Positions 1 to 64,000 of a DNA stretch of 64,000 bases are shown here, piece after piece (position 1 is the stretch's first letter; every line of letters begins with the position of its first letter). Made by a program: the position numbers and the translations under genes. The notes below the pieces were generated by a model. That model saw only the letters and a list, made by a program, of their open reading frames with translations. It had not been told where the DNA came from and ran no database searches. Source of the stretch: Nonlabens ulvanivorans (GTDB lineage Bacteria > Bacteroidota > Bacteroidia > Flavobacteriales > Flavobacteriaceae); contig NZ_JPJI01000023.1 in NCBI RefSeq assembly GCF_000732625.1, forward strand, positions 1 through 64,000. Direction: 5' to 3'.

Positions 1-106
1 TGTTCATTAGCCTTTTCTTGTGATATTTACTATTATAAACTTTAGCAGTGCTCATTAGATGGCTTTTGTATATAAGGTCGGGTTATTGAGGTTGGTGACC
101 ACAAAA

Positions 107-144
107 AAAATGTCTAGTAGCTCTTAAGAACTGCTAGACATTTT
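107..144 (-). terminator. Terminator of the acyl-CoA dehydrogenase gene
   Basis: The two arms (107-120 and 131-144) pair with one G-T wobble. Read on the minus strand, the hairpin is followed by a run of T (the A-run at 103-110). It lies about 60 bases past the stop codon of the gene that ends at 208. The remaining bases 1-106 and 145-207 show no gene. Confidence 0.75.
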
Positions 145-207
145 ATCGTTCAGATATCAAACCTGATTAAACCTTGTATAACGGGAAATCTGTAATTAAT
201 TAAGAGG

Positions 208-1350
208 TTAGTTTTTAAGAAGATCTCTAGAGATAACTATTTTTTGAATTTCCGAAGTCCCTTCATATATCTGAGTGATTTTAGCATCTCTCATCAATCG
301 TTCTACATGATATTCTTTAACATATCCATTACCACCATGAACTTGAACTGCTTCAACCGTAGTATCCATAGCGGTTTGAGATGCAAAAAGTTTAGCAGTA
401 CAGCCAGCTACGTTGTAATCCATTCCCTCATCTTTCATCCATGCAGCGTGCATAATTAAATGACGAGATGCATCAATATTAACTTTCATATCAGCTAATT
501 TAAATGCTATAGCCTGATGATTACATATCTCAGTTCCGAAAGCCTTACGTTGTTTACTATAATCTCTAGCTAATTCATAAGCACCAGCTGCAATACCTAA
601 TGCTTGTGCGGCTATTCCTATGCGACCTCCAGCTAATGTTTTCATTGCAAATTTGAATCCAAATCCGTCTTCGCCAATCCTATTTTCTTTAGGTATCTTA
701 ACGTCATTAAATATTAAAGAATGGGTATCGCTACCTCTAATACCTAATTTATCTTCTTTTGGTCCTACTTCAAAGCCTTCCCAAGTTTTTTCAACTATAA
801 ATGCGTTGATACCTTTGTGAGCTTTGTCTTTATCTGTTTGTGCGATGACAATATAGTAATCGGCACTATTACCGTTAGTAATCCAGTTTTTGGTACCGTT
901 TAAAAGGTAATGGTCACCCATATCAATTGCTGTTGTTCGTTGTGATGTGGCATCACTACCAGCTTCTGGTTCGCTTAGACAAAATGCTCCAATCGATTCT
1001 CCGGTTGCTAATTTGGTTAAATACTTTTCTTTTTGCTCTTCACTAGCGTATGCTTCTAAACCATAACATACCAAAGAATTATTTACGGATACAATTACAC
1101 TAGCGCTAGCATCAATTTTGGAAAGCTCTTCCATAACTAAAACATAACTAGTAGTATCCATTCCACCACCACCATACTTTGGGTCCACCATCATGCCTAG
1201 GAAGCCCAGGTCACCCATTTTAGTAATCAATTCTTTAGGGAAATGTTGATCCTTATCTCTTTCAATTACTCCTGGAAGTAACTCGGTGCGAGCAAAATCT
1301 CTTGCTGCATCACGTATCATTAAATGCTCCTCTGTTAAACTAAAATCCAT
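208..1350 (-). CDS. Acyl-CoA dehydrogenase (short/medium-chain type)
   Basis: This is a FAD-dependent acyl-CoA dehydrogenase that oxidises acyl-CoA to trans-2-enoyl-CoA in fatty-acid or branched-chain amino-acid breakdown, passing electrons to ETF. Its 380 residues are the usual family length. The flavin/substrate signature CLSEPEAGSDA is at residues 124-134, and the C-terminal signature YEGTSEIQ carries the catalytic-base glutamate near residue 363. The start (MDFSLTEEH) matches typical family starts. A minus-strand TAGATTTG promoter box lies 37 bases upstream, back to back with the promoter of the divergent anmK gene. Chain-length specificity cannot be told from sequence. Confidence 0.93.
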   Translation of the reverse strand: MDFSLTEEHLMIRDAARDFARTELLPGVIERDKDQHFPKELITKMGDLGFLGMMVDPKYGGGGMDTTSYVLVMEELSKIDASASVIVSVNNSLVCYGLEAYASEEQKEKYLTKLATGESIGAFCLSEPEAGSDATSQRTTAIDMGDHYLLNGTKNWITNGNSADYYIVIAQTDKDKAHKGINAFIVEKTWEGFEVGPKEDKLGIRGSDTHSLIFNDVKIPKENRIGEDGFGFKFAMKTLAGGRIGIAAQALGIAAGAYELARDYSKQRKAFGTEICNHQAIAFKLADMKVNIDASRHLIMHAAWMKDEGMDYNVAGCTAKLFASQTAMDTTVEAVQVHGGNGYVKEYHVERLMRDAKITQIYEGTSEIQKIVISRDLLKN

Positions 1351-1354
1351 GTAT

Positions 1355-1386
1355 TTGTAATATGATTAATACTTCATTTATCTTTG
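1355..1386 (+). promoter_or_regulatory. Bacteroidetes-type promoter for anmK
   Basis: TTG at 1355-1357 and TATCTTTG at 1379-1386 are separated by 21 bases, fitting the TTG/TAnnTTTG consensus. The -7 element directly abuts the divergent minus-strand box at 1387-1394, giving a shared TTTGCAAA core. Confidence 0.55.
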
Positions 1387-1417
1387 CAAATCTAAGCTTA
1401 TTTAAGAGTTTATTCAA
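1387..1417 (-). promoter_or_regulatory. Bacteroidetes-type promoter for acyl-CoA dehydrogenase
   Basis: On the minus strand, TTG is followed after about 20 bases by TAGATTTG (1387-1394). Transcription would begin near 1380, about 30 bases before the start codon at 1350. Confidence 0.5.
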
Positions 1418-1429
1418 CACTATTTTTCT

Positions 1430-2485
1430 ATGAACCATCAGTGCTATAACGTTATAGGTGTAATGTCTGGAACTTCTTTAGATGCTATCGATTTGGTTTA
1501 TGTAAAGTTAGTACGTAATGATTCATGGAACTTTCATGTATTGAAAGTAAAATCGATAGAGTATAATCATGTTTGGCAAACTAAATTGGCTAGTGCTATA
1601 TCGTTGCCAAATATTCATTTGAAGGATTTAAATAATGAATATACTTTATATTTAAGTCAATGTATCAATGATTTTATATATGAAAATCAAATCACCGAAC
1701 TTTTAGCGATATGTAGTCATGGACATACTATACATCATCAGCCTGGGGATGGGTATACTTTCCAAATAGGTAACCTCCCTATATTAGCTGACTTATTGAG
1801 TCAACGGGTTGTTTGTGATTTTAGGTCTCAAGATGTAGATATGGGTGGTCAAGGTGCTCCTTTAGTACCTATTGGAGATCATTTTCTTTTTAATAAGTAT
1901 GATTATTGCCTCAACCTAGGAGGATTTGCAAACATCTCTTATAGTCTTAATGATATACGTAAAGCTTTTGATATTGTCCCGGTTAACGTAGTGCTGAATT
2001 ATTTTGCAAATCGCCTAGGGTCAGATTATGATGATAGTGGTGCTTTCGCGAAAGCAGGAAAAATTAATTCTGAGGTTTTAGCTCAACTAAATTCACTACC
2101 GTATTATAAGGTTGATGGTCCTAAATCTTTAGGAGTTGAATGGATTGACAATCATGTGTGGGATATTATCAAATCAATCGATAACCCTTTAGATGCTTTA
2201 GCTACTTATACTGAACATGTGGCAATGCAAATCTCAAGCGTACTGTTACCTGAATCTACTGTATTAGTTACAGGTGGTGGTGCTTATAATTCATTTTTAA
2301 TACATCGTATATCTTCTTATTCTAAGGCCGAAATAATTATACCGAATAAGGAGCTTATTGAATATAAAGAAGCACTCATTTTTGCTTTTCTAGGAGTACT
2401 TAAATTACGCAATGAGAATAATTGCCTTGCTTCGGTAACAGGAGCCTCTATGGATCATTCAAGTGGTAAGATTTATCTGCCTTAA
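1430..2485 (+). CDS. anmK: Anhydro-N-acetylmuramic acid kinase
   Basis: AnmK phosphorylates and opens 1,6-anhydro-MurNAc to MurNAc-6-phosphate during recycling of cell-wall peptidoglycan in the cytoplasm. The ATP-binding GVMSGTSLDAID signature is at residues 10-21. GDHFLF, LNLGGFANIS and VTGGGAYN follow in the order expected for the ASKHA kinase fold. The 351 residues are close to the usual 350-370. A copy of the 14-bp palindrome sits in frame at 2042-2055 and encodes AFAKA near residue 205. No other recycling gene (murQ, nagZ) is next to it. Confidence 0.93.
   Translation: MNHQCYNVIGVMSGTSLDAIDLVYVKLVRNDSWNFHVLKVKSIEYNHVWQTKLASAISLPNIHLKDLNNEYTLYLSQCINDFIYENQITELLAICSHGHTIHHQPGDGYTFQIGNLPILADLLSQRVVCDFRSQDVDMGGQGAPLVPIGDHFLFNKYDYCLNLGGFANISYSLNDIRKAFDIVPVNVVLNYFANRLGSDYDDSGAFAKAGKINSEVLAQLNSLPYYKVDGPKSLGVEWIDNHVWDIIKSIDNPLDALATYTEHVAMQISSVLLPESTVLVTGGGAYNSFLIHRISSYSKAEIIIPNKELIEYKEALIFAFLGVLKLRNENNCLASVTGASMDHSSGKIYLP
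2042..2055. repeat. 14-bp palindrome copy 1 (inside anmK)
   Basis: Perfect GCTTTCGCGAAAGC, read in frame as AFAKA. Confidence 0.97.
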
Positions 2486-2502
2486 GAAATTGTAAAAAAG
2501 AG

Positions 2503-2531
2503 TTGAAGTGGTCAGGTGTTTTTTATATTTG
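2503..2531 (+). promoter_or_regulatory. Promoter of the dehydrogenase-nhaB operon
   Basis: TTG at 2503-2505 and TATATTTG at 2524-2531 are separated by 18 bases. The start codon follows 24 bases after the -7 element. Confidence 0.65.
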
Positions 2532-2555
2532 TCTGCACTAACCTGAAAATAAAAC

Positions 2556-3782
2556 ATGAAGGAACTTTTAAAGCGTTATGAGAACGCTGAACCCGAAATC
2601 GTATTCCATTGGAATGATCCAGAAACAGATGCCCAAGGTTGGACCGTAATTAATAGTTTGAGAGGTGGCGCCGCAGGTGGTGGAACACGTATGAGAGTTG
2701 GACTTGATAAAAATGAAGTTCTCTCACTAGCAAAAACTATGGAGATTAAATTCACGGTATCGGGTCCTGCAATAGGTGGCGCTAAAAGTGGAATTAACTT
2801 TGACCCTAGAGATCCTCGTAAAAAAGGTGTGCTAGAGAGATGGTATAAAGCGGTTTCTCCTTTACTTAAAAGCTATTATGGCACCGGTGGTGATCTTAAC
2901 GTAGATGAAATACATGAAGTAATCCCTATCACTGAAGATTGTGGAGTTTGGCATCCTCAAGAAGGTGTCTTTGCAGGTCATTTTTCTCCTACTGAGGCTG
3001 ATAAAATTAACCGCATTGGGCAATTACGTCAAGGTGTGATAAAAGTTATTGAAAATCCTATTTATTCGCCAGATGTTTCTAGAAAATATACGGTAGCAGA
3101 TATGATTACTGGTTATGGCGTTGCAGAAGCTGTAAAACATTTTTATGATATTTATGGCGGTGATGTTAAAGGTAAACGTGCCGTTGTTCAAGGTTTCGGT
3201 AATGTAGGAAGTGCCGCTGCTTATTATCTTTCACAAATGGGTGCGAAAGTTGTAGGAATCATCGATAGAGCTGGTGGATTAATTAATGAAGACGGTTTTT
3301 CTTTTGAAGAAATTAAAGAAATGTTCTTAAATAAAGATGGTAATGCTTTAAGATCTTCAAACTTACTTCCATTTGAAAAAGTAAATGAAAAAATATGGTC
3401 TCTCAAGACTGAGATTTTTGCGCCTTGTGCTGCCTCTAGATTAGTGAGTCAGGATCAAATAGATCAAATGATTGCCTCTGGATTAGAGGTTATATCTTGT
3501 GGCGCTAATGTGCCATTTGCAGATAAAGAAATTTTCTTTGGCTCTATTATGGAGCATACGGATGAAAAAGTAAGCCTTATTCCTGATTTTATTTCAAATT
3601 GTGGAATGGCAAGAGTTTTTGCATACTTTATGGAACGTCGCGTTCAAATGACGGATGAAGCTATCTTTAACGATACCAGCATGACAATTAGAAACGCAAT
3701 TCAAAATACTTATAATAATAATAGTTCGCGTACTCAAATCAGTTCTACTGCTTTTGAAATCGCTTTAAAACAATTGGTTTAA
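2556..3782 (+). CDS. Glu/Leu/Phe/Val-type amino-acid dehydrogenase
   Basis: This NAD(P)-dependent enzyme oxidatively deaminates an amino acid to its 2-oxo acid and ammonia. The substrate pocket and catalytic lysine lie in [15 protein letters not shown] (about residues 69-83). The Rossmann motif [13 protein letters not shown] is near residues 209-221. The 408 residues fit the leucine/valine dehydrogenase to glutamate dehydrogenase range, and sequence alone does not settle the substrate. A clear promoter lies 24 bases upstream. The stop overlaps the next start by one base (TAATG), so the gene is probably co-transcribed and translationally coupled with nhaB. Confidence 0.88.
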
Positions 3783-5332
3783 TGTTCAAGTCTTTTTTAG
3801 GTAATAGCCCTACATGGTTTAAGTCAACCATATTAGCATTTTTAGTTTTTAATACTGCCGCATATTTTGTTCTTGATGGAACGGTAATGGGTTGGATTTT
3901 TATAGCAGAGTTTATATTCTGTCTTGCGATGGCTTTAAAATGTTATCCTTTACAGTCCGGTGGTTTACTAGCTATTCAAGTTATTGCATTAGGATTAACA
4001 CATCCTATGTATAAAGTAGATCATGAAACACATATGGTCGTATTAGATGATTTAGGTAATAAAGTATTAGGTGGTGTTTATGCAGAAGTAGCACAAAACC
4101 TAGAGGTGATTTTGCTGTTAGTGTTTATGGTAGCGGGAATTTATTTTATGAAACCTCTACTCATGTATATTTTTGTAAAACTGTTTACAAAGGTAAAATC
4201 TAAAATAGCTCTTTCTCTATTTTTTGTACTAATCAGTGCTGTGTTATCTGCCTTTTTAGATGCTCTTACAGTTACAGCAGTTCTAATTAGTGTCGGTCTA
4301 GGTTTTTATAATGTTTATCATAAAATACATTCTAGTGATCTAGATTTAGATCATGATAATACATTGGATAGAAAGCAGTTAAGTGGTGAAACATTAGAAG
4401 ATTTCCGTTCATTCTTACGTAGTTTAGTAATGCATGGTGTGGTAGGAACAGCGTTAGGTGGTGTTTGTACAATTGTAGGTGAACCTCAAAATTTACTTAT
4501 CGGTACAAAGCTTAATACAGCATTACCTTATGAATATGGATTCATAGAATTTTTCCTTCACATGGCACCTATTACGATCCCAGTTTTAATAGCTGGTCTA
4601 ATTACAACCGTATTGTTAGAAGTTACTAAAACATTTGGTTTTGGTCAGAAAATGCCACCTGTAGTAAGACAGATTATTGAAGGATGGATGGAAAAACGTG
4701 ATCAAGAACGTACTAGTAAGGAGAAATATGGTCTTTTAGTTCAAGGAGTTTCAGCTATTCTATTAATCATTGGTCTAGCATTGCATATTGCACCAGTTGG
4801 ATTTATAGGTCTTGCTTTAATAGTGATTCAAACTGCGTTTATGGGGATAACAGATGAACATAGTCTTGGAAAAGCCTTTGAAGAAGCACTTCCATTTACA
4901 GGACTATTAGTTGTGTTTTTTGTGATCGTTGCGATGATTCATGACCAGCATTTATTTGCACCTATTATTGAATGGGCATTAAGCCAGGACCCTAGTAGTC
5001 AACCGGCAATATTCTATCTTGCAAATGGTGTTCTTAGTATGATTTCTGATAATGTGTTTGTGGCAACAGTCTACATAAATGAAGTGGGTAATGCATATGA
5101 CGCAGGAAAAATATCTTTAGAGCAATATGAACATTTAGCAGTTGCAATTAACACGGGAACTAACATTCCTAGTGTTGCGACACCTAATGGTCAGGCGGCA
5201 TTCTTATTTTTATTAACGTCTGCTCTTGCACCAGTAATCAATCTTTCTTACGGTAAGATGGTTAAAATGGCATTTCCATATACTGTAGTTCTTACATTAG
5301 TAGGACTTGCATGTGTGATTATGTTCTTATAA
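3782..5332 (+). CDS. nhaB: Na+/H+ antiporter NhaB
   Basis: NhaB is an inner-membrane sodium/proton antiporter that expels Na+ and helps pH homeostasis, as expected in a marine bacterium. The 516 residues match the family length. I recognise several E. coli NhaB stretches: WLLVAEFIF-like [48 protein letters not shown]-like [10 protein letters not shown] and [17 protein letters not shown] near the C-terminus. Many hydrophobic helices span the length. The start overlaps the stop of the preceding dehydrogenase by one base, suggesting one transcript. A nested hairpin holding the 14-bp palindrome follows the stop. Confidence 0.94.
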
Positions 5333-5352
5333 TAAATCAGTAATATTGTATA

Positions 5353-5397
5353 GCTTATTGTAATCACGCTTTCGCGAAAGCATAATTACAATAAGCC
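5353..5397. repeat. Nested hairpin around 14-bp palindrome copy 2
   Basis: The palindrome GCTTTCGCGAAAGC at 5368-5381 is flanked by longer pairing arms: GCTTATTGTAAT on the left and ATTACAATAAGC on the right. It lies between nhaB and the exbB-like gene and is followed by CCTTT, so it could also act as a terminator for nhaB. Confidence 0.8.
5368..5381. repeat. 14-bp palindrome copy 2 (intergenic)
   Basis: Perfect GCTTTCGCGAAAGC between nhaB and the exbB-like gene, at the tip of a longer inverted repeat. Confidence 0.97.
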
Positions 5398-5459
5398 TTT
5401 AGACTGTATACAATCTTTAACATATAAAATGCGTTACTAACCTAACTAAGAAAAATTTA

Positions 5460-6155
5460 ATGAATCTAATTATTCAAGAAACAGGCGAAGTTGTTGAGTC
5501 TACTATGCCACTAGTAGAAGAAGAAACTCAAACAGTTTTTGACATCATATTATCAGGTGATCCATCTGGAACAGTGATTATATGTATCTTAATTCTATTA
5601 TTATTTGTTGCTTTATACATCTATTTTGAAAGATTATTTAAGATAAAAGGCAGTTCAAAAATTGATGACAAATTCATGTTACAAATAAAAGATCATGTTA
5701 GTAACGGTCGTATTGATGCAGCCAAGATCTTATGTGCTCAAGAAAATTCTCCTGTTGCACGTTTAACAGAGAAAGGTATTAGTAGGATAGGTTCACCTCT
5801 TGAGGATATTAACGGAGCCATCGAGAATGCAGGTAAATTAGAGGTATATAAATTAGAAAAAAATGTTAGCATTCTAGCAACTATTGCAGGAGCTGCACCT
5901 ATGATTGGATTTTTAGGGACAGTTATAGGAATGGTAATTGCTTTTAGAACCCTAGCAGAAAGTGAAGGTGCTCCAGAAATGGGGACTCTAGCAGAAGGTA
6001 TTTATACCGCAATGACAACCACTGTTGCAGGACTTATAGTAGGTATTATAGCTTATATAGGATATAACCATTTAGTAGTTAAAACTGACAAAGTAGTGCA
6101 TCAAATGGAGTCTAACGCTGTTGATTTCTTAGATCTTTTAAACGAACCAGCATAA
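5460..6155 (+). CDS. exbB: MotA/TolQ/ExbB proton-channel family protein
   Basis: This inner-membrane protein forms, with ExbD, the proton-driven motor that energises TonB. Transmembrane segments are near residues 38-57, 138-165 (with the family signature GFLGTVIGMVIAF) and 183-205. The soluble loop between the first two helices is cytoplasmic in this family. The three genes here are separated by one base each, so ExbB, ExbD and the TonB-like protein are almost certainly one operon. A TolQ or MotA-like role is possible, but the partner genes favour ExbB. Confidence 0.88.
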   Translation: MNLIIQETGEVVESTMPLVEEETQTVFDIILSGDPSGTVIICILILLLFVALYIYFERLFKIKGSSKIDDKFMLQIKDHVSNGRIDAAKILCAQENSPVARLTEKGISRIGSPLEDINGAIENAGKLEVYKLEKNVSILATIAGAAPMIGFLGTVIGMVIAFRTLAESEGAPEMGTLAEGIYTAMTTTVAGLIVGIIAYIGYNHLVVKTDKVVHQMESNAVDFLDLLNEPA

Positions 6156-6156
6156 T

Positions 6157-6549
6157 ATGAACTTAAGAAGCAGAAATAAAGTAAGCCCTGATTTCTCGAT
6201 GTCATCCATGACAGATATCGTGTTTCTGTTGCTTGTATTTTTCTTACTAACCTCACCTAGTATTACTCCACAAGCTTTAGATTTAATATTGCCTAGTGCA
6301 AGTGGTCGTAGTGAAAATAAGCAGCAAGCTTCCGTAAGTATTACTAAAGATGGTGCGTTTTTTGTCGATGCGGTAGAGGTAGAAGAAGAGTTATTAGAAT
6401 CGATGATTATTAAAACAATGGAAGGTCAAGAAAAGCCTACCATTATATTAAGAGCAGACGGCGATATCGCCCTCAATAAAGCTGTTAAAGTTATGGACAT
6501 AGCAAACCGTAATAAAATCAATATCATCCTTGCTGTAAAACCAGAATAA
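6157..6549 (+). CDS. exbD: ExbD/TolR family biopolymer transporter
   Basis: This 130-residue protein has a short cytoplasmic N-terminus and one transmembrane helix (SMTDIVFLLLVFFLLTSPS, about residues 17-35). The helix carries the aspartate (about residue 20) that in this family takes part in proton translocation. A periplasmic domain follows, with the usual pattern of a beta/alpha fold ending in KINIILAVKPE. It lies one base after exbB and one base before the TonB-like gene. Confidence 0.88.
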   Translation: MNLRSRNKVSPDFSMSSMTDIVFLLLVFFLLTSPSITPQALDLILPSASGRSENKQQASVSITKDGAFFVDAVEVEEELLESMIIKTMEGQEKPTIILRADGDIALNKAVKVMDIANRNKINIILAVKPE

Positions 6550-6550
6550 A

Positions 6551-7366
6551 ATGAGTTTTCTAGACACTAAAGAGAAAAAGAAATCATTCATCATTACAAG
6601 TATTTTGATGAGTGTTTTTCTATTGTTATTTGTTTTTGTTTCAGTGCTAGATGAAATACCAGAAGAGGAAGATAGTGGAATAGCAATCAATTTCGGTAAT
6701 ACTGCAGTAGGTTCTGGACCTGTTGAACCTGCAGAGGCAACTAAGGTCACTCCAGAGTCTAATCCATCACCTGTAGATCAGACAACTCCTCAAGTTGATA
6801 ATGTCGCCACCCAAGACAACACAGATGCTCCAGTTATCAATTCAGATCCTAATACAACTAAGCCTGTTACAAAACCAGTGGCAGAACCTGTTAAAAAACC
6901 TGAACCTAAACCGGAACCAAAGCCAGATCAATCGGTAACTGATATGCTTAATAATGTTACGGGTACAACTCCAACAGACGGTGCAGATAATAGCGGGGAA
7001 GGTCCTGGAGATGGTCCAGGGAACAAAGGTGATATTAACGGTGATCCTTATGCAAATACCTATTATGGGGCACCAGGATCTGGGCAAAGTGGTCGCGGAG
7101 CTGGACTAGGTGGTAGAAAAGCATTGTCTGGAAAAGGAGCTGAGCCTGACTGTTTTGAAACGGGAACTGTTATTGTTGAAATTCATGTGGATAGAACCGG
7201 TAAGGTTGTGCAAGCCATACCAGGAAAAAAAGGAACAACTAATAGAGCAAATTGCTTATTAGTTGCCGCAAAAAAAAGTGCTGAGACCTATAAATTCAGT
7301 GCAGCTTCTAAGGCTAAAGATATCCAAATAGGTTTCGTCGAGGTTATTTTTAAAGTTGGAGAATAG
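6551..7366 (+). CDS. TonB-like energy transducer
   Basis: The N-terminus has a short positive stretch and one membrane helix (about residues 13-33). A long Pro/Lys/Glu-rich and then Gly/Asp-rich spacer follows (about residues 50-190), including KPEPKPEPKPD and GEGPGDGPGN. The compact C-terminal part (about residues 195-271) contains VEIHVDRTGKV and is of the kind that contacts outer-membrane partners. This layout is that of TonB, spanning the periplasm and transmitting ExbBD energy to outer-membrane transporters. The C-terminal domain is not canonical TonB, so the partner is uncertain. It is the third gene of the tight exbB-exbD operon, and folC follows after two bases. Confidence 0.78.
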   Translation: MSFLDTKEKKKSFIITSILMSVFLLLFVFVSVLDEIPEEEDSGIAINFGNTAVGSGPVEPAEATKVTPESNPSPVDQTTPQVDNVATQDNTDAPVINSDPNTTKPVTKPVAEPVKKPEPKPEPKPDQSVTDMLNNVTGTTPTDGADNSGEGPGDGPGNKGDINGDPYANTYYGAPGSGQSGRGAGLGGRKALSGKGAEPDCFETGTVIVEIHVDRTGKVVQAIPGKKGTTNRANCLLVAAKKSAETYKFSAASKAKDIQIGFVEVIFKVGE

Positions 7367-7368
7367 TT

Positions 7369-8586
7369 TTGGACTATTCACAGACTCTAAATTGGCTTTT
7401 CAATCAACTCCCGATGTATCAACGTGTGGGAAAAGCGGCTTACAAGGCAAATCTCGATAACACTATATTATTAGATAATCATTTAGGAAATCCCCACCTA
7501 TCGTTTTCAACCATTCATGTAGCTGGCACAAATGGTAAGGGAAGCACTTGTCATATGATAGCAAGTGTACTGCAAGAGGCTGGTTATAATGTAGGGTTGT
7601 ATACATCACCGCATCTTAAAGACTTCAGGGAACGCATCAAGATTAATGGTGTGATGGTTTCAGAAGATTATGTGATTGCTTTTGTAAATAGAAACAAATT
7701 GTTTTTTGAAAGTAATCAACTGTCGTTTTTTGAGATGACTGTAGGTATGGCTTTTCAATACTTTAAAGAGCAAGAAGTAGATATCGCTATTATAGAAACA
7801 GGTCTTGGAGGTAGATTAGATTCCACTAACATAATAAAACCATTAGTTTCAGTGATAACAAACATAGATAAAGATCATGTAGCGATGTTAGGTAATACTC
7901 TTATTAAAATAGCTGGAGAAAAAGCAGGTATTATAAAAAATAATGTACCTGTAGTTGTAGGTGAGAGACGTGATTCTTTGAGGAATAGCTTTCGCGAAAG
8001 CGCAATAAAAAAGCATTCTATTTATCATCAAGTAAACTATCGCTTAAAGCCACTCGCTACAGATTTAAAAGGTGAATATCAAAAGTATAATAGTAGAGTT
8101 GCACAAACTGCGTTAAACGTTTTAACGCAGTCTAGCAACTTTGAAATTTCCCTTGCCCAATTAGAAGCCGGGCTGTTGAAAGTTGCTGCAAATACAGGAT
8201 TGAGAGGTAGGTACGAATTATTGCAAGTTCAACCTAGGGTTATTGCAGATACAGCACATAATAAAGCAGGAATAAAAACATTAGTGAAGCAATTGAAACT
8301 AGAGAAGTTTAATAAGCTTCATATAGTTATGGGAATGGTGTCTGATAAAGATGTGGACCAAGTTTTATCATTAATGCCTAAGAATGCTTTTTATTACATC
8401 GCAAAGCCAAATGTGATACGTGGAATGGAAATAGATGTTTTATCTAGTTTTTTTAAAAAGCATCAATTTAATTTCAAAAAATTTAATTCTGTTTCTGACG
8501 CATTAGATAAAGCTAAGAGTCTGGCACACAGTGATGATTTGATAGTAGTGACTGGTAGTGTTTTTGTAGTAGCAGAAATAATTTAA
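7369..8586 (+). CDS. folC: Folylpolyglutamate/dihydrofolate synthase
   Basis: FolC adds glutamate to dihydropteroate or tetrahydrofolate with ATP in the cytoplasm. The P-loop GTNGKGST is at residues 53-60, and the LYTSPHL, IIETGLGGRLDSTN and DTAHN motifs are in the expected order. The 405 residues are typical. The start used is TTG, two bases after the TonB-like gene. It gives the family-typical N-terminus and no better ATG lies upstream, so the gene is probably coupled to the operon. A palindrome copy at 7988-8001 encodes SFRES near residue 207, a different frame from most other copies. Confidence 0.92.
   Translation: MDYSQTLNWLFNQLPMYQRVGKAAYKANLDNTILLDNHLGNPHLSFSTIHVAGTNGKGSTCHMIASVLQEAGYNVGLYTSPHLKDFRERIKINGVMVSEDYVIAFVNRNKLFFESNQLSFFEMTVGMAFQYFKEQEVDIAIIETGLGGRLDSTNIIKPLVSVITNIDKDHVAMLGNTLIKIAGEKAGIIKNNVPVVVGERRDSLRNSFRESAIKKHSIYHQVNYRLKPLATDLKGEYQKYNSRVAQTALNVLTQSSNFEISLAQLEAGLLKVAANTGLRGRYELLQVQPRVIADTAHNKAGIKTLVKQLKLEKFNKLHIVMGMVSDKDVDQVLSLMPKNAFYYIAKPNVIRGMEIDVLSSFFKKHQFNFKKFNSVSDALDKAKSLAHSDDLIVVTGSVFVVAEII
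7988..8001. repeat. 14-bp palindrome copy 3 (inside folC)
   Basis: Perfect GCTTTCGCGAAAGC, read here in the frame giving FRES. Confidence 0.97.
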
Positions 8587-8604
8587 AATTTATTTCAAAA
8601 ACAC

Positions 8605-8634
8605 TTGTAAGTTCCAGGAAAGGTTTTATATTTG
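8605..8634 (+). promoter_or_regulatory. Promoter of tRNA-Val
   Basis: TTG at 8605-8607 and TATATTTG at 8627-8634 are separated by 19 bases. The mature tRNA starts 13 bases after the -7 element. Confidence 0.7.
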
Positions 8635-8646
8635 CATCCGCTTTTA

Positions 8647-8721
8647 GGGCGCTTAGCTCAGTTGGTTCAGAGCACTTGGTTTACACCCAAGGGGTCAGGG
8701 GTTCGAATCCCTTAGCGCCCA
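8647..8721 (+). tRNA. tRNA-Val (anticodon TAC)
   Basis: The acceptor arm GGGCGCT pairs with AGCGCCC. The D arm contains TAGCTCAGTTGG. The anticodon stem CTTGG/CCAAG encloses the loop TTTACAC, giving anticodon TAC (reads GUA). The T arm contains GGTTCGAATCC. CCA is not encoded. The last 14 bases belong to the 46-bp direct repeat that recurs 7.1 kb downstream, making this gene the apparent insertion target of the island that follows. Confidence 0.96.
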
Positions 8722-8753
8722 CAAAAGGTCTTCAGAAATGAAGACCTTTTTTT
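8708..8753 (+). repeat. Left direct repeat (attL-like), tRNA-Val 3' end plus terminator
   Basis: These 46 bases match 15834-15879 exactly. They contain the last 14 bases of tRNA-Val and its whole terminator hairpin. This is the classic position of an integration site used by tRNA-targeting integrases. Confidence 0.85.
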
Positions 8754-8754
8754 T
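8723..8754 (+). terminator. Terminator of tRNA-Val
   Basis: The stem AAAAGGTCTTC/GAAGACCTTTT has a six-base loop and is followed by a T-run. An identical copy is at 15849-15879. Confidence 0.9.
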
Positions 8755-9079
8755 ATGCCTATGAATTATAGTTCTGTCGCATTATCTTTTTCACTTTCAA
8801 TTATGCTTAGATTTTAAGATTGCTAAATTCAAAATCATGTACCTTTACTGAAGTCTTGGCTATCCACATATCATAATCCTGTGCAACGCACGAGAGTATT
8901 TTGAAATAGAGTGTTCTTTATAAGGACATGTTTGATATTTAAATAGTTATAATTATTTAAAGTGAGTTAAGTATTTTAAAATATTCTTGATAATTTTTCC
9001 TAAATAGCTTGTAAATTTATGTTTTTGCGCGAGCGAGAAAGCCGTTCTTTTAAATAGATTTTAGTATAGTCCGTATGGG
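8755..9079. other. Non-coding left part of the island
   Basis: No gene is seen. TTCTGTCGCA, the terminal sequence of the IS6-family element further on, occurs at 8772-8781. GTGC-aac-GCAC is a small hairpin at 8881-8891. From about 8890 onward the sequence is homologous to the reverse complement of 13980-14157, upstream of the second Rhs-tip cassette. Confidence 0.6.
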
Positions 9080-9183
9080 ATGCTCCTAAATAATAGACAT
9101 GGATCTGTAGACAGCGACGCGTATCGCTACGGTTTTAATGGTATGGAAAGGGATGATGAAGTAAAAGGTGAAGGGAATAGTTA
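8890..9183 (+). repeat. Upstream/core repeat of Rhs-tip cassette A (inverted copy at 13870-14157)
   Basis: About 190 non-coding bases plus the first ~100 coding bases of cassette A resemble, with scattered changes, the reverse complement of 13870-14157. Shared landmarks are a TATTTTGAAATAGA stretch, TATAAGGACAT, GTATTTTAAAATATTC, GTTCTTTTAAATAGATTTTAG and CCGTATGGGATGCTCC. The repeat is in opposite orientation to its partner. Confidence 0.8.
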
Positions 9184-10237
9184 CACTACTCTCTTCAGGC
9201 AGTATGATCCTAGGTTAGCTAGATGGAAAAGTATTGATCCAAAATCGGTAGCTTGGGATAGTCCATATTCATTTTCAAGAAATAGTGTTTTAGTTTTCAA
9301 TGACCCGTTAGGTGATTGTCCAGATGGAAATTGTGACGATAAAAAGACTCCTGGCGGCGGAAATATTTCAATTCCTAAAGGATCTGCAACAGTTACAAAT
9401 CCTTCGGATAATTCAGTTCATGTTTTTAAATATAGGGGTGTTAATTGGTATTATAACAATGACAGTGAAAATTACGAAACTATTTCTGGCTTAAATTATT
9501 CTGAAAAGTTTGCATTAGAATTAGATACAAGAAATAGATGGGAAATAGCACTTCAAAATAGATTGTCCGAGTTACTAGCAGCAAATCCACATAGAAAATT
9601 CCAAGCCTTACGTGGTAGTGATGGTATATTAATTGAATCCTATCCTAACAACGATCAGTATCCAGATACATTTTATGAGGATACAATATTATTTTCAGAT
9701 TACCCAGAGGTTGGTACTGGTGAATCTATGATCCCTTTTTGGGGCAGTGGAAAGTCAGCGATGTATAATATAGAAGATGGTGAATATGGTTGGGCAGCAA
9801 TAAATATTGGAATGGCAGTCTCAGATGTGTTTTTGATAAAGTCAATTGCTAAAGGAGGAATGTCAGGAGGGTTTAAAATAATGACTAAAAACTATAAAAA
9901 CTGGAGTAGTTATAGATCAATTTTAGGTCAAGAAGGTTTTGCAAATAGTGGACAACACGTTCATCATTGGTTGTTTTACAAAGGTGGTAAAAGCGGTTCT
10001 GGAACATGGTGGAAAATGAAAAACCAAATGTGGAATTTAACGCCTATGAGTCCTAGAATATGGAAAGGAAATATTTACTCAGGTAGAGCTATACATATGG
10101 CTATACATGGTAAAAGTAATGTTTTAAAATTAACACAATTTGAAAAGAGCTTTATGAAAGTACTTACTGCACCTAATTGGGCAAAAGCTTTTACTGGGTC
10201 TGTTGGTTTCAGGGGAATAAATGAATTTAAAGATTAA
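9080..10237 (+). CDS. Orphan Rhs-tip cassette A, candidate HNH-like nuclease toxin
   Basis: The protein begins [19 protein letters not shown] and continues with the Rhs-associated core ([13 protein letters not shown], then YDPRLARWKSIDP and DPLGD, residues about 30-75). The hundreds of YD repeats that precede this core in a full Rhs protein are missing. The upstream in-frame codons read SPYG after a stop, so the core homology continues 5' of the ATG. Residues about 210-260 (SMIPFWGSGKSAMYN to AVSDVFLIKS) look like a linker found in other Bacteroidetes Rhs toxins. The C-terminal region has GQHVHHWL, MWNLTPMS and AIHMAIHGK, a His/Asn/His arrangement recalling HNH-like Rhs nucleases. No obvious ribosome binding site is seen, so it may be a silent reserve module. 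Confidence 0.72.
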   Translation: MLLNNRHGSVDSDAYRYGFNGMERDDEVKGEGNSYTTLFRQYDPRLARWKSIDPKSVAWDSPYSFSRNSVLVFNDPLGDCPDGNCDDKKTPGGGNISIPKGSATVTNPSDNSVHVFKYRGVNWYYNNDSENYETISGLNYSEKFALELDTRNRWEIALQNRLSELLAANPHRKFQALRGSDGILIESYPNNDQYPDTFYEDTILFSDYPEVGTGESMIPFWGSGKSAMYNIEDGEYGWAAINIGMAVSDVFLIKSIAKGGMSGGFKIMTKNYKNWSSYRSILGQEGFANSGQHVHHWLFYKGGKSGSGTWWKMKNQMWNLTPMSPRIWKGNIYSGRAIHMAIHGKSNVLKLTQFEKSFMKVLTAPNWAKAFTGSVGFRGINEFKD

Positions 10238-10248
10238 AAGAGCTTATT

Positions 10249-10578
10249 ATGGCAAATAATTATCCTATTTGGTTGGTTCATGATGATTTATCATTCGTAG
10301 AAAAAATAGAATTACCACATCAACTCTATAATGTAACTTTACTATCAGTTAAGAAAAAATCTATGATAGGTTCTTTTATTGTTAAGAATAATTATGAAAT
10401 TAGTAAAATCGAAGAGTTAATAGATTTAGGAAATAAAAACAGTATCTGGATGTTTGAATTTTTTAATCCCCTTAGAAAAGTGCAGTATAAAACAACCTCA
10501 GTAAATAGTGATAACCCAATTTACAATAAGATTATAAACTTGGTAAAGAAGAACCCTGAAGGATCTGATTTGTTATAA
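10249..10578 (+). CDS. Candidate immunity protein for cassette A
   Basis: This 109-residue soluble protein starts 11 bases after toxin cassette A on the same strand, the usual place for the cognate immunity gene of a polymorphic toxin. I do not recognise the family. It has no signal peptide or membrane helix, which would fit neutralising a cytoplasmic (nuclease) toxin. The role rests on position and size only. Confidence 0.55.
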   Translation: MANNYPIWLVHDDLSFVEKIELPHQLYNVTLLSVKKKSMIGSFIVKNNYEISKIEELIDLGNKNSIWMFEFFNPLRKVQYKTTSVNSDNPIYNKIINLVKKNPEGSDLL

Positions 10579-10808
10579 TGGGTGGTGCAAACCGCAATAA
10601 CCGCGACAAAAGCGTTCCAAAGTTGGAACAAGTGGCGTAGACACTGGTGTTGTAATTATGTTTTTGATTCATACAGTTTCAATAAAAATAGTAGCTCTTT
10701 AATTTATTGAAAGAATAACATAGAAAGTCTTTACAGTGTTGTAAGGACTTTTTTTTGTGGAGTTAAAAACGAGAGTTTTTAACATTTTTCATTTCTACAA
10801 GTTGTTTT
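10579..10808. other. Hairpin-rich stretch after cassette A
   Basis: No gene is seen. There is a GTTCC/GGAAC hairpin at 10614-10629. A terminator-like hairpin lies near 10728-10758 (AGTCTTTACA/TGTAAGGACT followed by eight T). A perfect nine-base stem, GTTAAAAAC-gaga-GTTTTTAAC, is at 10762-10783. These probably end transcription from cassette A and insulate the neighbouring IS. Confidence 0.6.
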
Positions 10809-10810
10809 GG

Positions 10811-11591
10811 TTCTGTCGCATTAACTGAAGGAAAATATAAATTTGAGTTGACGTTTAAATTATGCAGCCAAGGAACAAAAAGTTTTAAAGGTAGAAGTTT
10901 TAGGATTCAAGATTTGATCCTTTCTTATCATATGTATTATTTCTATTCCTGCTAGTGTTCTTTGTGCTGATTCAAACTCTTTAAATCCTGTAGTGATTTT
11001 AACTCTCCGTTTTATGCTTCTATGATCTTGTTCTACAATGTTATTCAAGTATTTGACTCGCCGTATTTTCACTTTCTTAACACTGTGACTTCGTTTGTTC
11101 CAAGTCCTAATGCCGGCTGTATTAGCGCCACTCTTATCAATATTAATGATTCTAGGCTTACCATTATTCTTAATCGCTTTGTTTAAGAATTTTTGAGCAG
11201 ATCCCTTCATTCTCCTTTTGGTAAGTAAGAAATCAATGGTATTTCCTTGCTTATCAACTGCTCTGTATAGATACATATCTTTACCTCCTACTTTGATATA
11301 GGTCTCATCTAGTCTCCAACTGTCGGTTACCTGACGTTTACGACGGTTCATATTTTCTTCAATTTCTTTTGAAAACTTGAATACCCACCGTTGAACGGTA
11401 GAATGATCCACCTTGACTCCTCTGATAGACATTAACTCTTCAACATCTCGATAACTCAAACTAAATCTAAGTTTAAGGTAAACTGCTTGCTGTATTATGA
11501 TATGAGGATATCTATGACGGTGATACATATGCGTTAATTTTGAATCTCAAAACTAAGTATATTTGAAATGGTAAAAGTTAATGCGACAGAA
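10811..11591 (-). mobile_element. IS6-family insertion sequence
   Basis: The element is about 780 bases with one transposase on the minus strand. Terminal inverted repeats TTCTGTCGCATTAACT (10811-10826) and its complement (11576-11591) bound it. Size, inverted repeats and the DDE transposase fit IS6. No convincing 8-bp target duplication is seen (GTTGTTTTGG on the left, AAAAACACTT on the right), consistent with replicative cointegrate events or later rearrangement. The right end interrupts an XRE regulator gene. Confidence 0.85.
10860..11528 (-). CDS. IS6-family DDE transposase
   Basis: The 222 residues are close to the length of IS26-type transposases. The catalytic triad appears as D74 (WRLDETYIKVGG), D131 (IINIDKSGAN) and E166 (NNIVEQDHR). 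An N-terminal helix-turn-helix-like part (SYRDVEELMSIRGVKVDHSTVQRWV, about residues 25-49) is present. All catalytic residues are intact, so the element may be active. Confidence 0.92.
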   Translation of the reverse strand: MYHRHRYPHIIIQQAVYLKLRFSLSYRDVEELMSIRGVKVDHSTVQRWVFKFSKEIEENMNRRKRQVTDSWRLDETYIKVGGKDMYLYRAVDKQGNTIDFLLTKRRMKGSAQKFLNKAIKNNGKPRIINIDKSGANTAGIRTWNKRSHSVKKVKIRRVKYLNNIVEQDHRSIKRRVKITTGFKEFESAQRTLAGIEIIHMIRKDQILNPKTSTFKTFCSLAA

Positions 11592-11790
11592 AAAAACACT
11601 TGCTGTATCACTTGATTACCTTGTTTCTGAACAAGATAAATTAGAAGTTGTAGATGTAGATGTAGATGTAGATATGCTTAACCGCATGAAAGAGATACAA
11701 CGGCTTAATAATGATGGAAAATCGACTATTAATAAGATTATTGATGCTTTTATTAGAGATACTAAAACTAGAAAAGCATACGCTTCTTAA
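11581..11790 (+). pseudogene. C-terminal remnant of an XRE-type regulator truncated by the IS
   Basis: The frame opens in the terminal repeat of the IS, and host-derived sequence starts at about 11592. Translation gives TLAVSLDYLVSE, then MLNRMKEIQRL, and ends IIDAFIRDTKTRKAYAS. This is the typical tail of small Bacteroidetes Cro/CI-type HTH regulators, in which SLDYLV closes the helix-turn-helix domain. The DNA-binding part is missing and is not found on the other side of the IS. A GTAGAT hexamer repeated four times (about 11650-11674) encodes an expanded VDVDVDVD linker. A transcript could still arise from a promoter in the IS. Confidence 0.7.
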
Positions 11791-11802
11791 AACACAAAAA
11801 AA

Positions 11803-11819
11803 CCACCCATAAAAGGTGG
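11803..11819 (-). terminator. Weak bidirectional terminator
   Basis: The stem CCACC/GGTGG has a seven-base loop. On the minus strand it is followed by seven T, so it best serves transcripts coming from the right. Confidence 0.5.
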
Positions 11820-11849
11820 CTTATTTGTTACTATATTATCTATAAATAT

Positions 11850-12030
11850 TACTCACGCGTTGCAAACGCTATGCTTATTTACTCTCGTCACAGACGAGCG
11901 CGACGTGGAATTTTTAAAACAATAAAGTCCATACCTGTTGTACAAACTTTATTGTTCTTATTATTTTACTCATGCTCGGTACTAGTTAAAAACTAGCACT
12001 AGCGGTCGTTTATACTGGCGCCAGCAGGGG
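11850..12030. repeat. Cluster of palindromes in the island
   Basis: Successive inverted repeats include GCGTT-gca-AACGC, CTCGTC-aca-GACGAG, an 11-bp stem AACAATAAAGT/ACTTTATTGTT, CTAGTT-aaa-AACTAG and the perfect CTGGCGCCAG. The 10-mer GCGACGTGGA at 11900-11909 recurs at 14176-14185 upstream of cassette B. No gene is seen. These look like REP-like or recombination-associated elements. Confidence 0.6.
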
Positions 12031-12036
12031 ATAAAG

Positions 12037-12942
12037 TTAGTAATTCATAGTAAAATCACCTTTAATATCTTGATAATCTAAATTGTTAGTTCCTATCCAA
12101 TTATGATTGGATAAGAGGTATTTAATTTCCACTAATTCAAAGACAGTATCCACAGATGACTTTAGCTTATTAATGACAAAAAACGATTCATAATAATCAA
12201 ACTCTTTACGAGTTAAAAAATAAGAGCTTTCAAAATCCAACCTATTATTTTTATAAACCCTTAAAGACCTCAATTTGTTCTCATCACTCGTAATAAAAAT
12301 TGAAGGAAATAGGATTAAATCATGTTTATTAAGAAAACTAGAATCTATATGATTGATATAAGAACGGTTTTTGACTGTAAAGCTCTCAAATGGTTCTGTT
12401 TCATTAAAAAAACCTTCTTGATCTATTTTATAATACGAATACGTATTGTTACTAAGCTTAGCTGTTTGTATCTGGTTATTTAATATTCTCGAAGTTAACC
12501 CAATAAAAGAACCATTTAAATCATAATCCTGATAAACAGTTTGTTGATTCAAGAAAAGACCTTTTTCATCTGTTAAAATTAAATTTACCTTATTATGCGT
12601 TTTATATTGACTAGAGCCTATTGGAAATTTGATTAACACCAGATACCCGCGTAATGATTCCTTAATTTTTATATCATCACTAAGAAGGTGAAATTGAGCA
12701 AAACTAGGTTTTTCAAATGCAAGATTAATCTTATCAAATTGGTCGGTAGTAATAGATTTGATAAAATCATAATCCACCTCTTTATATTTATCAATATTTA
12801 CAAAAGTTAAATCATCTAAAATAACACAGAACTCATCTTGCGGTTGCTCTGGTAAATATTTAGCATTCATACTTAAATCAGTAATACCAATAAAAATTAG
12901 TAACAGCATTGGTAAACTAAACAAATTAATACTACTATTCAT
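12037..12942 (-). CDS. Candidate exported immunity protein for cassette B
   Basis: The start of this 301-residue protein overlaps the end of Rhs-tip cassette B by 8 bases, so the two are translationally coupled. The N-terminus (about residues 6-26) is a hydrophobic segment compatible with a signal peptide or membrane anchor, so the rest would be periplasmic. I recognise no family. Position argues for immunity, and a periplasmic location would suggest that the toxin acts outside the cytoplasm. At 301 residues it is large for an immunity protein, so an accessory role is possible. Confidence 0.5.
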
Positions 12943-13966
12943 CTTTTTCTTTTTTTTCGTATCTCTCTTTTCGATCAGCTTTACGCTGTTCTATTATAGC
13001 TTCACGATTTTCATTATGTTGATCTGATTCAATTATTGTACCGCTATTAACATGCTCTACAGAGATTAATTTTTTTGTTGATTTTAATATCTCTATTTCT
13101 TGATCTGCTAATGATACATTTACATTCACCTCTATACCATTTATATTATTTGGATCATTGACTTGAAGTGGACTCATTAAAAAATCTACTTTATTAAGTA
13201 TTATTTCATAACCTTTACTTTCAAAGACTTCTTTTAAACCTTGTATAAAAGGTGATTCTATATTTTCTGCACTAATTGAAATTACCGTTTTCAAAGAATA
13301 CTCACTCAAAACAGAAGTTGTAGTATACTCTTTTGTAGCTTCAAATTCCTCACCTTCAAACGTGTAATTCGATGTAAGTTTATATGAAGTTGTATTTTGT
13401 TTATCCGAAATGTTTTTATAGAAATTTTCTTCCTTTTTAACTCGAGTAGAAGCAGCGTTGATTATCATATCTTGGCTTACATTTTCACCATAATATTCTT
13501 CTGTCAAAGAACTAGCATCTCCAACAATTAGTTGTGTAAATTTATTAAACGGGCTTACCTGTCGTATTTCAGTCTGTCCACCAAAATTCATAGCATGTGT
13601 GTTTCCAACGGACTGTTCTATCACACCCATTTTTATAAAAGGACTATATTCGACTTTAATGTCATATTCTACAGGTCTACCAGCACCTGTTCCTGCACGC
13701 TGTTGTTTAGAAACCGTAAACTCAAGACCTTCTAACTCAACTCCATCAATCACTCTATTCTCACTAAAGGCATAAGGGCTGTTATAAGAATACTGCCTGA
13801 ATAAAGGATCAACTGCAAAGAACCTCCCCAACCTAGGATCATGCATCCTATACTTATAGTTATAGGAGTTCCCTTCACCCTTGACTTCATCATCACGCTC
13901 TTGGCCTTGGAAACCGTAGCGATAGCTATCAGAATCCACACTTCCATGTCTATTATTTAGGAGCAT
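12935..13966 (-). CDS. Orphan Rhs-tip cassette B, unknown toxin domain
   Basis: The protein starts [32 protein letters not shown] and continues through [17 protein letters not shown] and [19 protein letters not shown], the conserved C-terminal edge of the Rhs core. The upstream repeats of a complete Rhs protein are absent. From about residue 85 the sequence is variable and unrecognised. It ends in a highly charged stretch rich in Glu, Lys and Arg (about residues 315-343). The core is nearly the same as in cassette C and differs from that of cassette A. The downstream gene overlaps it by 8 bases. No ribosome binding site is obvious, so expression as a free protein is uncertain. Confidence 0.65.
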
Positions 13967-13979
13967 CCCATACGGACTA
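13758..13979 (-). repeat. Rhs core repeat of cassette B (direct copy at 15303-15522)
   Basis: About 220 bases covering the core-coding start of cassette B are closely similar to the same part of cassette C in the same orientation. Recombination between them would swap or delete tips. Confidence 0.85.
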
Positions 13980-14157
13980 CACTAAAATCTATTTAAAAGA
14001 ACGATTTTCTCGCTTACGCGAAGACATAAAAATACAAGCTATTAAGGAAAAAACAACAAGAATATTTTAAAATATTCAATTCCCTTTAAATATTTCTAAC
14101 TACCTAAATATCAAAGATGTCCTTATAAGGAACATTCTATTTCAAAATACCCTCGTA
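13870..14157 (-). repeat. Upstream/core repeat of cassette B (inverted copy at 8890-9183)
   Basis: The non-coding leader of cassette B, with part of its core, resembles the leader of cassette A in opposite orientation. It holds a perfect 18-bp palindrome, GAATATTTTAAAATATTC, at 14060-14077, which is slightly imperfect in the A copy. TGCGACAGAA (an IS6-type end) is at 14189-14198 just outside. Confidence 0.8.
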
Positions 14158-14200
14158 GGTTGCAATGCACCCAGTGCGACGTGGATGTTGCGACAGAATC

Positions 14201-14425
14201 TTAACCTAATGTAACAGATAATAAGGCAATAAAAAGAATCCAAAACACGACCCCAATGAAAAAAGATTTATTTTCATTAACTAAGTTACCCTTATTATCT
14301 TTTTTCTTTAACACATCAAGCCACGTTATATTATTTCCTTTCATTTTAAAGTATAAAAATAAAATAAAGCTTCCTGTGTAAACACACAGAATCTGTTTTA
14401 TAAAGATTTCAAAAATTGTTTGCAT
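14201..14425 (-). CDS. Small two-helix membrane protein, candidate immunity for cassette C
   Basis: This 74-residue protein has two predicted membrane helices (about residues 8-27 and 53-71) joined by a charged loop (KKKDNKGNLVNENK). It lies 14 bases after cassette C on the same strand, where an immunity gene is expected. A membrane-located immunity protein would fit a toxin acting on or at the inner membrane. I recognise no family. The stop codon lies beside the IS6-type end sequence at 14189-14198, so a 3' truncation is possible. Confidence 0.5.
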   Translation of the reverse strand: MQTIFEIFIKQILCVYTGSFILFLYFKMKGNNITWLDVLKKKDNKGNLVNENKSFFIGVVFWILFIALLSVTLG

Positions 14426-14439
14426 TTCGATATTTATTT

Positions 14440-15510
14440 TTAACCTCCAGAGTTAGATTCTTCAATTTGATCATCCTTAGTAATTGGATTATTCCTTAAT
14501 TCCTGTGAGATAAATTCTGCAGCCGTACCTGATAATGTAGTAAATGTTTTACTAGTATTTAATCTGTTATCTAAAAACTGGCCTGCCGTATTGTATGCTC
14601 TATTAATTGCTCCTCTAGTAGCATGTGGTTGCCTTACTAAAGGTGTTCCTTTAAATCTTTGTAAAAAGTCTATTGCATTTAAACTTTTAAACGAGCCAAT
14701 TAATTTTGTCTGCCCTGCCAATGGTACTAATGTTGTAGAAAACTCAACTACTGGAGCATGATAATGAGGACTTCGATCTAAATTGGAAAACGCAGGCAAT
14801 CCAGTAAGCGGATTTTTGTGATTTTGACCTAATAAATCAAAGTCAAATACTTGTGCTGTAAGATAGAAATCGTTTGCGATATTATAAGCAAATTCTCCTA
14901 AAACTCCATTATTTTTCATTTTATAAGCCCAATTTTGCTCTGTCTGTGAAAAATTGAAATTTGGTGCTATTGTGGATGAATCAAAAGGCATATCTTCAAA
15001 ATGAGCTATATTTCTATATGTTGAAGAATTCATGATAAAATTATCAACTGCATCAGGTCCAACAATATAATCATCTTGATAACTACCATCATCAAAGGTA
15101 ATTCTAGCTCTCCAATAATCTCCTCCATTCTCAGTCGAAGAACTAACATGAATCAATCTATAATCACCTGCCATTTTACGATAATATGACTCTGTAAGTC
15201 CTGGAGGCACCACTGCTAATTCTAGTTTGGTTACACCAGAAGGTTTAGCATCGGGATCAAAAATCTCTAAACCTTCTAATTCTATTTTATCAATAGGGCG
15301 ATTTTCACTAAAGGCATAAGGGCTGTTCCATGGAAAACTATCTTGCAAAGGATCCACCGCAAAAAACCTACCTAATCTAGGATCATGCATCCTATACTTG
15401 TAATTATAACTATTCCCTTCACCCTTCACTTCATCATCACGCTCTTGGCCTTGGAAGCCGTAGCGATAGTTATCAGAATCCACACTTCCATGTCTATTAT
15501 TTAGGAGCAT
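14440..15510 (-). CDS. Orphan Rhs-tip cassette C, unknown toxin domain
   Basis: The protein begins [19 protein letters not shown] and carries the same core as cassette B (residues about 1-85). A separate variable region then runs to residue 356 with no motif I can assign. It includes a stretch [18 protein letters not shown] near residues 255-272 and a Ser/Gly end. The 5' codons before the ATG read KSPYSSYG after a stop, again showing core homology cut off upstream. The leader shares only GTTCTTTTAAATA and the last few bases with the leaders of A and B. A small membrane-protein gene follows. Confidence 0.65.
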
Positions 15511-15522
15511 CCCATACGAACT
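15303..15522 (-). repeat. Rhs core repeat of cassette C (direct copy at 13758-13979)
   Basis: This is the same core-coding block as in cassette B and in the same orientation, with scattered synonymous-looking differences. Confidence 0.85.
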
Positions 15523-15833
15523 ATAAGGTGATTTTTAATTAGGCCTTGTATTTAAAAGAACGACAGTAGTTTTTAACTACACTCAAAAATAGCCTTTTTA
15601 ACCGAAAAAGCTATTTTTTCTTAACTTTTCAAAACGTCAGTCTTTTAATTCTGCACTAAACAAATGGATTGCCTATTTTTCCCTAAAACTTTAACTGTTG
15701 CTTTTGGTATGATTTCTAGGACGAAATTTCCTTTTACCATATCAACTTATTTTTAATGGATCATTCAAGATACTATACCTTTTGATTTTGAAATGATTAG
15801 TTCTATGTCTTCTTTCAAAAAGTTCGAAGTCTG
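15523..15833. other. Non-coding right part of the island
   Basis: No gene is seen. A hairpin at about 15585-15619 (AAAAATAGC, then CTTTTT/AAAAAG, then CTATTTTT) could stop transcripts from entering cassette C. GTTCTTTTAAATA, shared with the other cassette leaders, is at 15549-15561 on the minus strand. Confidence 0.5.
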
Positions 15834-15879
15834 TCCCTTAGCGCCCACAAAAGGTCTTCAGAAATGAAGACCTTTTTTT
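15834..15879 (+). repeat. Right direct repeat (attR-like)
   Basis: This is an exact 46-base copy of 8708-8753: the last 14 bases of tRNA-Val and its terminator, without the rest of the tRNA. It marks the right boundary of the island. A terminator hairpin (15849-15879) is included. Confidence 0.85.
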
Positions 15880-15962
15880 ATGCCTTTTTTTAATTTAAAG
15901 GGTTTCTACTTTAGGCGTTTTTAAAAAGCTAAAGATGTATTTTTACTGAAGATTTTTTATTC

Positions 15963-16991
15963 ATGAAGATATTAGTTACTGGTGGATTAGGTTTTATAGG
16001 CTCACACGTCGTTGTAGAGTTGCTTAATAGAGACTATGAGGTCGTTATAGTTGATAACCTTTCTAATTCATCGATCAGTGTGTTAGAAGGGATTCATACA
16101 ATTTGTAATAAGAAACCCGAATTTGAAAAACTGGACTTAAGAAATAAACAAGCGTTAAGCGATTTTTTTCTAAATCATCAAGATATAAGTGGAGTGATAC
16201 ATTTTGCCGCTTCTAAAGCTGTTGGTGAAAGTGTTCAGAATCCGTTATTGTATTATGAAAACAATATGAATACGTTAGTGTATCTATTGCAAGAGCTTCA
16301 AAAATTATCTAAACCCAATATTATATTTAGTTCTTCATGTACTGTTTATGGACAGGCAGATGTGTTACCTATTACAGAGTCTGCTCCAGTAAAACCTGCT
16401 GAATCTCCATATGGTAATACAAAGCAAGTAGGGGAAGAGATTATTGCCGATGTTTGTAAAATCGATTCTTCATTAAGCGCGATTGCTTTGCGTTACTTTA
16501 ATCCTATTGGGGCGCATCATTCTGGATTAATCGGTGAATTGCCGTTGGGAACGCCTCAAAACCTAGTTCCTTACATCACTCAAACAGCTATTGGTCAAAG
16601 AGAACAGCTCTCAATCTTTGGGAATGACTATCCTACAATTGATGGAACAGCTGTTCGTGATTATATTCACGTTATGGACCTAGCTATTGCGCATGTTGTT
16701 GCCTTAGAAAGGTTAATCAATAGTGAAGTCCTTACTAACTTTGAAACATTTAATATAGGAACGGGAACTGGGTCTTCTGTGTTAGAAGTGGTTAAGGCAT
16801 TTGAGAATGTTACTGGACAATCCCTTAATTATAAAATTGTAAATCGCAGAGATGGCGATGTAACTGCTGCTTATGCAGATACTACTAGGGCAAATAATGT
16901 GCTAGGTTGGAAATCACAATTTACCTTACAAGAAGCTCTTGCTAGTGCCTGGAAATGGCAGCAAACTGTAATGGGGATTAAAGAATACTAG
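15963..16991 (+). CDS. galE: UDP-glucose 4-epimerase
   Basis: GalE interconverts UDP-glucose and UDP-galactose with bound NAD+, feeding surface polysaccharide synthesis. It is an extended SDR. The Rossmann motif GGLGFIGSH is at residues 7-15, FAASKAV near 81, the serine region SSSCTVYG at 123-130, and the catalytic Tyr150 and Lys154 lie in YGNTK. The 342 residues are normal. It is the first host gene right of the island. Its 3' end overlaps the convergent GAF gene by 14 bases. Confidence 0.93.
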   Translation: MKILVTGGLGFIGSHVVVELLNRDYEVVIVDNLSNSSISVLEGIHTICNKKPEFEKLDLRNKQALSDFFLNHQDISGVIHFAASKAVGESVQNPLLYYENNMNTLVYLLQELQKLSKPNIIFSSSCTVYGQADVLPITESAPVKPAESPYGNTKQVGEEIIADVCKIDSSLSAIALRYFNPIGAHHSGLIGELPLGTPQNLVPYITQTAIGQREQLSIFGNDYPTIDGTAVRDYIHVMDLAIAHVVALERLINSEVLTNFETFNIGTGTGSSVLEVVKAFENVTGQSLNYKIVNRRDGDVTAAYADTTRANNVLGWKSQFTLQEALASAWKWQQTVMGIKEY

Positions 16992-17433
16992 CTATTTGCT
17001 CGTTGATCCATTCAAGAAATAATTCATCTTTATTAGAGAAAGCATTTACCGTGTTACTATCGATATCTATCTGACCTATATTTTTCCCATCTTTAAATAA
17101 TGGGATGACAACTTCACTTTTTACATGGATGCTACAGGCTATATAGTTATCCTGTGCATTAACATCATCTACTACAAAGTTTTTGTTCGAAACAGCGACT
17201 TGGCCACATATTCCTTTCCCAAAAGGAATAACTGTATGGTCTGTAGGTTCTCCCGCCTGAGACCATAGGTGTAATGTAGGTTCGGTGTCATGAGCCATAT
17301 AAAAACCTACCCAATCATAATAATCTATATTAGACTGCAGTAAATCACATACACCTTGCATTTTAAGCTGGGCTGTTAAGTCTGGATGATTTACGATTTC
17401 GGTAACTTTTGGTTTTAATGTGTCTAGTGTCAT
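16978..17433 (-). CDS. GAF-domain protein, free methionine sulfoxide reductase-like
   Basis: This 151-residue single-GAF protein is similar to fRMsr enzymes, which reduce free methionine-R-sulfoxide in the cytoplasm. Matching landmarks are WVGFYM, IPFGKGICGQVA, FVVDDVN and ACSIHVKSEVVIPL. fRMsr enzymes use cysteines in the last two segments, and both are here (GICG and ACS). The further upstream cysteine before the IPFG segment is not present (AGEPTDHTVIPFG). It may therefore use another reductant path or be a ligand-binding relative. Confidence 0.75.
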   Translation of the reverse strand: MTLDTLKPKVTEIVNHPDLTAQLKMQGVCDLLQSNIDYYDWVGFYMAHDTEPTLHLWSQAGEPTDHTVIPFGKGICGQVAVSNKNFVVDDVNAQDNYIACSIHVKSEVVIPLFKDGKNIGQIDIDSNTVNAFSNKDELFLEWINEQIASIL

Positions 17434-17503
17434 GATGTATTTTAAAAAGGTAAAATTAAGTCATGCCTTTGATTAAATATTTAACTTTGTCATAAAATAA
17501 TTA

Positions 17504-18040
17504 ATGATGAGCGCTCTACGTACCTATGTGCCGGTTTTTAAGTTTGTGGCTACTTTTGGCGTTATTTATATCGTTCTATCTTTAATTTACTATCTGTATT
17601 TACAACAGGATTATAATTCATCAAACTATCCAGATCCTGTGACTTCTCAAGTGTCGTATCAAACCCAGCAGCTGTTAAACGCTATAGGTTATGATGCCCA
17701 GATATCTAATGTGCCGCATCATCCATCGGTTTATATGTATTTAAATAAAACCGTGGTCTATCGAGTGATAGAAGGTTGTAATGCAATAAGTGTAATGATA
17801 TTATTTGTTGCTTTTATTCTTGCTTTCGCGAAAGCGTGGAAAAAAACAGCTTTCTTCATACTCTTCGGTATTACGTTCATCTATATAGTTAATCTATTCA
17901 GATTAGTAGCCCTAGCTATTATTAAAAATAAGTATCCACAGTATGATCATATTTCACATGATATATTGTTTCCAGCGGTGATCTACGGTTCTGTGATTTT
18001 ACTTTGGTTGATTTGGGTTAAAAAACTAAAACATATATGA
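17504..18040 (+). CDS. xrtF: Exosortase XrtF
   Basis: This multi-helix membrane transpeptidase of the exosortase family sorts proteins with a C-terminal PEP-CTERM-like tail in Bacteroidetes. The family catalytic residues are visible as Cys in VIEGCNAIS, Arg in NLFRLVAL and His in HISHDILFP. The 178 residues agree with the short XrtF type. The palindrome copy at 17822-17835 encodes AFAKA in a loop after a helix. The following gene overlaps by four bases (ATGA) and is the usual XrtF partner. No candidate target protein is seen in the window. Confidence 0.85.
   Translation: MMSALRTYVPVFKFVATFGVIYIVLSLIYYLYLQQDYNSSNYPDPVTSQVSYQTQQLLNAIGYDAQISNVPHHPSVYMYLNKTVVYRVIEGCNAISVMILFVAFILAFAKAWKKTAFFILFGITFIYIVNLFRLVALAIIKNKYPQYDHISHDILFPAVIYGSVILLWLIWVKKLKHI
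17822..17835. repeat. 14-bp palindrome copy 4 (inside xrtF)
   Basis: Perfect GCTTTCGCGAAAGC, in frame as AFAKA. It is the first copy to the right of the island. Confidence 0.97.
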
Positions 18041-18483
18041 TTATCTCAAGGTTTTTTTCATCAATTGTGATAATGGTTTTGATTACCTCCTTATTACTCA
18101 TACGGTTGTATGAGGTGCCTTTATTTAACGATCCTTTATATGATTATTTTCATTCAGATTTTCAATTATACGACCTTCCCAAATTAAACGTGTGGAAATT
18201 AATTGCTGGTACTAGCTTAAGATATCTACTGAATATGGTGCTTTCTCTATGGATCATATGGTTTTTGTACAAAAGAGAAAGTTATATCCATGCAGCGTTA
18301 TGGGTGTATTTGTTTGCTTACATTATATTAATGGTTGCTTTTACTTTACTTATAGATGCAGATTCTAGTTTTATGAAAATGGCATTATTTTATATCCGTC
18401 GTTTTTTAATACAGCCCATTTTATTATTCATATTGGTGGCTGGTTTTTACTTCTTAAAGACTAAAGGAAACAAACTTGTCTAG
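18037..18483 (+). CDS. Exosortase F-associated membrane protein
   Basis: This 148-residue integral membrane protein with about four helices directly follows xrtF with a four-base ATGA overlap, the arrangement seen for the exosortase-F-associated family. It includes YEVPLFNDPLYDYFHSDF after the first helix. Its exact role in the exosortase system is not known. The 3' end overlaps the convergent gene by four bases. Confidence 0.75.
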   Translation: MIISRFFSSIVIMVLITSLLLIRLYEVPLFNDPLYDYFHSDFQLYDLPKLNVWKLIAGTSLRYLLNMVLSLWIIWFLYKRESYIHAALWVYLFAYIILMVAFTLLIDADSSFMKMALFYIRRFLIQPILLFILVAGFYFLKTKGNKLV

Positions 18484-19262
18484 TATGTGCTTAAATATTC
18501 TTTTCTATATGTTGAGGCAGGATGATAAAAATATGCAACGAGTAATTCTCTATTCTCATTAAGAGCACATTCTTCCCATTCCTTTTTAATAAGCATTATT
18601 CTTATTTTTTTATCAATTTCTTTATTAAAGGGTGATATTACACCTACATAACTGATGGAATTGTCTTCAGTGAATTTTATGTTATAAAGTCCAAAATAGG
18701 CATCCGATTCTGCTAGATTTAGTTTGCCAACTTTATTAATTACATCTGTATCATTTTCAAGTGAGGAACAATTAATAGAAGATGCTTCAATTTGTTCATT
18801 GAATAAAGAAAGCGTATTAAGTGTGCCTATTAGATTCTTGTTTTCTAGCAAGAATTTAGGATCATCTTTATAAATAAAACTATTTCTATGACATGGTGTA
18901 GTGATTATTGCTCCATTAACTAATTGAGCAAAAACGATAAGTTCATCACCTGGTTTTAAGAACAGTCTGCATTTAGAATTATCACTGCTATTCCCCACTT
19001 CTTGTTGTATAAATAATGATTTTGATTCTGAACCCTTAAATATTATCGATGTGTCAAATTCAATCAAATCTTCGTTCTCTAGTCTAAAGTCAGATTCCAC
19101 GTTAGTCACTGTGACTTGTGCTATAAAATCAGCTTCTTTATAATCATTCAAAAAATGATTTTGATAGCAAACACAAGACTGTGCTTGGGATAATAAGCCG
19201 GTTAATATTAATAGTAAAACGATAAGCGTTTTACTATAGTTTTTCTGTGACAGGGATTCCAT
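18480..19262 (-). CDS. Exported TIMP/netrin-like protein
   Basis: The start chosen is the ATG at 19262 (MESLSQKNYSK), which gives a standard signal peptide ending LLSQAQS. The longer frame from 19301 would put extra residues ahead of it. The mature protein starts with CVCYQ and continues with ADFIAQVTVTNVES, then FKGSESKSLFIQQE and LKPGDELIVFAQ. This pattern resembles the N-terminal netrin/TIMP-like fold (Cys-x-Cys start). Target and function are unknown. It overlaps the 3' end of the sulfatase-like gene by about 29 bases and is the last gene of that set. Confidence 0.6.
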   Translation of the reverse strand: MESLSQKNYSKTLIVLLLILTGLLSQAQSCVCYQNHFLNDYKEADFIAQVTVTNVESDFRLENEDLIEFDTSIIFKGSESKSLFIQQEVGNSSDNSKCRLFLKPGDELIVFAQLVNGAIITTPCHRNSFIYKDDPKFLLENKNLIGTLNTLSLFNEQIEASSINCSSLENDTDVINKVGKLNLAESDAYFGLYNIKFTEDNSISYVGVISPFNKEIDKKIRIMLIKKEWEECALNENRELLVAYFYHPASTYRKEYLSTY

Positions 19263-20694
19263 TTTCATCATAATATCTATAAATACCACTTTGTGTGCCA
19301 CTTTTAATTAATTGATAACTACTATTGTCTAATTTGTTTTTTGATATTGAATCCTGAGAAAGGTAGTTGAACAGATTAGGGAATAGACTGATACTACTTT
19401 TAATTTTTTTTTGATGTGATTGAAATTCAGCAGGAGCTTTTATGGTCAGTAAAGCGCCGAATATTGCTTGATGTAACGCTATGTCATCTGTTAAATATGA
19501 ATAGCTTTCACCGGTGTAATTATATCCTACAAAGCCACCGTGGTCTGCAGCCATTATGATGATGCCTTCTGGATCTTGAGAGGTTATATAGTCTACAATG
19601 TCTTGAAGAGTAGTGTTAATGCTTTTTAAATTATCTATATATTGATTACGTTCTTTTATCGCAGAGGTGTTCTTAGCTTTAACTCCAGTGATATGTCCTG
19701 GTTCTAGAATTTCAATAAAATAAAACTGAGGTTTGTTATCTGCGGTACTAATAGCAAGTTTTAAATCATTAAAGTAATCTTTGTCTAGTTGGTAATCAGG
19801 TAAAATTGACAATTCATTTTCGTTGATATTTATACGGTCATAATAAATGTCTGGATGGTTAAGTAATAAATATCTGTGTTGTAAAATTGCTGTTGTTCTA
19901 TAGCCATTCTCTTTAAAAGTTTCTAAAACAGGGTTTTTACCCATTATAATTTGTCTCGCATTAAAAAGCTCATTATTGAAATTTTCACTGTCGTAAAAAT
20001 GATGTTGCCCTGTAAATAGAGTTGCGTTTGAAGTAAGTGTTGATGGATAATTACTGCGGTATTGATGATTAAAATTAAATCCTTTTGAGATCATGTCACT
20101 ATAAAAGCGACTATTGTCAAAGTGGTAATTATCATTAGTTAAGGAAGGCTTATTAGCGTATCCGTCAGGTTGAATATAGTAGATATTAGGTTTTATCTGA
20201 AACTCAATATTCACGAAAGGACTTTCTTTAATCCAATTCTCGTAAGTGTAGATAGATGTGAAAAGATAAAATGAGAGTTGTAAAATCCCTAGTAAACACA
20301 TCAAGAATAAAATTAATACTCCTTTTTTATAATGTTTACCTAAAAACCAACTCACTATAATAGCAATTATAGCTACTAGAATTAGCGCTTTCCATCTCCA
20401 TCCTAAATAAATTACCAGAGATAAGGAGATAGCTGTTAAGATAATTAGACTACTTGAATAAAAGACATTCTTAATTCTATCGCTTTTATTCTTTAATACA
20501 AAACTCATAAGTATCATCAGTGCGCTAGGTGCAATGATCATACTTAAAACTAGGTACAATAATTGAGTCCAAGAATTGACTAATGTATAATTGTTAGTGT
20601 ATAAATAGGTGATAGCATACATGCCAGGTAATAAACCTACCGTCCACCAGTAGTGCTTATTATTGTTAAGATAGGAAATGATCTTATCTTTCAT
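19234..20694 (-). CDS. Membrane-bound sulfatase/phosphotransferase-like protein
   Basis: About five membrane helices (residues 15-150) precede an extracytoplasmic alkaline-phosphatase-superfamily domain. QPDGYANKP (Asp177) is the first metal motif. NYPSTLTSN has a candidate nucleophile Thr or Ser at 218-219. MAADHGG near residue 390 is a second metal motif. This layout is that of LtaS/OpgB/EptA-like enzymes, which transfer phospho-groups to envelope glycans or lipids. It overlaps the methyltransferase gene by 11 bases, so they probably act on the same product. The substrate is unknown. Confidence 0.78.
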   Translation of the reverse strand: MKDKIISYLNNNKHYWWTVGLLPGMYAITYLYTNNYTLVNSWTQLLYLVLSMIIAPSALMILMSFVLKNKSDRIKNVFYSSSLIILTAISLSLVIYLGWRWKALILVAIIAIIVSWFLGKHYKKGVLILFLMCLLGILQLSFYLFTSIYTYENWIKESPFVNIEFQIKPNIYYIQPDGYANKPSLTNDNYHFDNSRFYSDMISKGFNFNHQYRSNYPSTLTSNATLFTGQHHFYDSENFNNELFNARQIIMGKNPVLETFKENGYRTTAILQHRYLLLNHPDIYYDRININENELSILPDYQLDKDYFNDLKLAISTADNKPQFYFIEILEPGHITGVKAKNTSAIKERNQYIDNLKSINTTLQDIVDYITSQDPEGIIIMAADHGGFVGYNYTGESYSYLTDDIALHQAIFGALLTIKAPAEFQSHQKKIKSSISLFPNLFNYLSQDSISKNKLDNSSYQLIKSGTQSGIYRYYDENGIPVTEKL

Positions 20695-22060
20695 TTCTTT
20701 TCATTAAAAAGAGTGTGCGATGTGTCCCTTTAATAGCTTCTTTTTTAATTATAGAAAAGTGTTTATTATAAGCTTCTTCAAAATTTACCAAATTGTAATA
20801 GTCAAACAAGTCTTTAGCATCTCTTTTGCTATTTAAAATAAACTGCACCCAACTATCTTCTCTTTCAGGAAACTCAATAATTAAATAAGGGCTCAAGGAT
20901 TTGAAAAATAAAGCACTCATTTCGAATGGTACATTGCCAGATAGAGTCATATGATGTATTAGAGCTAACGCCATACTTAAATCTGAACCGTAGTCTTGTA
21001 TGCGAGTAATAAAAGAATCTCGTTCCTGATTATGGAATCCTATACTTGCTGCAGGCTGCATTAAATCGGATACAATAGGGATGATATTAAACTCTTTATG
21101 TTTAATGCTATTTGTGTAACAGTCATTAATAGCACTCTGATCGATATCGCAAACAATTACCTGATTAGCATTAGTCAACGCCACCTTACTAAAGGTACCG
21201 TCATTTCCACCTAGATCCACAACTCTTTTTGCGTTTATATCAGCAGTCCATTTTTGTATAAATTCCTTTTTGAGATTAAAGGCCTGCTCATCATAATTAG
21301 TTTGGTCATAATAGGCACTCCATTCTGTGTTTTCTTGTAGGCTCATCTTAGAGATATGCATCTCTAGAGTCTTTAGCATTTTAATTTGTGAAACTTTGTC
21401 TAGCCCTTTGCTTTTTGAGTCATTAGACGCTTGACCTATAGTTTCATTTTTCTGTTTACCTAAAAAATGAATATGAGAATAAATCGTCGGACTCAATTTA
21501 GATTTCCATGATAATAGTTTAGAGGCCTCATCTAACGGGAAGCCATTGATACGATGCTGTAAAGACTTAAGGTAATAACTGCCGTGTCTTTGAGCGAGTA
21601 ACAATGGAGCAAAAAAGTGCTCGTTAAATTGTTTTAAACCTTTCCATGGCTCGTTATCGCGGTATCTTTCAATACTTAGAGTGTCTATGAATATAGCTTT
21701 TCCTTTATGAAATGTGATGTTGAAAGCACTAGCGTCCTTAAGTGAAAAACCATTTTCAAGTAAGAATAGTTGAATACGCAAGGTAAGTTGTGCGGCATGC
21801 TTATATGCAGTAAATGACCACTCATAAGGATAGGTGATGAAATCTAATTGATCCGGTCTTAGAATTATTTTATCTTCAGAAACACTTATCTCCTCATGCT
21901 TGATTAACCAGTTTTTATTCCATAATTGTTCGTATATACCACTGTTTTTGATAGTATTATACTCAATAAAATATGGTTGATTGATATGTCTTAAATATTC
22001 ACCTTCTTGCTTAAAAATATAACCAGAAGGATCACGATATGAAGCCGGATGCCTGAGCAT
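20684..22060 (-). CDS. Two-part protein with C-terminal SAM-dependent methyltransferase domain
   Basis: The SAM-binding glycine motif VVDLGGNDGTFS is at residues 280-291, followed by VIVCDIDQSAI. The N-terminal 200 residues contain LKDASAFNITFHKGKAIFIDTLS. To me this resembles the catalytic and metal loops of the aminoglycoside-phosphotransferase/kinase fold, but that is an inference. The gene lies between a small membrane-protein gene (two-base gap) and the sulfatase-like gene (11-base overlap). The set probably modifies an envelope molecule. Confidence 0.7.
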   Translation of the reverse strand: MLRHPASYRDPSGYIFKQEGEYLRHINQPYFIEYNTIKNSGIYEQLWNKNWLIKHEEISVSEDKIILRPDQLDFITYPYEWSFTAYKHAAQLTLRIQLFLLENGFSLKDASAFNITFHKGKAIFIDTLSIERYRDNEPWKGLKQFNEHFFAPLLLAQRHGSYYLKSLQHRINGFPLDEASKLLSWKSKLSPTIYSHIHFLGKQKNETIGQASNDSKSKGLDKVSQIKMLKTLEMHISKMSLQENTEWSAYYDQTNYDEQAFNLKKEFIQKWTADINAKRVVDLGGNDGTFSKVALTNANQVIVCDIDQSAINDCYTNSIKHKEFNIIPIVSDLMQPAASIGFHNQERDSFITRIQDYGSDLSMALALIHHMTLSGNVPFEMSALFFKSLSPYLIIEFPEREDSWVQFILNSKRDAKDLFDYYNLVNFEEAYNKHFSIIKKEAIKGTHRTLFLMKRNER

Positions 22061-22062
22061 TA

Positions 22063-22254
22063 TTAATCTTTTAAATCTTTTTCATCATACATATCGTCAA
22101 AACTTGACTCATCCGTTTTACTAGTGATTCCCAGCCAGCCCTTAATCTTTATAATTAAAGTTTTATAAAAAAGAACAAATCCTGCAAATGCAGCTATTGC
22201 TGCTTGAGCAATCATCATTCCTAAACCTGCATCGATGTAGAGTAGAGTATTCAT
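22063..22254 (-). CDS. Small membrane protein heading the methyltransferase operon
   Basis: This 63-residue protein has one or two N-terminal hydrophobic segments (about residues 5-35) and an acidic C-terminal tail (SSFDDMYDEKDLKD). It stops two bases before the methyltransferase start, so co-expression is likely. I do not recognise it. It could be a membrane anchor for the methyltransferase or sulfatase-like protein. Confidence 0.7.
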   Translation of the reverse strand: MNTLLYIDAGLGMMIAQAAIAAFAGFVLFYKTLIIKIKGWLGITSKTDESSFDDMYDEKDLKD

Positions 22255-22283
22255 ATGTGCAATATAAACTTTTATAAATCATC

Positions 22284-22318
22284 AATAAAAAAAACTGCCT
22301 TCAATTGAGAAGGCAGTT
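22284..22318 (-). terminator. Terminator of the zincin lipoprotein gene
   Basis: The stem AACTGCCTTC/GAAGGCAGTT has a short loop and is followed on the minus strand by a T-run. Confidence 0.8.
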
Positions 22319-22344
22319 CTTTATAAATGAATATAGTTTTACAC

Positions 22345-22358
22345 GCTTTCGCGAAAGC
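22345..22358. repeat. 14-bp palindrome copy 5 (intergenic)
   Basis: Perfect GCTTTCGCGAAAGC, 13 bases beyond the 3' end of the metalloprotease gene, within AGTTTTACAC and GTAAATAAAACT flanks that can also pair. Confidence 0.97.
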
Positions 22359-22371
22359 GTAAATAAAACTT

Positions 22372-24840
22372 TTACTTAGGGTCTAAAATTAAATCAATAC
22401 GTTCCACTAAATCTTCTAAATGTATTTTAGAAAGTTGGTCTCTTGTGCGGCCTATGCTTCTTTTTGCATCTGATCTTAACTGCTTTAATTCTGCACGTAC
22501 AATTGGACGTATATCACTTTGTTCAACATCTATAGAACTACCACCAAAACGACTTCTAGGCTGTTCATTATTCATAATAAATTCTAGACGCTCCACATAA
22601 GCACGTTGTAAATTACGACGGTACCTATCAATTGTCTGACCTTTAGAAAGCTCGCTAAAAATTCCTTTTCTTAAATCTTGCATCATTTCCAGAAGCCCAT
22701 AAGCACTGGTGCCATTAACCTCCTCATTTTCCATTAGACGCGCCATGCGTCCAAAGTCTAGTAAGTTGTTTAAAGTACGAACTTGTGTGCTACGTATACG
22801 TTCAATAGCACCATCAGACTCAAATTTATTAAAGATGTCTTGATCTATTAACCATTCAGGTGTGCTGAACAATTCCTTCTGTAAGAACTGCATAGCTCTT
22901 GTTTGCTTATCTCTAGAGGCATGCTCGTAAACGGCACCTTCCTGACCATATGCTTTATAGGTTTCTTTTACTCCACCAATATTACCTGTTACATGTCCCA
23001 TATATCTATTGTACTGTCCTAATACCTGACCATACATAGTCTCTAGGTTATCAAAATTCTCACCTTCTTTACCTGTCCATTTCCCTAAATTAGGAATGAT
23101 TCTTTGAAGGTTTTTAATTCCATAAGTGCTTGCTCTCATTGAGTCATCACCTAAGTCTTCAGTCTGGCTAGTGTGGTCTACAACACCAAATTGTTGACGT
23201 CCAAAACGATATACTGGATCACCTGCTTTTTCTAGAATCCATTGATCTAGGATAGTTTTCTCTTCAAGAGCTGTTTTATCCAATATAGGTTTATAACCCC
23301 ATGCAATAGAGTATTTATCATAAGGTCCTATATTAGGCATAAGGGCAACGTCACCATCGCCAGGTTGAGCGATGTAATTAAAACGTGCATAATCCATAAT
23401 AGAAGGAGCTGTACCGAACTTTTTAGTGAATTCTGGGTCTCTTAAGTCTTCTACGTTATAGGCAATTGAACTACCCATATTGTGAGGTAATCCTAATGTG
23501 TGTCCTACCTCGTGAGAGCTTACAAATCTAATGAGACGTCCCATAACAGCTTCATCAAATTCTGTAGATTGAGCATCTGGGTTGATAGCTGCTGTTTGTA
23601 CAAAGAACCAGTTTCTAAGTAAAGTCATAACGTTGTGATACCAATTAATATCTGACTCAAGGATTTCACCACTACGTGGATCTGATACGTGAGGACCATT
23701 TGCGTTAGGAATTGGAGAGGCTAGGTATCTTACCACAGAATAACGTACATCTTCTGGACTCCAATCTGGATCTTCCTCTTTAGTAGGAGCGTCTGCAGCG
23801 ATGATTGCATTTTTAAAGCCAGCAGCTTCAAATGCGACTTGCCAATCTTCAATACCTTGTTTGATATATTTTCTCCATTGTTGTGGCGTTGCAGGGTCGA
23901 TATAATAAACAATTTGTTTTTTAGGTTCCACAAGTTCGCCCGCTTTAAATTTTGCGATGTCCTCGTCTTTAACTTCTAGTCTCCATCGGTCTAAATAGCG
24001 TACTGTTTTAGTTTCTTGAGCATCTAGTCCATAGTCTTGTTGTCCTCTAGCAAACCATCCTACACGCTGGTCAAAGTAACGTCGTTTCATAGGTTCTTTA
24101 GGGAGTAATATCATCGAATTACTCATTTCTAAAGAGATTGATCCAGTACTGCTGTTAGACGGTGGAGAGCTAGCTAGATACGTTTTTACATGTCTAGATT
24201 CTATATTTAGAGGATATGATCTTAAAGTATCAATATATGAACGTTTCTCGTCTAAACGTGTGGCTTTATATCTAGTACGTGATCTTTTCGGGAACCCTAT
24301 AGACGGTACATCTTTACTGAAGAAGTCCGTTACATCAATCACAACATTGTTATTAATGCTATCTTTTTTAATAGCCTGTATAGGAAAAGAGTAGAGGATA
24401 GGTTCAAAATTTGAATTTTCTACAGCCATACTTACAGGTAAAGAGTCTGCAGCTACTACTTGATGAGATACTACTCTTAAAAGAACGTTGTCATTTTTAC
24501 GTTGCCATCTTAATGTTTCTGTATTTTGCTTTCCACCACCGAAGCCAAGTCCAGATGCTGTTTTTGCAATACGAGTTACCATTAACATCTCTCTATTAAA
24601 AAGACTGTCAGGTATTTCATAGAAGTACTTATCTTCTACTTGGTGAACGGTGAATAGTCCTTCATCACTTTTAGCACCCTTAGTAATTACCTTGGTGTAA
24701 GGTTGGATACCACCTTTTTTAGGTTTTTTCTTCTCAGCTCCTGCAGTTGCTGATTTCTTACTTGATTTTTGTGAACCACAACCAGTAGTTATAGTAGCAG
24801 CAAAAACGAGTAACGTCAATAGTTTTATTATACGCATCAT
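22372..24840 (-). CDS. Large zinc-dependent metalloprotease lipoprotein
   Basis: The N-terminus is a lipoprotein signal (LLVFAATITTGCGSQ; the cysteine would be lipidated). It is followed by a Lys/Ser-rich linker and a long body matching the Bacteroidetes DUF5117/DUF4953 zincin architecture. The metal-binding motif HEVGHTLGLPH is near residue 441, with a Met-turn-like SIMDYARFNY about 45 residues later. The 822 residues are typical. It is probably exposed on the outer membrane or periplasm and degrades peptides, and its natural substrate is unknown. A terminator lies 54 bases downstream. Confidence 0.88.
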   Translation of the reverse strand: MMRIIKLLTLLVFAATITTGCGSQKSSKKSATAGAEKKKPKKGGIQPYTKVITKGAKSDEGLFTVHQVEDKYFYEIPDSLFNREMLMVTRIAKTASGLGFGGGKQNTETLRWQRKNDNVLLRVVSHQVVAADSLPVSMAVENSNFEPILYSFPIQAIKKDSINNNVVIDVTDFFSKDVPSIGFPKRSRTRYKATRLDEKRSYIDTLRSYPLNIESRHVKTYLASSPPSNSSTGSISLEMSNSMILLPKEPMKRRYFDQRVGWFARGQQDYGLDAQETKTVRYLDRWRLEVKDEDIAKFKAGELVEPKKQIVYYIDPATPQQWRKYIKQGIEDWQVAFEAAGFKNAIIAADAPTKEEDPDWSPEDVRYSVVRYLASPIPNANGPHVSDPRSGEILESDINWYHNVMTLLRNWFFVQTAAINPDAQSTEFDEAVMGRLIRFVSSHEVGHTLGLPHNMGSSIAYNVEDLRDPEFTKKFGTAPSIMDYARFNYIAQPGDGDVALMPNIGPYDKYSIAWGYKPILDKTALEEKTILDQWILEKAGDPVYRFGRQQFGVVDHTSQTEDLGDDSMRASTYGIKNLQRIIPNLGKWTGKEGENFDNLETMYGQVLGQYNRYMGHVTGNIGGVKETYKAYGQEGAVYEHASRDKQTRAMQFLQKELFSTPEWLIDQDIFNKFESDGAIERIRSTQVRTLNNLLDFGRMARLMENEEVNGTSAYGLLEMMQDLRKGIFSELSKGQTIDRYRRNLQRAYVERLEFIMNNEQPRSRFGGSSIDVEQSDIRPIVRAELKQLRSDAKRSIGRTRDQLSKIHLEDLVERIDLILDPK

Positions 24841-24930
24841 TATAGATTTTTGGTGGCTACAAGATATTGTCTATCGGTATAATAAAATCTTAATGTAGCG
24901 TTAACAACTATTTAAAATAGAAAATAAAAA

Positions 24931-24956
24931 AAAGCCATCTCAAAAGAGATGGCTTT
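24931..24956 (-). terminator. Terminator of groL
   Basis: The stem AAAGCCATCTC/GAGATGGCTTT has a four-base loop and is followed on the minus strand by a T-run. Confidence 0.88.
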
Positions 24957-24977
24957 TTAAATATCTATGAAATGATT

Positions 24978-26657
<1,680 letters not shown>

Positions 26658-26701
26658 TTAATTAGTATTCTAATTTGAAAAATGTAATGAGTTGTGTGTT
26701 T

Positions 26702-26715
26702 CGCTTTCGCGAAAG
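26702..26715. repeat. 14-bp palindrome copy 6 (groS-groL gap)
   Basis: Perfect GCTTTCGCGAAAGC inside the groS-groL operon gap. If transcribed it would form a hairpin between the two genes. Confidence 0.97.
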
Positions 26716-26728
26716 CGTATTCGATAGA

Positions 26729-27004
26729 TTAAACGATCGCTAAAATATCGTCTTCTCGCATCATCAAATACTCAGCGCCATCTAGTTTAAGCTCTGTACC
26801 GCTATACTTACCGTAAAGTACAGTATCTCCTACTTTAACGGTCATGTCATAATCCTTCTTTCCTTTTCCTACTGCTACAACTTTTCCTTGTTGAGGTTTT
26901 TCTTTTGCAGTGTCAGGAATGTAAAGGCCAGATGCTGTTTTTTGTTCAGCTGCCATAGGCTCGATGAGCACTCTGTCTGATAAAGGTTGAATTTTTAATG
27001 CCAT
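26729..27004 (-). CDS. groS: Co-chaperonin GroES (10 kDa)
   Basis: GroES caps the GroEL chamber. The 91 residues are standard. [10 protein letters not shown], the mobile-loop region [23 protein letters not shown] and YGKYSGTEL are in order. It is the first gene of the groS-groL pair. Upstream there is a candidate promoter whose spacer contains an inverted repeat. Confidence 0.97.
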
Positions 27005-27043
27005 TATATTAGAATTTTAATTGATTTAATTTGAACTGCAACG

Positions 27044-27075
27044 TTCCATAAGTATGCCATTTAAAATAGCATGAC
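27044..27075 (-). promoter_or_regulatory. Candidate regulated promoter of groS-groL
   Basis: On the minus strand, TTG is followed after 20 bases by TACTTATG, one mismatch from TAnnTTTG. The spacer holds the imperfect palindrome ATGCTATTTTAAATGGCAT (27054-27072), well placed for a repressor. Confidence 0.4.
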
Positions 27076-27091
27076 AAAACATCATAAAAAA

Positions 27092-27120
27092 AAATATCCA
27101 ACCGGTATGGTTGGATATTT
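27092..27120 (-). terminator. Terminator of the miaB-secG operon
   Basis: The stem AAATATCCAACC/GGTTGGATATTT is followed on the minus strand by a T-run, 26 bases past the secG stop. Confidence 0.85.
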
Positions 27121-27145
27121 TGTCAGTATTGAAATGTCGTAATGA

Positions 27146-27496
27146 CTATTCTCCATCTAACGGAGTTGCTGTGTCATCTGTAGTTGTCGGAACTGGATTT
27201 GCAGCAGGTGTTTCAACATTATTAGTGTCTATAATATCTCTATTTGCAGATGTTTTTTCTGTAATTAATACAGAACTTGCAGCTAGGATTAATACTAATA
27301 GTAACGTAGAAAGAACCCAAGTACTTTTATCCAAAAAGTCTCCTGTTTTTTTTACACCACCTAATTGTTGAGTGCCACCACCACCAAAACTTGATGAAAG
27401 TCCGCCACCTTTAGGATTTTGAACCATTACTACTACTATGAGTAAAAAGGCTACAACAACGATTAATCCTAAGAAAAGATAAAATAATGTGCTCAT
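27146..27496 (-). CDS. secG: Preprotein translocase subunit SecG
   Basis: SecG is an auxiliary membrane subunit of the SecYEG channel. Two membrane helices (about residues 2-24 and 55-78) flank the conserved loop QNPKGGGLSSSFGGGG. The 116 residues, with an acidic Thr/Pro-rich tail, are typical for Bacteroidetes. It starts directly after the TPR-like gene and is last in the operon. Confidence 0.92.
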   Translation of the reverse strand: MSTLFYLFLGLIVVVAFLLIVVVMVQNPKGGGLSSSFGGGGTQQLGGVKKTGDFLDKSTWVLSTLLLVLILAASSVLITEKTSANRDIIDTNNVETPAANPVPTTTDDTATPLDGE

Positions 27497-28336
27497 TTAT
27501 ATATTGCTTTGTAAATTCTTAATTTCACGAATTCGGTCTGCAAAGAAACCACTTTTTTCTGGATGCTGCAAAACTAAAACCTGATAAGCTTGAATAGCTT
27601 TAGGATAGTTGTTTTGCGCAAGATAAACTTGTGCTAGAGTTTCAGTCATCAACTGGTCTGATGGTGTTTGTAAATCTGCAATATTTGTACTAGAAACTTT
27701 ATCCTTTCTAGGTTTTATTTTAGGTTTCTCTGCTAGGAATTGATCAATGATAGCCATTTTTTTTGCTTTTTCGGCATCCACTACTGGTGCAATCTCGGTA
27801 TCATCATTTGAGGTTTTATTAGTAACCTCTATTTTTCTGTTAATTGGTTTTAAAGAAGTCAATTTTAACCATTCTGCAAAACTGTATGATTCACTTTGAT
27901 TAAATTTAAGTGGCTCATCGACGATGCTCGTAGTATTTGTAGGTCTTTCAAATAAATCTTTATCAAGCGTGTTTTTGAAATCTACACTACTATTAAAATC
28001 TTCTTCCTTAATATGAATCGACTCTATATCTACAGGTATTTCTTTTAAGTAATCTTGTTGATTTTTAATATGCTCACTGATTCTATTTTGAACAAAAATA
28101 GGAGACGTTATAAAATCAAATAACACACCTCTATCTGCGGTGTGTGTGGCTGTGATTTGTAATTCTTTATTATATAATGGACTACTCTCGTTATGTAAAC
28201 CTTTAAGATGTACACTGCGCGCCGCCTGAAACCATGGAAATTTTTTAATTGTGTTTTCAAGTATAGAAAGGTCATCTACCATCATTTCATGAGGTTTGTT
28301 GAGCAATTCATTAATGCGAGAATATTTATCTACCAT
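27497..28336 (-). CDS. TPR-like protein of the secG-lptE operon
   Basis: This 279-residue protein is probably cytoplasmic and has no signal peptide. The C-terminal 50 residues (LAQVYLAQNNYPKAIQAYQVLVLQHPEKSGFFADRI) form one clear TPR-like hairpin, and the middle is polar and Lys-rich. Function is unknown. It overlaps lptE by seven bases upstream and abuts secG downstream, a conserved place among flavobacteria as far as I know. Confidence 0.75.
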   Translation of the reverse strand: MVDKYSRINELLNKPHEMMVDDLSILENTIKKFPWFQAARSVHLKGLHNESSPLYNKELQITATHTADRGVLFDFITSPIFVQNRISEHIKNQQDYLKEIPVDIESIHIKEEDFNSSVDFKNTLDKDLFERPTNTTSIVDEPLKFNQSESYSFAEWLKLTSLKPINRKIEVTNKTSNDDTEIAPVVDAEKAKKMAIIDQFLAEKPKIKPRKDKVSSTNIADLQTPSDQLMTETLAQVYLAQNNYPKAIQAYQVLVLQHPEKSGFFADRIREIKNLQSNI

Positions 28337-28845
28337 TGCGCAAGTGTGTCTGCAAAAATATCTTGCGTTATTTGGTCAAAGATAATTTCTAATGCGGTAT
28401 CTAAAGCAGCTCCTTGAAGTTGTGTTGTCGCTGCATAATCATAGAAAAAGCTGTATTTTTTTTCAAAGCTAGCTTCGTCATCTTTAGTGTTTGTAAATCT
28501 TAAATTTACTTCAATGGTAACACGGTTTTGAGATGCTGTATTGCTGGCGGTTGCTGTCATAGGAGCGATGTAGAATCGAGTGATTTCTCCTTGATAAACA
28601 TAATCTCCATTTTTATTAACTAGATCTAGACTACTCTGGTTTAATATAAGATCCTGTAGTTCTAGTGTAAATGTCCTCTCAATACCAGGTTCTACATATG
28701 CTGCTTGATTTTGAAAAAAATCAACTTGATATGTTTTGATATTATCAGGTATTGATACGCCTGATAAACTGTAGCCAAAACCACATGAAGTAATACTTAA
28801 CAATAGTGTCAAGCTTAATAATGCTCTTAGGGTTTTATAAATCAT
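28330..28845 (-). CDS. lptE: LPS assembly lipoprotein LptE family
   Basis: LptE plugs the LptD channel that inserts lipopolysaccharide into the outer membrane. The lipobox LLSITSC (Cys21) follows a short signal peptide, and the mature part starts GFGYSLSGVSIPD. ERTFTLELQDLI and LVNKNGDYVYQGEITRFYIAP are typical of the Bacteroidetes LptE family. The 171 residues are normal. It overlaps its neighbours on both sides (11 and 7 bases). Confidence 0.85.
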   Translation of the reverse strand: MIYKTLRALLSLTLLLSITSCGFGYSLSGVSIPDNIKTYQVDFFQNQAAYVEPGIERTFTLELQDLILNQSSLDLVNKNGDYVYQGEITRFYIAPMTATASNTASQNRVTIEVNLRFTNTKDDEASFEKKYSFFYDYAATTQLQGAALDTALEIIFDQITQDIFADTLAQW

Positions 28846-30124
28846 ATTGCTTGATTTTACGATAAAGTGTGCGTTCAGAAATACCTAGGTCATCTGCAGC
28901 AGCTTTACGTTTACCTTTATGACGTTCCAGCGATTTTTTTATTAATTCTATTTCTTTATCCATTAAAGATAGAGATTCTTCTTCTTGTACTTCTTGTGCA
29001 AAGTCATAACGGTCATTTTGTGCTACCGGCTCTACAAAGTTAGACTGTGGTTGTGCGTCAAACGATGGTGTGTCTACTTGCGTGACTTCATATGCTTGAT
29101 CAATAACATCTTCATAGTCGTCTCCTTTTGTATCCTCACCGTAAATGCGCTTTATCAGGCTTTTGTTTTCTTCTTGGACATCATTAATGTCACCTTTAAC
29201 CATTAATTCATTAGTTAATTTTTTTAGGTCATTTAAATCATTTTTCATGTCAAAAAGAACCTTGTAAAGAATCTCGCGCTCATTAGCAAAGTCGCTGTCA
29301 CTTTTCTTATCAGAACCTATTACTGCAGGTAAGTTTTTCCCAGCGTCTGGTAGATAATTACGTAAAACAGCTGCGTTAATATTGCGTTCTTTTTCTAGAA
29401 CGCTAATTTGTTCTGCTATGTTGCGTAATTGTCTAATATTACCGCTCCATCGATAACTTTCTAATAGTGAAATTGCGCCTTCGTCTAATCTAAGTGTAGG
29501 CATTTTATATTTCATTGCAAAGTCTGATGCAAACTTGCGGAAGAGTAAGTGTATGTCTCCTTTTCTTTCTCTTAATGGTGGCAGGTTAATATCCACTGTA
29601 CTTAATCTATAAAAAAGATCTTCTCTAAATTTTCCTTTCTCGATAGCATCAGTCATGCGCACATTAGTTGCTGCTACTATACGAACATCTGTTTTTTGAG
29701 TCGCTGATGACCCAACCTTTAAAAACTCACCATTCTCAAGAACACGCAGTAAACGTACCTGCGTAGGAAGTGGTAGTTCACCTACCTCGTCTAAAAAGAT
29801 AGTTCCTCCATCTGCAACTTCAAAATATCCAGATCTAGTAGATGTTGCTCCTGTGAACGCACCTTTTTCATGACCAAAAAGTTCTGAATCAATCGTTCCT
29901 TCTGGGATAGCACCACAGTTAACAGCAATATATTTACCGTGTTTACGATGAGATTGAGCGTGTATAATTTTAGGTATACTTTCTTTACCTACACCACTTT
30001 CTCCAGTAACTAGTACAGATATGTCTGTAGGAGCTACTTGAATCGCTTTTTCAATCGCACGATTAAATCCTGGATCGTTTCCTATAAGTTCAAAACGCTG
30101 TTTAATTGATTGTACACTTTCCAT
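28835..30124 (-). CDS. Sigma-54-dependent transcriptional activator
   Basis: The AAA+ domain occupies residues about 10-250: Walker A GESGVGKE at 40-47, the sigma-54-contacting GAFTGA loop near 88, and Walker B GGTIFLDEVGEL. A variable linker follows, and the C-terminal Fis-type HTH (KAAADDLGISERTLYRKIKQY) ends the 429 residues. There is no N-terminal receiver or sensor domain, so activity must be set by expression or by a partner. It sits between miaB and lptE. The genes it controls cannot be told from this window. Confidence 0.92.
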   Translation of the reverse strand: MESVQSIKQRFELIGNDPGFNRAIEKAIQVAPTDISVLVTGESGVGKESIPKIIHAQSHRKHGKYIAVNCGAIPEGTIDSELFGHEKGAFTGATSTRSGYFEVADGGTIFLDEVGELPLPTQVRLLRVLENGEFLKVGSSATQKTDVRIVAATNVRMTDAIEKGKFREDLFYRLSTVDINLPPLRERKGDIHLLFRKFASDFAMKYKMPTLRLDEGAISLLESYRWSGNIRQLRNIAEQISVLEKERNINAAVLRNYLPDAGKNLPAVIGSDKKSDSDFANEREILYKVLFDMKNDLNDLKKLTNELMVKGDINDVQEENKSLIKRIYGEDTKGDDYEDVIDQAYEVTQVDTPSFDAQPQSNFVEPVAQNDRYDFAQEVQEEESLSLMDKEIELIKKSLERHKGKRKAAADDLGISERTLYRKIKQYDL

Positions 30125-30126
30125 AA

Positions 30127-31599
30127 TTACTCAGTATCAATAGTTAATGGGCCTTTCATATCTGAGTAGCCTATAGCTTCACCTATTAATGTTGCGCTTG
30201 TACAATCTGTAATTTTAACGTTGACAAAATCACCTACTTTGTAGTTTTCCTTAGGGAATACGGCAACATAATTTTGAGAATTACGACCTGCCCATTGTGT
30301 GTCGGATTTTTTAGACTCCTTTTCAATAAGACATTCTACTGTTTTACCTATAAAGTATTGAGCTCTTTCTAATCCAGTCCTTCTTTGTACTGCGATAATT
30401 TCATTTAGGCGTCTGCTTTTTACCTCTTCAGGAACATCATCTTCCATTTTACGAGCAGCCATGGTTCCTGGTCGTTCTGAATATGCAAACATGAATCCGT
30501 AATCATACTTTACATATTCCATTAAGCTCAATGTGTCTTGATGATCTTTTTCTGTTTCTGTAGGGAAACCTGTGATCATGTCTTGTGATACAGCGCATTC
30601 AGGTATAATAGCATGTACTCTATCTATAAGTCTCATGTATTCTTCACGAGTATGTAGACGATTCATCTCTTTTAAAATACGATCACTTCCAGATTGAACG
30701 GGTAAATGAATATAGTTACAAATGTTCCTGTGCTTTGATATAGCATGTAAAACATCGTCACTGATATCTTGTGGATTGCTTGTTGCAAAACGAACTCTTA
30801 AATTAGGATATGCGGTCGCTACTTGATTTAATAATTGAGCAAAATCAACAGCTGTAGCTTGAGCCATAGGTGTTGCTTTTGAAAAATCTTTTTTTAATCC
30901 GCCTCCATACCATAGGTAAGAATCTACATTTTGTCCTAATAAGGTAACTTCTTTAAAACCATTTTTGATTAAATCGTTAATTTCTTCTAGAATACTTTGT
31001 GGATCACGACTGCGTTCTCTACCACGAGTAAACGGGACGACACAAAAAGTACACATATTATCACAACCACGTGTTATAGACACAAATGCAGTCACACCAT
31101 TGCTGTTAAGTCTAACTGGTGCAATGTCACCATAAGTCTCTTCCTTAGATAGAATTACATTTACGGCATCTCGTCCTTCATCAATTTCAGCGACTAGATT
31201 AGGTAAATCTTTATATGCATCAGGTCCTACAACCATATCTACAATCTTTTCTTCCTCTAAGAATTTTGACTTTAGACGTTCTGCCATACAGCCTAGAACA
31301 CCTACTTTCATATTAGGGTTTTGTCTTTCTTTTACTCGATTGTATTTTTCTAAGCGTTTACGCACTGTTTGCTCTGCCTTATCTCTAATAGAACATGTGT
31401 TTACTAGAACTAGGTCAGCTTCTTCAAGTACATTAGTGGTGTTAAAACCTTCTTTTGCAAGAATAGAAGCTACAATCTCAGAATCTGAAAAATTCATTTG
31501 ACAGCCATAGCTTTCTATATATAGTTTACGACTATTCTTACCATTGTTTTCCAATTGTATCGTCGTACCTTGTTTTTCTTCTTCTATAATCTTTTCCAT
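30127..31599 (-). CDS. miaB: tRNA-2-methylthio-N6-dimethylallyladenosine synthase
   Basis: MiaB is a radical-SAM enzyme with two 4Fe-4S clusters that adds the methylthio group to i6A37 in tRNA. The N-terminal cluster cysteines are in [15 protein letters not shown] and LGCMAER. The radical-SAM motif CDNMCTFC is near residues 179-186, and a TRAM domain follows at the C-terminus. The 490 residues are usual. It is first in the operon, with a minus-strand TATCTTTG box (31625-31632) 26 bases before the start. Confidence 0.94.
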
Positions 31600-31624
31600 C
31601 TACGTTACCTCATTAATAAGCGTG

Positions 31625-31632
31625 CAAAGATA
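31625..31632 (-). promoter_or_regulatory. -7 box for the miaB operon
   Basis: TATCTTTG lies on the minus strand, 26 bases ahead of the start codon. No well-spaced TTG was found. Confidence 0.45.
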
Positions 31633-31684
31633 CTAATTTTACTTGTTTTGTGACATATTGTCATACAATTGCTTTTTAAATTTT

Positions 31685-31698
31685 GCTTTCGCGAAAGC
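31685..31698. repeat. 14-bp palindrome copy 7 (intergenic)
   Basis: Perfect GCTTTCGCGAAAGC in the 299-base gap between divergent miaB and topA. The gap otherwise holds only promoter elements. Confidence 0.97.
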
Positions 31699-31843
31699 GT
31701 GAACCACTTAGTCAATCACGCTATTCATAATCTGTGTTAGGTTATTAAAATGTATAGTGTATTATCGTCCTTATTATATAACCTACCGATAGTGAACACA
31801 TTGAGTGTTTGCGATGTGTTTTAAATGATTGGGAATTAGACTT

Positions 31844-31876
31844 TTGCAGAACTAAAAAAAAATACACATACCTTTG
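31844..31876 (+). promoter_or_regulatory. Promoter of topA
   Basis: TTG at 31844-31846 and TACCTTTG at 31869-31876 are separated by 22 bases. The start codon is 23 bases downstream. Confidence 0.55.
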
Positions 31877-31898
31877 CATTCCAAAAATTCAAATCTGA

Positions 31899-34424
31899 AT
31901 GGCAAAGAATCTTGTAATTGTAGAGTCGCCGGCAAAGGCAAAGACCATAGAAAAATTCTTAGGTAAAGACTATAAAGTAGCATCCAGTTTTGGTCACATA
32001 GCTGATCTTCCTGCAAAAGAGTTAGGTGTTGATGTAGATGATGATTTTACTCCTAAATATATAGTTAGTTCAGATAAGAAAGATCTGGTCAAGAAACTTA
32101 AGAAAATGGCTGCCGAATCAGAAATGGTATGGCTAGCGAGTGATGAGGATCGAGAAGGAGAGGCCATTGCATGGCATCTTGCAGAGCAATTGGATCTTAA
32201 AAAAGATAAGACTAAGCGTATTGTTTTTAACGCTATCACAAAAAGTGCGATTCAAAAAGCTATTGAAAATCCTCGTCAAATCGATTATGATTTAGTGAAT
32301 GCCCAACAAGCACGTAGGATTTTAGACCGTATTGTAGGTTATGAAATATCTCCGATTTTATGGAGGAAAGTAAAAGGTGGAGCTAGTGCTGGTCGTGTAC
32401 AGTCTGTTGCGGTGCGTCTAATTGTAGAGCGCGAAAACGAAATAATCAATTTTAAAAGTGATAATTTTTTTAGAATCGATGCCGATTTCAATACTAAGGA
32501 CGGAAGTCTTTTAAAAGCAAAACTACCAGGGAATTTAAATTCTCTTAAAGAAGCTCAAAGCTTTCTTGAATTAAATAAAGGAGCGCAATTTGAGGTTGCA
32601 GATTTAATTAAAAAACCTGCTACTAAAAGTCCGGCACCGCCATTTACAACATCCACCTTGCAGCAAGAGGCTTCTCGTAAGTTGTTTTTTAACGTAAGTC
32701 GTACAATGCAACTTGCGCAACGATTGTATGAGGCTGGTTTAATTACTTACATGAGAACAGATTCTGTGAATTTAAGTAATGAGGCAAAAAAAGGTGCTCA
32801 GGCAGAAATTGAAAGTGCTTATGGTACAAAGTTTCATAAAGAGCGCAACTATAAAGGAAAGTCTAAAGGTGCTCAGGAGGCTCACGAAGCTATTAGACCT
32901 ACAGATTTTGCAGTTCATAGTGCGGGATTAGATAAAGATCAGACACGACTTTATGAGTTAATATGGAAGCGTGCTATAGCGAGCCAGATGAGCGATGCAA
33001 AGCTTGAACGTACTAACGTATCTATAAGTGCAAACACTCATGATAAGAATTTTACTGCTAGTGGTGAGATTGTAAAGTTTGAAGGTTTCTTGAAAGTGTA
33101 TTTAGAGAGTACAGATGATGAAGACTTAGAACAACAAGGGTTATTGCCTGCACTATCGATAGGGCAAGATTTATTAAATAAAAAAATCACTGCTACAGAG
33201 CGCTTCACTAGACCACCATATCGATTTACAGAGGCTTCTTTAGTAAAGCAGTTAGAAGAGTTAGGTATAGGTAGACCTTCTACTTATGCTCCTACTATCA
33301 CCACTATTCAAAATAGAAAGTATATCGAGAAAGGTGTGTCTTTAGGTGAAGAGCGATCTTATGTTCAATTAACCCTATCTAAAGATGATATTAAGGAAAA
33401 AGAACTTACGGAGAAAACAGGATCTGATAAAGGGAAATTAATACCTACAGACGTTGGTCGAGTTGTAAATGATTTTCTTGTTGAGCATTTTAGTAATGTA
33501 TTAGACTATAATTTCACAGCAAAAGTAGAAGAGTCTTTTGATAACATAGCAGAAGGTAAAGAGGAGTGGACAGATATGATGAATCACTTCTATAAAGATT
33601 TTCATCCTACGGTAAAGGATGTTGCGGAAAATGCTGAGCGCGAAGTTGGAGAGCGAGTATTGGGTACAGATGCTAAAACAGGAAAGCCGATTAGTGTGCG
33701 TTTAGGACGTTTTGGTGCTATGGCTCAAATAGGAACGGTAGAAGATGAAGAGAAGCCGCAATTTGCAAGTTTGTTACCGTCACAATCATTAAATACCATT
33801 ACGTTAGAAGAGGTATTGGATTTATTTAAACTGCCTAGGACGGTTGGAGAATATAATGGTTTCCCAGTTGAGGTGAATCAAGGACGTTTTGGTCCTTATG
33901 TAAAATTCAATGAGAAAACTTTTGTCTCTCTTGAAGATGGAGATGATCCTATGACACTTACTTTTGAAAGAGCTGCAGAGTTAATACAACAAAAGGAAAA
34001 AGCTGATGCGCCTATTTATATGTTTGAAGAACAACCAGTGACAAAAGGTGTTGGTCGTTTTGGACCATTCATTAAATGGGCTGGAATGTTTATATCAGTA
34101 AATAAGAAGTACGATTTTGATAACCTTTCAAATGATGATATTGAGCAATTGATCAAAGATAAAATTCAGAAAGAAAAGGATAAACTTATCGTTAATTGGG
34201 AAGATGAAGGTATAAGAATTGAAAAGGCTAGATGGGGAAGGCACAACGTTATTAAAGGTAAAATTAAAGTTGAGTTAGCCAAAACTATTGATCCGCTCTC
34301 TATTACTTTAGAGAAGGCAATAGAATTAGTGGCAAAGAAAGCTCCTAAGAAAAAAGCGGCCGCAAAGAAAAAGCCAGCAGCAAAAAAGAAGCCAGCAGCA
34401 AAGAAAAAAACGACAAAGAAGTAA
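31899..34424 (+). CDS. topA: DNA topoisomerase I
   Basis: This type IA topoisomerase relaxes negative supercoils. The Toprim domain comes first (LVIVESPAKAKTIEKFLG and the acidic DEDREGEAIAWHL). The active-site tyrosine is about residue 284 in ITYMRTDSVNLS, followed by HEAIRPT. The C-terminal part has topo-C repeats and ends in a Lys/Ala-rich tail (about residues 812-841, repeating KKKPAA) in place of the Cys4 zinc fingers seen in E. coli. The tail is encoded by a short tandem repeat. The next gene starts six bases later. Confidence 0.96.
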   Translation: MAKNLVIVESPAKAKTIEKFLGKDYKVASSFGHIADLPAKELGVDVDDDFTPKYIVSSDKKDLVKKLKKMAAESEMVWLASDEDREGEAIAWHLAEQLDLKKDKTKRIVFNAITKSAIQKAIENPRQIDYDLVNAQQARRILDRIVGYEISPILWRKVKGGASAGRVQSVAVRLIVERENEIINFKSDNFFRIDADFNTKDGSLLKAKLPGNLNSLKEAQSFLELNKGAQFEVADLIKKPATKSPAPPFTTSTLQQEASRKLFFNVSRTMQLAQRLYEAGLITYMRTDSVNLSNEAKKGAQAEIESAYGTKFHKERNYKGKSKGAQEAHEAIRPTDFAVHSAGLDKDQTRLYELIWKRAIASQMSDAKLERTNVSISANTHDKNFTASGEIVKFEGFLKVYLESTDDEDLEQQGLLPALSIGQDLLNKKITATERFTRPPYRFTEASLVKQLEELGIGRPSTYAPTITTIQNRKYIEKGVSLGEERSYVQLTLSKDDIKEKELTEKTGSDKGKLIPTDVGRVVNDFLVEHFSNVLDYNFTAKVEESFDNIAEGKEEWTDMMNHFYKDFHPTVKDVAENAEREVGERVLGTDAKTGKPISVRLGRFGAMAQIGTVEDEEKPQFASLLPSQSLNTITLEEVLDLFKLPRTVGEYNGFPVEVNQGRFGPYVKFNEKTFVSLEDGDDPMTLTFERAAELIQQKEKADAPIYMFEEQPVTKGVGRFGPFIKWAGMFISVNKKYDFDNLSNDDIEQLIKDKIQKEKDKLIVNWEDEGIRIEKARWGRHNVIKGKIKVELAKTIDPLSITLEKAIELVAKKAPKKKAAAKKKPAAKKKPAAKKKTTKK

Positions 34425-34430
34425 TTTTCA

Positions 34431-35591
34431 ATGGCATTTGAGTTTCTAAAACCAGTTAGTGATGAAGTGCAAGCTCATGCAATGTTGCAACCACAGCATG
34501 CAATAGGTAACGTCATTAAAATACATACCGCGCATACTGGGCTACCACAATTAAAAGGTGTTCAGATGGTGCTAGTAGGTGTTTTAGAGAATCGTCGTGA
34601 TGAAAATGCCTTATTGCAGATTAAAAATGTTGATCAGGCTAGAAAACAATTCTATGAGCTATTTCCAGGTAACTGGCTATTAAATATTGTGGATATGGGT
34701 GATGTTCACCCAGGTGATAGAGTAGAGGATACCTATTATGTCTTACAGCAATTAACAGCAGAGTTATTATCAAAGAAAATAATTCCAATTTATTTAGGTG
34801 GTAGCCAGGATTTAATGTATCCTATATATAGAGCCTTTGATGATATTAAATACATGATTAATGTGGTTAACGTTGATTGTAGATTTGATATTGGTGATAT
34901 TGAATTACCTATAAGTTCTAGAAGTTATGTTGGGAAGATGGTAGCAGACCAACCGTATAATTTATTTAATTATAGCAATTTGGGCTTTCAGACATATTTT
35001 AACAGTCAAGATGAAATAGAGCTTTTAGAGCGCATGTATTTTGATGCTACTCGATTAGGTGTTCTTGATGAAGATATAAAATTGGCTGAGCCAGTAATGC
35101 GCGATGCAGACGTGGTTGGTATAGATATGGCTGTGGTTAAGGCTGGTGATACTGCTTTCGCGAAAGCGAATCCAAACGGGCTTAACGGCAAGCAAATTTG
35201 TAGTTTATCGAGATATGCAGGTATAAGCGATAGAACACAAGTGTTTGGGATATTTGAAATTCCAATTGATGCCAGTTTAACAGGCTCGCAACTTATTGCA
35301 GAAATGATTTGGTACTTTATAGAAGGTTATAATTATAGAGCAGGAGAGCATCCTGTTAATGTAGAAAATGGTTATTTAAAGTATCGTGTACCCATTGAAG
35401 ATGAGGTTTTAACATTCTATAAGTCTAATAAAACTGGACGATGGTGGATAGAGTTGCCTTTTCTTTCAAATGTTAATAATAAACTAAAACAACAAACGTT
35501 ATTACCATGTACTCGCAAGGATTACGAACTGGCTTGTGATCAAAATTTGCCAGAGAGATGGTTAAAAGCGAGAAGAAAGAATGAAGTATAG
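34431..35591 (+). CDS. Arginase/formimidoylglutamase-fold protein with degenerate metal sites
   Basis: The 386 residues have an arginase/ureohydrolase fold pattern. The sequences at the manganese sites depart from active enzymes. GGDHS is GGSQD, DAHxD is DCRFD (at NVDCRFDIGD), and SxDxDxxDP is GIDMAVVKAGD. Several metal-binding His and Asp are thus missing, so hydrolysis is doubtful. It is often annotated as formimidoylglutamase in flavobacteria. It sits between topA and gldK, a neighbourhood I believe is conserved, and may have a structural or T9SS-linked role. The palindrome at 35154-35167 encodes AFAKA. Confidence 0.72.
   Translation: MAFEFLKPVSDEVQAHAMLQPQHAIGNVIKIHTAHTGLPQLKGVQMVLVGVLENRRDENALLQIKNVDQARKQFYELFPGNWLLNIVDMGDVHPGDRVEDTYYVLQQLTAELLSKKIIPIYLGGSQDLMYPIYRAFDDIKYMINVVNVDCRFDIGDIELPISSRSYVGKMVADQPYNLFNYSNLGFQTYFNSQDEIELLERMYFDATRLGVLDEDIKLAEPVMRDADVVGIDMAVVKAGDTAFAKANPNGLNGKQICSLSRYAGISDRTQVFGIFEIPIDASLTGSQLIAEMIWYFIEGYNYRAGEHPVNVENGYLKYRVPIEDEVLTFYKSNKTGRWWIELPFLSNVNNKLKQQTLLPCTRKDYELACDQNLPERWLKARRKNEV
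35154..35167. repeat. 14-bp palindrome copy 8 (inside arginase-like gene)
   Basis: Perfect GCTTTCGCGAAAGC, in frame as AFAKA, just after the degenerate third metal motif. Confidence 0.97.
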
Positions 35592-35706
35592 CGTATTAAT
35601 GCGTAATTTGTCAAACTAAATTTATTTGGTAAAAAAAAGTTGCCAGATATATATATTTTAGATAGGTTTACGACCTTAATTCATAAAGAAAACATAAAAT
35701 ACCCTT

Positions 35707-37074
35707 ATGAAAAAGTTATTTGTCCTAGCAGCAGTGGTTGCTTTTCTAGCAAGTTGTGGTCGAGGAGACCGCGGAATGGTGGTTGGAGCCAAAGGAAAAG
35801 CATGGCATCCTGAGAAGCCCTACGGTATGACGTTAGTACCTGGTGGAGCATTCATCATGGGTAAGAGTGATGATGATTTTGCCGCTACTAACAATGCGCC
35901 TACCAAAACAGTGACAGTTCCTTCATTTTACATGGATGAAACTGAAATTACAAATGCAGAGTATCGCCAGTTCGTTTACTGGGTAAGAGATTCTATATTT
36001 AGAACTCGTCTAGCGATTATGGCAGATGATAATGGTTCTACTCCTGGTGATGATGGTATCGGTGAGTTTGCATTCTTAGATGCAGACGAGAGTACAGATT
36101 TGACTCCATGGGAACAGTATTATCAAGATAATTATGCTGGTATGGGAGAGACTGGATATGAAGGTCGTAAATTAAATCACGATGTTGATTTGATTTGGGA
36201 TACAGAAGATATTCCAGATGAATTCTATGCAGAGGTTTATGATTCAATGTACATTCCTTTTGAGGAAATGTACAACGGGCAACGTACACTTGATGTGAAG
36301 AAATTAGTTTTTACTTATTCAGAAATGGATATTCAAAAAGCTGCTCGTAATCCTAGAGATAAAAGAAGTAAGTATATCACTCAAACTCCAGTAGAGATCT
36401 ATCCAGATACTACCGTTTGGATTCGTGATTTTAATTATTCTTATAATGAGCCTATGCATAATGATTACTTCTGGCACGAAGCTTACAGCGATTATCCTGT
36501 TGTAGGTGTAAACTGGAAGCAAGCGAAGGCATTCTGTCAATGGAGAACTTTATATCATAATGCTTTCAGAAAAGAGCGTGGTCGTCATAATGTAAATGCA
36601 TACCGCCTACCTACTGAGGCAGAATGGGAATATGCCGCTCGTGGTGGTCTAGAAGGAGCTACTTATCCATGGGGTGGACCTTATGCTAAAAACGATAGAG
36701 GTTGTTTCTTAGCTAATTTCAAACCGTTACGTGGTGACTATGCAGCAGATCAAGCATTATATACTGTTGAAGCTCGTTCTTATGAGCCTAATGAATATAA
36801 CTTATTCAATATGTCAGGTAATGTTGCAGAATGGGTGAATTCATCTTACGACGCAGGTTCTTATGAGTTTATGTCTTCTATGAGTCCTGTTGTGAATGAT
36901 GAGAACAACATGCGTAAAGGTGTGCGTGGTGGATCTTGGAAAGATATTTCTTATTTCTTACAAGTAGGAACTCGTGATTATGAATATGCAGATTCAGCAA
37001 GAAGCTATATTGGTTTCCGTACTGTACAATCTTATATGGGAACTGACGTTACTCTTAACGCAGCTACCAACTAA
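35707..37074 (+). CDS. gldK: T9SS/gliding lipoprotein GldK
   Basis: GldK is an outer-membrane lipoprotein that forms, with GldN, the periplasmic ring of the type IX secretion system. The lipobox VAFLASC ends a signal peptide, and the cysteine is about residue 17. The body is a formylglycine-generating-enzyme (SUMF1-like) fold: MTLVPGGAFIMG, DETEITNAEYRQFV, RLPTEAEWEYAARGG and a C-terminal GVRGGSWKD-GFRTV. It is first of the tight gldKLMN cluster, each separated by 3-50 bases. Confidence 0.95.
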   Translation: MKKLFVLAAVVAFLASCGRGDRGMVVGAKGKAWHPEKPYGMTLVPGGAFIMGKSDDDFAATNNAPTKTVTVPSFYMDETEITNAEYRQFVYWVRDSIFRTRLAIMADDNGSTPGDDGIGEFAFLDADESTDLTPWEQYYQDNYAGMGETGYEGRKLNHDVDLIWDTEDIPDEFYAEVYDSMYIPFEEMYNGQRTLDVKKLVFTYSEMDIQKAARNPRDKRSKYITQTPVEIYPDTTVWIRDFNYSYNEPMHNDYFWHEAYSDYPVVGVNWKQAKAFCQWRTLYHNAFRKERGRHNVNAYRLPTEAEWEYAARGGLEGATYPWGGPYAKNDRGCFLANFKPLRGDYAADQALYTVEARSYEPNEYNLFNMSGNVAEWVNSSYDAGSYEFMSSMSPVVNDENNMRKGVRGGSWKDISYFLQVGTRDYEYADSARSYIGFRTVQSYMGTDVTLNAATN

Positions 37075-37114
37075 AATAAAATTTAACTACTAACTTAACT
37101 AAACCCTTATTAAA

Positions 37115-37774
37115 ATGGCACAGTCTAAAACAACAAAGAAATTATTTAACATGGCTTACGGTATCGGAGCCTCAGTAGTAATCATTGGAGCATTATTTAA
37201 AATTCTTCACTGGGAACTTGATTTAGGATTTACTAAACTTACTGGTGGAACGTTACTTGCTATTGGTTTGATTACAGAAGCATTGATTTTCTTTATCTCG
37301 GCATTTGAGCCAGTGGAAGATGATTTGGATTGGTCACTTGTTTATCCAGAATTATCTGGTGGTCAAACTATCGCTAAAAAAGGAAAGAAGGAAGAGCCTC
37401 AAGATGCTCAAGGATTACTTTCTAAGAAATTAGATGAAATGCTTAAAGAAGCTAAACTTGATGGTGAATTAATGTCTAGTTTAGGAAACAGCATCCGTTC
37501 TTTTGAAGGAGCTGCAAAAGGTATCGCTCCAACAGCTGAAGCAATGTCTTCAACTAAAAAGTATTCTGAAGAAATGGCTCTTGCTGCAGCGCAAATGGAA
37601 TCATTAAATAGTCTTTATAAAGTACAAGTAGAAAGTTCTACTCGTCAGGCTCAAGCTAACGAAGCAATTGCTGAAAATGCAACAAAACTTCAAGAGCAAA
37701 TGGCTGGACTTACTAATAACTTGTCTTCCCTAAACGGCGTTTATGGAAACATGTTAGGTGCAATGAAAGGATAA
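37115..37774 (+). CDS. gldL: T9SS inner-membrane protein GldL
   Basis: GldL is the proton-motive-force motor component of T9SS together with GldM. Two transmembrane helices lie near residues 12-32 and 41-63, the second followed by the acidic EPVEDDLDW. The cytoplasmic C-terminal half is long and coiled-coil-like with Gln/Ala-rich heptads. A glutamate in the second helix (LITEALIFF) fits the known proton-path residue. The 219 residues are typical. Confidence 0.94.
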   Translation: MAQSKTTKKLFNMAYGIGASVVIIGALFKILHWELDLGFTKLTGGTLLAIGLITEALIFFISAFEPVEDDLDWSLVYPELSGGQTIAKKGKKEEPQDAQGLLSKKLDEMLKEAKLDGELMSSLGNSIRSFEGAAKGIAPTAEAMSSTKKYSEEMALAAAQMESLNSLYKVQVESSTRQAQANEAIAENATKLQEQMAGLTNNLSSLNGVYGNMLGAMKG

Positions 37775-37824
37775 TTAGCAATAATTATAAATTAAAACAA
37801 TTAATAACAGCTAATTAGAATATT

Positions 37825-39363
37825 ATGGCAGGAGGAAAACAGTCCCCAAGGCAGAAGATGATTAACCTGATGTATCTTGTATTTATTGCGATGCTTGCAT
37901 TGAATATGAGTAAGGAGGTTCTTCAAGCTTTTGGTCTGATAGAGGAAAATTTAAGTTCAAGTAATACTGCACTAGCTGCAGTAAATTCAAATTCATTAAT
38001 TGATTTGAATCAAAAGGCAAAAGAAAAGCCGGCACAGTATCAAGCTGCTGCTGACCGAGCTCAACAGGTTTCTAAATTAAGTAATGACTATAATACCTAT
38101 TTAGAAGGTATTAAAGAGATGCTTACATCAACTATAGAGCCTGGATCTGAGAAGGATTACCAAGTTCAGGATAAGACAGATATTCTTGATAATGCTTTCT
38201 TTCAAGGTGATAAGTTAAGTCCAGCAGGTGAAGAATTCAAAACTAAGATGGCTAGCTACAAAGCTGATATGGTTGCTGCCTTAGGTGAAGGTTATGATGA
38301 TGTTAAGGCTGAATTAAATAAGAAGTTCAGTACTGGTGATGTTAAGGATCGTGAGAATATCGATCGTGAATATATGGAGTACAACTATAAAGGTTACCCT
38401 TTAATCGCTTCTAAAACTAAATTAACGTTGCTACAAAATGAGATTCGTAATATTGAGTCTGATGTAATGGGGCAGTTAGTTCAAGGTGAGCTTATTAAGA
38501 TTGCTTCTATGAATAACTATAAGTCAATAGTTAATCTTGATAAAACTGCTTTCTTTAATGGTGAAACAGTTACAGGTACAGTAGTTTTAGGTCGTTATGA
38601 TGATACAACTGTTCCTAATAAAGTTGTAATCAATGGTCAGGAAATACCTCAAGCAGATATCGTTAATGGTCAAATTCCATTAAAATTAGGTTCTGGTAGT
38701 GTAGGTGAAAAGAAAATCACTGGTTATATGGAATTTGTTGAAAATGATTCTATTATTAAGATTGATATTGAATCAGAGTATGCTGTGATCCCTAAGCCTA
38801 ATTCTGCCACTATTTCTGCAGATAAGATGAACGTTGTTTATCGTGGTGTTGATAACCCAATGACAGTTACTTTTGCTGGTGTACCTAGTAATAAAGTTAA
38901 TGCATCTGCACCTGGTTTAACTAGAAGTGGAAATGGTTATATCATGAAGCCTACATCTGGTAAAGAGGTTAAGATTACTGTAACAGGTGAATTACCTAGT
39001 GGAGAAAGAGTGTCAGATTCTGGGACTTTCCGTATCAAGGATCTTCCAAGACCTATCGGTACCATTAGTAGAGAATACATTGATGTTAAGAAGAATAGAT
39101 CTAACCTTGCAGTTTCTACTGTTGGAGCAACTTTCGGTGATGATTTTGACTTTGAATTAACACCACGTGTAACAGAGTTTTTATTTAAAGTTCCTGGAGC
39201 GCCTTCTGTAAAGGTTTCTGGTACTAAATTAAATAGTGCTGCCCAAGGTAACTTGAGAAAAGCACGTAAAGGAGATATCGTACAGTTTGCTGGTATTAAG
39301 GCAACTGTTCCAGGAGTAAAGCTTAAAACAGTTACTCCAGTAGCGGTAGAGTTATTAGATTAA
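37825..39363 (+). CDS. gldM: T9SS motor/stalk protein GldM
   Basis: GldM has one N-terminal membrane helix (residues about 13-32, MINLMYLVFIAMLALNMS) that inserts in the GldL bundle. A long periplasmic stalk of four domains reaches the GldKN ring. The conserved starting residues GGKQSPRQKM and the C-terminal immunoglobulin-like parts ending VELLD are seen. The 512 residues match the family. gldN follows immediately. Confidence 0.95.
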   Translation: MAGGKQSPRQKMINLMYLVFIAMLALNMSKEVLQAFGLIEENLSSSNTALAAVNSNSLIDLNQKAKEKPAQYQAAADRAQQVSKLSNDYNTYLEGIKEMLTSTIEPGSEKDYQVQDKTDILDNAFFQGDKLSPAGEEFKTKMASYKADMVAALGEGYDDVKAELNKKFSTGDVKDRENIDREYMEYNYKGYPLIASKTKLTLLQNEIRNIESDVMGQLVQGELIKIASMNNYKSIVNLDKTAFFNGETVTGTVVLGRYDDTTVPNKVVINGQEIPQADIVNGQIPLKLGSGSVGEKKITGYMEFVENDSIIKIDIESEYAVIPKPNSATISADKMNVVYRGVDNPMTVTFAGVPSNKVNASAPGLTRSGNGYIMKPTSGKEVKITVTGELPSGERVSDSGTFRIKDLPRPIGTISREYIDVKKNRSNLAVSTVGATFGDDFDFELTPRVTEFLFKVPGAPSVKVSGTKLNSAAQGNLRKARKGDIVQFAGIKATVPGVKLKTVTPVAVELLD

Positions 39364-39381
39364 TTATTGAAAAAAAGAGAT

Positions 39382-40257
39382 ATGAATAAGTTATTTGTTT
39401 TTGTATTGGGATTAATGTTGACTTCGTCAGCTTTTGCTCAAAACAATATACTTAATGCAAAGGATCCTAATGAGATAGGTAAGAAAACTGCCTCTCAAAC
39501 GGAAAACGATAATGATACACCGTTACCTTATGGTTTTATTGGTGATCGTGACGTACTTTGGTCTAGAACTACTTGGGAAAAGATAGATCTTGATGAAAGA
39601 GTGAACTTTCCATTGTATTATCCTATTGATACTAATTATGTAGGTAAAGAGCGTCGTGCATTATTTCACGTGATTGCTGCAGCTGCAAGAAATGGGGAAA
39701 TAGATCTTTATTCAGACTCTTATTTTAATGAAAAAAGAGAATTCGCAGATATTGAAACTTCACTTTCAAGAGTAGATACTTCAGACTATGGTATTGAACA
39801 ATTCAATGCAGAAGGTCGTGTAGATGCTGAGTATATCACTAAAACTTCTATAGGTGCAGATAATGTATCTGCATACAATGTTAGAGGTCTTTGGTATTTA
39901 GATACACGTCAAGGTGAGATGAGATATCGTATATTAGGAATAGCGCCAGTGACTCCAGATGTTAATTTTATGGATGATCCTAAAGGAATTGAGTTGTTTT
40001 GGATTTACTATCCAGATGTACGAGAGTTATTGCATAATGCAAAAGCTTTTAATACACTAAATTCTGCTAAGCCTATATCTTTTGATCATATTTTAAACTC
40101 GAGAAGATTCAGCGGTGTTATCTATAAAATGGATAACGTACACGGTGATCGTAAAATAGAAGCCTATATAGCAGATAATTCTATGATGCAATTATTAGAA
40201 TCTGAAAGACTTAAAGATATCGTTAGAAATAAGGAAATTGATATGTGGAACTATTAA
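39382..40257 (+). CDS. gldN: T9SS protein GldN
   Basis: GldN is the periplasmic partner of GldK. The start chosen is the ATG at 39382 (MNKLFVFVLGLMLTSSAFAQ), which gives a clean signal peptide. A TTG at 39367 would add only five charged residues. WSRTTWEKIDLDERVNFPLYYP and FWIYYPDVRELL are typical family stretches. It lies 18 bases after gldM, and a strong terminator follows at 40283. Confidence 0.94.
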   Translation: MNKLFVFVLGLMLTSSAFAQNNILNAKDPNEIGKKTASQTENDNDTPLPYGFIGDRDVLWSRTTWEKIDLDERVNFPLYYPIDTNYVGKERRALFHVIAAAARNGEIDLYSDSYFNEKREFADIETSLSRVDTSDYGIEQFNAEGRVDAEYITKTSIGADNVSAYNVRGLWYLDTRQGEMRYRILGIAPVTPDVNFMDDPKGIELFWIYYPDVRELLHNAKAFNTLNSAKPISFDHILNSRRFSGVIYKMDNVHGDRKIEAYIADNSMMQLLESERLKDIVRNKEIDMWNY

Positions 40258-40282
40258 GTTCTATATGTAATTGAAAAATATA

Positions 40283-40311
40283 AACGCCTTGCTTAGCAAG
40301 GCGTTTTTTTT
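40283..40311 (+). terminator. Terminator of the gldKLMN cluster
   Basis: The stem AACGCCTTGC/GCAAGGCGTT has a three-base loop and is followed by eight or more T. Confidence 0.92.
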
Positions 40312-40342
40312 GTTTAATAGATTTATTTAGGTAGTACCTTTG
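40310..40342 (+). promoter_or_regulatory. Promoter with start codon at the transcription start
   Basis: TTG at 40310-40312 and TACCTTTG at 40335-40342 are separated by 22 bases. The ATG at 40347 is only four bases past the -7 box, so the mRNA could be leaderless. Confidence 0.5.
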
Positions 40343-40346
40343 ATTT

Positions 40347-41396
40347 ATGAAAGATGTGATAATAGTAGGAAGTGGAATTGCAGCTTGTTCTCTTGCATGG
40401 CAATTGTATCAACAAGGTAAAAGCTTAACGTTAATTTCGGACCGTAAAAAGGGAAGTAGTTCTGTTGCAGCTGGTGTGTATAACCCAATGGTATTAAAAA
40501 GATTTACGGCTGTTTGGAACGCTGGTGTTCAACTTGAAGTTTTGAACAACATGTTTGATTATGTGTTAGAGAATACAGATGTAGATGTTCGTACACCGAT
40601 TACTGTCGCACGTAGGTTTCATGATGAAAAAGAATCTTTAACATGGATTAAGAAGTCAGTTCGAGAAGATTTAAAGATGTTCATGAACTCAACAGTTCAA
40701 AAGATTGATATCAATGGAATAGAAGCTTCTTCCGGATATGGTTTAGTGAATGGAACGGGTTGGGTGGATACTATTAAGTTCATGTCGCTCACGTTATCTT
40801 TTTTTGAATCCTTAGACTCTGTTAGTCTTGAAACCTTTGATTATAGTTGTTTAGAGACGGCCCATGACTCTGTAAGTTATAAGTCTTTGAGTGCTGCTCA
40901 TATTATTTTTGCAGACGGTTATCGCATACTCGATAATCCCTATTTTAATCACTTGCCTATTCAAGGTAATAAAGGAGAAGTACTTTTGATAAAAATCCCG
41001 GGCTTAGAATTAGATTATATTCTTAAATCTTCAGTTTTCTTAATGCCTTATAAAGATGATTTGTTTTGGGTAGGTGCTACCTATGATCGCGATGATCTGG
41101 TTGACGTAGCTACCTTGGCAGGAAAAGAATTTTTAACTACACGTTTAGAGCGTTTTATGAAATTACCTTACGATATTGTAGAACATAAGCACGGCATTAG
41201 ACCTACAACCATTGATAGGCGTCCTTTTGTAGGTCATCACTCGATTGATGAGAATGTATGGGTGTTTAATGGTATGGGTAGTAGAGCGGTTCTTATAGCG
41301 CCGTGGGCATCGTTACAATTAATCGGTCGCATGTTTAACAATCAGTCATTACACAAAGAGATAGACATTAAAAGATTTGAGAAAGTCAATTTGTAA
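40347..41396 (+). CDS. FAD-dependent oxidoreductase (DAO family)
   Basis: The FAD-binding motif VIIVGSGIAACSLAWQL is at residues 4-20. SSVAAGVYNP and a C-terminal GIRPTTIDRRPFVG then FNGMGSRAVLIAPWA are typical for D-amino-acid-oxidase-fold enzymes. The 349 residues are in range. The substrate is not evident. The gene has its own promoter, with the ATG almost at the predicted transcript start, and ends four bases before the convergent DUF983 gene. Confidence 0.85.
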   Translation: MKDVIIVGSGIAACSLAWQLYQQGKSLTLISDRKKGSSSVAAGVYNPMVLKRFTAVWNAGVQLEVLNNMFDYVLENTDVDVRTPITVARRFHDEKESLTWIKKSVREDLKMFMNSTVQKIDINGIEASSGYGLVNGTGWVDTIKFMSLTLSFFESLDSVSLETFDYSCLETAHDSVSYKSLSAAHIIFADGYRILDNPYFNHLPIQGNKGEVLLIKIPGLELDYILKSSVFLMPYKDDLFWVGATYDRDDLVDVATLAGKEFLTTRLERFMKLPYDIVEHKHGIRPTTIDRRPFVGHHSIDENVWVFNGMGSRAVLIAPWASLQLIGRMFNNQSLHKEIDIKRFEKVNL

Positions 41397-41400
41397 TGTT

Positions 41401-41787
41401 TTACAAATTTTTTTTAGCTTTTTCTTTATCATAGTCCATAAAAATATTAATCCATATATTTCTTGAAATTCGGATTACAATAGGTAGACTAACAATTGAG
41501 ATGAACGTAATTACTAGAAATATGTTCCACCTCGATAAGTTCAGTAAGAAGTAACAAATAACAAATGCAGCCATGGCTATCGCAATACCTACACCATAAC
41601 TCACATACATAGAACCATAAAAAAAGCTAGGTTCTATCTTATATTTTGTATCGCAATGAGAGCATCTCTCGTGCATCTCTTGCGTTTTACTTGGATTATA
41701 CAAATTTGAACTCGTGTACATCGATTCATTTTGACATACTGGACAGGTTCCTGTGAAAATACTGTATAATTTTGTTCCTTTTAGCAT
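41401..41787 (-). CDS. DUF983 family membrane protein
   Basis: This 128-residue protein has an N-terminal zinc-ribbon-like part with CPVCQ and CSHC (residues 15-48) and two membrane helices (about 59-85 and 91-112). This is the DUF983 layout. Function is unknown in this family, with some members linked to cytochrome oxidase loci. A minus-strand TATCTTTG box is at 41827-41834. Confidence 0.85.
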   Translation of the reverse strand: MLKGTKLYSIFTGTCPVCQNESMYTSSNLYNPSKTQEMHERCSHCDTKYKIEPSFFYGSMYVSYGVGIAIAMAAFVICYFLLNLSRWNIFLVITFISIVSLPIVIRISRNIWINIFMDYDKEKAKKNL

Positions 41788-41826
41788 CAGAAAGCTTTAG
41801 TGTTTATGCGCAGTTACGCATCTTTG

Positions 41827-41834
41827 CAAAGATA
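41827..41834 (-). promoter_or_regulatory. -7 box of the DUF983 gene
   Basis: TATCTTTG lies on the minus strand, back to back with a near-consensus CATCTTTG for the ABC-F gene on the plus strand, sharing TTTGCAAA as in the anmK gap. Confidence 0.45.
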
Positions 41835-41845
41835 CAAAAACCACT

Positions 41846-43771
41846 ATGCTCAATATTCACGATTTACATGTTAGTTTTGGCGGCGAGCCATTATTTGAAG
41901 AGATAACCTTTAGACTCAATGGAGGAAATCGTGTAGGGCTTATTGGAAAAAATGGAGCAGGTAAATCTACCTTATTAAAAGTAATTGCTGGAGATCTAGA
42001 ATACGATCAAGGTCAACTTGCCATGGAAAAAGGTACGAGCATTGGTTTCTTGCGTCAGGATATTGATTTTGAAAAAGGCCGTACCGTACTAGAGGAAGCA
42101 TATACCGCTTTCGCGAAAGCGAGAGAAATAGAAGCAGAACTGGATCAAATAAACGTCCAATTAGCAGAAAGAACTGATTATGAATCTGATTCTTACTCAA
42201 AGCTTATTGAGGACATGAGTACTTTAACTCATGAATATGAAATTATAGGTGGATATCAATACAAAGGTGAAACAGAAAAGATACTAAAGGGACTTGCTTT
42301 TAAACCAGAGCAATTTGGAATGCTTACAGATGAGCTTTCTGGTGGATGGCGCATGCGCATAGAGCTTGCAAAACTCTTACTAGAAAATCACGATATTTTA
42401 TTACTTGATGAGCCTACAAATCACCTGGACATCGATTCTATTTTATGGTTAGAGCAATTCTTACAGACATATCCTGGTGCAGTGGTAATTGTAAGTCACG
42501 ATAAAATGTTTCTTGATAATGTGACTAACCGTACTATTGAAATTAGTTTGGGACGTATATATGATTATCCAAAACCATATACAAAATTCCTTGCACTACG
42601 TGCTGAAATGCGCGAGCAACAAGAAGCTACATTTAAGAATCAGCAAAAAGAGATTGAACGTACTGAGAAGCTGATTCAAAAGTTTAAAGCTAAAGCAAGT
42701 AAGGCTACCATGGCTCAATCACTTGTTAAAAAGTTGAATCGCATGGATGTGGTGGAAATTGAACAAACTGATAATGCAGCGATGAACATCAACTTTGCTA
42801 AGTCTATACAGCCCGGTAAAGTGGTTTTAGAGATTGATAAAGTTAGTAAGTCTTATGGTGAAAAAAAGGTACTGAGCGAGGTCGATTTAATGATAGAAAG
42901 AGGTGCTCGTGTTGCTTTTGTAGGTCAGAACGGAATGGGGAAATCTACCCTAGCAAAAATCATAGTAGGCGAGATAAAAGATGCTAGAGGTGAAGTCAAT
43001 CTTGGACACAATGTGCAGTTAGGGTACTTTGCCCAGAATCAAGCTGAATATCTAGATGGAGAAAAGACAGTCCTAGACATTATGATAGATGCTGCAGATG
43101 ATGGAAATCGTGTGAAAGTGAGAGATATGCTAGGTTCATTTCTGTTCCGCGGTGATGAGGCAGAAAAAAAGGTGAAAGTATTAAGTGGTGGTGAACGCAA
43201 TCGATTAGCGCTTTGTAAACTGCTATTGCAGCCATTTAATGTTCTTATTATGGATGAGCCTACTAACCACCTAGATATTCAGTCTAAGAATGTTTTGAAG
43301 GCGGCTTTGGTTAAATTTGACGGGACACTTATCGTCGTGTCGCACGATAGAGAGTTTTTACAAGGTCTTACTGATGTTGTTTATGAATTCCGTGATCATA
43401 AATTAAACCTGCATTTAGGTGATATAGACTATTATCTTCAGCAGCGCAAGGCTCAAGACATGCGTGAGATTGAAAAAGTTACTGAGGTTAAGGTTGATCC
43501 GCTTTCGCGAAAGCAAGAAACAGAAAAGAAACAGCTTTCATACGAAGATCAGAAAAAACAAAAGTCTTTAAATAATCGCCTGTCAAAAGCAGAGTCAGAA
43601 ATCAATAATCTAGAACGAGAGATTAAGAAATTAGATCATGAGCTAGCAGCTAACTATGATGAACTGGCTGCAAAGCCAGGTTTTTTTGATGCTTACCAAG
43701 CAAAAAAGAAAGCATTAGACGAATGGATGACAAAATGGGAAGACATCTCTGAACAGCTCGATAAATTCTAA
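41846..43771 (+). CDS. ABC-F ATPase
   Basis: This soluble ATPase has two ABC domains and no membrane part, of the ABC-F family that acts on ribosomes. First domain: GKNGAGKST, LSGGWRMR and LLLDEPTNHLD. Second domain: GQNGMGKST, LSGGERNR and LIMDEPTNHLD. A long charged linker joins them, and a coiled-coil C-terminal extension (about residues 545-641) resembles the Uup/EttA-like type. Two palindrome copies lie within it, encoding AFAKA near residue 88 and LSRK near residue 552. It may assist translation or confer ribosome protection; which is unclear. Confidence 0.92.
   Translation: MLNIHDLHVSFGGEPLFEEITFRLNGGNRVGLIGKNGAGKSTLLKVIAGDLEYDQGQLAMEKGTSIGFLRQDIDFEKGRTVLEEAYTAFAKAREIEAELDQINVQLAERTDYESDSYSKLIEDMSTLTHEYEIIGGYQYKGETEKILKGLAFKPEQFGMLTDELSGGWRMRIELAKLLLENHDILLLDEPTNHLDIDSILWLEQFLQTYPGAVVIVSHDKMFLDNVTNRTIEISLGRIYDYPKPYTKFLALRAEMREQQEATFKNQQKEIERTEKLIQKFKAKASKATMAQSLVKKLNRMDVVEIEQTDNAAMNINFAKSIQPGKVVLEIDKVSKSYGEKKVLSEVDLMIERGARVAFVGQNGMGKSTLAKIIVGEIKDARGEVNLGHNVQLGYFAQNQAEYLDGEKTVLDIMIDAADDGNRVKVRDMLGSFLFRGDEAEKKVKVLSGGERNRLALCKLLLQPFNVLIMDEPTNHLDIQSKNVLKAALVKFDGTLIVVSHDREFLQGLTDVVYEFRDHKLNLHLGDIDYYLQQRKAQDMREIEKVTEVKVDPLSRKQETEKKQLSYEDQKKQKSLNNRLSKAESEINNLEREIKKLDHELAANYDELAAKPGFFDAYQAKKKALDEWMTKWEDISEQLDKF
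42107..42120. repeat. 14-bp palindrome copy 9 (inside ABC-F gene)
   Basis: Perfect GCTTTCGCGAAAGC, in frame as AFAKA. Confidence 0.97.
43501..43514. repeat. 14-bp palindrome copy 10 (inside ABC-F gene)
   Basis: Perfect GCTTTCGCGAAAGC, read in the third frame as LSRK, in the linker before the C-terminal coiled coil. Confidence 0.97.
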
Positions 43772-43851
43772 ATACCTTTAAGTAAATTTTAACCTCTTAA
43801 GAATAGACCTTGAGTAGTTTTACAAGTCTAAGTACCAACTAAAACTATTCT

Positions 43852-45012
43852 ATGCGCAAAATTATATTAGGTATACTTGCATTGCTGATCATTGGCGGAG
43901 CAATTTATGCATCAAAAGTCATTGTTGATAGTAAAACAGCACCTAAGCCTCGAGTGAAAAAAGAGGTTAAAATTATTACCACAGATACCATTACAAATTC
44001 TACCGTATCGATAGTAATACCAGCAAATGGAAATTTACAGGCAAAACGTCGCGTTGAACTGTTTGCAGAGGTTACAGGTGTTTTTAAGCCTACTGGTATT
44101 TTGTTTAAAACAGGTCAAGAGTATCGTGCTGGTCAAAATATGATCATCATAGAAAATTCAGAATTTTATGCACAGGTACAAAGTTCACGTAGTAATCTCA
44201 ATAATCAGATTACGGCTATAATGCCTGACTTAAGGTTAGACTATCCATCATCATATGCGCAATGGCAGTCTTATCTCGATTCATGGGATATGAATACAAC
44301 TACACCAGCGTTACCGCAGCCCATTGATGATAAAGAAAAATACTTCATTACTGGCCGCAATATTTATACTACTTACTACAATATCAAGAATCTTGAAAGC
44401 AGATTAGGAAAGTATAGAATTAGGGCTCCTTTTAACGGTGTTCTCACCGAAGCAATGGTTACTGAAGGTACTTTGATAAGAAGTGGTCAGCAATTAGGAG
44501 AGTTCATTCAAACAGGTACTTACGAACTTCAAGTAGCTATCAGTTCTGAGTTTGCAGGTTTCTTAAAAGTAGGTGAGTCTGTAGAACTTAAGAATATCTC
44601 TGATGCTAAAGTCTACACAGGTAAAGTCTCTCGTATTAATGGTAAGGTAGATCAGGCTTCTCAAACCATTACTACTGTTATTGAGGTTAAAGATGATAAT
44701 CTTAAAGAAGGTATGTATTTAACGGCTAACCTAGATGCTCAGAAAATCGAAAATGCGATTGAGATTAATAGAAGTTTATTACAAAATGAAAATCAATTGT
44801 TTGCAGTAGAAGATGGGGAATTAGTTTTGAAAACGATTCAGCCGGTGCACTTTTCTGATAAAAAAGTAGTTGTTAAAGGCCTTGAAAATGGAACTGTAAT
44901 TATTACCCAATCTGTTCCTGGTGCTTATGAAGGGATGATTGTGAAGACAGAAGAGCAAGCAGCTCAAGAAAAAGCAAATCAGACTGAAACAGATCAATCA
45001 GCCATTAAATAA
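43852..45012 (+). CDS. RND efflux membrane-fusion protein
   Basis: This periplasmic adaptor links an inner-membrane RND pump to an outer-membrane TolC-like channel. It has an N-terminal anchor helix (residues about 4-22), a lipoyl/hairpin part (IPANGNLQAKRRVELFAEV, then RIRAPFNGVLTEAMVTEGTLI) and a beta-barrel part (VAISSEFAGFLKVGESVEL). The 386 residues are normal. It is the first of a three-gene pump operon; the permease follows five bases later. The exported compound is unknown. Confidence 0.92.
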   Translation: MRKIILGILALLIIGGAIYASKVIVDSKTAPKPRVKKEVKIITTDTITNSTVSIVIPANGNLQAKRRVELFAEVTGVFKPTGILFKTGQEYRAGQNMIIIENSEFYAQVQSSRSNLNNQITAIMPDLRLDYPSSYAQWQSYLDSWDMNTTTPALPQPIDDKEKYFITGRNIYTTYYNIKNLESRLGKYRIRAPFNGVLTEAMVTEGTLIRSGQQLGEFIQTGTYELQVAISSEFAGFLKVGESVELKNISDAKVYTGKVSRINGKVDQASQTITTVIEVKDDNLKEGMYLTANLDAQKIENAIEINRSLLQNENQLFAVEDGELVLKTIQPVHFSDKKVVVKGLENGTVIITQSVPGAYEGMIVKTEEQAAQEKANQTETDQSAIK

Positions 45013-45017
45013 GACAC

Positions 45018-48000
45018 ATGAGAAAAGTTATAGCTTACTTTATAAAGCATAGTGTCGCGGTAAATGTGATTGTTGTTGGGTTTGTGATTTTCGGAATTTT
45101 TGGGATGCTGTCTCTTAAATCATCTTTCTTTCCACTTACTGATTCAAAAATTATTAATATTAATGCGACGTATCCAGGTGCATCGCCACAAGAGATTGAA
45201 GAAGGTGTTGTTCTAAAAATAGAAGATAACCTAAAAGGAATCGAAGGTATTGATCGTGTGACATCTGCGTCTAGAGAAAATTCTGGTTCTATAACTGTTG
45301 AGATTCTTAAAGGATATAATATCGATTTTATGCTTCTTGAGGTTAAGAATGCGGTAGATCGTGTGTCTTCTTTCCCAGTAGGAATGGAGCCATTAGTCGT
45401 GTCTAAGCAAGAGCAATCCAGGCCTACTATTTCATTTGCGTTGAGTGGTGAAAATGTGCCTCTTTACACGTTAAAGCAACTCGCTAGAGATATTGAAAAT
45501 GATCTTAGAGGTATTGATGGTATATCACAAATTGCGATATCAGGTTATCCTAATGAAGAGATAGAAATTGCCGTTAATGAAAATACCTTGTTAGGTTATG
45601 ATATCAGTTTTGAAGAAATATCAAATGCTGTGGCTAGTTCAAACATTCTTACGACTGGTGGAAATATAAAAACGGACCGAGAAGAATATTTGATAAGAGC
45701 AAATAGTAGATCATATTATGGTAATGAGTTAAGTTACATTCCAGTTAAAACGCTGGCAGATGGAACAAGCGTGCTTTTAAAAGATGTTGCAATAATTAGA
45801 GATCGTTTTTCTGAAACACCTAATGCTACCTATTATGATAATAAACTAGCTGTAAATATTACCGTGACTAGTACAAATTCTGAAGATTTAATTGACGCTG
45901 CAGATAAGGTTAAGGCATATATTGAAGATTACAATCAGCGATTTACAAACGTTCAATTAGATGTCGTTAGGGATTTATCGGTTACTTTAAATCAACGTAC
46001 AGCTTTATTAACAGAGAATGCTGTAGTGGGAATGCTTCTAGTATTAATCTTTCTTTCTATTTTTCTTAATACTCGATTAGCATTTTGGGTAGCTTTTGGG
46101 TTGCCAATAGCTTTTTTAGGAATGTTCATTTTTGCTGGTCAATTTGACGTTACTATTAATGTATTATCTCTATTTGGGATGATCATCGTTATCGGGATAC
46201 TGGTTGATGATGGTATCGTAATAGCAGAAAATATTTATCAACACTATGAAGACGGTAAGTCACCAGTGCAAGCGGCTATTGACGGTACAATGGAGGTAAT
46301 TCCGCCTATTTTAAGTGCTATTATAACGACATTACTCGCGTTCTCTACATTCCTGTTTCTAGAAGGTAGGATAGGAGACATATTTGGTGAGGTTTCAGTA
46401 ATCGTAATATTGACATTATTAGTATCACTAATAGAAGCGCTTATTATTTTGCCAGCCCATTTAGCACATTCTAAAGCCTTACAGCCTAAGAACGATCAAC
46501 CTAAAAAAGGTATCGCTAGAGTATTTCAAAAAATGCGTATTGTTAATGATTATGGTGATAAAGCTATGAACTGGATGCGTGATAAATTGTACGCTCCAGT
46601 GCTACGCTTTTCACTCGCAAATAAATTTTTCACTTTTGCACTGTTCATCGCAGCACTAATATTGACTTTTGGGTCTATGAGTGGTGGTATTATTAAAACA
46701 GCATTTTTCCCTAGAATTTCTAGTGATCAAGTAAGTATCAATCTATCCATGCCTAATGGGACTTCAGAGTTTATAACAGATTCTATTATCAATTCTATTG
46801 AAAAAAAGGCATTAATAGTAAATGAACAATTGACAGAAGAATACTTAAAAGGTGAAGAGTACGGCGATTCTATCATGTTATTTGAAAACATTATAAAGTC
46901 ACAAACGTCCTCATCTGCCGCTAGTCTTTCTATTAACTTATTACCAGGTGAAAGTAGACCAGAAGAAGTGAATTCTGAAATTGTCGCAAATCGTTTAAGG
47001 GAATTAGTTGGTGAGATTCCAGGAGCAGAAACTTTAACTTTTGGGTCCGGTGGTAACTTTGGTGGTAGTCCAGTTGCTGTTTCTTTACTCAGTAATGACA
47101 TTAAAGAACTTAAAGCAGCTACTGCAGAGTTCAAGCAGATTTTAAGTAATAATCCGTTACTTAAGGATATCGAGGATAATGATCCTGCAGGAATCAAAGA
47201 AATAAATTTAGAACTTAAAGAAACTGCTTATTCACTAGGCCTTACAACTAGGACGGTAATGGCGCAGGTTAGGTCTGCGTTTTTTGGTACAGAGGCACAG
47301 CGTTTTCAACGTGGTCAGGATGAGATAAGAGTTTGGGTACGTTATGATCGTGATAATCGTAATAGTATTAAAGACCTTGATGAATTTAGAGTTTTAACGC
47401 CATCTGGTGATAGAGTGCCGCTTAGAGATATCGCTAGTTATACCATCGAGAGAGGTGATGTGGTCATTAATCACCTAGAAGGTAGAAGAGAAGTCCTTAT
47501 CAGTGCAGATCTTAAAGATCCATCTGGTAGTGCGACAGATATACTAGCTAATATTAGGTCTGAGATTATTCCAGAATTACAAAAAAAGTATCCTACCATT
47601 TCACCTAATTATTTAAGTGGACAGGCGCGCGAGGCAGATAAATTCTCGCAAAGTGCTGCCGTTGCAGGTCCGATAATTTTATTACTTATTTATTTTGTGA
47701 TTGCCTTTACATTCCGCAGTTGGATACAGCCAGTGATGCTTATATTATTAATTCCATTTAGCTTTGTGGCAGTAGGTTGGGGACACTGGATACATGGTTT
47801 TCCAGTAAATATCTTGTCTCTTCTAGGTATTATCGCTTTAATAGGTATTATGGTTAATGATGGTCTCGTACTTATAGGTAAGTTTAATTCTCTCCTTGCT
47901 GACGGATTAGGGTTTGATGAAGCTCTTTTTGAAGCAGGTAAAAGCCGTTTCAGAGCTATATTTTTAACTTCTATTACTACAATTGCAGGTTTAGCACCTT

Positions 48001-48236
48001 TACTATTAGAAAAAAGTAGGCAAGCACAGTTTTTAAAACCTATGGCGATATCCATCTCTTATGGAATCGGTATGGCTACTGTACTAACTTTACTTATGCT
48101 GCCATTATTCCTCAGTTTTGGAAATAATGGAAAAGCCGCAATTTATTGGTTGCGTACTGGTAAAAAAGCTGTAAAAAGAGATTTAACAAGTGTTGCAAAA
48201 GAACAAGAAGAACAAAAGCATTATGATGAAGCATAA
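45018..48236 (+). CDS. RND efflux pump permease
   Basis: This inner-membrane proton-driven trimeric pump has 1072 residues and twelve expected helices in two halves. The N-terminal helix begins KHSVAVNVIVVGFVIFG. ATYPGASPQEIEEGVV and GILVDDGIVIAENIYQH mark the first half, and GIMVNDGLVLIGKFN the second. The VDDG motif in the fourth helix fits the proton-relay region. It lies between the adaptor and TolC genes. The TolC start overlaps its end by 14 bases, so the three are likely coupled. Confidence 0.94.
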   Translation: MRKVIAYFIKHSVAVNVIVVGFVIFGIFGMLSLKSSFFPLTDSKIININATYPGASPQEIEEGVVLKIEDNLKGIEGIDRVTSASRENSGSITVEILKGYNIDFMLLEVKNAVDRVSSFPVGMEPLVVSKQEQSRPTISFALSGENVPLYTLKQLARDIENDLRGIDGISQIAISGYPNEEIEIAVNENTLLGYDISFEEISNAVASSNILTTGGNIKTDREEYLIRANSRSYYGNELSYIPVKTLADGTSVLLKDVAIIRDRFSETPNATYYDNKLAVNITVTSTNSEDLIDAADKVKAYIEDYNQRFTNVQLDVVRDLSVTLNQRTALLTENAVVGMLLVLIFLSIFLNTRLAFWVAFGLPIAFLGMFIFAGQFDVTINVLSLFGMIIVIGILVDDGIVIAENIYQHYEDGKSPVQAAIDGTMEVIPPILSAIITTLLAFSTFLFLEGRIGDIFGEVSVIVILTLLVSLIEALIILPAHLAHSKALQPKNDQPKKGIARVFQKMRIVNDYGDKAMNWMRDKLYAPVLRFSLANKFFTFALFIAALILTFGSMSGGIIKTAFFPRISSDQVSINLSMPNGTSEFITDSIINSIEKKALIVNEQLTEEYLKGEEYGDSIMLFENIIKSQTSSSAASLSINLLPGESRPEEVNSEIVANRLRELVGEIPGAETLTFGSGGNFGGSPVAVSLLSNDIKELKAATAEFKQILSNNPLLKDIEDNDPAGIKEINLELKETAYSLGLTTRTVMAQVRSAFFGTEAQRFQRGQDEIRVWVRYDRDNRNSIKDLDEFRVLTPSGDRVPLRDIASYTIERGDVVINHLEGRREVLISADLKDPSGSATDILANIRSEIIPELQKKYPTISPNYLSGQAREADKFSQSAAVAGPIILLLIYFVIAFTFRSWIQPVMLILLIPFSFVAVGWGHWIHGFPVNILSLLGIIALIGIMVNDGLVLIGKFNSLLADGLGFDEALFEAGKSRFRAIFLTSITTIAGLAPLLLEKSRQAQFLKPMAISISYGIGMATVLTLLMLPLFLSFGNNGKAAIYWLRTGKKAVKRDLTSVAKEQEEQKHYDEA

Positions 48237-49590
48237 AATATTATATGGTCTTATTGCTTTGGTGTATCTCGCTTTCGCGAAAGCGTATGCACAACAGCCC
48301 GATGCATCATTATTAACACGAGAGCAAGCTGTTGAGCTCATGTTAGAAAATAATTACGGAATCCAGATAGCAAGAAATTCAGAAATCATAGCCGAAAATA
48401 ATACCAGTATCTTGAACTCAGGTTATTTGCCTAGTCTTCAAGGAACCGCAGGCGCCTCTATTGATGAGAATGATTCTAAAACAGACTTTAATGGCGCGCT
48501 AGATGTTAACGGCCTACCACGAGATGATATAGAAATCAATAATGCGCAAACTACACAGTATAATGCGGGACTATCTTTAAATTACACTTTATTTGATGGA
48601 TTGGGTAGGTTGTATAATTATAAACGGCTTAAAGAGCAATATCAATTAAGCCAATTACAAGCTAGGTCTACTATAGAGACTACTACTGTTCAATTGATGA
48701 GTGTTTATTTAGAGATTGCAAGATTAACCGAGAATGAAAAGATTTTTCAAGAGAATCTGAAAATCTCAAAACAGCGTGAAAAACGTGCACAATATCAATT
48801 TGATTATGGTCAGGTTAATAAATTAGAGGTTCTTAACGCACGAGTAGACATTAACGCAGATAGTATCAACCTTTTAAATTCTAGACAACAATTACGCAAT
48901 ACTAAACGTGATTTAAACCTATTATTAAACCGCGATCTGGATAGTCAATATGTGGTCGATACGACGGTGACTTTTCAAAATATCTTAATGATGGATAGCT
49001 TTTTAGAGAAAGTTCAAGAGAATAATGTCAGTCTGCTACAGGCAGAAAGTACGTTACAGATAAGTGATTATGATATTAAAACAACTAAGGCGCTTTTGCT
49101 GCCACGTATAGGCCTGACGGGTTCTTATGGGTGGAATCAATCAGAAAACCCACCGACAGCATTTTTTCCTTCTACTACCAGAACTAGTGCGAGTATAGCT
49201 GTAGGAGCAAATTTGACTTGGGATATTTTTGACGGTGGTTCCTCTTTAAATAATTTGCGTAATGCAAAGATTGCTTATAAGAATGAGGCTTTATTTAAAA
49301 GTCAATTAGAACAAGAAGTAGCGCGTGATATTGCAAATGCAAAAGGGAATTATGAGAATGCGCTTGCCATATATCAAATGCAAGAGCAAAATGTACTTAC
49401 TAATGAAGATAATTTTAACCGCAGTCAAGAACAATTCAAAATAGGTCAAGTCAGTAGTGTAGAATTTAGACAAGCGCAACTTAACCTATTGAACGCGGTA
49501 ACAATTAAGAACCTAGCAAAGTATGATGCAAAGCTTGCAGAGTATCAATTATTACAACTAGTAGGGCAAATTTTGAATATGCCTTTATGA
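48223..49590 (+). CDS. TolC-family outer-membrane efflux protein
   Basis: The start chosen is the ATG at 48223 (MMKHKILYGLIALVYLAFAKAYAQQ), which gives a normal signal peptide. The longer frame at 48190 starts within the permease. The body has the alternating coiled-coil halves of TolC proteins (LTREQAVELMLENNYGIQIA and YQFDYGQVNKLEVLNA). The palindrome at 48271-48284 encodes the AFAKA just before the probable cleavage site (AYA, then QQP). It forms the outer-membrane exit of the RND pump. The small CPxC gene overlaps its stop (ATGA). Confidence 0.92.
   Translation: MMKHKILYGLIALVYLAFAKAYAQQPDASLLTREQAVELMLENNYGIQIARNSEIIAENNTSILNSGYLPSLQGTAGASIDENDSKTDFNGALDVNGLPRDDIEINNAQTTQYNAGLSLNYTLFDGLGRLYNYKRLKEQYQLSQLQARSTIETTTVQLMSVYLEIARLTENEKIFQENLKISKQREKRAQYQFDYGQVNKLEVLNARVDINADSINLLNSRQQLRNTKRDLNLLLNRDLDSQYVVDTTVTFQNILMMDSFLEKVQENNVSLLQAESTLQISDYDIKTTKALLLPRIGLTGSYGWNQSENPPTAFFPSTTRTSASIAVGANLTWDIFDGGSSLNNLRNAKIAYKNEALFKSQLEQEVARDIANAKGNYENALAIYQMQEQNVLTNEDNFNRSQEQFKIGQVSSVEFRQAQLNLLNAVTIKNLAKYDAKLAEYQLLQLVGQILNMPL
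48271..48284. repeat. 14-bp palindrome copy 11 (in TolC signal peptide)
   Basis: Perfect GCTTTCGCGAAAGC encoding AFAKA at the C-terminal region of the signal peptide. Confidence 0.97.
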
Positions 49591-49766
49591 TAGAACATTT
49601 TTTCATGTGTCCACATTGCTGGCAAGAAATATCTATGCTTTTAGATTCTGCATACTCTCAAACTTATGTAGAGGACTGTGAAGTGTGTTGTAATCCTATT
49701 GAGTTACAGGTAGGATTTGATGACGGAGAATTAACTTCTTTTGAAGCTAGAGAAATAGGTCAATAA
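49587..49766 (+). CDS. CPxCG-type small cysteine-rich protein
   Basis: This short gene of 59 residues begins with ATG overlapping the TolC stop codon (ATGA). The product has MCPHCWQEI and, 18 residues later, CEVCCNPIELQV, then the acidic LTSFEAREIGQ end. It matches the Cys_rich_CPXG family, zinc-binding by appearance and of unknown function. Overlap with TolC suggests translational coupling. A strong terminator follows, so it closes the pump operon. Confidence 0.85.
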   Translation: MIEHFFMCPHCWQEISMLLDSAYSQTYVEDCEVCCNPIELQVGFDDGELTSFEAREIGQ

Positions 49767-49769
49767 AAA

Positions 49770-49797
49770 AAAGCGGTTTTACACCGCTTTTTTTTTA
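49770..49797 (+). terminator. Terminator of the RND operon
   Basis: The stem AAAGCGGT/ACCGCTTT has a short loop and a long T-run. On the minus strand it also has an A/T-rich flank and could serve the convergent gene. Confidence 0.9.
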
Positions 49798-49814
49798 TTG
49801 ACTATTCTTTTTGA

Positions 49815-50279
49815 TTACAGATTGTGATCATCTGCAATATCTTCTAATCGTTTAATTGTGTTTACAGTAGATTGTATCTCATCTTTCTGTGCCTCTAGTA
49901 TAGATACTACGGTAGGTGGTAACTCAGATTTATGTTCTAATACCGTCGTATATTCTTCTATCGCTTTTTTTTCACCAGTGATACATTCTTCTAAAATTGA
50001 TTCGTCCTTATTTAAACTTAGTGCAGCTTTTAGATTCATCCATCCACGATGCATATCACCTTTAAAACTTCCATCGAGTTCGGGATCTTGGTTCATCGCT
50101 TTTAACTCTTTAGTTAAAGACGCAGCATAATGTGTTCTTCTTGCTCCTTGCTCTGCAAACCATCTTTTAAGCTGTACATGCTCCGTAATTTCCGCTGCAT
50201 TTGCGTATCCGCGTTGGGCATCATAGGTTTTTTCAAGTAAATCGTTTAAATATTTCTCTGTTTGGACTGTAATTTTCAT
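49815..50279 (-). CDS. DUF2383/PA2169-type four-helix-bundle protein
   Basis: This 154-residue all-helical ferritin-like protein contains LNDLLEKTYDAQRGYANAAE, then RRTHYAASLTKEL, LEECITGEKKAIEEYTTVL and IKRLEDIADDHN. This is the PA2169 four-helix-bundle family. The Glu/His pattern could bind metal, but no role is established. It is convergent with the RND operon. Confidence 0.85.
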   Translation of the reverse strand: MKITVQTEKYLNDLLEKTYDAQRGYANAAEITEHVQLKRWFAEQGARRTHYAASLTKELKAMNQDPELDGSFKGDMHRGWMNLKAALSLNKDESILEECITGEKKAIEEYTTVLEHKSELPPTVVSILEAQKDEIQSTVNTIKRLEDIADDHNL

Positions 50280-50384
50280 ATTGATTTTTTTATTTAAGAT
50301 ACTATATAAGAGCTGCTTAAGTTCTTAATATCACCTCAATTGAGAAGAGCTTAACATGATTTATAAATATCTTAAGGTTTCTAC

Positions 50385-50415
50385 TTGTGAGAACTCTAAA
50401 TTAGATGTATATTTG
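50385..50415 (+). promoter_or_regulatory. Promoter upstream of initiator tRNA
   Basis: TTG at 50385-50387 and TATATTTG at 50408-50415 are separated by 20 bases. The tRNA begins about 75 bases downstream, leaving a transcribed leader that holds a tRNA-like fragment. Confidence 0.6.
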
Positions 50416-50430
50416 CCATCCATAAAAACG

Positions 50431-50466
50431 GATAGTTTGTCGAGCTTATTACTCGAAGGTTGAGAG
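50431..50466 (+). other. Degenerate tRNA-Met-like fragment
   Basis: The 30 bases from GATAGTTTGTCGAG match 23 of 30 positions in the anticodon arm of the adjoining initiator tRNA. Nearly all differences are transitions (C to T or G to A). The stem TCGAG/CTCGA still pairs, and the loop reads CTTATTA. It may be a decayed partial duplication. Confidence 0.4.
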
Positions 50467-50489
50467 CCAAGAACAACGAAACGTTATAT

Positions 50490-50562
<73 letters not shown>

Positions 50563-50568
50563 CTAAGC

Positions 50569-50598
50569 AAAAGCCGATTCATTTGAATCGGCTTTTTT
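50569..50598 (+). terminator. Terminator of the initiator tRNA
   Basis: The stem AAAAGCCGATTC/GAATCGGCTTTT has a short loop, followed by T. Confidence 0.9.
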
Positions 50599-50638
50599 GT
50601 TTCTTTCAAACTACCTTTGTCTCTTTAAAATTATTTCC

Positions 50639-50887
50639 ATGGACATTACTCTTACAGAATTCATAGGCTATGCCGCTAGCGCCGTTTTGTTATTTTCTTT
50701 TACTCGCAAGGATTTGAAGAAACTACGTTGGTTCAACTCTTTAGGCTGCTTACTTTTTGTAATCTATGGTTTCATGCTAGATAGTATACCGGTGTTAATT
50801 ACTAATCTTGCCATCATTGCCATTAATGCTTATTATCTTTTCTTTAAAAAAGAAGATACATCTGTAACAGGCGATATAGATAATTAA
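50639..50887 (+). CDS. YgjV-like small inner-membrane protein
   Basis: The start chosen is the ATG at 50639 (MDITLTEFIGYAASAVLLFSF), giving 82 residues. The upstream part of the frame runs back into the tRNA terminator. Three hydrophobic helices with the short positive RKDLKKLRW loop resemble the YgjV/inner-membrane family. Function is unknown. A copy of the palindrome follows the stop. Confidence 0.7.
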   Translation: MDITLTEFIGYAASAVLLFSFTRKDLKKLRWFNSLGCLLFVIYGFMLDSIPVLITNLAIIAINAYYLFFKKEDTSVTGDIDN

Positions 50888-50908
50888 AGGTTGATTTCGT
50901 TGTGCTAC

Positions 50909-50922
50909 GCTTTCGCGAAAGC
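50909..50922. repeat. 14-bp palindrome copy 12 (intergenic)
   Basis: Perfect GCTTTCGCGAAAGC, 22 bases after the YgjV-like gene and 85 before the M16 peptidase gene. Confidence 0.97.
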
Positions 50923-51006
50923 GTGATCAAAATCATCATACTTTCTCATTTCTTAACGTTAATTAATAGGAGATTTGATTAACTTCATGGCCTTAAATCA
51001 AGAACC

Positions 51007-53856
51007 ATGAATATCAGATATTTTGCGGCTTTATGTATGGTCGCTTTTTTATTATCTTGTAAGAATGACAAGGTAGTTACCCAAGATAATGATGAGGTAA
51101 CACTAGATGTTGCGTTTGAAAAGATGACGCTTGATAACGGTCTTACCGTTATTCTACATCAAGATCACTCAGATCCTGTTGCAGCGGTTGCTCTTACTGT
51201 TCACGTAGGTAGCGCTAGAGAAAAAGAAGGTCGTACAGGATTTGCACACCTTTTTGAACATTTATTATTCTTAGAATCTGAAAACCTAGGTAAAGGTGGA
51301 CTAGATGCTATGAGTGCCCGTATAGGCGGCTCTGGAGCAAATGGATCTACGAGTCGCGATCGTACTAATTATTACCAAACTGTGCCTAAAGACGCCCTTG
51401 AAAAAATGATATGGGCAGAGGCTGATAAACTAGGATGGTTTGTTAACACAGTTACTGATCCAGTTCTTGCTAAGGAAAAGCAAGTCGTTAAAAATGAAAA
51501 AAGACAAAGCGTAGACAACAGACCGTATGGTCATGTACGCTATGTAGTTGGTAAGAATTTGTATCCTAAAGATCATCCATATAACTGGCAGGTTATAGGC
51601 TCGCTAGAAGATTTACAAAATGCAACATTAGATGACGTGAAAGAATTTTACCGTCGCTGGTACACGCCTAACAATACCGTATTAACGATTGCAGGTGATT
51701 TTGATATGGAACAAACTAAAGCATGGGTACATAAATATTTTGATGAAATCCCTGCAGGAGAAGAAGTGTCTCCATTAGCAAAACGACCAGTAACTATTGA
51801 TACTACAAAAAAGTTGTATTATGAAGACAACTTTGCTCGCGTTCCTCAATTAATGTACACTTGGCCTACAGTTGCAGAGTATGATGAGGATGCTTATGCT
51901 TTAGATATACTAACTCAGTATTTATCATCTGGTAAAAAAGCGCCACTCAATAAAGTGCTGGTGGATCAAGAACAATTAACTAGTAATGTAACCATGTATA
52001 ATTATGGGTCTGAACTAGCTGGTGAGACAACAATTTCCATAAATGCATTTAATGGGACAGCGTTAGATAGTGTCGCTGCAGCATTAGACAAAGGTCTTGC
52101 TCTTTTTGAAAAAGATGGAATCTCACAAGCTGATTTAGACCGTATTAAAGCAGGTCAAGAAACCAGTTTTTATAGAGGTTTAAGTAGTGCGTTAGGAAAA
52201 GGTTTCCAGCTAGCTCAATATGAAATGTTTGCTGGTGATGCTGGTTTTGTGTCTCAAGATGTGAAAAATATTTTGAATGTGACACGTGAGGATGTTATGC
52301 GTGTTTATGAGAAATATATAAAGGGAAAACCTTATATCGCTACTAGCTTTGTGCCTCGTGATCAAAAAGACTTAATCCTTACTGGTTCTACACTTGCTGA
52401 GGTCGTTGAAGAGCAGATTATTCCTGGCGCTGAAGAAAGTTTTGACGCAAGTATTAAAGCCACATATGAGAAAACGCCATCAACTTTTGATAGATCTGTA
52501 GAACCTTCTTATGGAGAAGCTCCTAGTTTAAAAACTCCTGATGTGTGGCAAGATGAATTGTCATCTGGTATGAAATACTATGGAATCACTAGTAATGAGG
52601 TTCCTTTGGTCGAATTTAGTATGGATATTAAAGGAGGAATGCTATTAGAGGATATTGATAAAGTTGGTGTTTCAAATTTACTAGCAGATTTAATGATGCG
52701 TGGTACAGCTACTAAAACACCAGAAGAATTAGAAAATGCTATTGAATCATTAGGTGCTAGTATATATTTCTATGCTGGTGACCAGTCTATCACTGTTGCA
52801 GGTACAACGCTCGCACGCAACTATGATAAAACAATGGCGCTAGTTCAAGAAATGATTTTAGAACCACGATTTGACGAGACTGAATTTGAATTATTAAAAC
52901 AAGATGTTCTCAGTCAGATTGAGCAACGTAAAGCAAACCCTAATGCTATCGCGTCAAACGAATTTTCTAAATTACTGTATGGCGAGAATAATATTTTATC
53001 TAGAAATGGTGCTGGTACAGAACAAAGTGTACAATCGATTACTATTCAAGATTTAAAAGATTATTATAATAATTATGTAGCTTCAAATTTGGCTACTTTT
53101 AAATTTGTGGGTGCTATTGATGAATCTAAAGCGGCGTCAAGCTTAAAATCTTTAAATGAATCTTGGACTACTAAAGATGTAGTCTTCCCAGAATTACCCG
53201 AAGTAAACAGACCTGATAAAGCAGCCGTTTATTTTTATGATGTACCAGGTGCAAAACAGTCGGTCATTAACTTTGGATATCCAGCTTTAAAAGCGACAGA
53301 TAAAGATTTCTATGCTGCGCAGGTAATGAATTATCGTTTAGGTGGTGGTAGTTTTGCTTCTCAATTAACTCAACAATTACGAGAAGGTAAAGGATATACT
53401 TATGGGATAGGTTCTAGATTTGGAGGAACTGATCTTGCAGGTTCTTTTAGTGTTTCTAGTAGTGTGCGCACTAATGTGACTTATGAGTCTGCGGCCTTGG
53501 TAAAAGAAATTATAGGGCAATATGGTACAGGCTTTACTGCAGAAGATTTAGAGGTGACTAAAAGCTACATGATTAAGAGTAACGCTCGCAGATTAGAGAC
53601 TGCATCTGCAAAATTGGGTATGTTAGATAACATGAGTACTTATGGTTTTGATAAAGATTATCTCAAGAAGCGTGAGCAAGAAGTAGAAAATATGACTATA
53701 GAAGATGTGAAAAGACTCAGTAGTGAGTACCTAAATCCAGATCAAATGATTTATCTTATAGTAGGTGATGCAGCAAGTCAAATGAATCGCATGAAAGACT
53801 TAGGCTATGGAGTTCCGATTTTACTTAATCCAGAAACTAATGAACTTAAAAAGTAA
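51007..53856 (+). CDS. M16 (insulinase-like) zinc metalloprotease lipoprotein
   Basis: This is a fused two-half M16 peptidase of 949 residues. The lipobox VAFLLSC (Cys about 18) follows a short signal peptide. The inverted zinc motif HxxEH is in FAHLFEHLLF (about residues 79-83), with the third-ligand region KNEKRQSVDNRPYG about 75 residues later. The C-terminal half (from about residue 510) has no HxxEH, as expected for the structural half. It probably degrades peptides in the periplasm or at the outer membrane. A bidirectional terminator follows. Confidence 0.93.
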   Translation: MNIRYFAALCMVAFLLSCKNDKVVTQDNDEVTLDVAFEKMTLDNGLTVILHQDHSDPVAAVALTVHVGSAREKEGRTGFAHLFEHLLFLESENLGKGGLDAMSARIGGSGANGSTSRDRTNYYQTVPKDALEKMIWAEADKLGWFVNTVTDPVLAKEKQVVKNEKRQSVDNRPYGHVRYVVGKNLYPKDHPYNWQVIGSLEDLQNATLDDVKEFYRRWYTPNNTVLTIAGDFDMEQTKAWVHKYFDEIPAGEEVSPLAKRPVTIDTTKKLYYEDNFARVPQLMYTWPTVAEYDEDAYALDILTQYLSSGKKAPLNKVLVDQEQLTSNVTMYNYGSELAGETTISINAFNGTALDSVAAALDKGLALFEKDGISQADLDRIKAGQETSFYRGLSSALGKGFQLAQYEMFAGDAGFVSQDVKNILNVTREDVMRVYEKYIKGKPYIATSFVPRDQKDLILTGSTLAEVVEEQIIPGAEESFDASIKATYEKTPSTFDRSVEPSYGEAPSLKTPDVWQDELSSGMKYYGITSNEVPLVEFSMDIKGGMLLEDIDKVGVSNLLADLMMRGTATKTPEELENAIESLGASIYFYAGDQSITVAGTTLARNYDKTMALVQEMILEPRFDETEFELLKQDVLSQIEQRKANPNAIASNEFSKLLYGENNILSRNGAGTEQSVQSITIQDLKDYYNNYVASNLATFKFVGAIDESKAASSLKSLNESWTTKDVVFPELPEVNRPDKAAVYFYDVPGAKQSVINFGYPALKATDKDFYAAQVMNYRLGGGSFASQLTQQLREGKGYTYGIGSRFGGTDLAGSFSVSSSVRTNVTYESAALVKEIIGQYGTGFTAEDLEVTKSYMIKSNARRLETASAKLGMLDNMSTYGFDKDYLKKREQEVENMTIEDVKRLSSEYLNPDQMIYLIVGDAASQMNRMKDLGYGVPILLNPETNELKK

Positions 53857-53880
53857 GTTGTGATAATATAATTTATAAAA

Positions 53881-53910
53881 AAAAGGCTCTCTAGAAATAG
53901 AGAGCCTTTT
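53881..53910. terminator. Bidirectional terminator between M16 and OmpA genes
   Basis: The stem AAAAGGCTCTCTA/TAGAGAGCCTTTT has a four-base loop and A/T runs on both sides, serving both convergent genes. Confidence 0.92.
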
Positions 53911-53930
53911 TAAATATTTTGATCGAATTG

Positions 53931-54794
53931 TTATTTATCATTCTCACTTAATAGTTGCTCGTCACTATTTAACATTGCAAAAAACTTATCTAAGTTAGGC
54001 ATGATAACGATTTGTGTTCTACGGTTTCTAGCCATATTATCTTTACTGTCATTTGCAGCAATAGGGTCATAACTAGCTCTACCGGCAACAATTAATTGTT
54101 CTGGTGCTACACCAAACTTTTCTTCCAATCTTCTTACGATAGCAGCACTACGTTCTGTACTTAAATCCCAGTTGTCTTTTATATAACTACCTTGTTTAAC
54201 CGTACGGCTATCTGTATGTCCTTCAACTAGAATTTCTAATGATGGTTCTGAGGCTACAACTTCAGCTATTTTAGCTAGAATTTCATCAGCATCATTACTT
54301 ACTTTATAGCTACTGTCTTTAAATAATAAATCATCATCTATATTGATCATTACTACAGTTTCTTCAATAGACACGTTAAGATCTTTGTCACTAGCAGTTG
54401 AGCCCATTTTTTTTGCAATATTATGGGCTATGGCTATATTAAGTGAATCTTTTAACGTAGTTGCTCCAGCAAGTTTTGCGGCAGGTACATCTTGCAATGT
54501 TTTACGCATTGCCTTTTTGTTATTTTCTGATAGTACTAGTGATCCTCCGTCAGTAGATACCATCATGCCATCTTGATCTGATTTTAATGAAGCGATTTTA
54601 GAGTTGTAGCGTTCCACTCGCATCTCTATTTGCTCCATTTTATTTTCAAGATCTTCCTTTTCAACTCTAGTTTTTTGAAGTTCAGATCTAGTATCGTTGT
54701 AGTTGGTTTCTAGCTCGACATATTTCTTTTTGGATACACAACTTGCTAGTACTGCAGCGGCTGTTACCGCTATGAATAAATTTGATTTTCTCAT
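53931..54794 (-). CDS. OmpA-family outer-membrane lipoprotein
   Basis: The start chosen is the ATG at 54794 (MRKSNLFIAVTAAAVLASCVSKK), giving 287 residues with lipobox cysteine about 19. Residues about 20-70 form a coiled coil (YVELETNYNDTRSELQKTRV). The C-terminal OmpA domain has ILVEGHTDSRTV, DLSTERSAAIVRRL and RNRRTQIVI, and binds peptidoglycan in this family. It probably anchors the outer membrane to the wall. Confidence 0.92.
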   Translation of the reverse strand: MRKSNLFIAVTAAAVLASCVSKKKYVELETNYNDTRSELQKTRVEKEDLENKMEQIEMRVERYNSKIASLKSDQDGMMVSTDGGSLVLSENNKKAMRKTLQDVPAAKLAGATTLKDSLNIAIAHNIAKKMGSTASDKDLNVSIEETVVMINIDDDLLFKDSSYKVSNDADEILAKIAEVVASEPSLEILVEGHTDSRTVKQGSYIKDNWDLSTERSAAIVRRLEEKFGVAPEQLIVAGRASYDPIAANDSKDNMARNRRTQIVIMPNLDKFFAMLNSDEQLLSENDK

Positions 54795-54969
54795 AATATA
54801 CATTTTTGATTTATTTGATTTTTTGACTCATTGTTGGTGATACGAGCAAATCAATAAATTGGATTTATTATGATAAAATAAATAGCCTATTTAAGAGTAT
54901 TTTGTGTTTTTGAGATAAGAAATCTTAAAGAATTAACGGTTTTGATTAAAAGAGAATTGTGTTAATCTC

Positions 54970-54983
54970 GCTTTCGCGAAAGC
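54970..54983. repeat. 14-bp palindrome copy 13 (intergenic)
   Basis: Perfect GCTTTCGCGAAAGC in the 256-base gap between the OmpA lipoprotein gene and the five-gene operon. Nothing else is seen in that gap. Confidence 0.97.
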
Positions 54984-55050
54984 GTATTTAAAATACAATT
55001 TCATCACCAAAAAACTATAGGCCTACTTTATACATATTGAATTTCGAATT

Positions 55051-55614
55051 CTAGTTTTGAAATGTCTCTAGATATTCTTTTGCTATTATGATAGATCTTT
55101 TTCTATGGGTAGCTTCATCAAAAAAATCTCTAGCAGGTTGTGTGACCACAATTTTCAATCCTTTATAAAAGACGGTTAGTGCTTTTTGATATACCTCACC
55201 ACCAGACCAGTATGCCGGATAATTAAACATACTAAGTTTTTCAAAATTCATTTCATTCAGTATTTGAATATCAGTATTTAAATCTTCTAAGGAGCGATAG
55301 TCATAAATTTGTATGCTCACATTTGTATTTGTAGAACCTGCATAAAAAGCTGCGCTGCATGAATTTTCAAGACCTTGATTACTCGGTTTTGCCAGCCATA
55401 CTACTTTTTCCAGATTGTACCATTTTTTAATATTTTCTGCGTTGAGATGATCACAGGCATAAGGAATATCACTGACTTTTAATAATGGACCATCATATCG
55501 ATCTGTACTCGTTACAGCATTACCTGAATCAAAAGAGACATCATCTGATGTGTTAGTTTGCTTACAACCTATTAATATTAATAGAATGATGCCTAGGTAT
55601 GATAGATTCTTCAT
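55051..55614 (-). CDS. Putative lipoprotein, unrecognised
   Basis: This is a 187-residue lipoprotein (lipobox LLILIGC, Cys about 17). The mature part is polar, with several aromatic residues and two cysteines (YACDHLN and NSCSAAF) that could form a disulfide. I do not recognise the family. It is last of the minus-strand operon starting with the OmpA-type gene at 59931, five bases after the previous gene. Confidence 0.75.
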   Translation of the reverse strand: MKNLSYLGIILLILIGCKQTNTSDDVSFDSGNAVTSTDRYDGPLLKVSDIPYACDHLNAENIKKWYNLEKVVWLAKPSNQGLENSCSAAFYAGSTNTNVSIQIYDYRSLEDLNTDIQILNEMNFEKLSMFNYPAYWSGGEVYQKALTVFYKGLKIVVTQPARDFFDEATHRKRSIIIAKEYLETFQN

Positions 55615-55619
55615 GTTAA

Positions 55620-56111
55620 TTATATAAAAATGATTATTGAAATAGGCGCTATAGTTCCTTTACCACCTATCACGTTTGCTGAGATGCGTACTTCATACTT
55701 ACCTGGTGGTACTTTACCTGGATAGGCAGATGTCGATAATTTGCTTCCTGTTTTAGAAAGTAAATGAATGATGTCAAAAGATTCTACAGGCTCTAGCATT
55801 TCACCAGGGAAAAACGGCATAGGCTTTCTTTTTACAGTCCCAATTTGTTTTCCGTCTTTAAAAAGAGTGGTTTCAAATTCTACTAATGCTACTTGACGGT
55901 TTTGTTCATCTAAAGGAAGTCCTTTGCTTTCAAAAATGAATTTCACTTGGTCGGTACCTATTTTGAATTGTTTGAAAAGTTCCACAGCGTTGCCGTCTTT
56001 GAGCTTGATTTCAATTTTTGAGGAATTGTTTATGAGTAGTTTTCCATCTACACTTTGTGAGTAACAGAGAGTTGTGAGTAATAATGTAATGGTTATAAAT
56101 AGTGCTTTCAT
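55620..56111 (-). CDS. Exported protein, unrecognised
   Basis: The 163 residues start with a signal peptide (about residues 1-18, ending CYSQS). The mature part is rich in beta-strand patterns, including VALVEFETTLFKDGKQIG and PGKVPPGKYEVRISANV, reminiscent of an immunoglobulin-like domain. Family unknown. It lies 22 bases after the upstream gene in the same operon. Confidence 0.72.
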   Translation of the reverse strand: MKALFITITLLLTTLCYSQSVDGKLLINNSSKIEIKLKDGNAVELFKQFKIGTDQVKFIFESKGLPLDEQNRQVALVEFETTLFKDGKQIGTVKRKPMPFFPGEMLEPVESFDIIHLLSKTGSKLSTSAYPGKVPPGKYEVRISANVIGGKGTIAPISIIIFI

Positions 56112-56133
56112 GATTTGTTGTTTTTTATTTTTA

Positions 56134-57393
56134 TTAGTCTACTAGTTCAATGGTATAGTGATAGCCGAATGCTATTTTCCTTTTATTAACTTCTTTTACG
56201 TCTGAGTAACCTCTTGCATATCTTTTATTTCCTACTGTTTCTAACCAAAAGGAATTGTGCGTGTTTGGAATCCTTCGGCGACCATTATGTCCCGATACTA
56301 TTGGGTAATCAGAAGCGTTTGTTTTACCTGTCAGAAAATCTAAAATTGGAGGTAGATAAATCTCGTTTTCTTCTTTAACATGTTGTATTCCTGGGTATTC
56401 CTCTGAGAATCGAAAATCAATATAGCTTTTCTTATAATCACTTTCTTGATATTCAAAAACTAAGTAATTTTGCACATCGGTATTTGCACCTACGGCATAT
56501 CTATTTGGATCGTTATCTCTATAAAGTTTACAATACCCATTATAACAAGGGTTTGATAATGAGCTTTCATCTGATGTTGCATAGCTCCCATTTTTATTTT
56601 GTAAGCTAAAAAAAATATTCATTGAGCCTATTTCTCTATTTCGCAAATTGTCTGATTTATTGCATTTAAAAGTGTTCAAGGTGATTTTAAATTTTATAAT
56701 ATTACTTGAATTGCCAACTGTTGATGAAGCTGCACCTGCTGTAGAGATATTAACTATTTTACGCTGTCCATCCCAGCTACCGTAAGCACGATTATTGAAT
56801 TTACCTTGGAACGTGGTATTCTTAAAAATGAAAGAACAGGTTTCATTAACAGCACCTAGTTTTCTTCTGTACTTGCCGGTAAAGATCCCTGTAGTATGAT
56901 TCATTTTGCCCCATACCATACCACCATTGTTTCCATAATGAGCAACCATAATACCTGTCTTGCTATTTATAAAATCTAGCTCACCATATGTCGTAGTCCA
57001 TTTTCCTTTGATGTAGTTTTGGTCAGCATCGGTAGTTTTTGTTCCGTTCCAGGCGCCTTGTTCGTGGCTTGCAGTCCATCCCCATGTTCCTGTAAAAGAA
57101 TTACCAGATTTAATCCATTTGAAATAGCCCACGCGTCCATTGTTGTCGAATTCTCCATAAAAAGCTGTTCCCATGGTGGTAAGTGATCTAATGGCGCCTA
57201 ATTCTCTGTAAGTTCCAACTACATATTGATTTTTTTGGTTTAAAATTACTTGCCCAAAAGATGTATCCCAGGTTCCTGTCCAGTCCGTTACAAGTGTTTC
57301 TATACAGGATGAGTTTTTTGTTTCCGCTTTCGCGAAAGCGCAATTGACTATCGTCAATGCTATTAACATTATTATATATTTTAAATTCTTCAT
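56134..57393 (-). CDS. Exported protein, paralogue 1 of a tandem pair
   Basis: The signal peptide includes AFAKAE, encoded by a palindrome copy (57326-57339). The N-terminal half has repeated units of about 45 residues with the pattern G-x-W-x(4)-G near the start of each unit (TGTWDTSFGQVILN, KGKWTTTYGELDFI). The C-terminal part contains GRRRIPNTHNSFW then RGYSDVKEVN and ends GYHYTIELVD. The same order is seen in the next gene, at moderate identity. No sorting domain of T9SS is seen. Function is unknown. Confidence 0.7.
   Translation of the reverse strand: MKNLKYIIMLIALTIVNCAFAKAETKNSSCIETLVTDWTGTWDTSFGQVILNQKNQYVVGTYRELGAIRSLTTMGTAFYGEFDNNGRVGYFKWIKSGNSFTGTWGWTASHEQGAWNGTKTTDADQNYIKGKWTTTYGELDFINSKTGIMVAHYGNNGGMVWGKMNHTTGIFTGKYRRKLGAVNETCSFIFKNTTFQGKFNNRAYGSWDGQRKIVNISTAGAASSTVGNSSNIIKFKITLNTFKCNKSDNLRNREIGSMNIFFSLQNKNGSYATSDESSLSNPCYNGYCKLYRDNDPNRYAVGANTDVQNYLVFEYQESDYKKSYIDFRFSEEYPGIQHVKEENEIYLPPILDFLTGKTNASDYPIVSGHNGRRRIPNTHNSFWLETVGNKRYARGYSDVKEVNKRKIAFGYHYTIELVD
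57326..57339. repeat. 14-bp palindrome copy 14 (in signal peptide of paralogue 1)
   Basis: Perfect GCTTTCGCGAAAGC. On the gene's strand it encodes AFAKA close to the expected cleavage site (AKA, then ET). Confidence 0.97.
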
Positions 57394-57408
57394 TTTGTAT
57401 AATTTTAA

Positions 57409-58593
57409 TTATTTAAGTTTAAGAGTATAGAAATAGCCCCATTTATCGTCGTTTCCATATTTTATGAAGGCATAACCACGAACCGTACGCTTACCATTTG
57501 CCTCCGTAAGCCAGAAAGTATGATCTGAATCAGGAATGATTTTACGACCATCAGGACCGTTGACAAAACTGGAAGCATCTCGCTGAAAATTGAGGTATTC
57601 TAGAATAGATTTAAGTGATATAGTAGATAATCTAAGACGGTCTTCTGCATTACTTGCTCTAGTTCTTCTATGTGTAAAAGAAAATCCTAAACGAGGATTA
57701 CTATAGTATCCTGCTGGACCTACTAGACTGTAAAAAATATCTCCCGAGACGGTTCTATTTACATCATAAGATTGATTTTCTTGATATCTTTTATTGGTTT
57801 GATCTGTGTACAAATCTCTTGTAAAAAGAGTTCCTATATCATCATATAAAATCATTGTGATGTTAATTTTTCCCCATTCTTTATCTCTAGGTCTGCCTTT
57901 ATTGGCATAGTTTTTAATGGTTTGAAATTTTAATTCTAATAGATTTCTAGATTCAGAACCTCTGAAATTTTGTTTAGAAAAACCTGGAACAGTAACGGTA
58001 CCATAAATCCCATGGTTCCAATCAAATGATAATGTAAATCCAGTATTACATTTTATGGTATTCTCATCTGATGTGATGTAACCTTTAAACTGCTTATTTT
58101 TATAATCTCCATAGACATAAAACTCTTTGTTGTTAGTATATAAAAACCCAGCAACTCGACCATTAGAGTTTTGAATCAGTTGCATTGTTCCTAGTTTAGT
58201 CTGAAAGGTTTTAGTCAATTCATTATTAGGGAAATTGGTTGATTGTAACGTTCCATTCCAGCCGCCATCCCACTTATTAAATCCTGTGGTAGTTTTCCAT
58301 TTATAGTTGCCATTCCATCCATTTGTCGAATTGGGTGAAAATGACACCAGTCCATTCTTGCAATTATTTGAGAAGGCGCCTGTATAAACAGTTCCTCTGC
58401 CAGTTATGGTAAACGGCGATAATAAAATATGCCCATATTTATTATATAGTCCAACAGCTTTATTACCAGATTTTGAATTTAGAATATGCACCTCTCCATG
58501 TGGAGAAGTAAAAACGCCATCCTTTAATTTATCGTTTGCAAGAACCGTGTTGTATAGCAATACGGTCAGTAAAGTGGTGAAGAATATTTTCAT
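57409..58593 (-). CDS. Exported protein, paralogue 2 of a tandem pair
   Basis: This 394-residue relative of the gene after it has a signal peptide (about residues 1-19, ending VLAND). The N-terminal half again carries the G-x-W/Y repeats (KTFQTKLGTMQLIQNSNG). The C-terminal end (GRKIIPDSDHTFWLTEANGKR, then RGYAFIKYG and GYFYTLKLK) lines up with that of paralogue 1. The two probably arose by tandem duplication. Between them is a 15-base gap, and the OmpA-type gene lies three bases upstream. Function is unknown. Confidence 0.7.
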   Translation of the reverse strand: MKIFFTTLLTVLLYNTVLANDKLKDGVFTSPHGEVHILNSKSGNKAVGLYNKYGHILLSPFTITGRGTVYTGAFSNNCKNGLVSFSPNSTNGWNGNYKWKTTTGFNKWDGGWNGTLQSTNFPNNELTKTFQTKLGTMQLIQNSNGRVAGFLYTNNKEFYVYGDYKNKQFKGYITSDENTIKCNTGFTLSFDWNHGIYGTVTVPGFSKQNFRGSESRNLLELKFQTIKNYANKGRPRDKEWGKINITMILYDDIGTLFTRDLYTDQTNKRYQENQSYDVNRTVSGDIFYSLVGPAGYYSNPRLGFSFTHRRTRASNAEDRLRLSTISLKSILEYLNFQRDASSFVNGPDGRKIIPDSDHTFWLTEANGKRTVRGYAFIKYGNDDKWGYFYTLKLK

Positions 58594-58596
58594 GAT

Positions 58597-59931
58597 TTAT
58601 AATTGCTTAATTTCTACTCTGCGATTTTGAGCTTTAGAAACAGAGTCTTCTCCATAAAAAATTGGTGCATTTTCTCCCTTTCCTGAGGTTGTCAATCGGC
58701 TGGCGTCGACGCCGTATTGATTGATCAAAACATATTTTACAGCATTTGCTCGATTTTCTGAGAGTTGCTGATTCATTAATTCATCTCCATCAGTATCTGT
58801 GTGACCTATAATTTCATAAGTATTTGATGATTTTGCCATTTCTTGCGATAGCCTTTTCAATACTCCAGCAGACTCAGGTTTTATAATCGTAGTGCCGGTA
58901 TCAAAAGTGATTCCGTGTGCCTGATAAGAACCATTTTCAAATAAACTTTGTGGGATTTCGACATCACCAGCATACTTGATATTACTAATGTAAAAATGTT
59001 GATCATCAGGAGATATATTAGTTCCAAATCTGAGCGTGGAATAAACTGCTGCTGGATCTAAGGCTCTCATCATATCAATCACCTTTTCCTCATTAACATA
59101 CATTTTGATGCGCAGTCCTTTTTTAACAATAGCGACGTGATGTACTTTATCTATTATGGACTGATTATAGAAAGCATCATAACTAGTTTTTGAAGTAGCG
59201 TTAAGACCAGGTGTTTTAGCTTTTTTATTAATTAGGATTCCGTAGCCACTGCCACCGCCAGCACCTATTCTTAGGTAAGTATAGGCTTTACCTTCATAGG
59301 CATCAGACAGATAAGAGTTTGCATCTTTAAGGTCTGATAGAATGATATCAAAATGCCTTTTAAATGCAGACTCTTGAGGGAAATCATGAGCGATATCAAA
59401 TTCAAGAGTAAAATCTTCTTGCCAGTTATCTATGATGTCATTCATAACCAGCGTTTTTGACCCATTACCTATTTGGAGCCATTTTCCAGGTTGCGCATTC
59501 ATTTCTACTACCTCAGCACTACTATCAGTATTCCATGTAGAAGGAAAATCCCCTATAAAAGTGCTTGTAAAATCCTCCATGACTTTAAGATCAGCTCCAG
59601 GTATAAAATCATATTTAGTATACGATTCAAAAAGATTTTCTTGTTGAGAAGGAACATCCATTTGATTTATAGATTGGTCTTGATCCATTCCCATAGGAGC
59701 ATCTTCCATAGTAGGATATTCGTCATTCCTGATTCTCGTGGAATCAGTGGTAGTTGAGTCGCTTGAGAATAATAAATCATCTACACTTTTATCAACTTTC
59801 TGTTCTATTTTTTGTTCGGTTTGTTTAAGTTTTTTGTCCACCTTTTTTTTAAGTTTTTTAAAAAACTGCGCGTTTGCAACTGTGGAGAAGGATAAAGCGA
59901 TAATGCACATCCATTGTATTGATTTTTTCAT
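58597..59931 (-). CDS. OmpA-family protein with a long N-terminal extension
   Basis: This 444-residue exported protein has a signal peptide (about residues 1-21), then a very Lys-rich stretch (FFKKLKKKVDKKLKQTEQKIEQKVD). The middle region (about residues 110-325) looks like a concanavalin-type beta sandwich: GNGSKTLVMND, EFDIAHDFP and LRIGAGGGSGYGILINK. The C-terminal OmpA domain has IIGHTDTDGDE, LSENRANAVKYVL and AQNRRVEIKQL. It heads the minus-strand operon and is divergent from the ECF sigma gene. Confidence 0.82.
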   Translation of the reverse strand: MKKSIQWMCIIALSFSTVANAQFFKKLKKKVDKKLKQTEQKIEQKVDKSVDDLLFSSDSTTTDSTRIRNDEYPTMEDAPMGMDQDQSINQMDVPSQQENLFESYTKYDFIPGADLKVMEDFTSTFIGDFPSTWNTDSSAEVVEMNAQPGKWLQIGNGSKTLVMNDIIDNWQEDFTLEFDIAHDFPQESAFKRHFDIILSDLKDANSYLSDAYEGKAYTYLRIGAGGGSGYGILINKKAKTPGLNATSKTSYDAFYNQSIIDKVHHVAIVKKGLRIKMYVNEEKVIDMMRALDPAAVYSTLRFGTNISPDDQHFYISNIKYAGDVEIPQSLFENGSYQAHGITFDTGTTIIKPESAGVLKRLSQEMAKSSNTYEIIGHTDTDGDELMNQQLSENRANAVKYVLINQYGVDASRLTTSGKGENAPIFYGEDSVSKAQNRRVEIKQL

Positions 59932-60038
59932 AATTCGATCGTAATAGTTTGTTGCCTTTTAATGAGTTGTATCTTTAAAGGTTAACACAGTTGCATAGAT
60001 ATTTGTAATTTTACTGAAGCTCTAGACGTGACTTTTCT

Positions 60039-60578
60039 ATGAAAAACCAACCTATTATTGAATTACTAAAATCTGGAGAGGCTGCTTTTTTTAAGGAACA
60101 ATACAGTCTGTATCGAGAAGAGTTTATAGGATATGCCTTGAAAAAAGGAGTCGATCCAGAAGCTGCTGTAGATATCTATCAAGACTCCTTTGTAATTTTA
60201 TTTGAGAATGCAGCCTCTGGAAAATTACAATCACTAACCAGCAGTTTAAAGACCTACATTTTTGGCATTGCAAATAATAAAATCTACGAGGTTCTAAGAA
60301 AAGATCAAAACACTGTTAACCTTGATGATCTATCCTACATAAAAGAAGAAATAACACATTTAGATCTGGAAGAGCAAGTCTTAACTTCAAATCAACGAGT
60401 CCTACGTGTGGCATTTGATCAACTAGGAGAACGTTGTAAAAATATCATTTCACTATTTTATTTGGACGGTCTGACTATAAAAGAAATAATGACCGTAGAA
60501 AATTATACTAGTGAAAATACAGTAAAAGCCCAAAAAAGCCGCTGCATGAAGCAACTTAAAGAACTCACAAAAAACTAA
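60039..60578 (+). CDS. ECF-type RNA polymerase sigma factor
   Basis: The 179 residues carry region 2 (DIYQDSFVILFENAASGKL, about residues 45-63) and region 4 (CKNIISLFYLDGLTIKEIMTVENYTSENTVKAQ, about residues 131-163), as in ECF sigma factors. The next gene begins one base after the stop and encodes a membrane protein of anti-sigma-like build. The divergent operon of exported proteins is a candidate target. Confidence 0.88.
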   Translation: MKNQPIIELLKSGEAAFFKEQYSLYREEFIGYALKKGVDPEAAVDIYQDSFVILFENAASGKLQSLTSSLKTYIFGIANNKIYEVLRKDQNTVNLDDLSYIKEEITHLDLEEQVLTSNQRVLRVAFDQLGERCKNIISLFYLDGLTIKEIMTVENYTSENTVKAQKSRCMKQLKELTKN

Positions 60579-60579
60579 T

Positions 60580-61329
60580 ATGGATTCCCTTACCCTTATA
60601 CAAAACGTGATTCATAATCGAGCTTCTCAAGCTGAGTTTATAGAATTTCAAAATCGTCTGGAAAAAGACCCTGCATTTAAAGCGCTTTATGAAGAGTCTC
60701 TAGATATAAGGGCAATTGCATTGGAACAGAAAAAATCAAAACTCAAAAACCTATTACAAGAACAAGAAAGAAAATTAAATCAACCAGCGTCTGAAGGTTC
60801 TACAATAACTAAAAAGACTAGTGTTTTTAAATTTTTAATTCCAGCTGTAGCCGCTGCTGCTATCATTATTTTTTCATTGAATCTATTCGGTAATAGTATT
60901 ACAACATTAGAGCTTTTTGAATCTAATTACGAACCATACAGGAATGTAATGGGTGGTATAGAGCGCGGTGAAGAAATCAAAGAAGACTTAATAAGTAAGG
61001 CATTTTATACTTATGAAATAAAAGATTATACCACTGCAGCTATATTGTTTGAACAGTTATATGAAACCGATCAACAAAGCATGTACCTCTTTTATCATGC
61101 AAATGCTCAATTAGGAAAGGGAAATACGCAAAAAGCCATTTCTTTATACAAACAACATCAGAATGTACAAGATGATTTTTATGCACGATCCCGATGGTAT
61201 CTTGCTTTGGCATATTTGAAGAATGATCAAATACAAGAAAGTATTGCTGTTCTAGAGGGAATTTCTAAAGTTAAGTCTTACAACTACGTTAAGGCTAGAG
61301 AGCTTTTATTAAGTTTAGAAGATTTGTAG
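60580..61329 (+). CDS. Anti-sigma-like membrane protein with TPR-like repeats
   Basis: This 249-residue protein has a cytoplasmic N-terminus (about residues 1-85) and a single membrane helix (about residues 87-105, FLIPAVAAAAIIIFSLNLFG). The extracytoplasmic part has TPR-like pairs (YTTAAILFEQLYETD and TQKAISLYKQH). Its position one base after an ECF sigma gene makes anti-sigma function likely, although no zinc-binding anti-sigma motif is visible. Confidence 0.72.
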   Translation: MDSLTLIQNVIHNRASQAEFIEFQNRLEKDPAFKALYEESLDIRAIALEQKKSKLKNLLQEQERKLNQPASEGSTITKKTSVFKFLIPAVAAAAIIIFSLNLFGNSITTLELFESNYEPYRNVMGGIERGEEIKEDLISKAFYTYEIKDYTTAAILFEQLYETDQQSMYLFYHANAQLGKGNTQKAISLYKQHQNVQDDFYARSRWYLALAYLKNDQIQESIAVLEGISKVKSYNYVKARELLLSLEDL

Positions 61330-61336
61330 AAGTTTT

Positions 61337-61350
61337 GCTTTCGCGAAAGC
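61337..61350. repeat. 14-bp palindrome copy 15 (intergenic)
   Basis: Perfect GCTTTCGCGAAAGC, eight bases after the stop of the anti-sigma-like gene. Confidence 0.97.
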
Positions 61351-61426
61351 GTGAACTACATAAAAAATATCTACAAACATGTTAACCTTTACAAACGTGT
61401 TTGCATTAAGAGGAAAATGACCTCTC

Positions 61427-63031
61427 ATGAAGAACTTTACAACCTATTTACTTTTATTTATTACCATACAATTTTCTAGTGCACAATTCTATGGACCTAA
61501 TGATTTTAGAATCAGTGATGCTGGCGGTTTTGGCAGTACGGCTACAGAGGTAGACTTTCCAGACCTAGCTTATAATATTACATCTCAAAATTACCTAGTA
61601 GTATGGGATAGCGATGATACCGATCAAACTGGAGTTGTAAATAACAATAATCAAATAATAGGTCGTTTTACAGATCTTAATGGTAATATTCAAGGTAACG
61701 ACATATTGATATCATCATTAAACTTAGGAAATAATCAGCGCCGTAATCTTCATCCTAGAATAACTTTTAATACTACAGACAATAACTATTTGGTTGTATA
61801 TCAAGGTGATTTTAATAGTAATAAAACTGAAGCTTATGGAGTAATCGTTAACCAAGACGGGACTATAAATACTACCGATTTTAGAATAAGTTTTACGGCT
61901 GCAAATGAAGATGGTAGGTCTCCAGCAATAGCTTATAATCCAAATTTGAATGAATATTTGGCCATATTTATTTCTAGGATTTTTTCGACCAGCACAACGC
62001 CTGCTCGAGTAGAAATTACGGGTCAGAGAATCTCTAATACAGGTGTATTATTAGGGAGTGCTTTTGATATCACTAATTCAACCACTGCTGGTGCGCAAAC
62101 TAATGGATCAATTCCAGACATTATATTTAATCCGCTTTCTAATGATTATGTTGTTACCTATGTCGCTTCTCCTATAACAAATGAAGAAGAGGCCTATGCA
62201 ACAATAGTAAGTCAAACAGGTGTCATAGGTAATACCGTGCGATTGAGTAATAGAGGTGCAATAGGTAATTCAGGTTTTGCTAACAAATCGGTTAGAGCAG
62301 CTCATAGTAATATAGACAATTCTTATCTATTTGTTTATGAAGCAGATAATTCTACTCAAGGAGAATATGACGTTTTTGGAGTGATTTACGATGCTACAAT
62401 GAACCTACTAGTGCCTGAATTTGATATAAGTCAAGTAGGTGGCAGCGATACCAGATTAGATGCAGTGGCTCCTCATGTTGAATGGTTGCCGTCAGACAAT
62501 ATGTTTTATGTTGTTTTTCAAGCTAACCCATTCTTTAGTGATAGAAATGAAAGAGAAATATTCATGCGTTCCGTATCTTCTACTGGAACGGTAGGTGCAA
62601 ATTTACTTAGAGTATCTGAAGCGCCTGTGGCTGCTGCAGGAAGCGCAACGCAACCTAGAATAGTCAGTAACGGAGATGGTGCTTTACTTACGGTTTATAA
62701 AGCCGAAGACACATCTACTCAAAGCATGATGGTAAACGGCGAATTTGAGATCTATGGTCAGTTTTATGGGACAGCCACCTTTAATGAGACTGAACAGGAA
62801 TTAACAGCTGTAAATGTATATCCCAATCCTGCCTTAAATGAAATTTATATCACGGGTCTTGATCATGTTTTTTCATTATCTATTTATGATGCCGTAGGAA
62901 AACAGGTTTTTAAAAAGAAAAATCATAGCAGTGATCAATCCATTTCTATAACTGATTTTTCTAAAGGTTTATATTTTATAGAAATAGAAATGCCTGAAAG
63001 AAAAGAAGTTATTAAATTTATAAAGGAATAG
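61427..63031 (+). CDS. Secreted protein with T9SS type A sorting domain
   Basis: The signal peptide (about residues 1-19, ending QFSSA) is followed by about 430 residues of repeating units with YNITSQNYLVVWDSDD-like and FNTTDNNYLVVYQGD-like motifs, a beta-propeller-like pattern. The C-terminal 80 residues (VNVYPNPALNEIYI, then DAVGKQVFKK, then FSKGLYFIEIE and KEVIKFIKE) form a type A sorting domain that directs export by the T9SS encoded in the window. The substrate or ligand is unknown. Confidence 0.88.
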   Translation: MKNFTTYLLLFITIQFSSAQFYGPNDFRISDAGGFGSTATEVDFPDLAYNITSQNYLVVWDSDDTDQTGVVNNNNQIIGRFTDLNGNIQGNDILISSLNLGNNQRRNLHPRITFNTTDNNYLVVYQGDFNSNKTEAYGVIVNQDGTINTTDFRISFTAANEDGRSPAIAYNPNLNEYLAIFISRIFSTSTTPARVEITGQRISNTGVLLGSAFDITNSTTAGAQTNGSIPDIIFNPLSNDYVVTYVASPITNEEEAYATIVSQTGVIGNTVRLSNRGAIGNSGFANKSVRAAHSNIDNSYLFVYEADNSTQGEYDVFGVIYDATMNLLVPEFDISQVGGSDTRLDAVAPHVEWLPSDNMFYVVFQANPFFSDRNEREIFMRSVSSTGTVGANLLRVSEAPVAAAGSATQPRIVSNGDGALLTVYKAEDTSTQSMMVNGEFEIYGQFYGTATFNETEQELTAVNVYPNPALNEIYITGLDHVFSLSIYDAVGKQVFKKKNHSSDQSISITDFSKGLYFIEIEMPERKEVIKFIKE

Positions 63032-63041
63032 TGATTCATTA

Positions 63042-64000
63042 ATGAAATTCAGTCAACTCATAATAAGCATCTTTATCATCACACTAATTTGTAGTTGTGA
63101 GAAAAAAGAGGTGGAAAAAGAATTGCCAAAAAGCCAAGTTTCTCAGGAGCTCGAAAAAGCTAAAAAACTTTATAAAGAAACTACTATTGACTTTATAAAA
63201 TATTCAAATAAACAGATACGTCAAAAATTAGATAGTGCATTAGCAATCACTAATTCTATTAAAAAACATGACACGGCTTTCTTAATTAAACTTTACCGAT
63301 ATGACGCTCAATTCAAAGGATTAAATCTAAAGATGGATGAGTCTCTTAATCAATTAGAAAAAGTTATTTTATTACAACAGTCATATTCACAAACGGATAC
63401 TTTAAAGCTTCTTTCTGACTATCATTTTATTTCTCGATATTCTTTGGATAATAGTCTTTTGAGAAAAGCTCTTTACGAAGGTGTAAGGCCGCAAAAAGAT
63501 CTAGCAAGCAAGCAACTAGAGTCTTTTCCTGAAGTAAATAAACAAAGTATAGAATATTTACAGTATTTGCTTAATGCAATGAGTTCTGAATACTCGATAT
63601 ATCAAGAACTAGGCGATTTTGCTGCTATTGAAAAATGGATTACGGAAGCTGAGCCTTTTTTTCTTAGTCAAATGGAGTCTGTATCTAATTATAAAAATAA
63701 CTCATCGACTCCAAAAAATCCATACTACGATTTTGAAATTAACTATTATTTGTCAAACCTAGCATTTAAACTATCGGAATATTATTTTATTAATAATCAA
63801 CAGGATAAAGCTATCTTCTATAATAATCATTTCAAAGCCTTCTACCATCCTGTAGATAATTATGCAAATCTAGTTTACTGCCTTAGAAAATTTAGATCTA
63901 AGCAAAAATTAGATGAAAAAGAAATAGACAGTATGTATCGTCAAGCTGTATTTCACAATAATTTGGTTCAAAAAAACAGTCATTTTAAGGAGATAGAGAA
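63042..64000 (+). CDS. Putative lipoprotein, 3' end beyond the window
   Basis: The frame from the ATG at 63042 is open to the window end (319 codons seen). The signal peptide (IISIFIITLICSC) ends in a lipobox cysteine. The mature part begins EKKEVEKELPKS and is helical and Lys/Leu-rich, as in helical-repeat or TPR proteins. I do not recognise the family. It starts 10 bases after the T9SS cargo gene, so co-transcription is possible. Confidence 0.75.
   Translation, partial: MKFSQLIISIFIITLICSCEKKEVEKELPKSQVSQELEKAKKLYKETTIDFIKYSNKQIRQKLDSALAITNSIKKHDTAFLIKLYRYDAQFKGLNLKMDESLNQLEKVILLQQSYSQTDTLKLLSDYHFISRYSLDNSLLRKALYEGVRPQKDLASKQLESFPEVNKQSIEYLQYLLNAMSSEYSIYQELGDFAAIEKWITEAEPFFLSQMESVSNYKNNSSTPKNPYYDFEINYYLSNLAFKLSEYYFINNQQDKAIFYNNHFKAFYHPVDNYANLVYCLRKFRSKQKLDEKEIDSMYRQAVFHNNLVQKNSHFKEIE

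Follow-up and report, generated by a model that had tools for sequence, protein, structure and literature searches.

The 64 kb stretch of the Nonlabens ulvanivorans genome analyzed here (hereafter the window) contains 15 exact copies of the 14-base palindrome GCTTTCGCGAAAGC. The initial annotation had placed this number far above chance, and dinucleotide-preserving shuffles of the window (n = 100) bore this out by yielding no copy of the 14-mer. The phenomenon proved larger than first described: the genome to which the window belongs (3,211,390 bases; 3.21 Mb) holds 566 exact copies compared to none of a reversed control word, and hence the palindrome is not at chance frequency in the rest of the genome. 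When up to two mismatches were allowed, 714 words were found genome-wide compared to 22 for the control; within the window, there were no words with one or two mismatches and two with three. Two details had been overstated. A C and a G together flank 7 of the 15 window copies; the claim that most copies extend to this longer word holds for the genome (436 of 566) but not for the window, and GT(A/G)A comes next after four of the 15, where T(A/G)A had been described as often following. None of the papers searched contains the word GCTTTCGCGAAAGC.

Copies of the palindrome in the window

Against open reading frames of at least 120 amino acids, seven copies are intergenic and eight lie within genes, the same split as first reported; a codon-score gene caller instead gave eight outside and seven inside because it did not call the open reading frame at 17504–18040. 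All start positions given earlier were reproduced except 26702, for which the true start is 26703. The intergenic copies are located at 5368–5381 (35 bases past an NhaB open reading frame), 22345–22358, 26703–26716, 31685–31698 (flanked by divergently oriented genes and preceding one for a bacterial topoisomerase), 50909–50922, 54970–54983, and 61337–61350 (7 bases past the end of an open reading frame). Among the copies within genes, the frame AFAKA is used at 2042–2055 in an AnmK-family gene, at 17822–17835 in the open reading frame 17504–18040 (an exosortase-family match; frame assigned by reading), at 35154–35167 in an arginase-family gene, at 48271–48284 in the first codons of an outer-membrane efflux gene, and at 57326–57339 in the early part of a gene on the minus strand. 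The copy at 7988–8001 is read as FRES in a Mur-ligase-family gene, and that at 43501–43514 as LSRK near the end of a gene encoding a pair of ABC ATPase domains; a further copy, at 42107–42120, lies in this same gene.

Distribution of the palindrome across Flavobacteriaceae

Between 288 and 857 copies were found in each of the 23 Nonlabens genomes searched, and single genomes of two further genera, one of them Dokdonia, fall within the same range; one protein tree groups these three motif-rich genera together. Site density in this clade is one per about 4–8 kb. A set of 391 other Flavobacteriaceae genomes contains 0–19 copies each. Several of the copies outside the clade reside in shared islands, and those of g168 (G205, G389) are scattered. 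A palindrome search of other genera, in which the loci were orthologous and pooled, revealed nothing comparable. One Winogradskyella word was noted during this search.

The palindrome is the exactly conserved core of a larger element

Comparisons of aligned orthologs show that the palindrome is exact in 51 of 66 cases, compared to 28–34% for random 14-mers. At site 43501, it is exact in 19 of 22 relatives despite scrambled flanks (24 of 27 rows before the window itself and the repeated genomes L001, L226, L227, and L228 were set aside); counted on the same basis, it is exact in 17 of 22 aligned relatives at site 42107 and in 18 of 19 at site 48271. The intergenic copy at 50909 is exact in three of three near relatives, in two of which the flanks are down to 66–68% identity, whereas that at 54970 is exact in G003 and present as single-base variants in G001 and G016. 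Three sites could be traced across the genus and hold their position. All 15 non-exact comparisons are mutated words in place (nine with one substitution, four with two, and two with a one-base gap), although empty sites could hide among 42 further site-genome pairs that lacked an alignment.

The element extends beyond the 14 bases. Proceeding outward from the core on each side, there is a G at +1, an A at +3, and then a G-depleted arm that reaches about +19. This depletion affects the outward strand for about 19 bases per side and is seen within genes too; G is avoided on one strand only and C is not avoided. The flanks do not pair with each other: no coupling was detected at most positions (position 2 exceeds the shuffles, 0.55 compared to 0.44), and their pairing as an extension of a hairpin or cruciform was rejected. 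GCTTTCGCGAAAGC forms the center of a strictly conserved, dyad-symmetric recognition element that spans about 50 bp of DNA and is wider than the palindrome itself.

The whole palindrome is the unit, since its 8-base half-sites are only about twofold enriched once full copies are masked (19 compared to 10.4 expected and 27 compared to 10.2, with near-miss copies included). The same numbers weigh against a Chi-like recombination or repair signal read by AddAB or RecBCD, in both directions given the palindrome, which we consider improbable; the strand-asymmetric flanks and a density like that of Escherichia coli Chi agree with such a signal, but 14 strict bases exceed the length of known Chi sequences. 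The earlier suggestion of a repair-hotspot-like site is therefore disfavored in the Chi sense.

Still less credible is that a conserved solitary methyltransferase, together with methyl-directed repair, maintains the word, even though a highly iterated palindrome recalls HIP1 (PMC4390886). Eight of the 19 same-genus genomes examined, and likewise G251, have no C5 methyltransferase (PF00145). N6/N4 methyltransferases (PF01555) are missing from G267 and from eight of the 19, one of which is the window's own genome; three of the 19 (G007, G008, G010) lack both. A conserved methyltransferase of either family is thereby disfavored. So is a short methylated core, given that copies of the inner word TCGCGA lying elsewhere are about as frequent as expected (94 compared to 88.6).

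Spacing and placement of the sites

The copies avoid one another: in one sampled genome, 6 of 157 spacings are shorter than 1 kb compared to about 40 expected. In the sampled stretches, 89 of 197 copies (45%) lie in the 11% of the DNA that genes do not occupy, corresponding to four times the average density. The remaining 108 lie within genes, distributed 66/21/21 among the reading frames, and the first 35 codons contain twice their expected share. This use of three frames and the 45% of copies outside genes led us to reject a protein motif; no single motif accounts for all copies, a possibility that the initial annotation had considered. The sites are indifferent to transcription direction and show no strong bias to convergent genes. 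In the complete chromosome of G019, all 40 stretches sampled (27%) contain sites, at 1–10 per 20 kb, with no obvious gap at the origin or terminus in this sample. G002 has a site-free gap of about 91 kb, three sampled parts of which have a GC content of 0.31–0.35. Taken together, each genome of this one Flavobacteriaceae clade preserves the exact DNA sequence of the element at 288–857 places, whose spacing is over-even.

Least probable of all the explanations considered is a self-spreading palindrome (REP/RAYT-like), a transcription terminator, or another RNA element. It would fit the high copy number, the palindromic sequence, and the position of tandem intergenic copies at a median of 24.5 bases past the upstream stop, but 108 of the 197 copies are inside genes, the convergent-gene bias is not strong, and the flanks are unpaired. 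The self-spreading origin raised initially is further disfavored because the 15 non-exact sites of 66 were mutated in place, copies avoid each other, and the three traceable sites are held in position.

The main rival is a nucleoid protein peculiar to the clade, dimeric or tetrameric, which would anchor, insulate, or compact the chromosome every few kb, in a role like that of Noc, SlmA, or MatP but chromosome-wide. We regard this as possible, if on balance unlikely, and the chromosome-organizing binding site proposed in the initial annotation survives as our second choice. Perfect two-fold symmetry with a symmetric extended footprint, near all-or-none recognition (20 one-mismatch words compared to 197 exact), even spacing with sites in every sampled stretch around a complete chromosome, and indifference to transcription direction are all consistent with it. 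Against it, the lack of sites is tolerated over 91 kb of one chromosome and in two phages, one-strand avoidance of G in the arms is unusual for an architectural double-strand binder, and no candidate protein was found. Six of seven motif-rich genomes have one ParB_N match each, and the second match in G019 is an open frame of 616 amino acids, a length as in the motif-poor G162 and G281; with no extra ParB-family protein peculiar to motif-rich genomes, an additional ParB/Noc paralog is disfavored as the reader. No parS-like word within one mismatch was found in the non-origin DNA examined. A reader gene betrayed by clustered sites was likewise rejected, since the densest stretch corresponds, by reading of the translations, to the trp and his operons.

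Phages, islands, and recombination

The sites are carried by islands and some integrating phage contigs. A viral scan with the 14-mer gave many chance matches among the matches listed, while a scan with a 16-mer gave 41 stretches; 13 viral records carry 2–5 sites each. In the five viral records checked, proteins match phage families, including an integrase (L133) and a transposase (L124). The Nonlabens phages P12024S and P12024L, which have no annotated integrase, contain no sites in 35.7 kb each. BLAST of the consensus against named plasmids and phages returned weak matches only (17–25 bases, E 3–4). Sites on islands and some integrating phage contigs would suit a mark of self-DNA that protects against a nuclease or defense system of the host, but the two site-free phages and the 91 kb chromosomal stretch without sites make this highly improbable.

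Four genomes at about 88–90% identity have mosaic relationships: for each of three pairs there are blocks where that pair is the closest, indicating that interspecies recombination is active. Near-identical recombination tracts are not enriched in sites (8/65 compared to 6.96 expected by circular shift; p = 0.38).

A candidate DNA uptake signal

The word looks like an undescribed address label, perhaps marking DNA for uptake by related cells. Our first choice, held at somewhat less than an even chance, is a palindromic DNA uptake signal of the DUS/USS kind, and the earlier "uptake or sorting signal" proposal thus survives. The element would be bound, probably by a dimer, by a putative DNA receptor on the surface of cells of the clade, and these cells would favor clade DNA over other DNA in uptake and recombination. 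Such biased uptake and recombination would repair and spread sites by molecular drive, which would in turn lead to even spacing and placement in permissive spots. Sites would also spread into integrating phages and mobile islands living in these chromosomes, while phages never resident there would stay without them.

Several observations led us to this uptake reading. Over-even spacing would be expected, as a fragment that already has one site would gain nothing from another. The placement outside genes, in three frames, and in early codons resembles that of DUS, which are reported to lie in permissive places and to be more conserved than their surroundings (PMC2397512). Exact conservation well above the flanks, recognition extending beyond the core, the 91 kb gap in G002, the mosaic genomes with interspecies recombination, and the presence of sites in viral records compared to their absence from P12024S and P12024L are also consistent with uptake. 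So are findings from Riemerella: R. columbina, given as a member of the Flavobacteriaceae, favors self-DNA when DNAs compete, although that work identified no signal (PMC7965970), and some transformation genes of R. anatipestifer are found mainly in Flavobacteriaceae (PMC8459023). Homologs are reported there for most of 13 Flavobacteriaceae genera.

Other observations count against uptake. Recently acquired DNA would be expected to lack an uptake signal, and the picture is mixed: the 91 kb gap and the two phages are free of sites, but islands and phage contigs have them. The recombination tracts are not enriched in sites, and the density is below that of known uptake signals, which occur about once per kb. 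To our knowledge, the known DUS and USS include no palindromes, and we know of no competence test in Nonlabens or Dokdonia. The DUES are not palindromic either (PMC1939737), and Flavobacterium johnsoniae is described as not competent (PMC7965970). When the literature was searched for the two genera together with competence, neither was mentioned among the matches listed, and no competence genes were recognized by eye and simple patterns in sampled stretches covering a minority of each genome. Finally, the distributional arguments fit a chromosome-organizing protein too.

Comparison with known systems and significance

Like the DUS of Neisseria and the USS of Pasteurellaceae, the element has hundreds of copies in permissive, intergenic, and genic places, conservation above the flanks, and recognition beyond the core. 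It differs in being a perfect palindrome with symmetric arms, in its sparser distribution, and in its occurrence in Bacteroidota and on islands and integrating phage contigs. It shares with cyanobacterial HIP1 (GCGATCGC) the form of a highly iterated perfect palindrome across the chromosome, but has 14 strict bases plus arms rather than eight, an inner word that is not enriched, and no conserved PF00145 or PF01555 methyltransferase. The sites of Noc, SlmA, MatP, and ParB (parS) are also palindromic (12–16 bp) and scattered on the chromosome; the present element is many times more numerous, it comes with no extra ParB-family protein, and in the sample there is no obvious gap around the origin or terminus. 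Chi is likewise a dispersed, recombination-related word of similar density, but the element is palindromic, long, and required whole.

We know of few clades whose genomes are marked by one word repeated hundreds of times, namely Neisseriaceae, Pasteurellaceae, and the HIP1 cyanobacteria, and of no earlier DNA uptake signal in Bacteroidota. Slightly more tentatively than uptake itself, we propose that the element is the first such signal: palindromic, about 50 bp long with G-depleted arms, read by a putative surface receptor, served by a non-pilus transformation machine, and acting as a mating tag common to three genera for few-kb exchange between species about 11% apart. A further word-tagged clade, from a different phylum and with a word that is perfectly symmetric and has a long symmetric footprint, offers a direct handle on why such words exist, and the palindrome is a tag for tracing past hosts of mobile islands and phages. 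If the architectural explanation were true, it would constitute a new dense chromosome-wide binding system; if the uptake explanation were true, the element would be a new signal by which marine Bacteroidota recognize species when exchanging DNA.

Abundance and distribution of the palindrome

The initial annotation had reported 15 copies of the 14-bp palindrome GCTTTCGCGAAAGC, and our search of the window recovered 15 exact copies, with no words at one or two mismatches. The genome from which the window derives (G000) contains 566 exact copies, against zero for a reversed control word; when up to two mismatches were allowed, 714 words were found compared to 22 for the control, placing approximately 126 decayed copies beside the exact ones. 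Within 800 kb sampled from the complete motif-rich genome G019, 197 exact copies were observed against 20 one-mismatch words. Ratios of one-mismatch to exact words in the other samples were 15:84 (G000), 11:79 (G267, a Dokdonia), 10:27 (G251, of another genus), and 4:38 (named Dokdonia). Since neutral loss would be expected to make the two classes similar in number, we infer that exact sites are strongly retained, with retention weakest in G251.

Among the genomes searched, the palindrome is abundant in one clade only. There were 288 to 857 copies per genome in Nonlabens (23 genomes searched, including that of the window, for which Flavobacteria bacterium BBFL7 is the closest named genome at 98% protein identity). 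Among 37 other family members in the same survey, six carried 1–6 copies and 31 carried none; likewise, none of the 39 genomes searched outside the family but within the order had a copy. When the census was widened to 397 genomes of the family, four of them Nonlabens, two more motif-rich genomes emerged, i.e., G251 (408 copies) and G267 (857 copies), while 74 of the remaining 391 contained 1–19 copies and 317 contained none. All ten named Dokdonia loci contained copies. Across 395 phylum genomes, the 16-base form, in which C and G flank the palindrome, was frequent only in the window's genome (436 copies), with one or two copies in ten others. In a tree of M16 peptidases (95 rows), where the G267 protein sequence is that of Dokdonia sinensis SH27, Nonlabens, G251, and Dokdonia form one group (18 rows; SH-aLRT 88), within which the inner forks are open, some branches are long, and G251 falls inside the Nonlabens rows. 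The simplest reading is that the palindrome arose once, in the common ancestor of these three lineages.

The letters of GCTTTCGCGAAAGC were absent from the 5.39 million papers searched, to which subscription journals mostly do not belong. Judging by titles and the starts of abstracts, none of the matches listed for iterated palindromes in Flavobacteria, Dokdonia, HIP1, Nonlabens, or competence was a paper on this palindrome; its novelty is judged on this literature only. Separately, pooled Winogradskyella loci contained GGTAAATTTACC 13 times compared to 0.15 expected, which may reflect shared coding sequence in orthologous loci or possibly another iterated palindrome.

Extent and placement of the element

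The element is wider than its core. An outward G at the first flanking position (+1) was present in 82–95% of half-sites in G019, G000, G267, and named Dokdonia, and in 57% of those in G251. This is accompanied by an A at +3 on each side and a preference for A near +7, +10, and +13. In Nonlabens and Dokdonia, G mostly made up 2–10% of bases from +4 to +18, reaching 17% at +14; this depletion was weaker in the 27 sites of G251. In G019, G accounted for 5.4% of bases at +4 to +19 of copies outside genes (controls 17.2%) and for 9.1% of those of copies within genes (controls 20.2%). Depletion occurred on both sides irrespective of transcription direction and the two flanks, beyond their shared consensus, matched each other only weakly at +2, which argues that the arms are read as DNA alongside the core, over a footprint of roughly 50 bp. 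Such one-strand avoidance of G without avoidance of C is unusual, and AT-richness alone is not sufficient to explain it.

Placement was analyzed for 197 copies using our own codon-score gene caller. Outside genes lay 89 copies, though such DNA makes up 10.8%. Those inside genes occurred in all three reading frames, encoding the peptides AFAKA (66), RFRES (21), and xLSRK (21); the first 35 codons held 23 of these 108 copies, against approximately 10% expected, and 20 of the 23 were read as AFAKA. The 84 intergenic copies with both neighbors in view were divided between tandem (50), divergent (22), and convergent (12) gene pairs approximately in proportion to the share of such DNA, and within tandem intervals the median distance was 24.5 bases from the upstream stop compared to 91.5 to the next start. 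Given these frames, the excess outside genes, and the gene orientations, neither a protein motif nor a regulatory element explains the palindrome. Several leader sequences (stretches L265 and L330, window position 48271, and island L272) terminate in AFAKA with Q, N, or Y as the next residue; these look like signal peptides into which the word has been fitted.

Spacing and conservation

The complete genome G019 was sampled in 40 segments of 20 kb each, together 27% of its chromosome, and every segment held 1–10 copies. Spacing was more even than chance, with a coefficient of variation of 0.556 compared to a lowest value of 0.716 in 2000 simulations, and 6 of 157 spacings were below 1 kb (simulation average 39.8, minimum 24). 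Spacings this short were similarly scarce, counted without simulation, in G000 (0/63), G267 (2/63), G251 (1/17), and named Dokdonia (0/28), and absent between the first 75 sites of the near relative G016 (0/74; approximately 10 expected).

Sites are conserved more strictly than their surroundings. Across Nonlabens at 67–90% DNA identity, the sites at 42107, 43501, and 48271 were exact in 17 of 22, 19 of 22, and 18 of 19 relatives, respectively, with the window itself and duplicate genome entries left out of the count; the remaining four sites in the same 20 kb were alignable in the nearest relatives only. When 36 sites were compared with three genomes at 88–90% identity, 66 of 108 pairs aligned, the other 42 falling mostly where the fetched stretches end. 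Exact matches were observed in 51 of the 66 (G001 25/32; G016 14/18; G003 12/16), compared to 28–34% for random 14-mers, and site flanks were often below 80% identity. The 15 non-exact pairs comprised nine single substitutions, four double substitutions, and two one-base gaps in a T-run of G001. These gaps are alike (TTT to TT) at window position 42107, where the gap would cause a frameshift in an ABC ATPase gene, and at G000:C23 position 128507; they are possibly sequencing errors, perhaps caused by a modified or hairpin-forming site.

Islands, phages, and copy-free DNA

Shared islands bring the palindrome into several genera outside the clade, four having in common a pair 933 bp apart in DNA that is 74–95% identical. 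The islands with this pair (L271–L277 and L287) are 73–95% identical between Flavobacteriaceae genera, with palindromes at the same positions, and by our reading of the translations encode copper and heavy-metal efflux. All 16 copies in G137 fall within 78 kb of one contig. Most island copies examined resemble those of the clade, with the +1 G flanking each side and arms poor in G, and the islands may have moved out of the clade. The 6–9 scattered 14-mer copies in G205 and G389, from one genus outside the clade, are far above chance (L288, L289, L293, L294, L298, L299); in all six examined the +1 G was missing from at least one side, and these may be a different matter from the clade element.

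Thirteen viral records searched (of 16 loci) contained 2–5 copies each. Of ten proteins from five of these records, nine matched portal, major head, protease, integrase, regulator, DnaB, primase, or transposase families, and one had no family match. In the 16-mer scan, the 37 kb record IMGVR_UViG_3300040781_000495 (L200, L409, L412) had the most copies, at least six. Phages P12024S and P12024L, named as Nonlabens phages with Persicivirga as recorded host, have no copies and no annotated integrase. These counts suggest that copies gather on DNA resident in clade chromosomes. Copy-free DNA is tolerated; a stretch of approximately 91 kb without the palindrome (G002:C1:131678-222907; GC 0.31–0.35 in the three parts read, L284–L286) agrees with this.

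DNA exchange and the possible role of the element

The genomes G000, G016, G001, and G003 are strongly mosaic: along window positions 1–64000, blocks of 97–100% identity connect changing pairs that are otherwise approximately 88–90% identical. Near-identical tracts were 0.1–3.5 kb long. In G000, G016, and G001, 131 segments of 500 bases could be compared, and the closest pair was G000-G001 in 59, G000-G016 in 44, and G016-G001 in 28. Interspecies DNA exchange is therefore active in this group.

The data show the element itself, the clade that carries it, the constraint on it, its spacing, and its footprint; we infer a protein that would read it, together with the place of this protein in the cell and its purpose. 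Tentatively, and at somewhat under even odds, we place first a DNA uptake signal, based on likeness to known systems. The copies are dense, over-evenly spaced, held in permissive places and in all frames, stricter than their flanks, extended in recognition, and present on resident DNA but only on part of incoming DNA; much of this pattern resembles the DUS of Neisseria as described by Treangen et al. (PMC2397512) and the uptake words reviewed by Bakkali (PMC1939737). Accounts of related bacteria also point this way, namely that R. columbina favors its own DNA in competition, with no signal known (PMC7965970), and that R. anatipestifer requires ComEC, DprA, ComF, and RecA along with four proteins largely restricted to Flavobacteriaceae (PMC8459023). 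Against this stand the palindromy of the word and the lack of site enrichment in the near-identical tracts (8 of 65 compared to 6.96 expected; p = 0.38). Sites for a chromosome-organizing protein would fit nearly as well, and we consider this less probable, if plausible.
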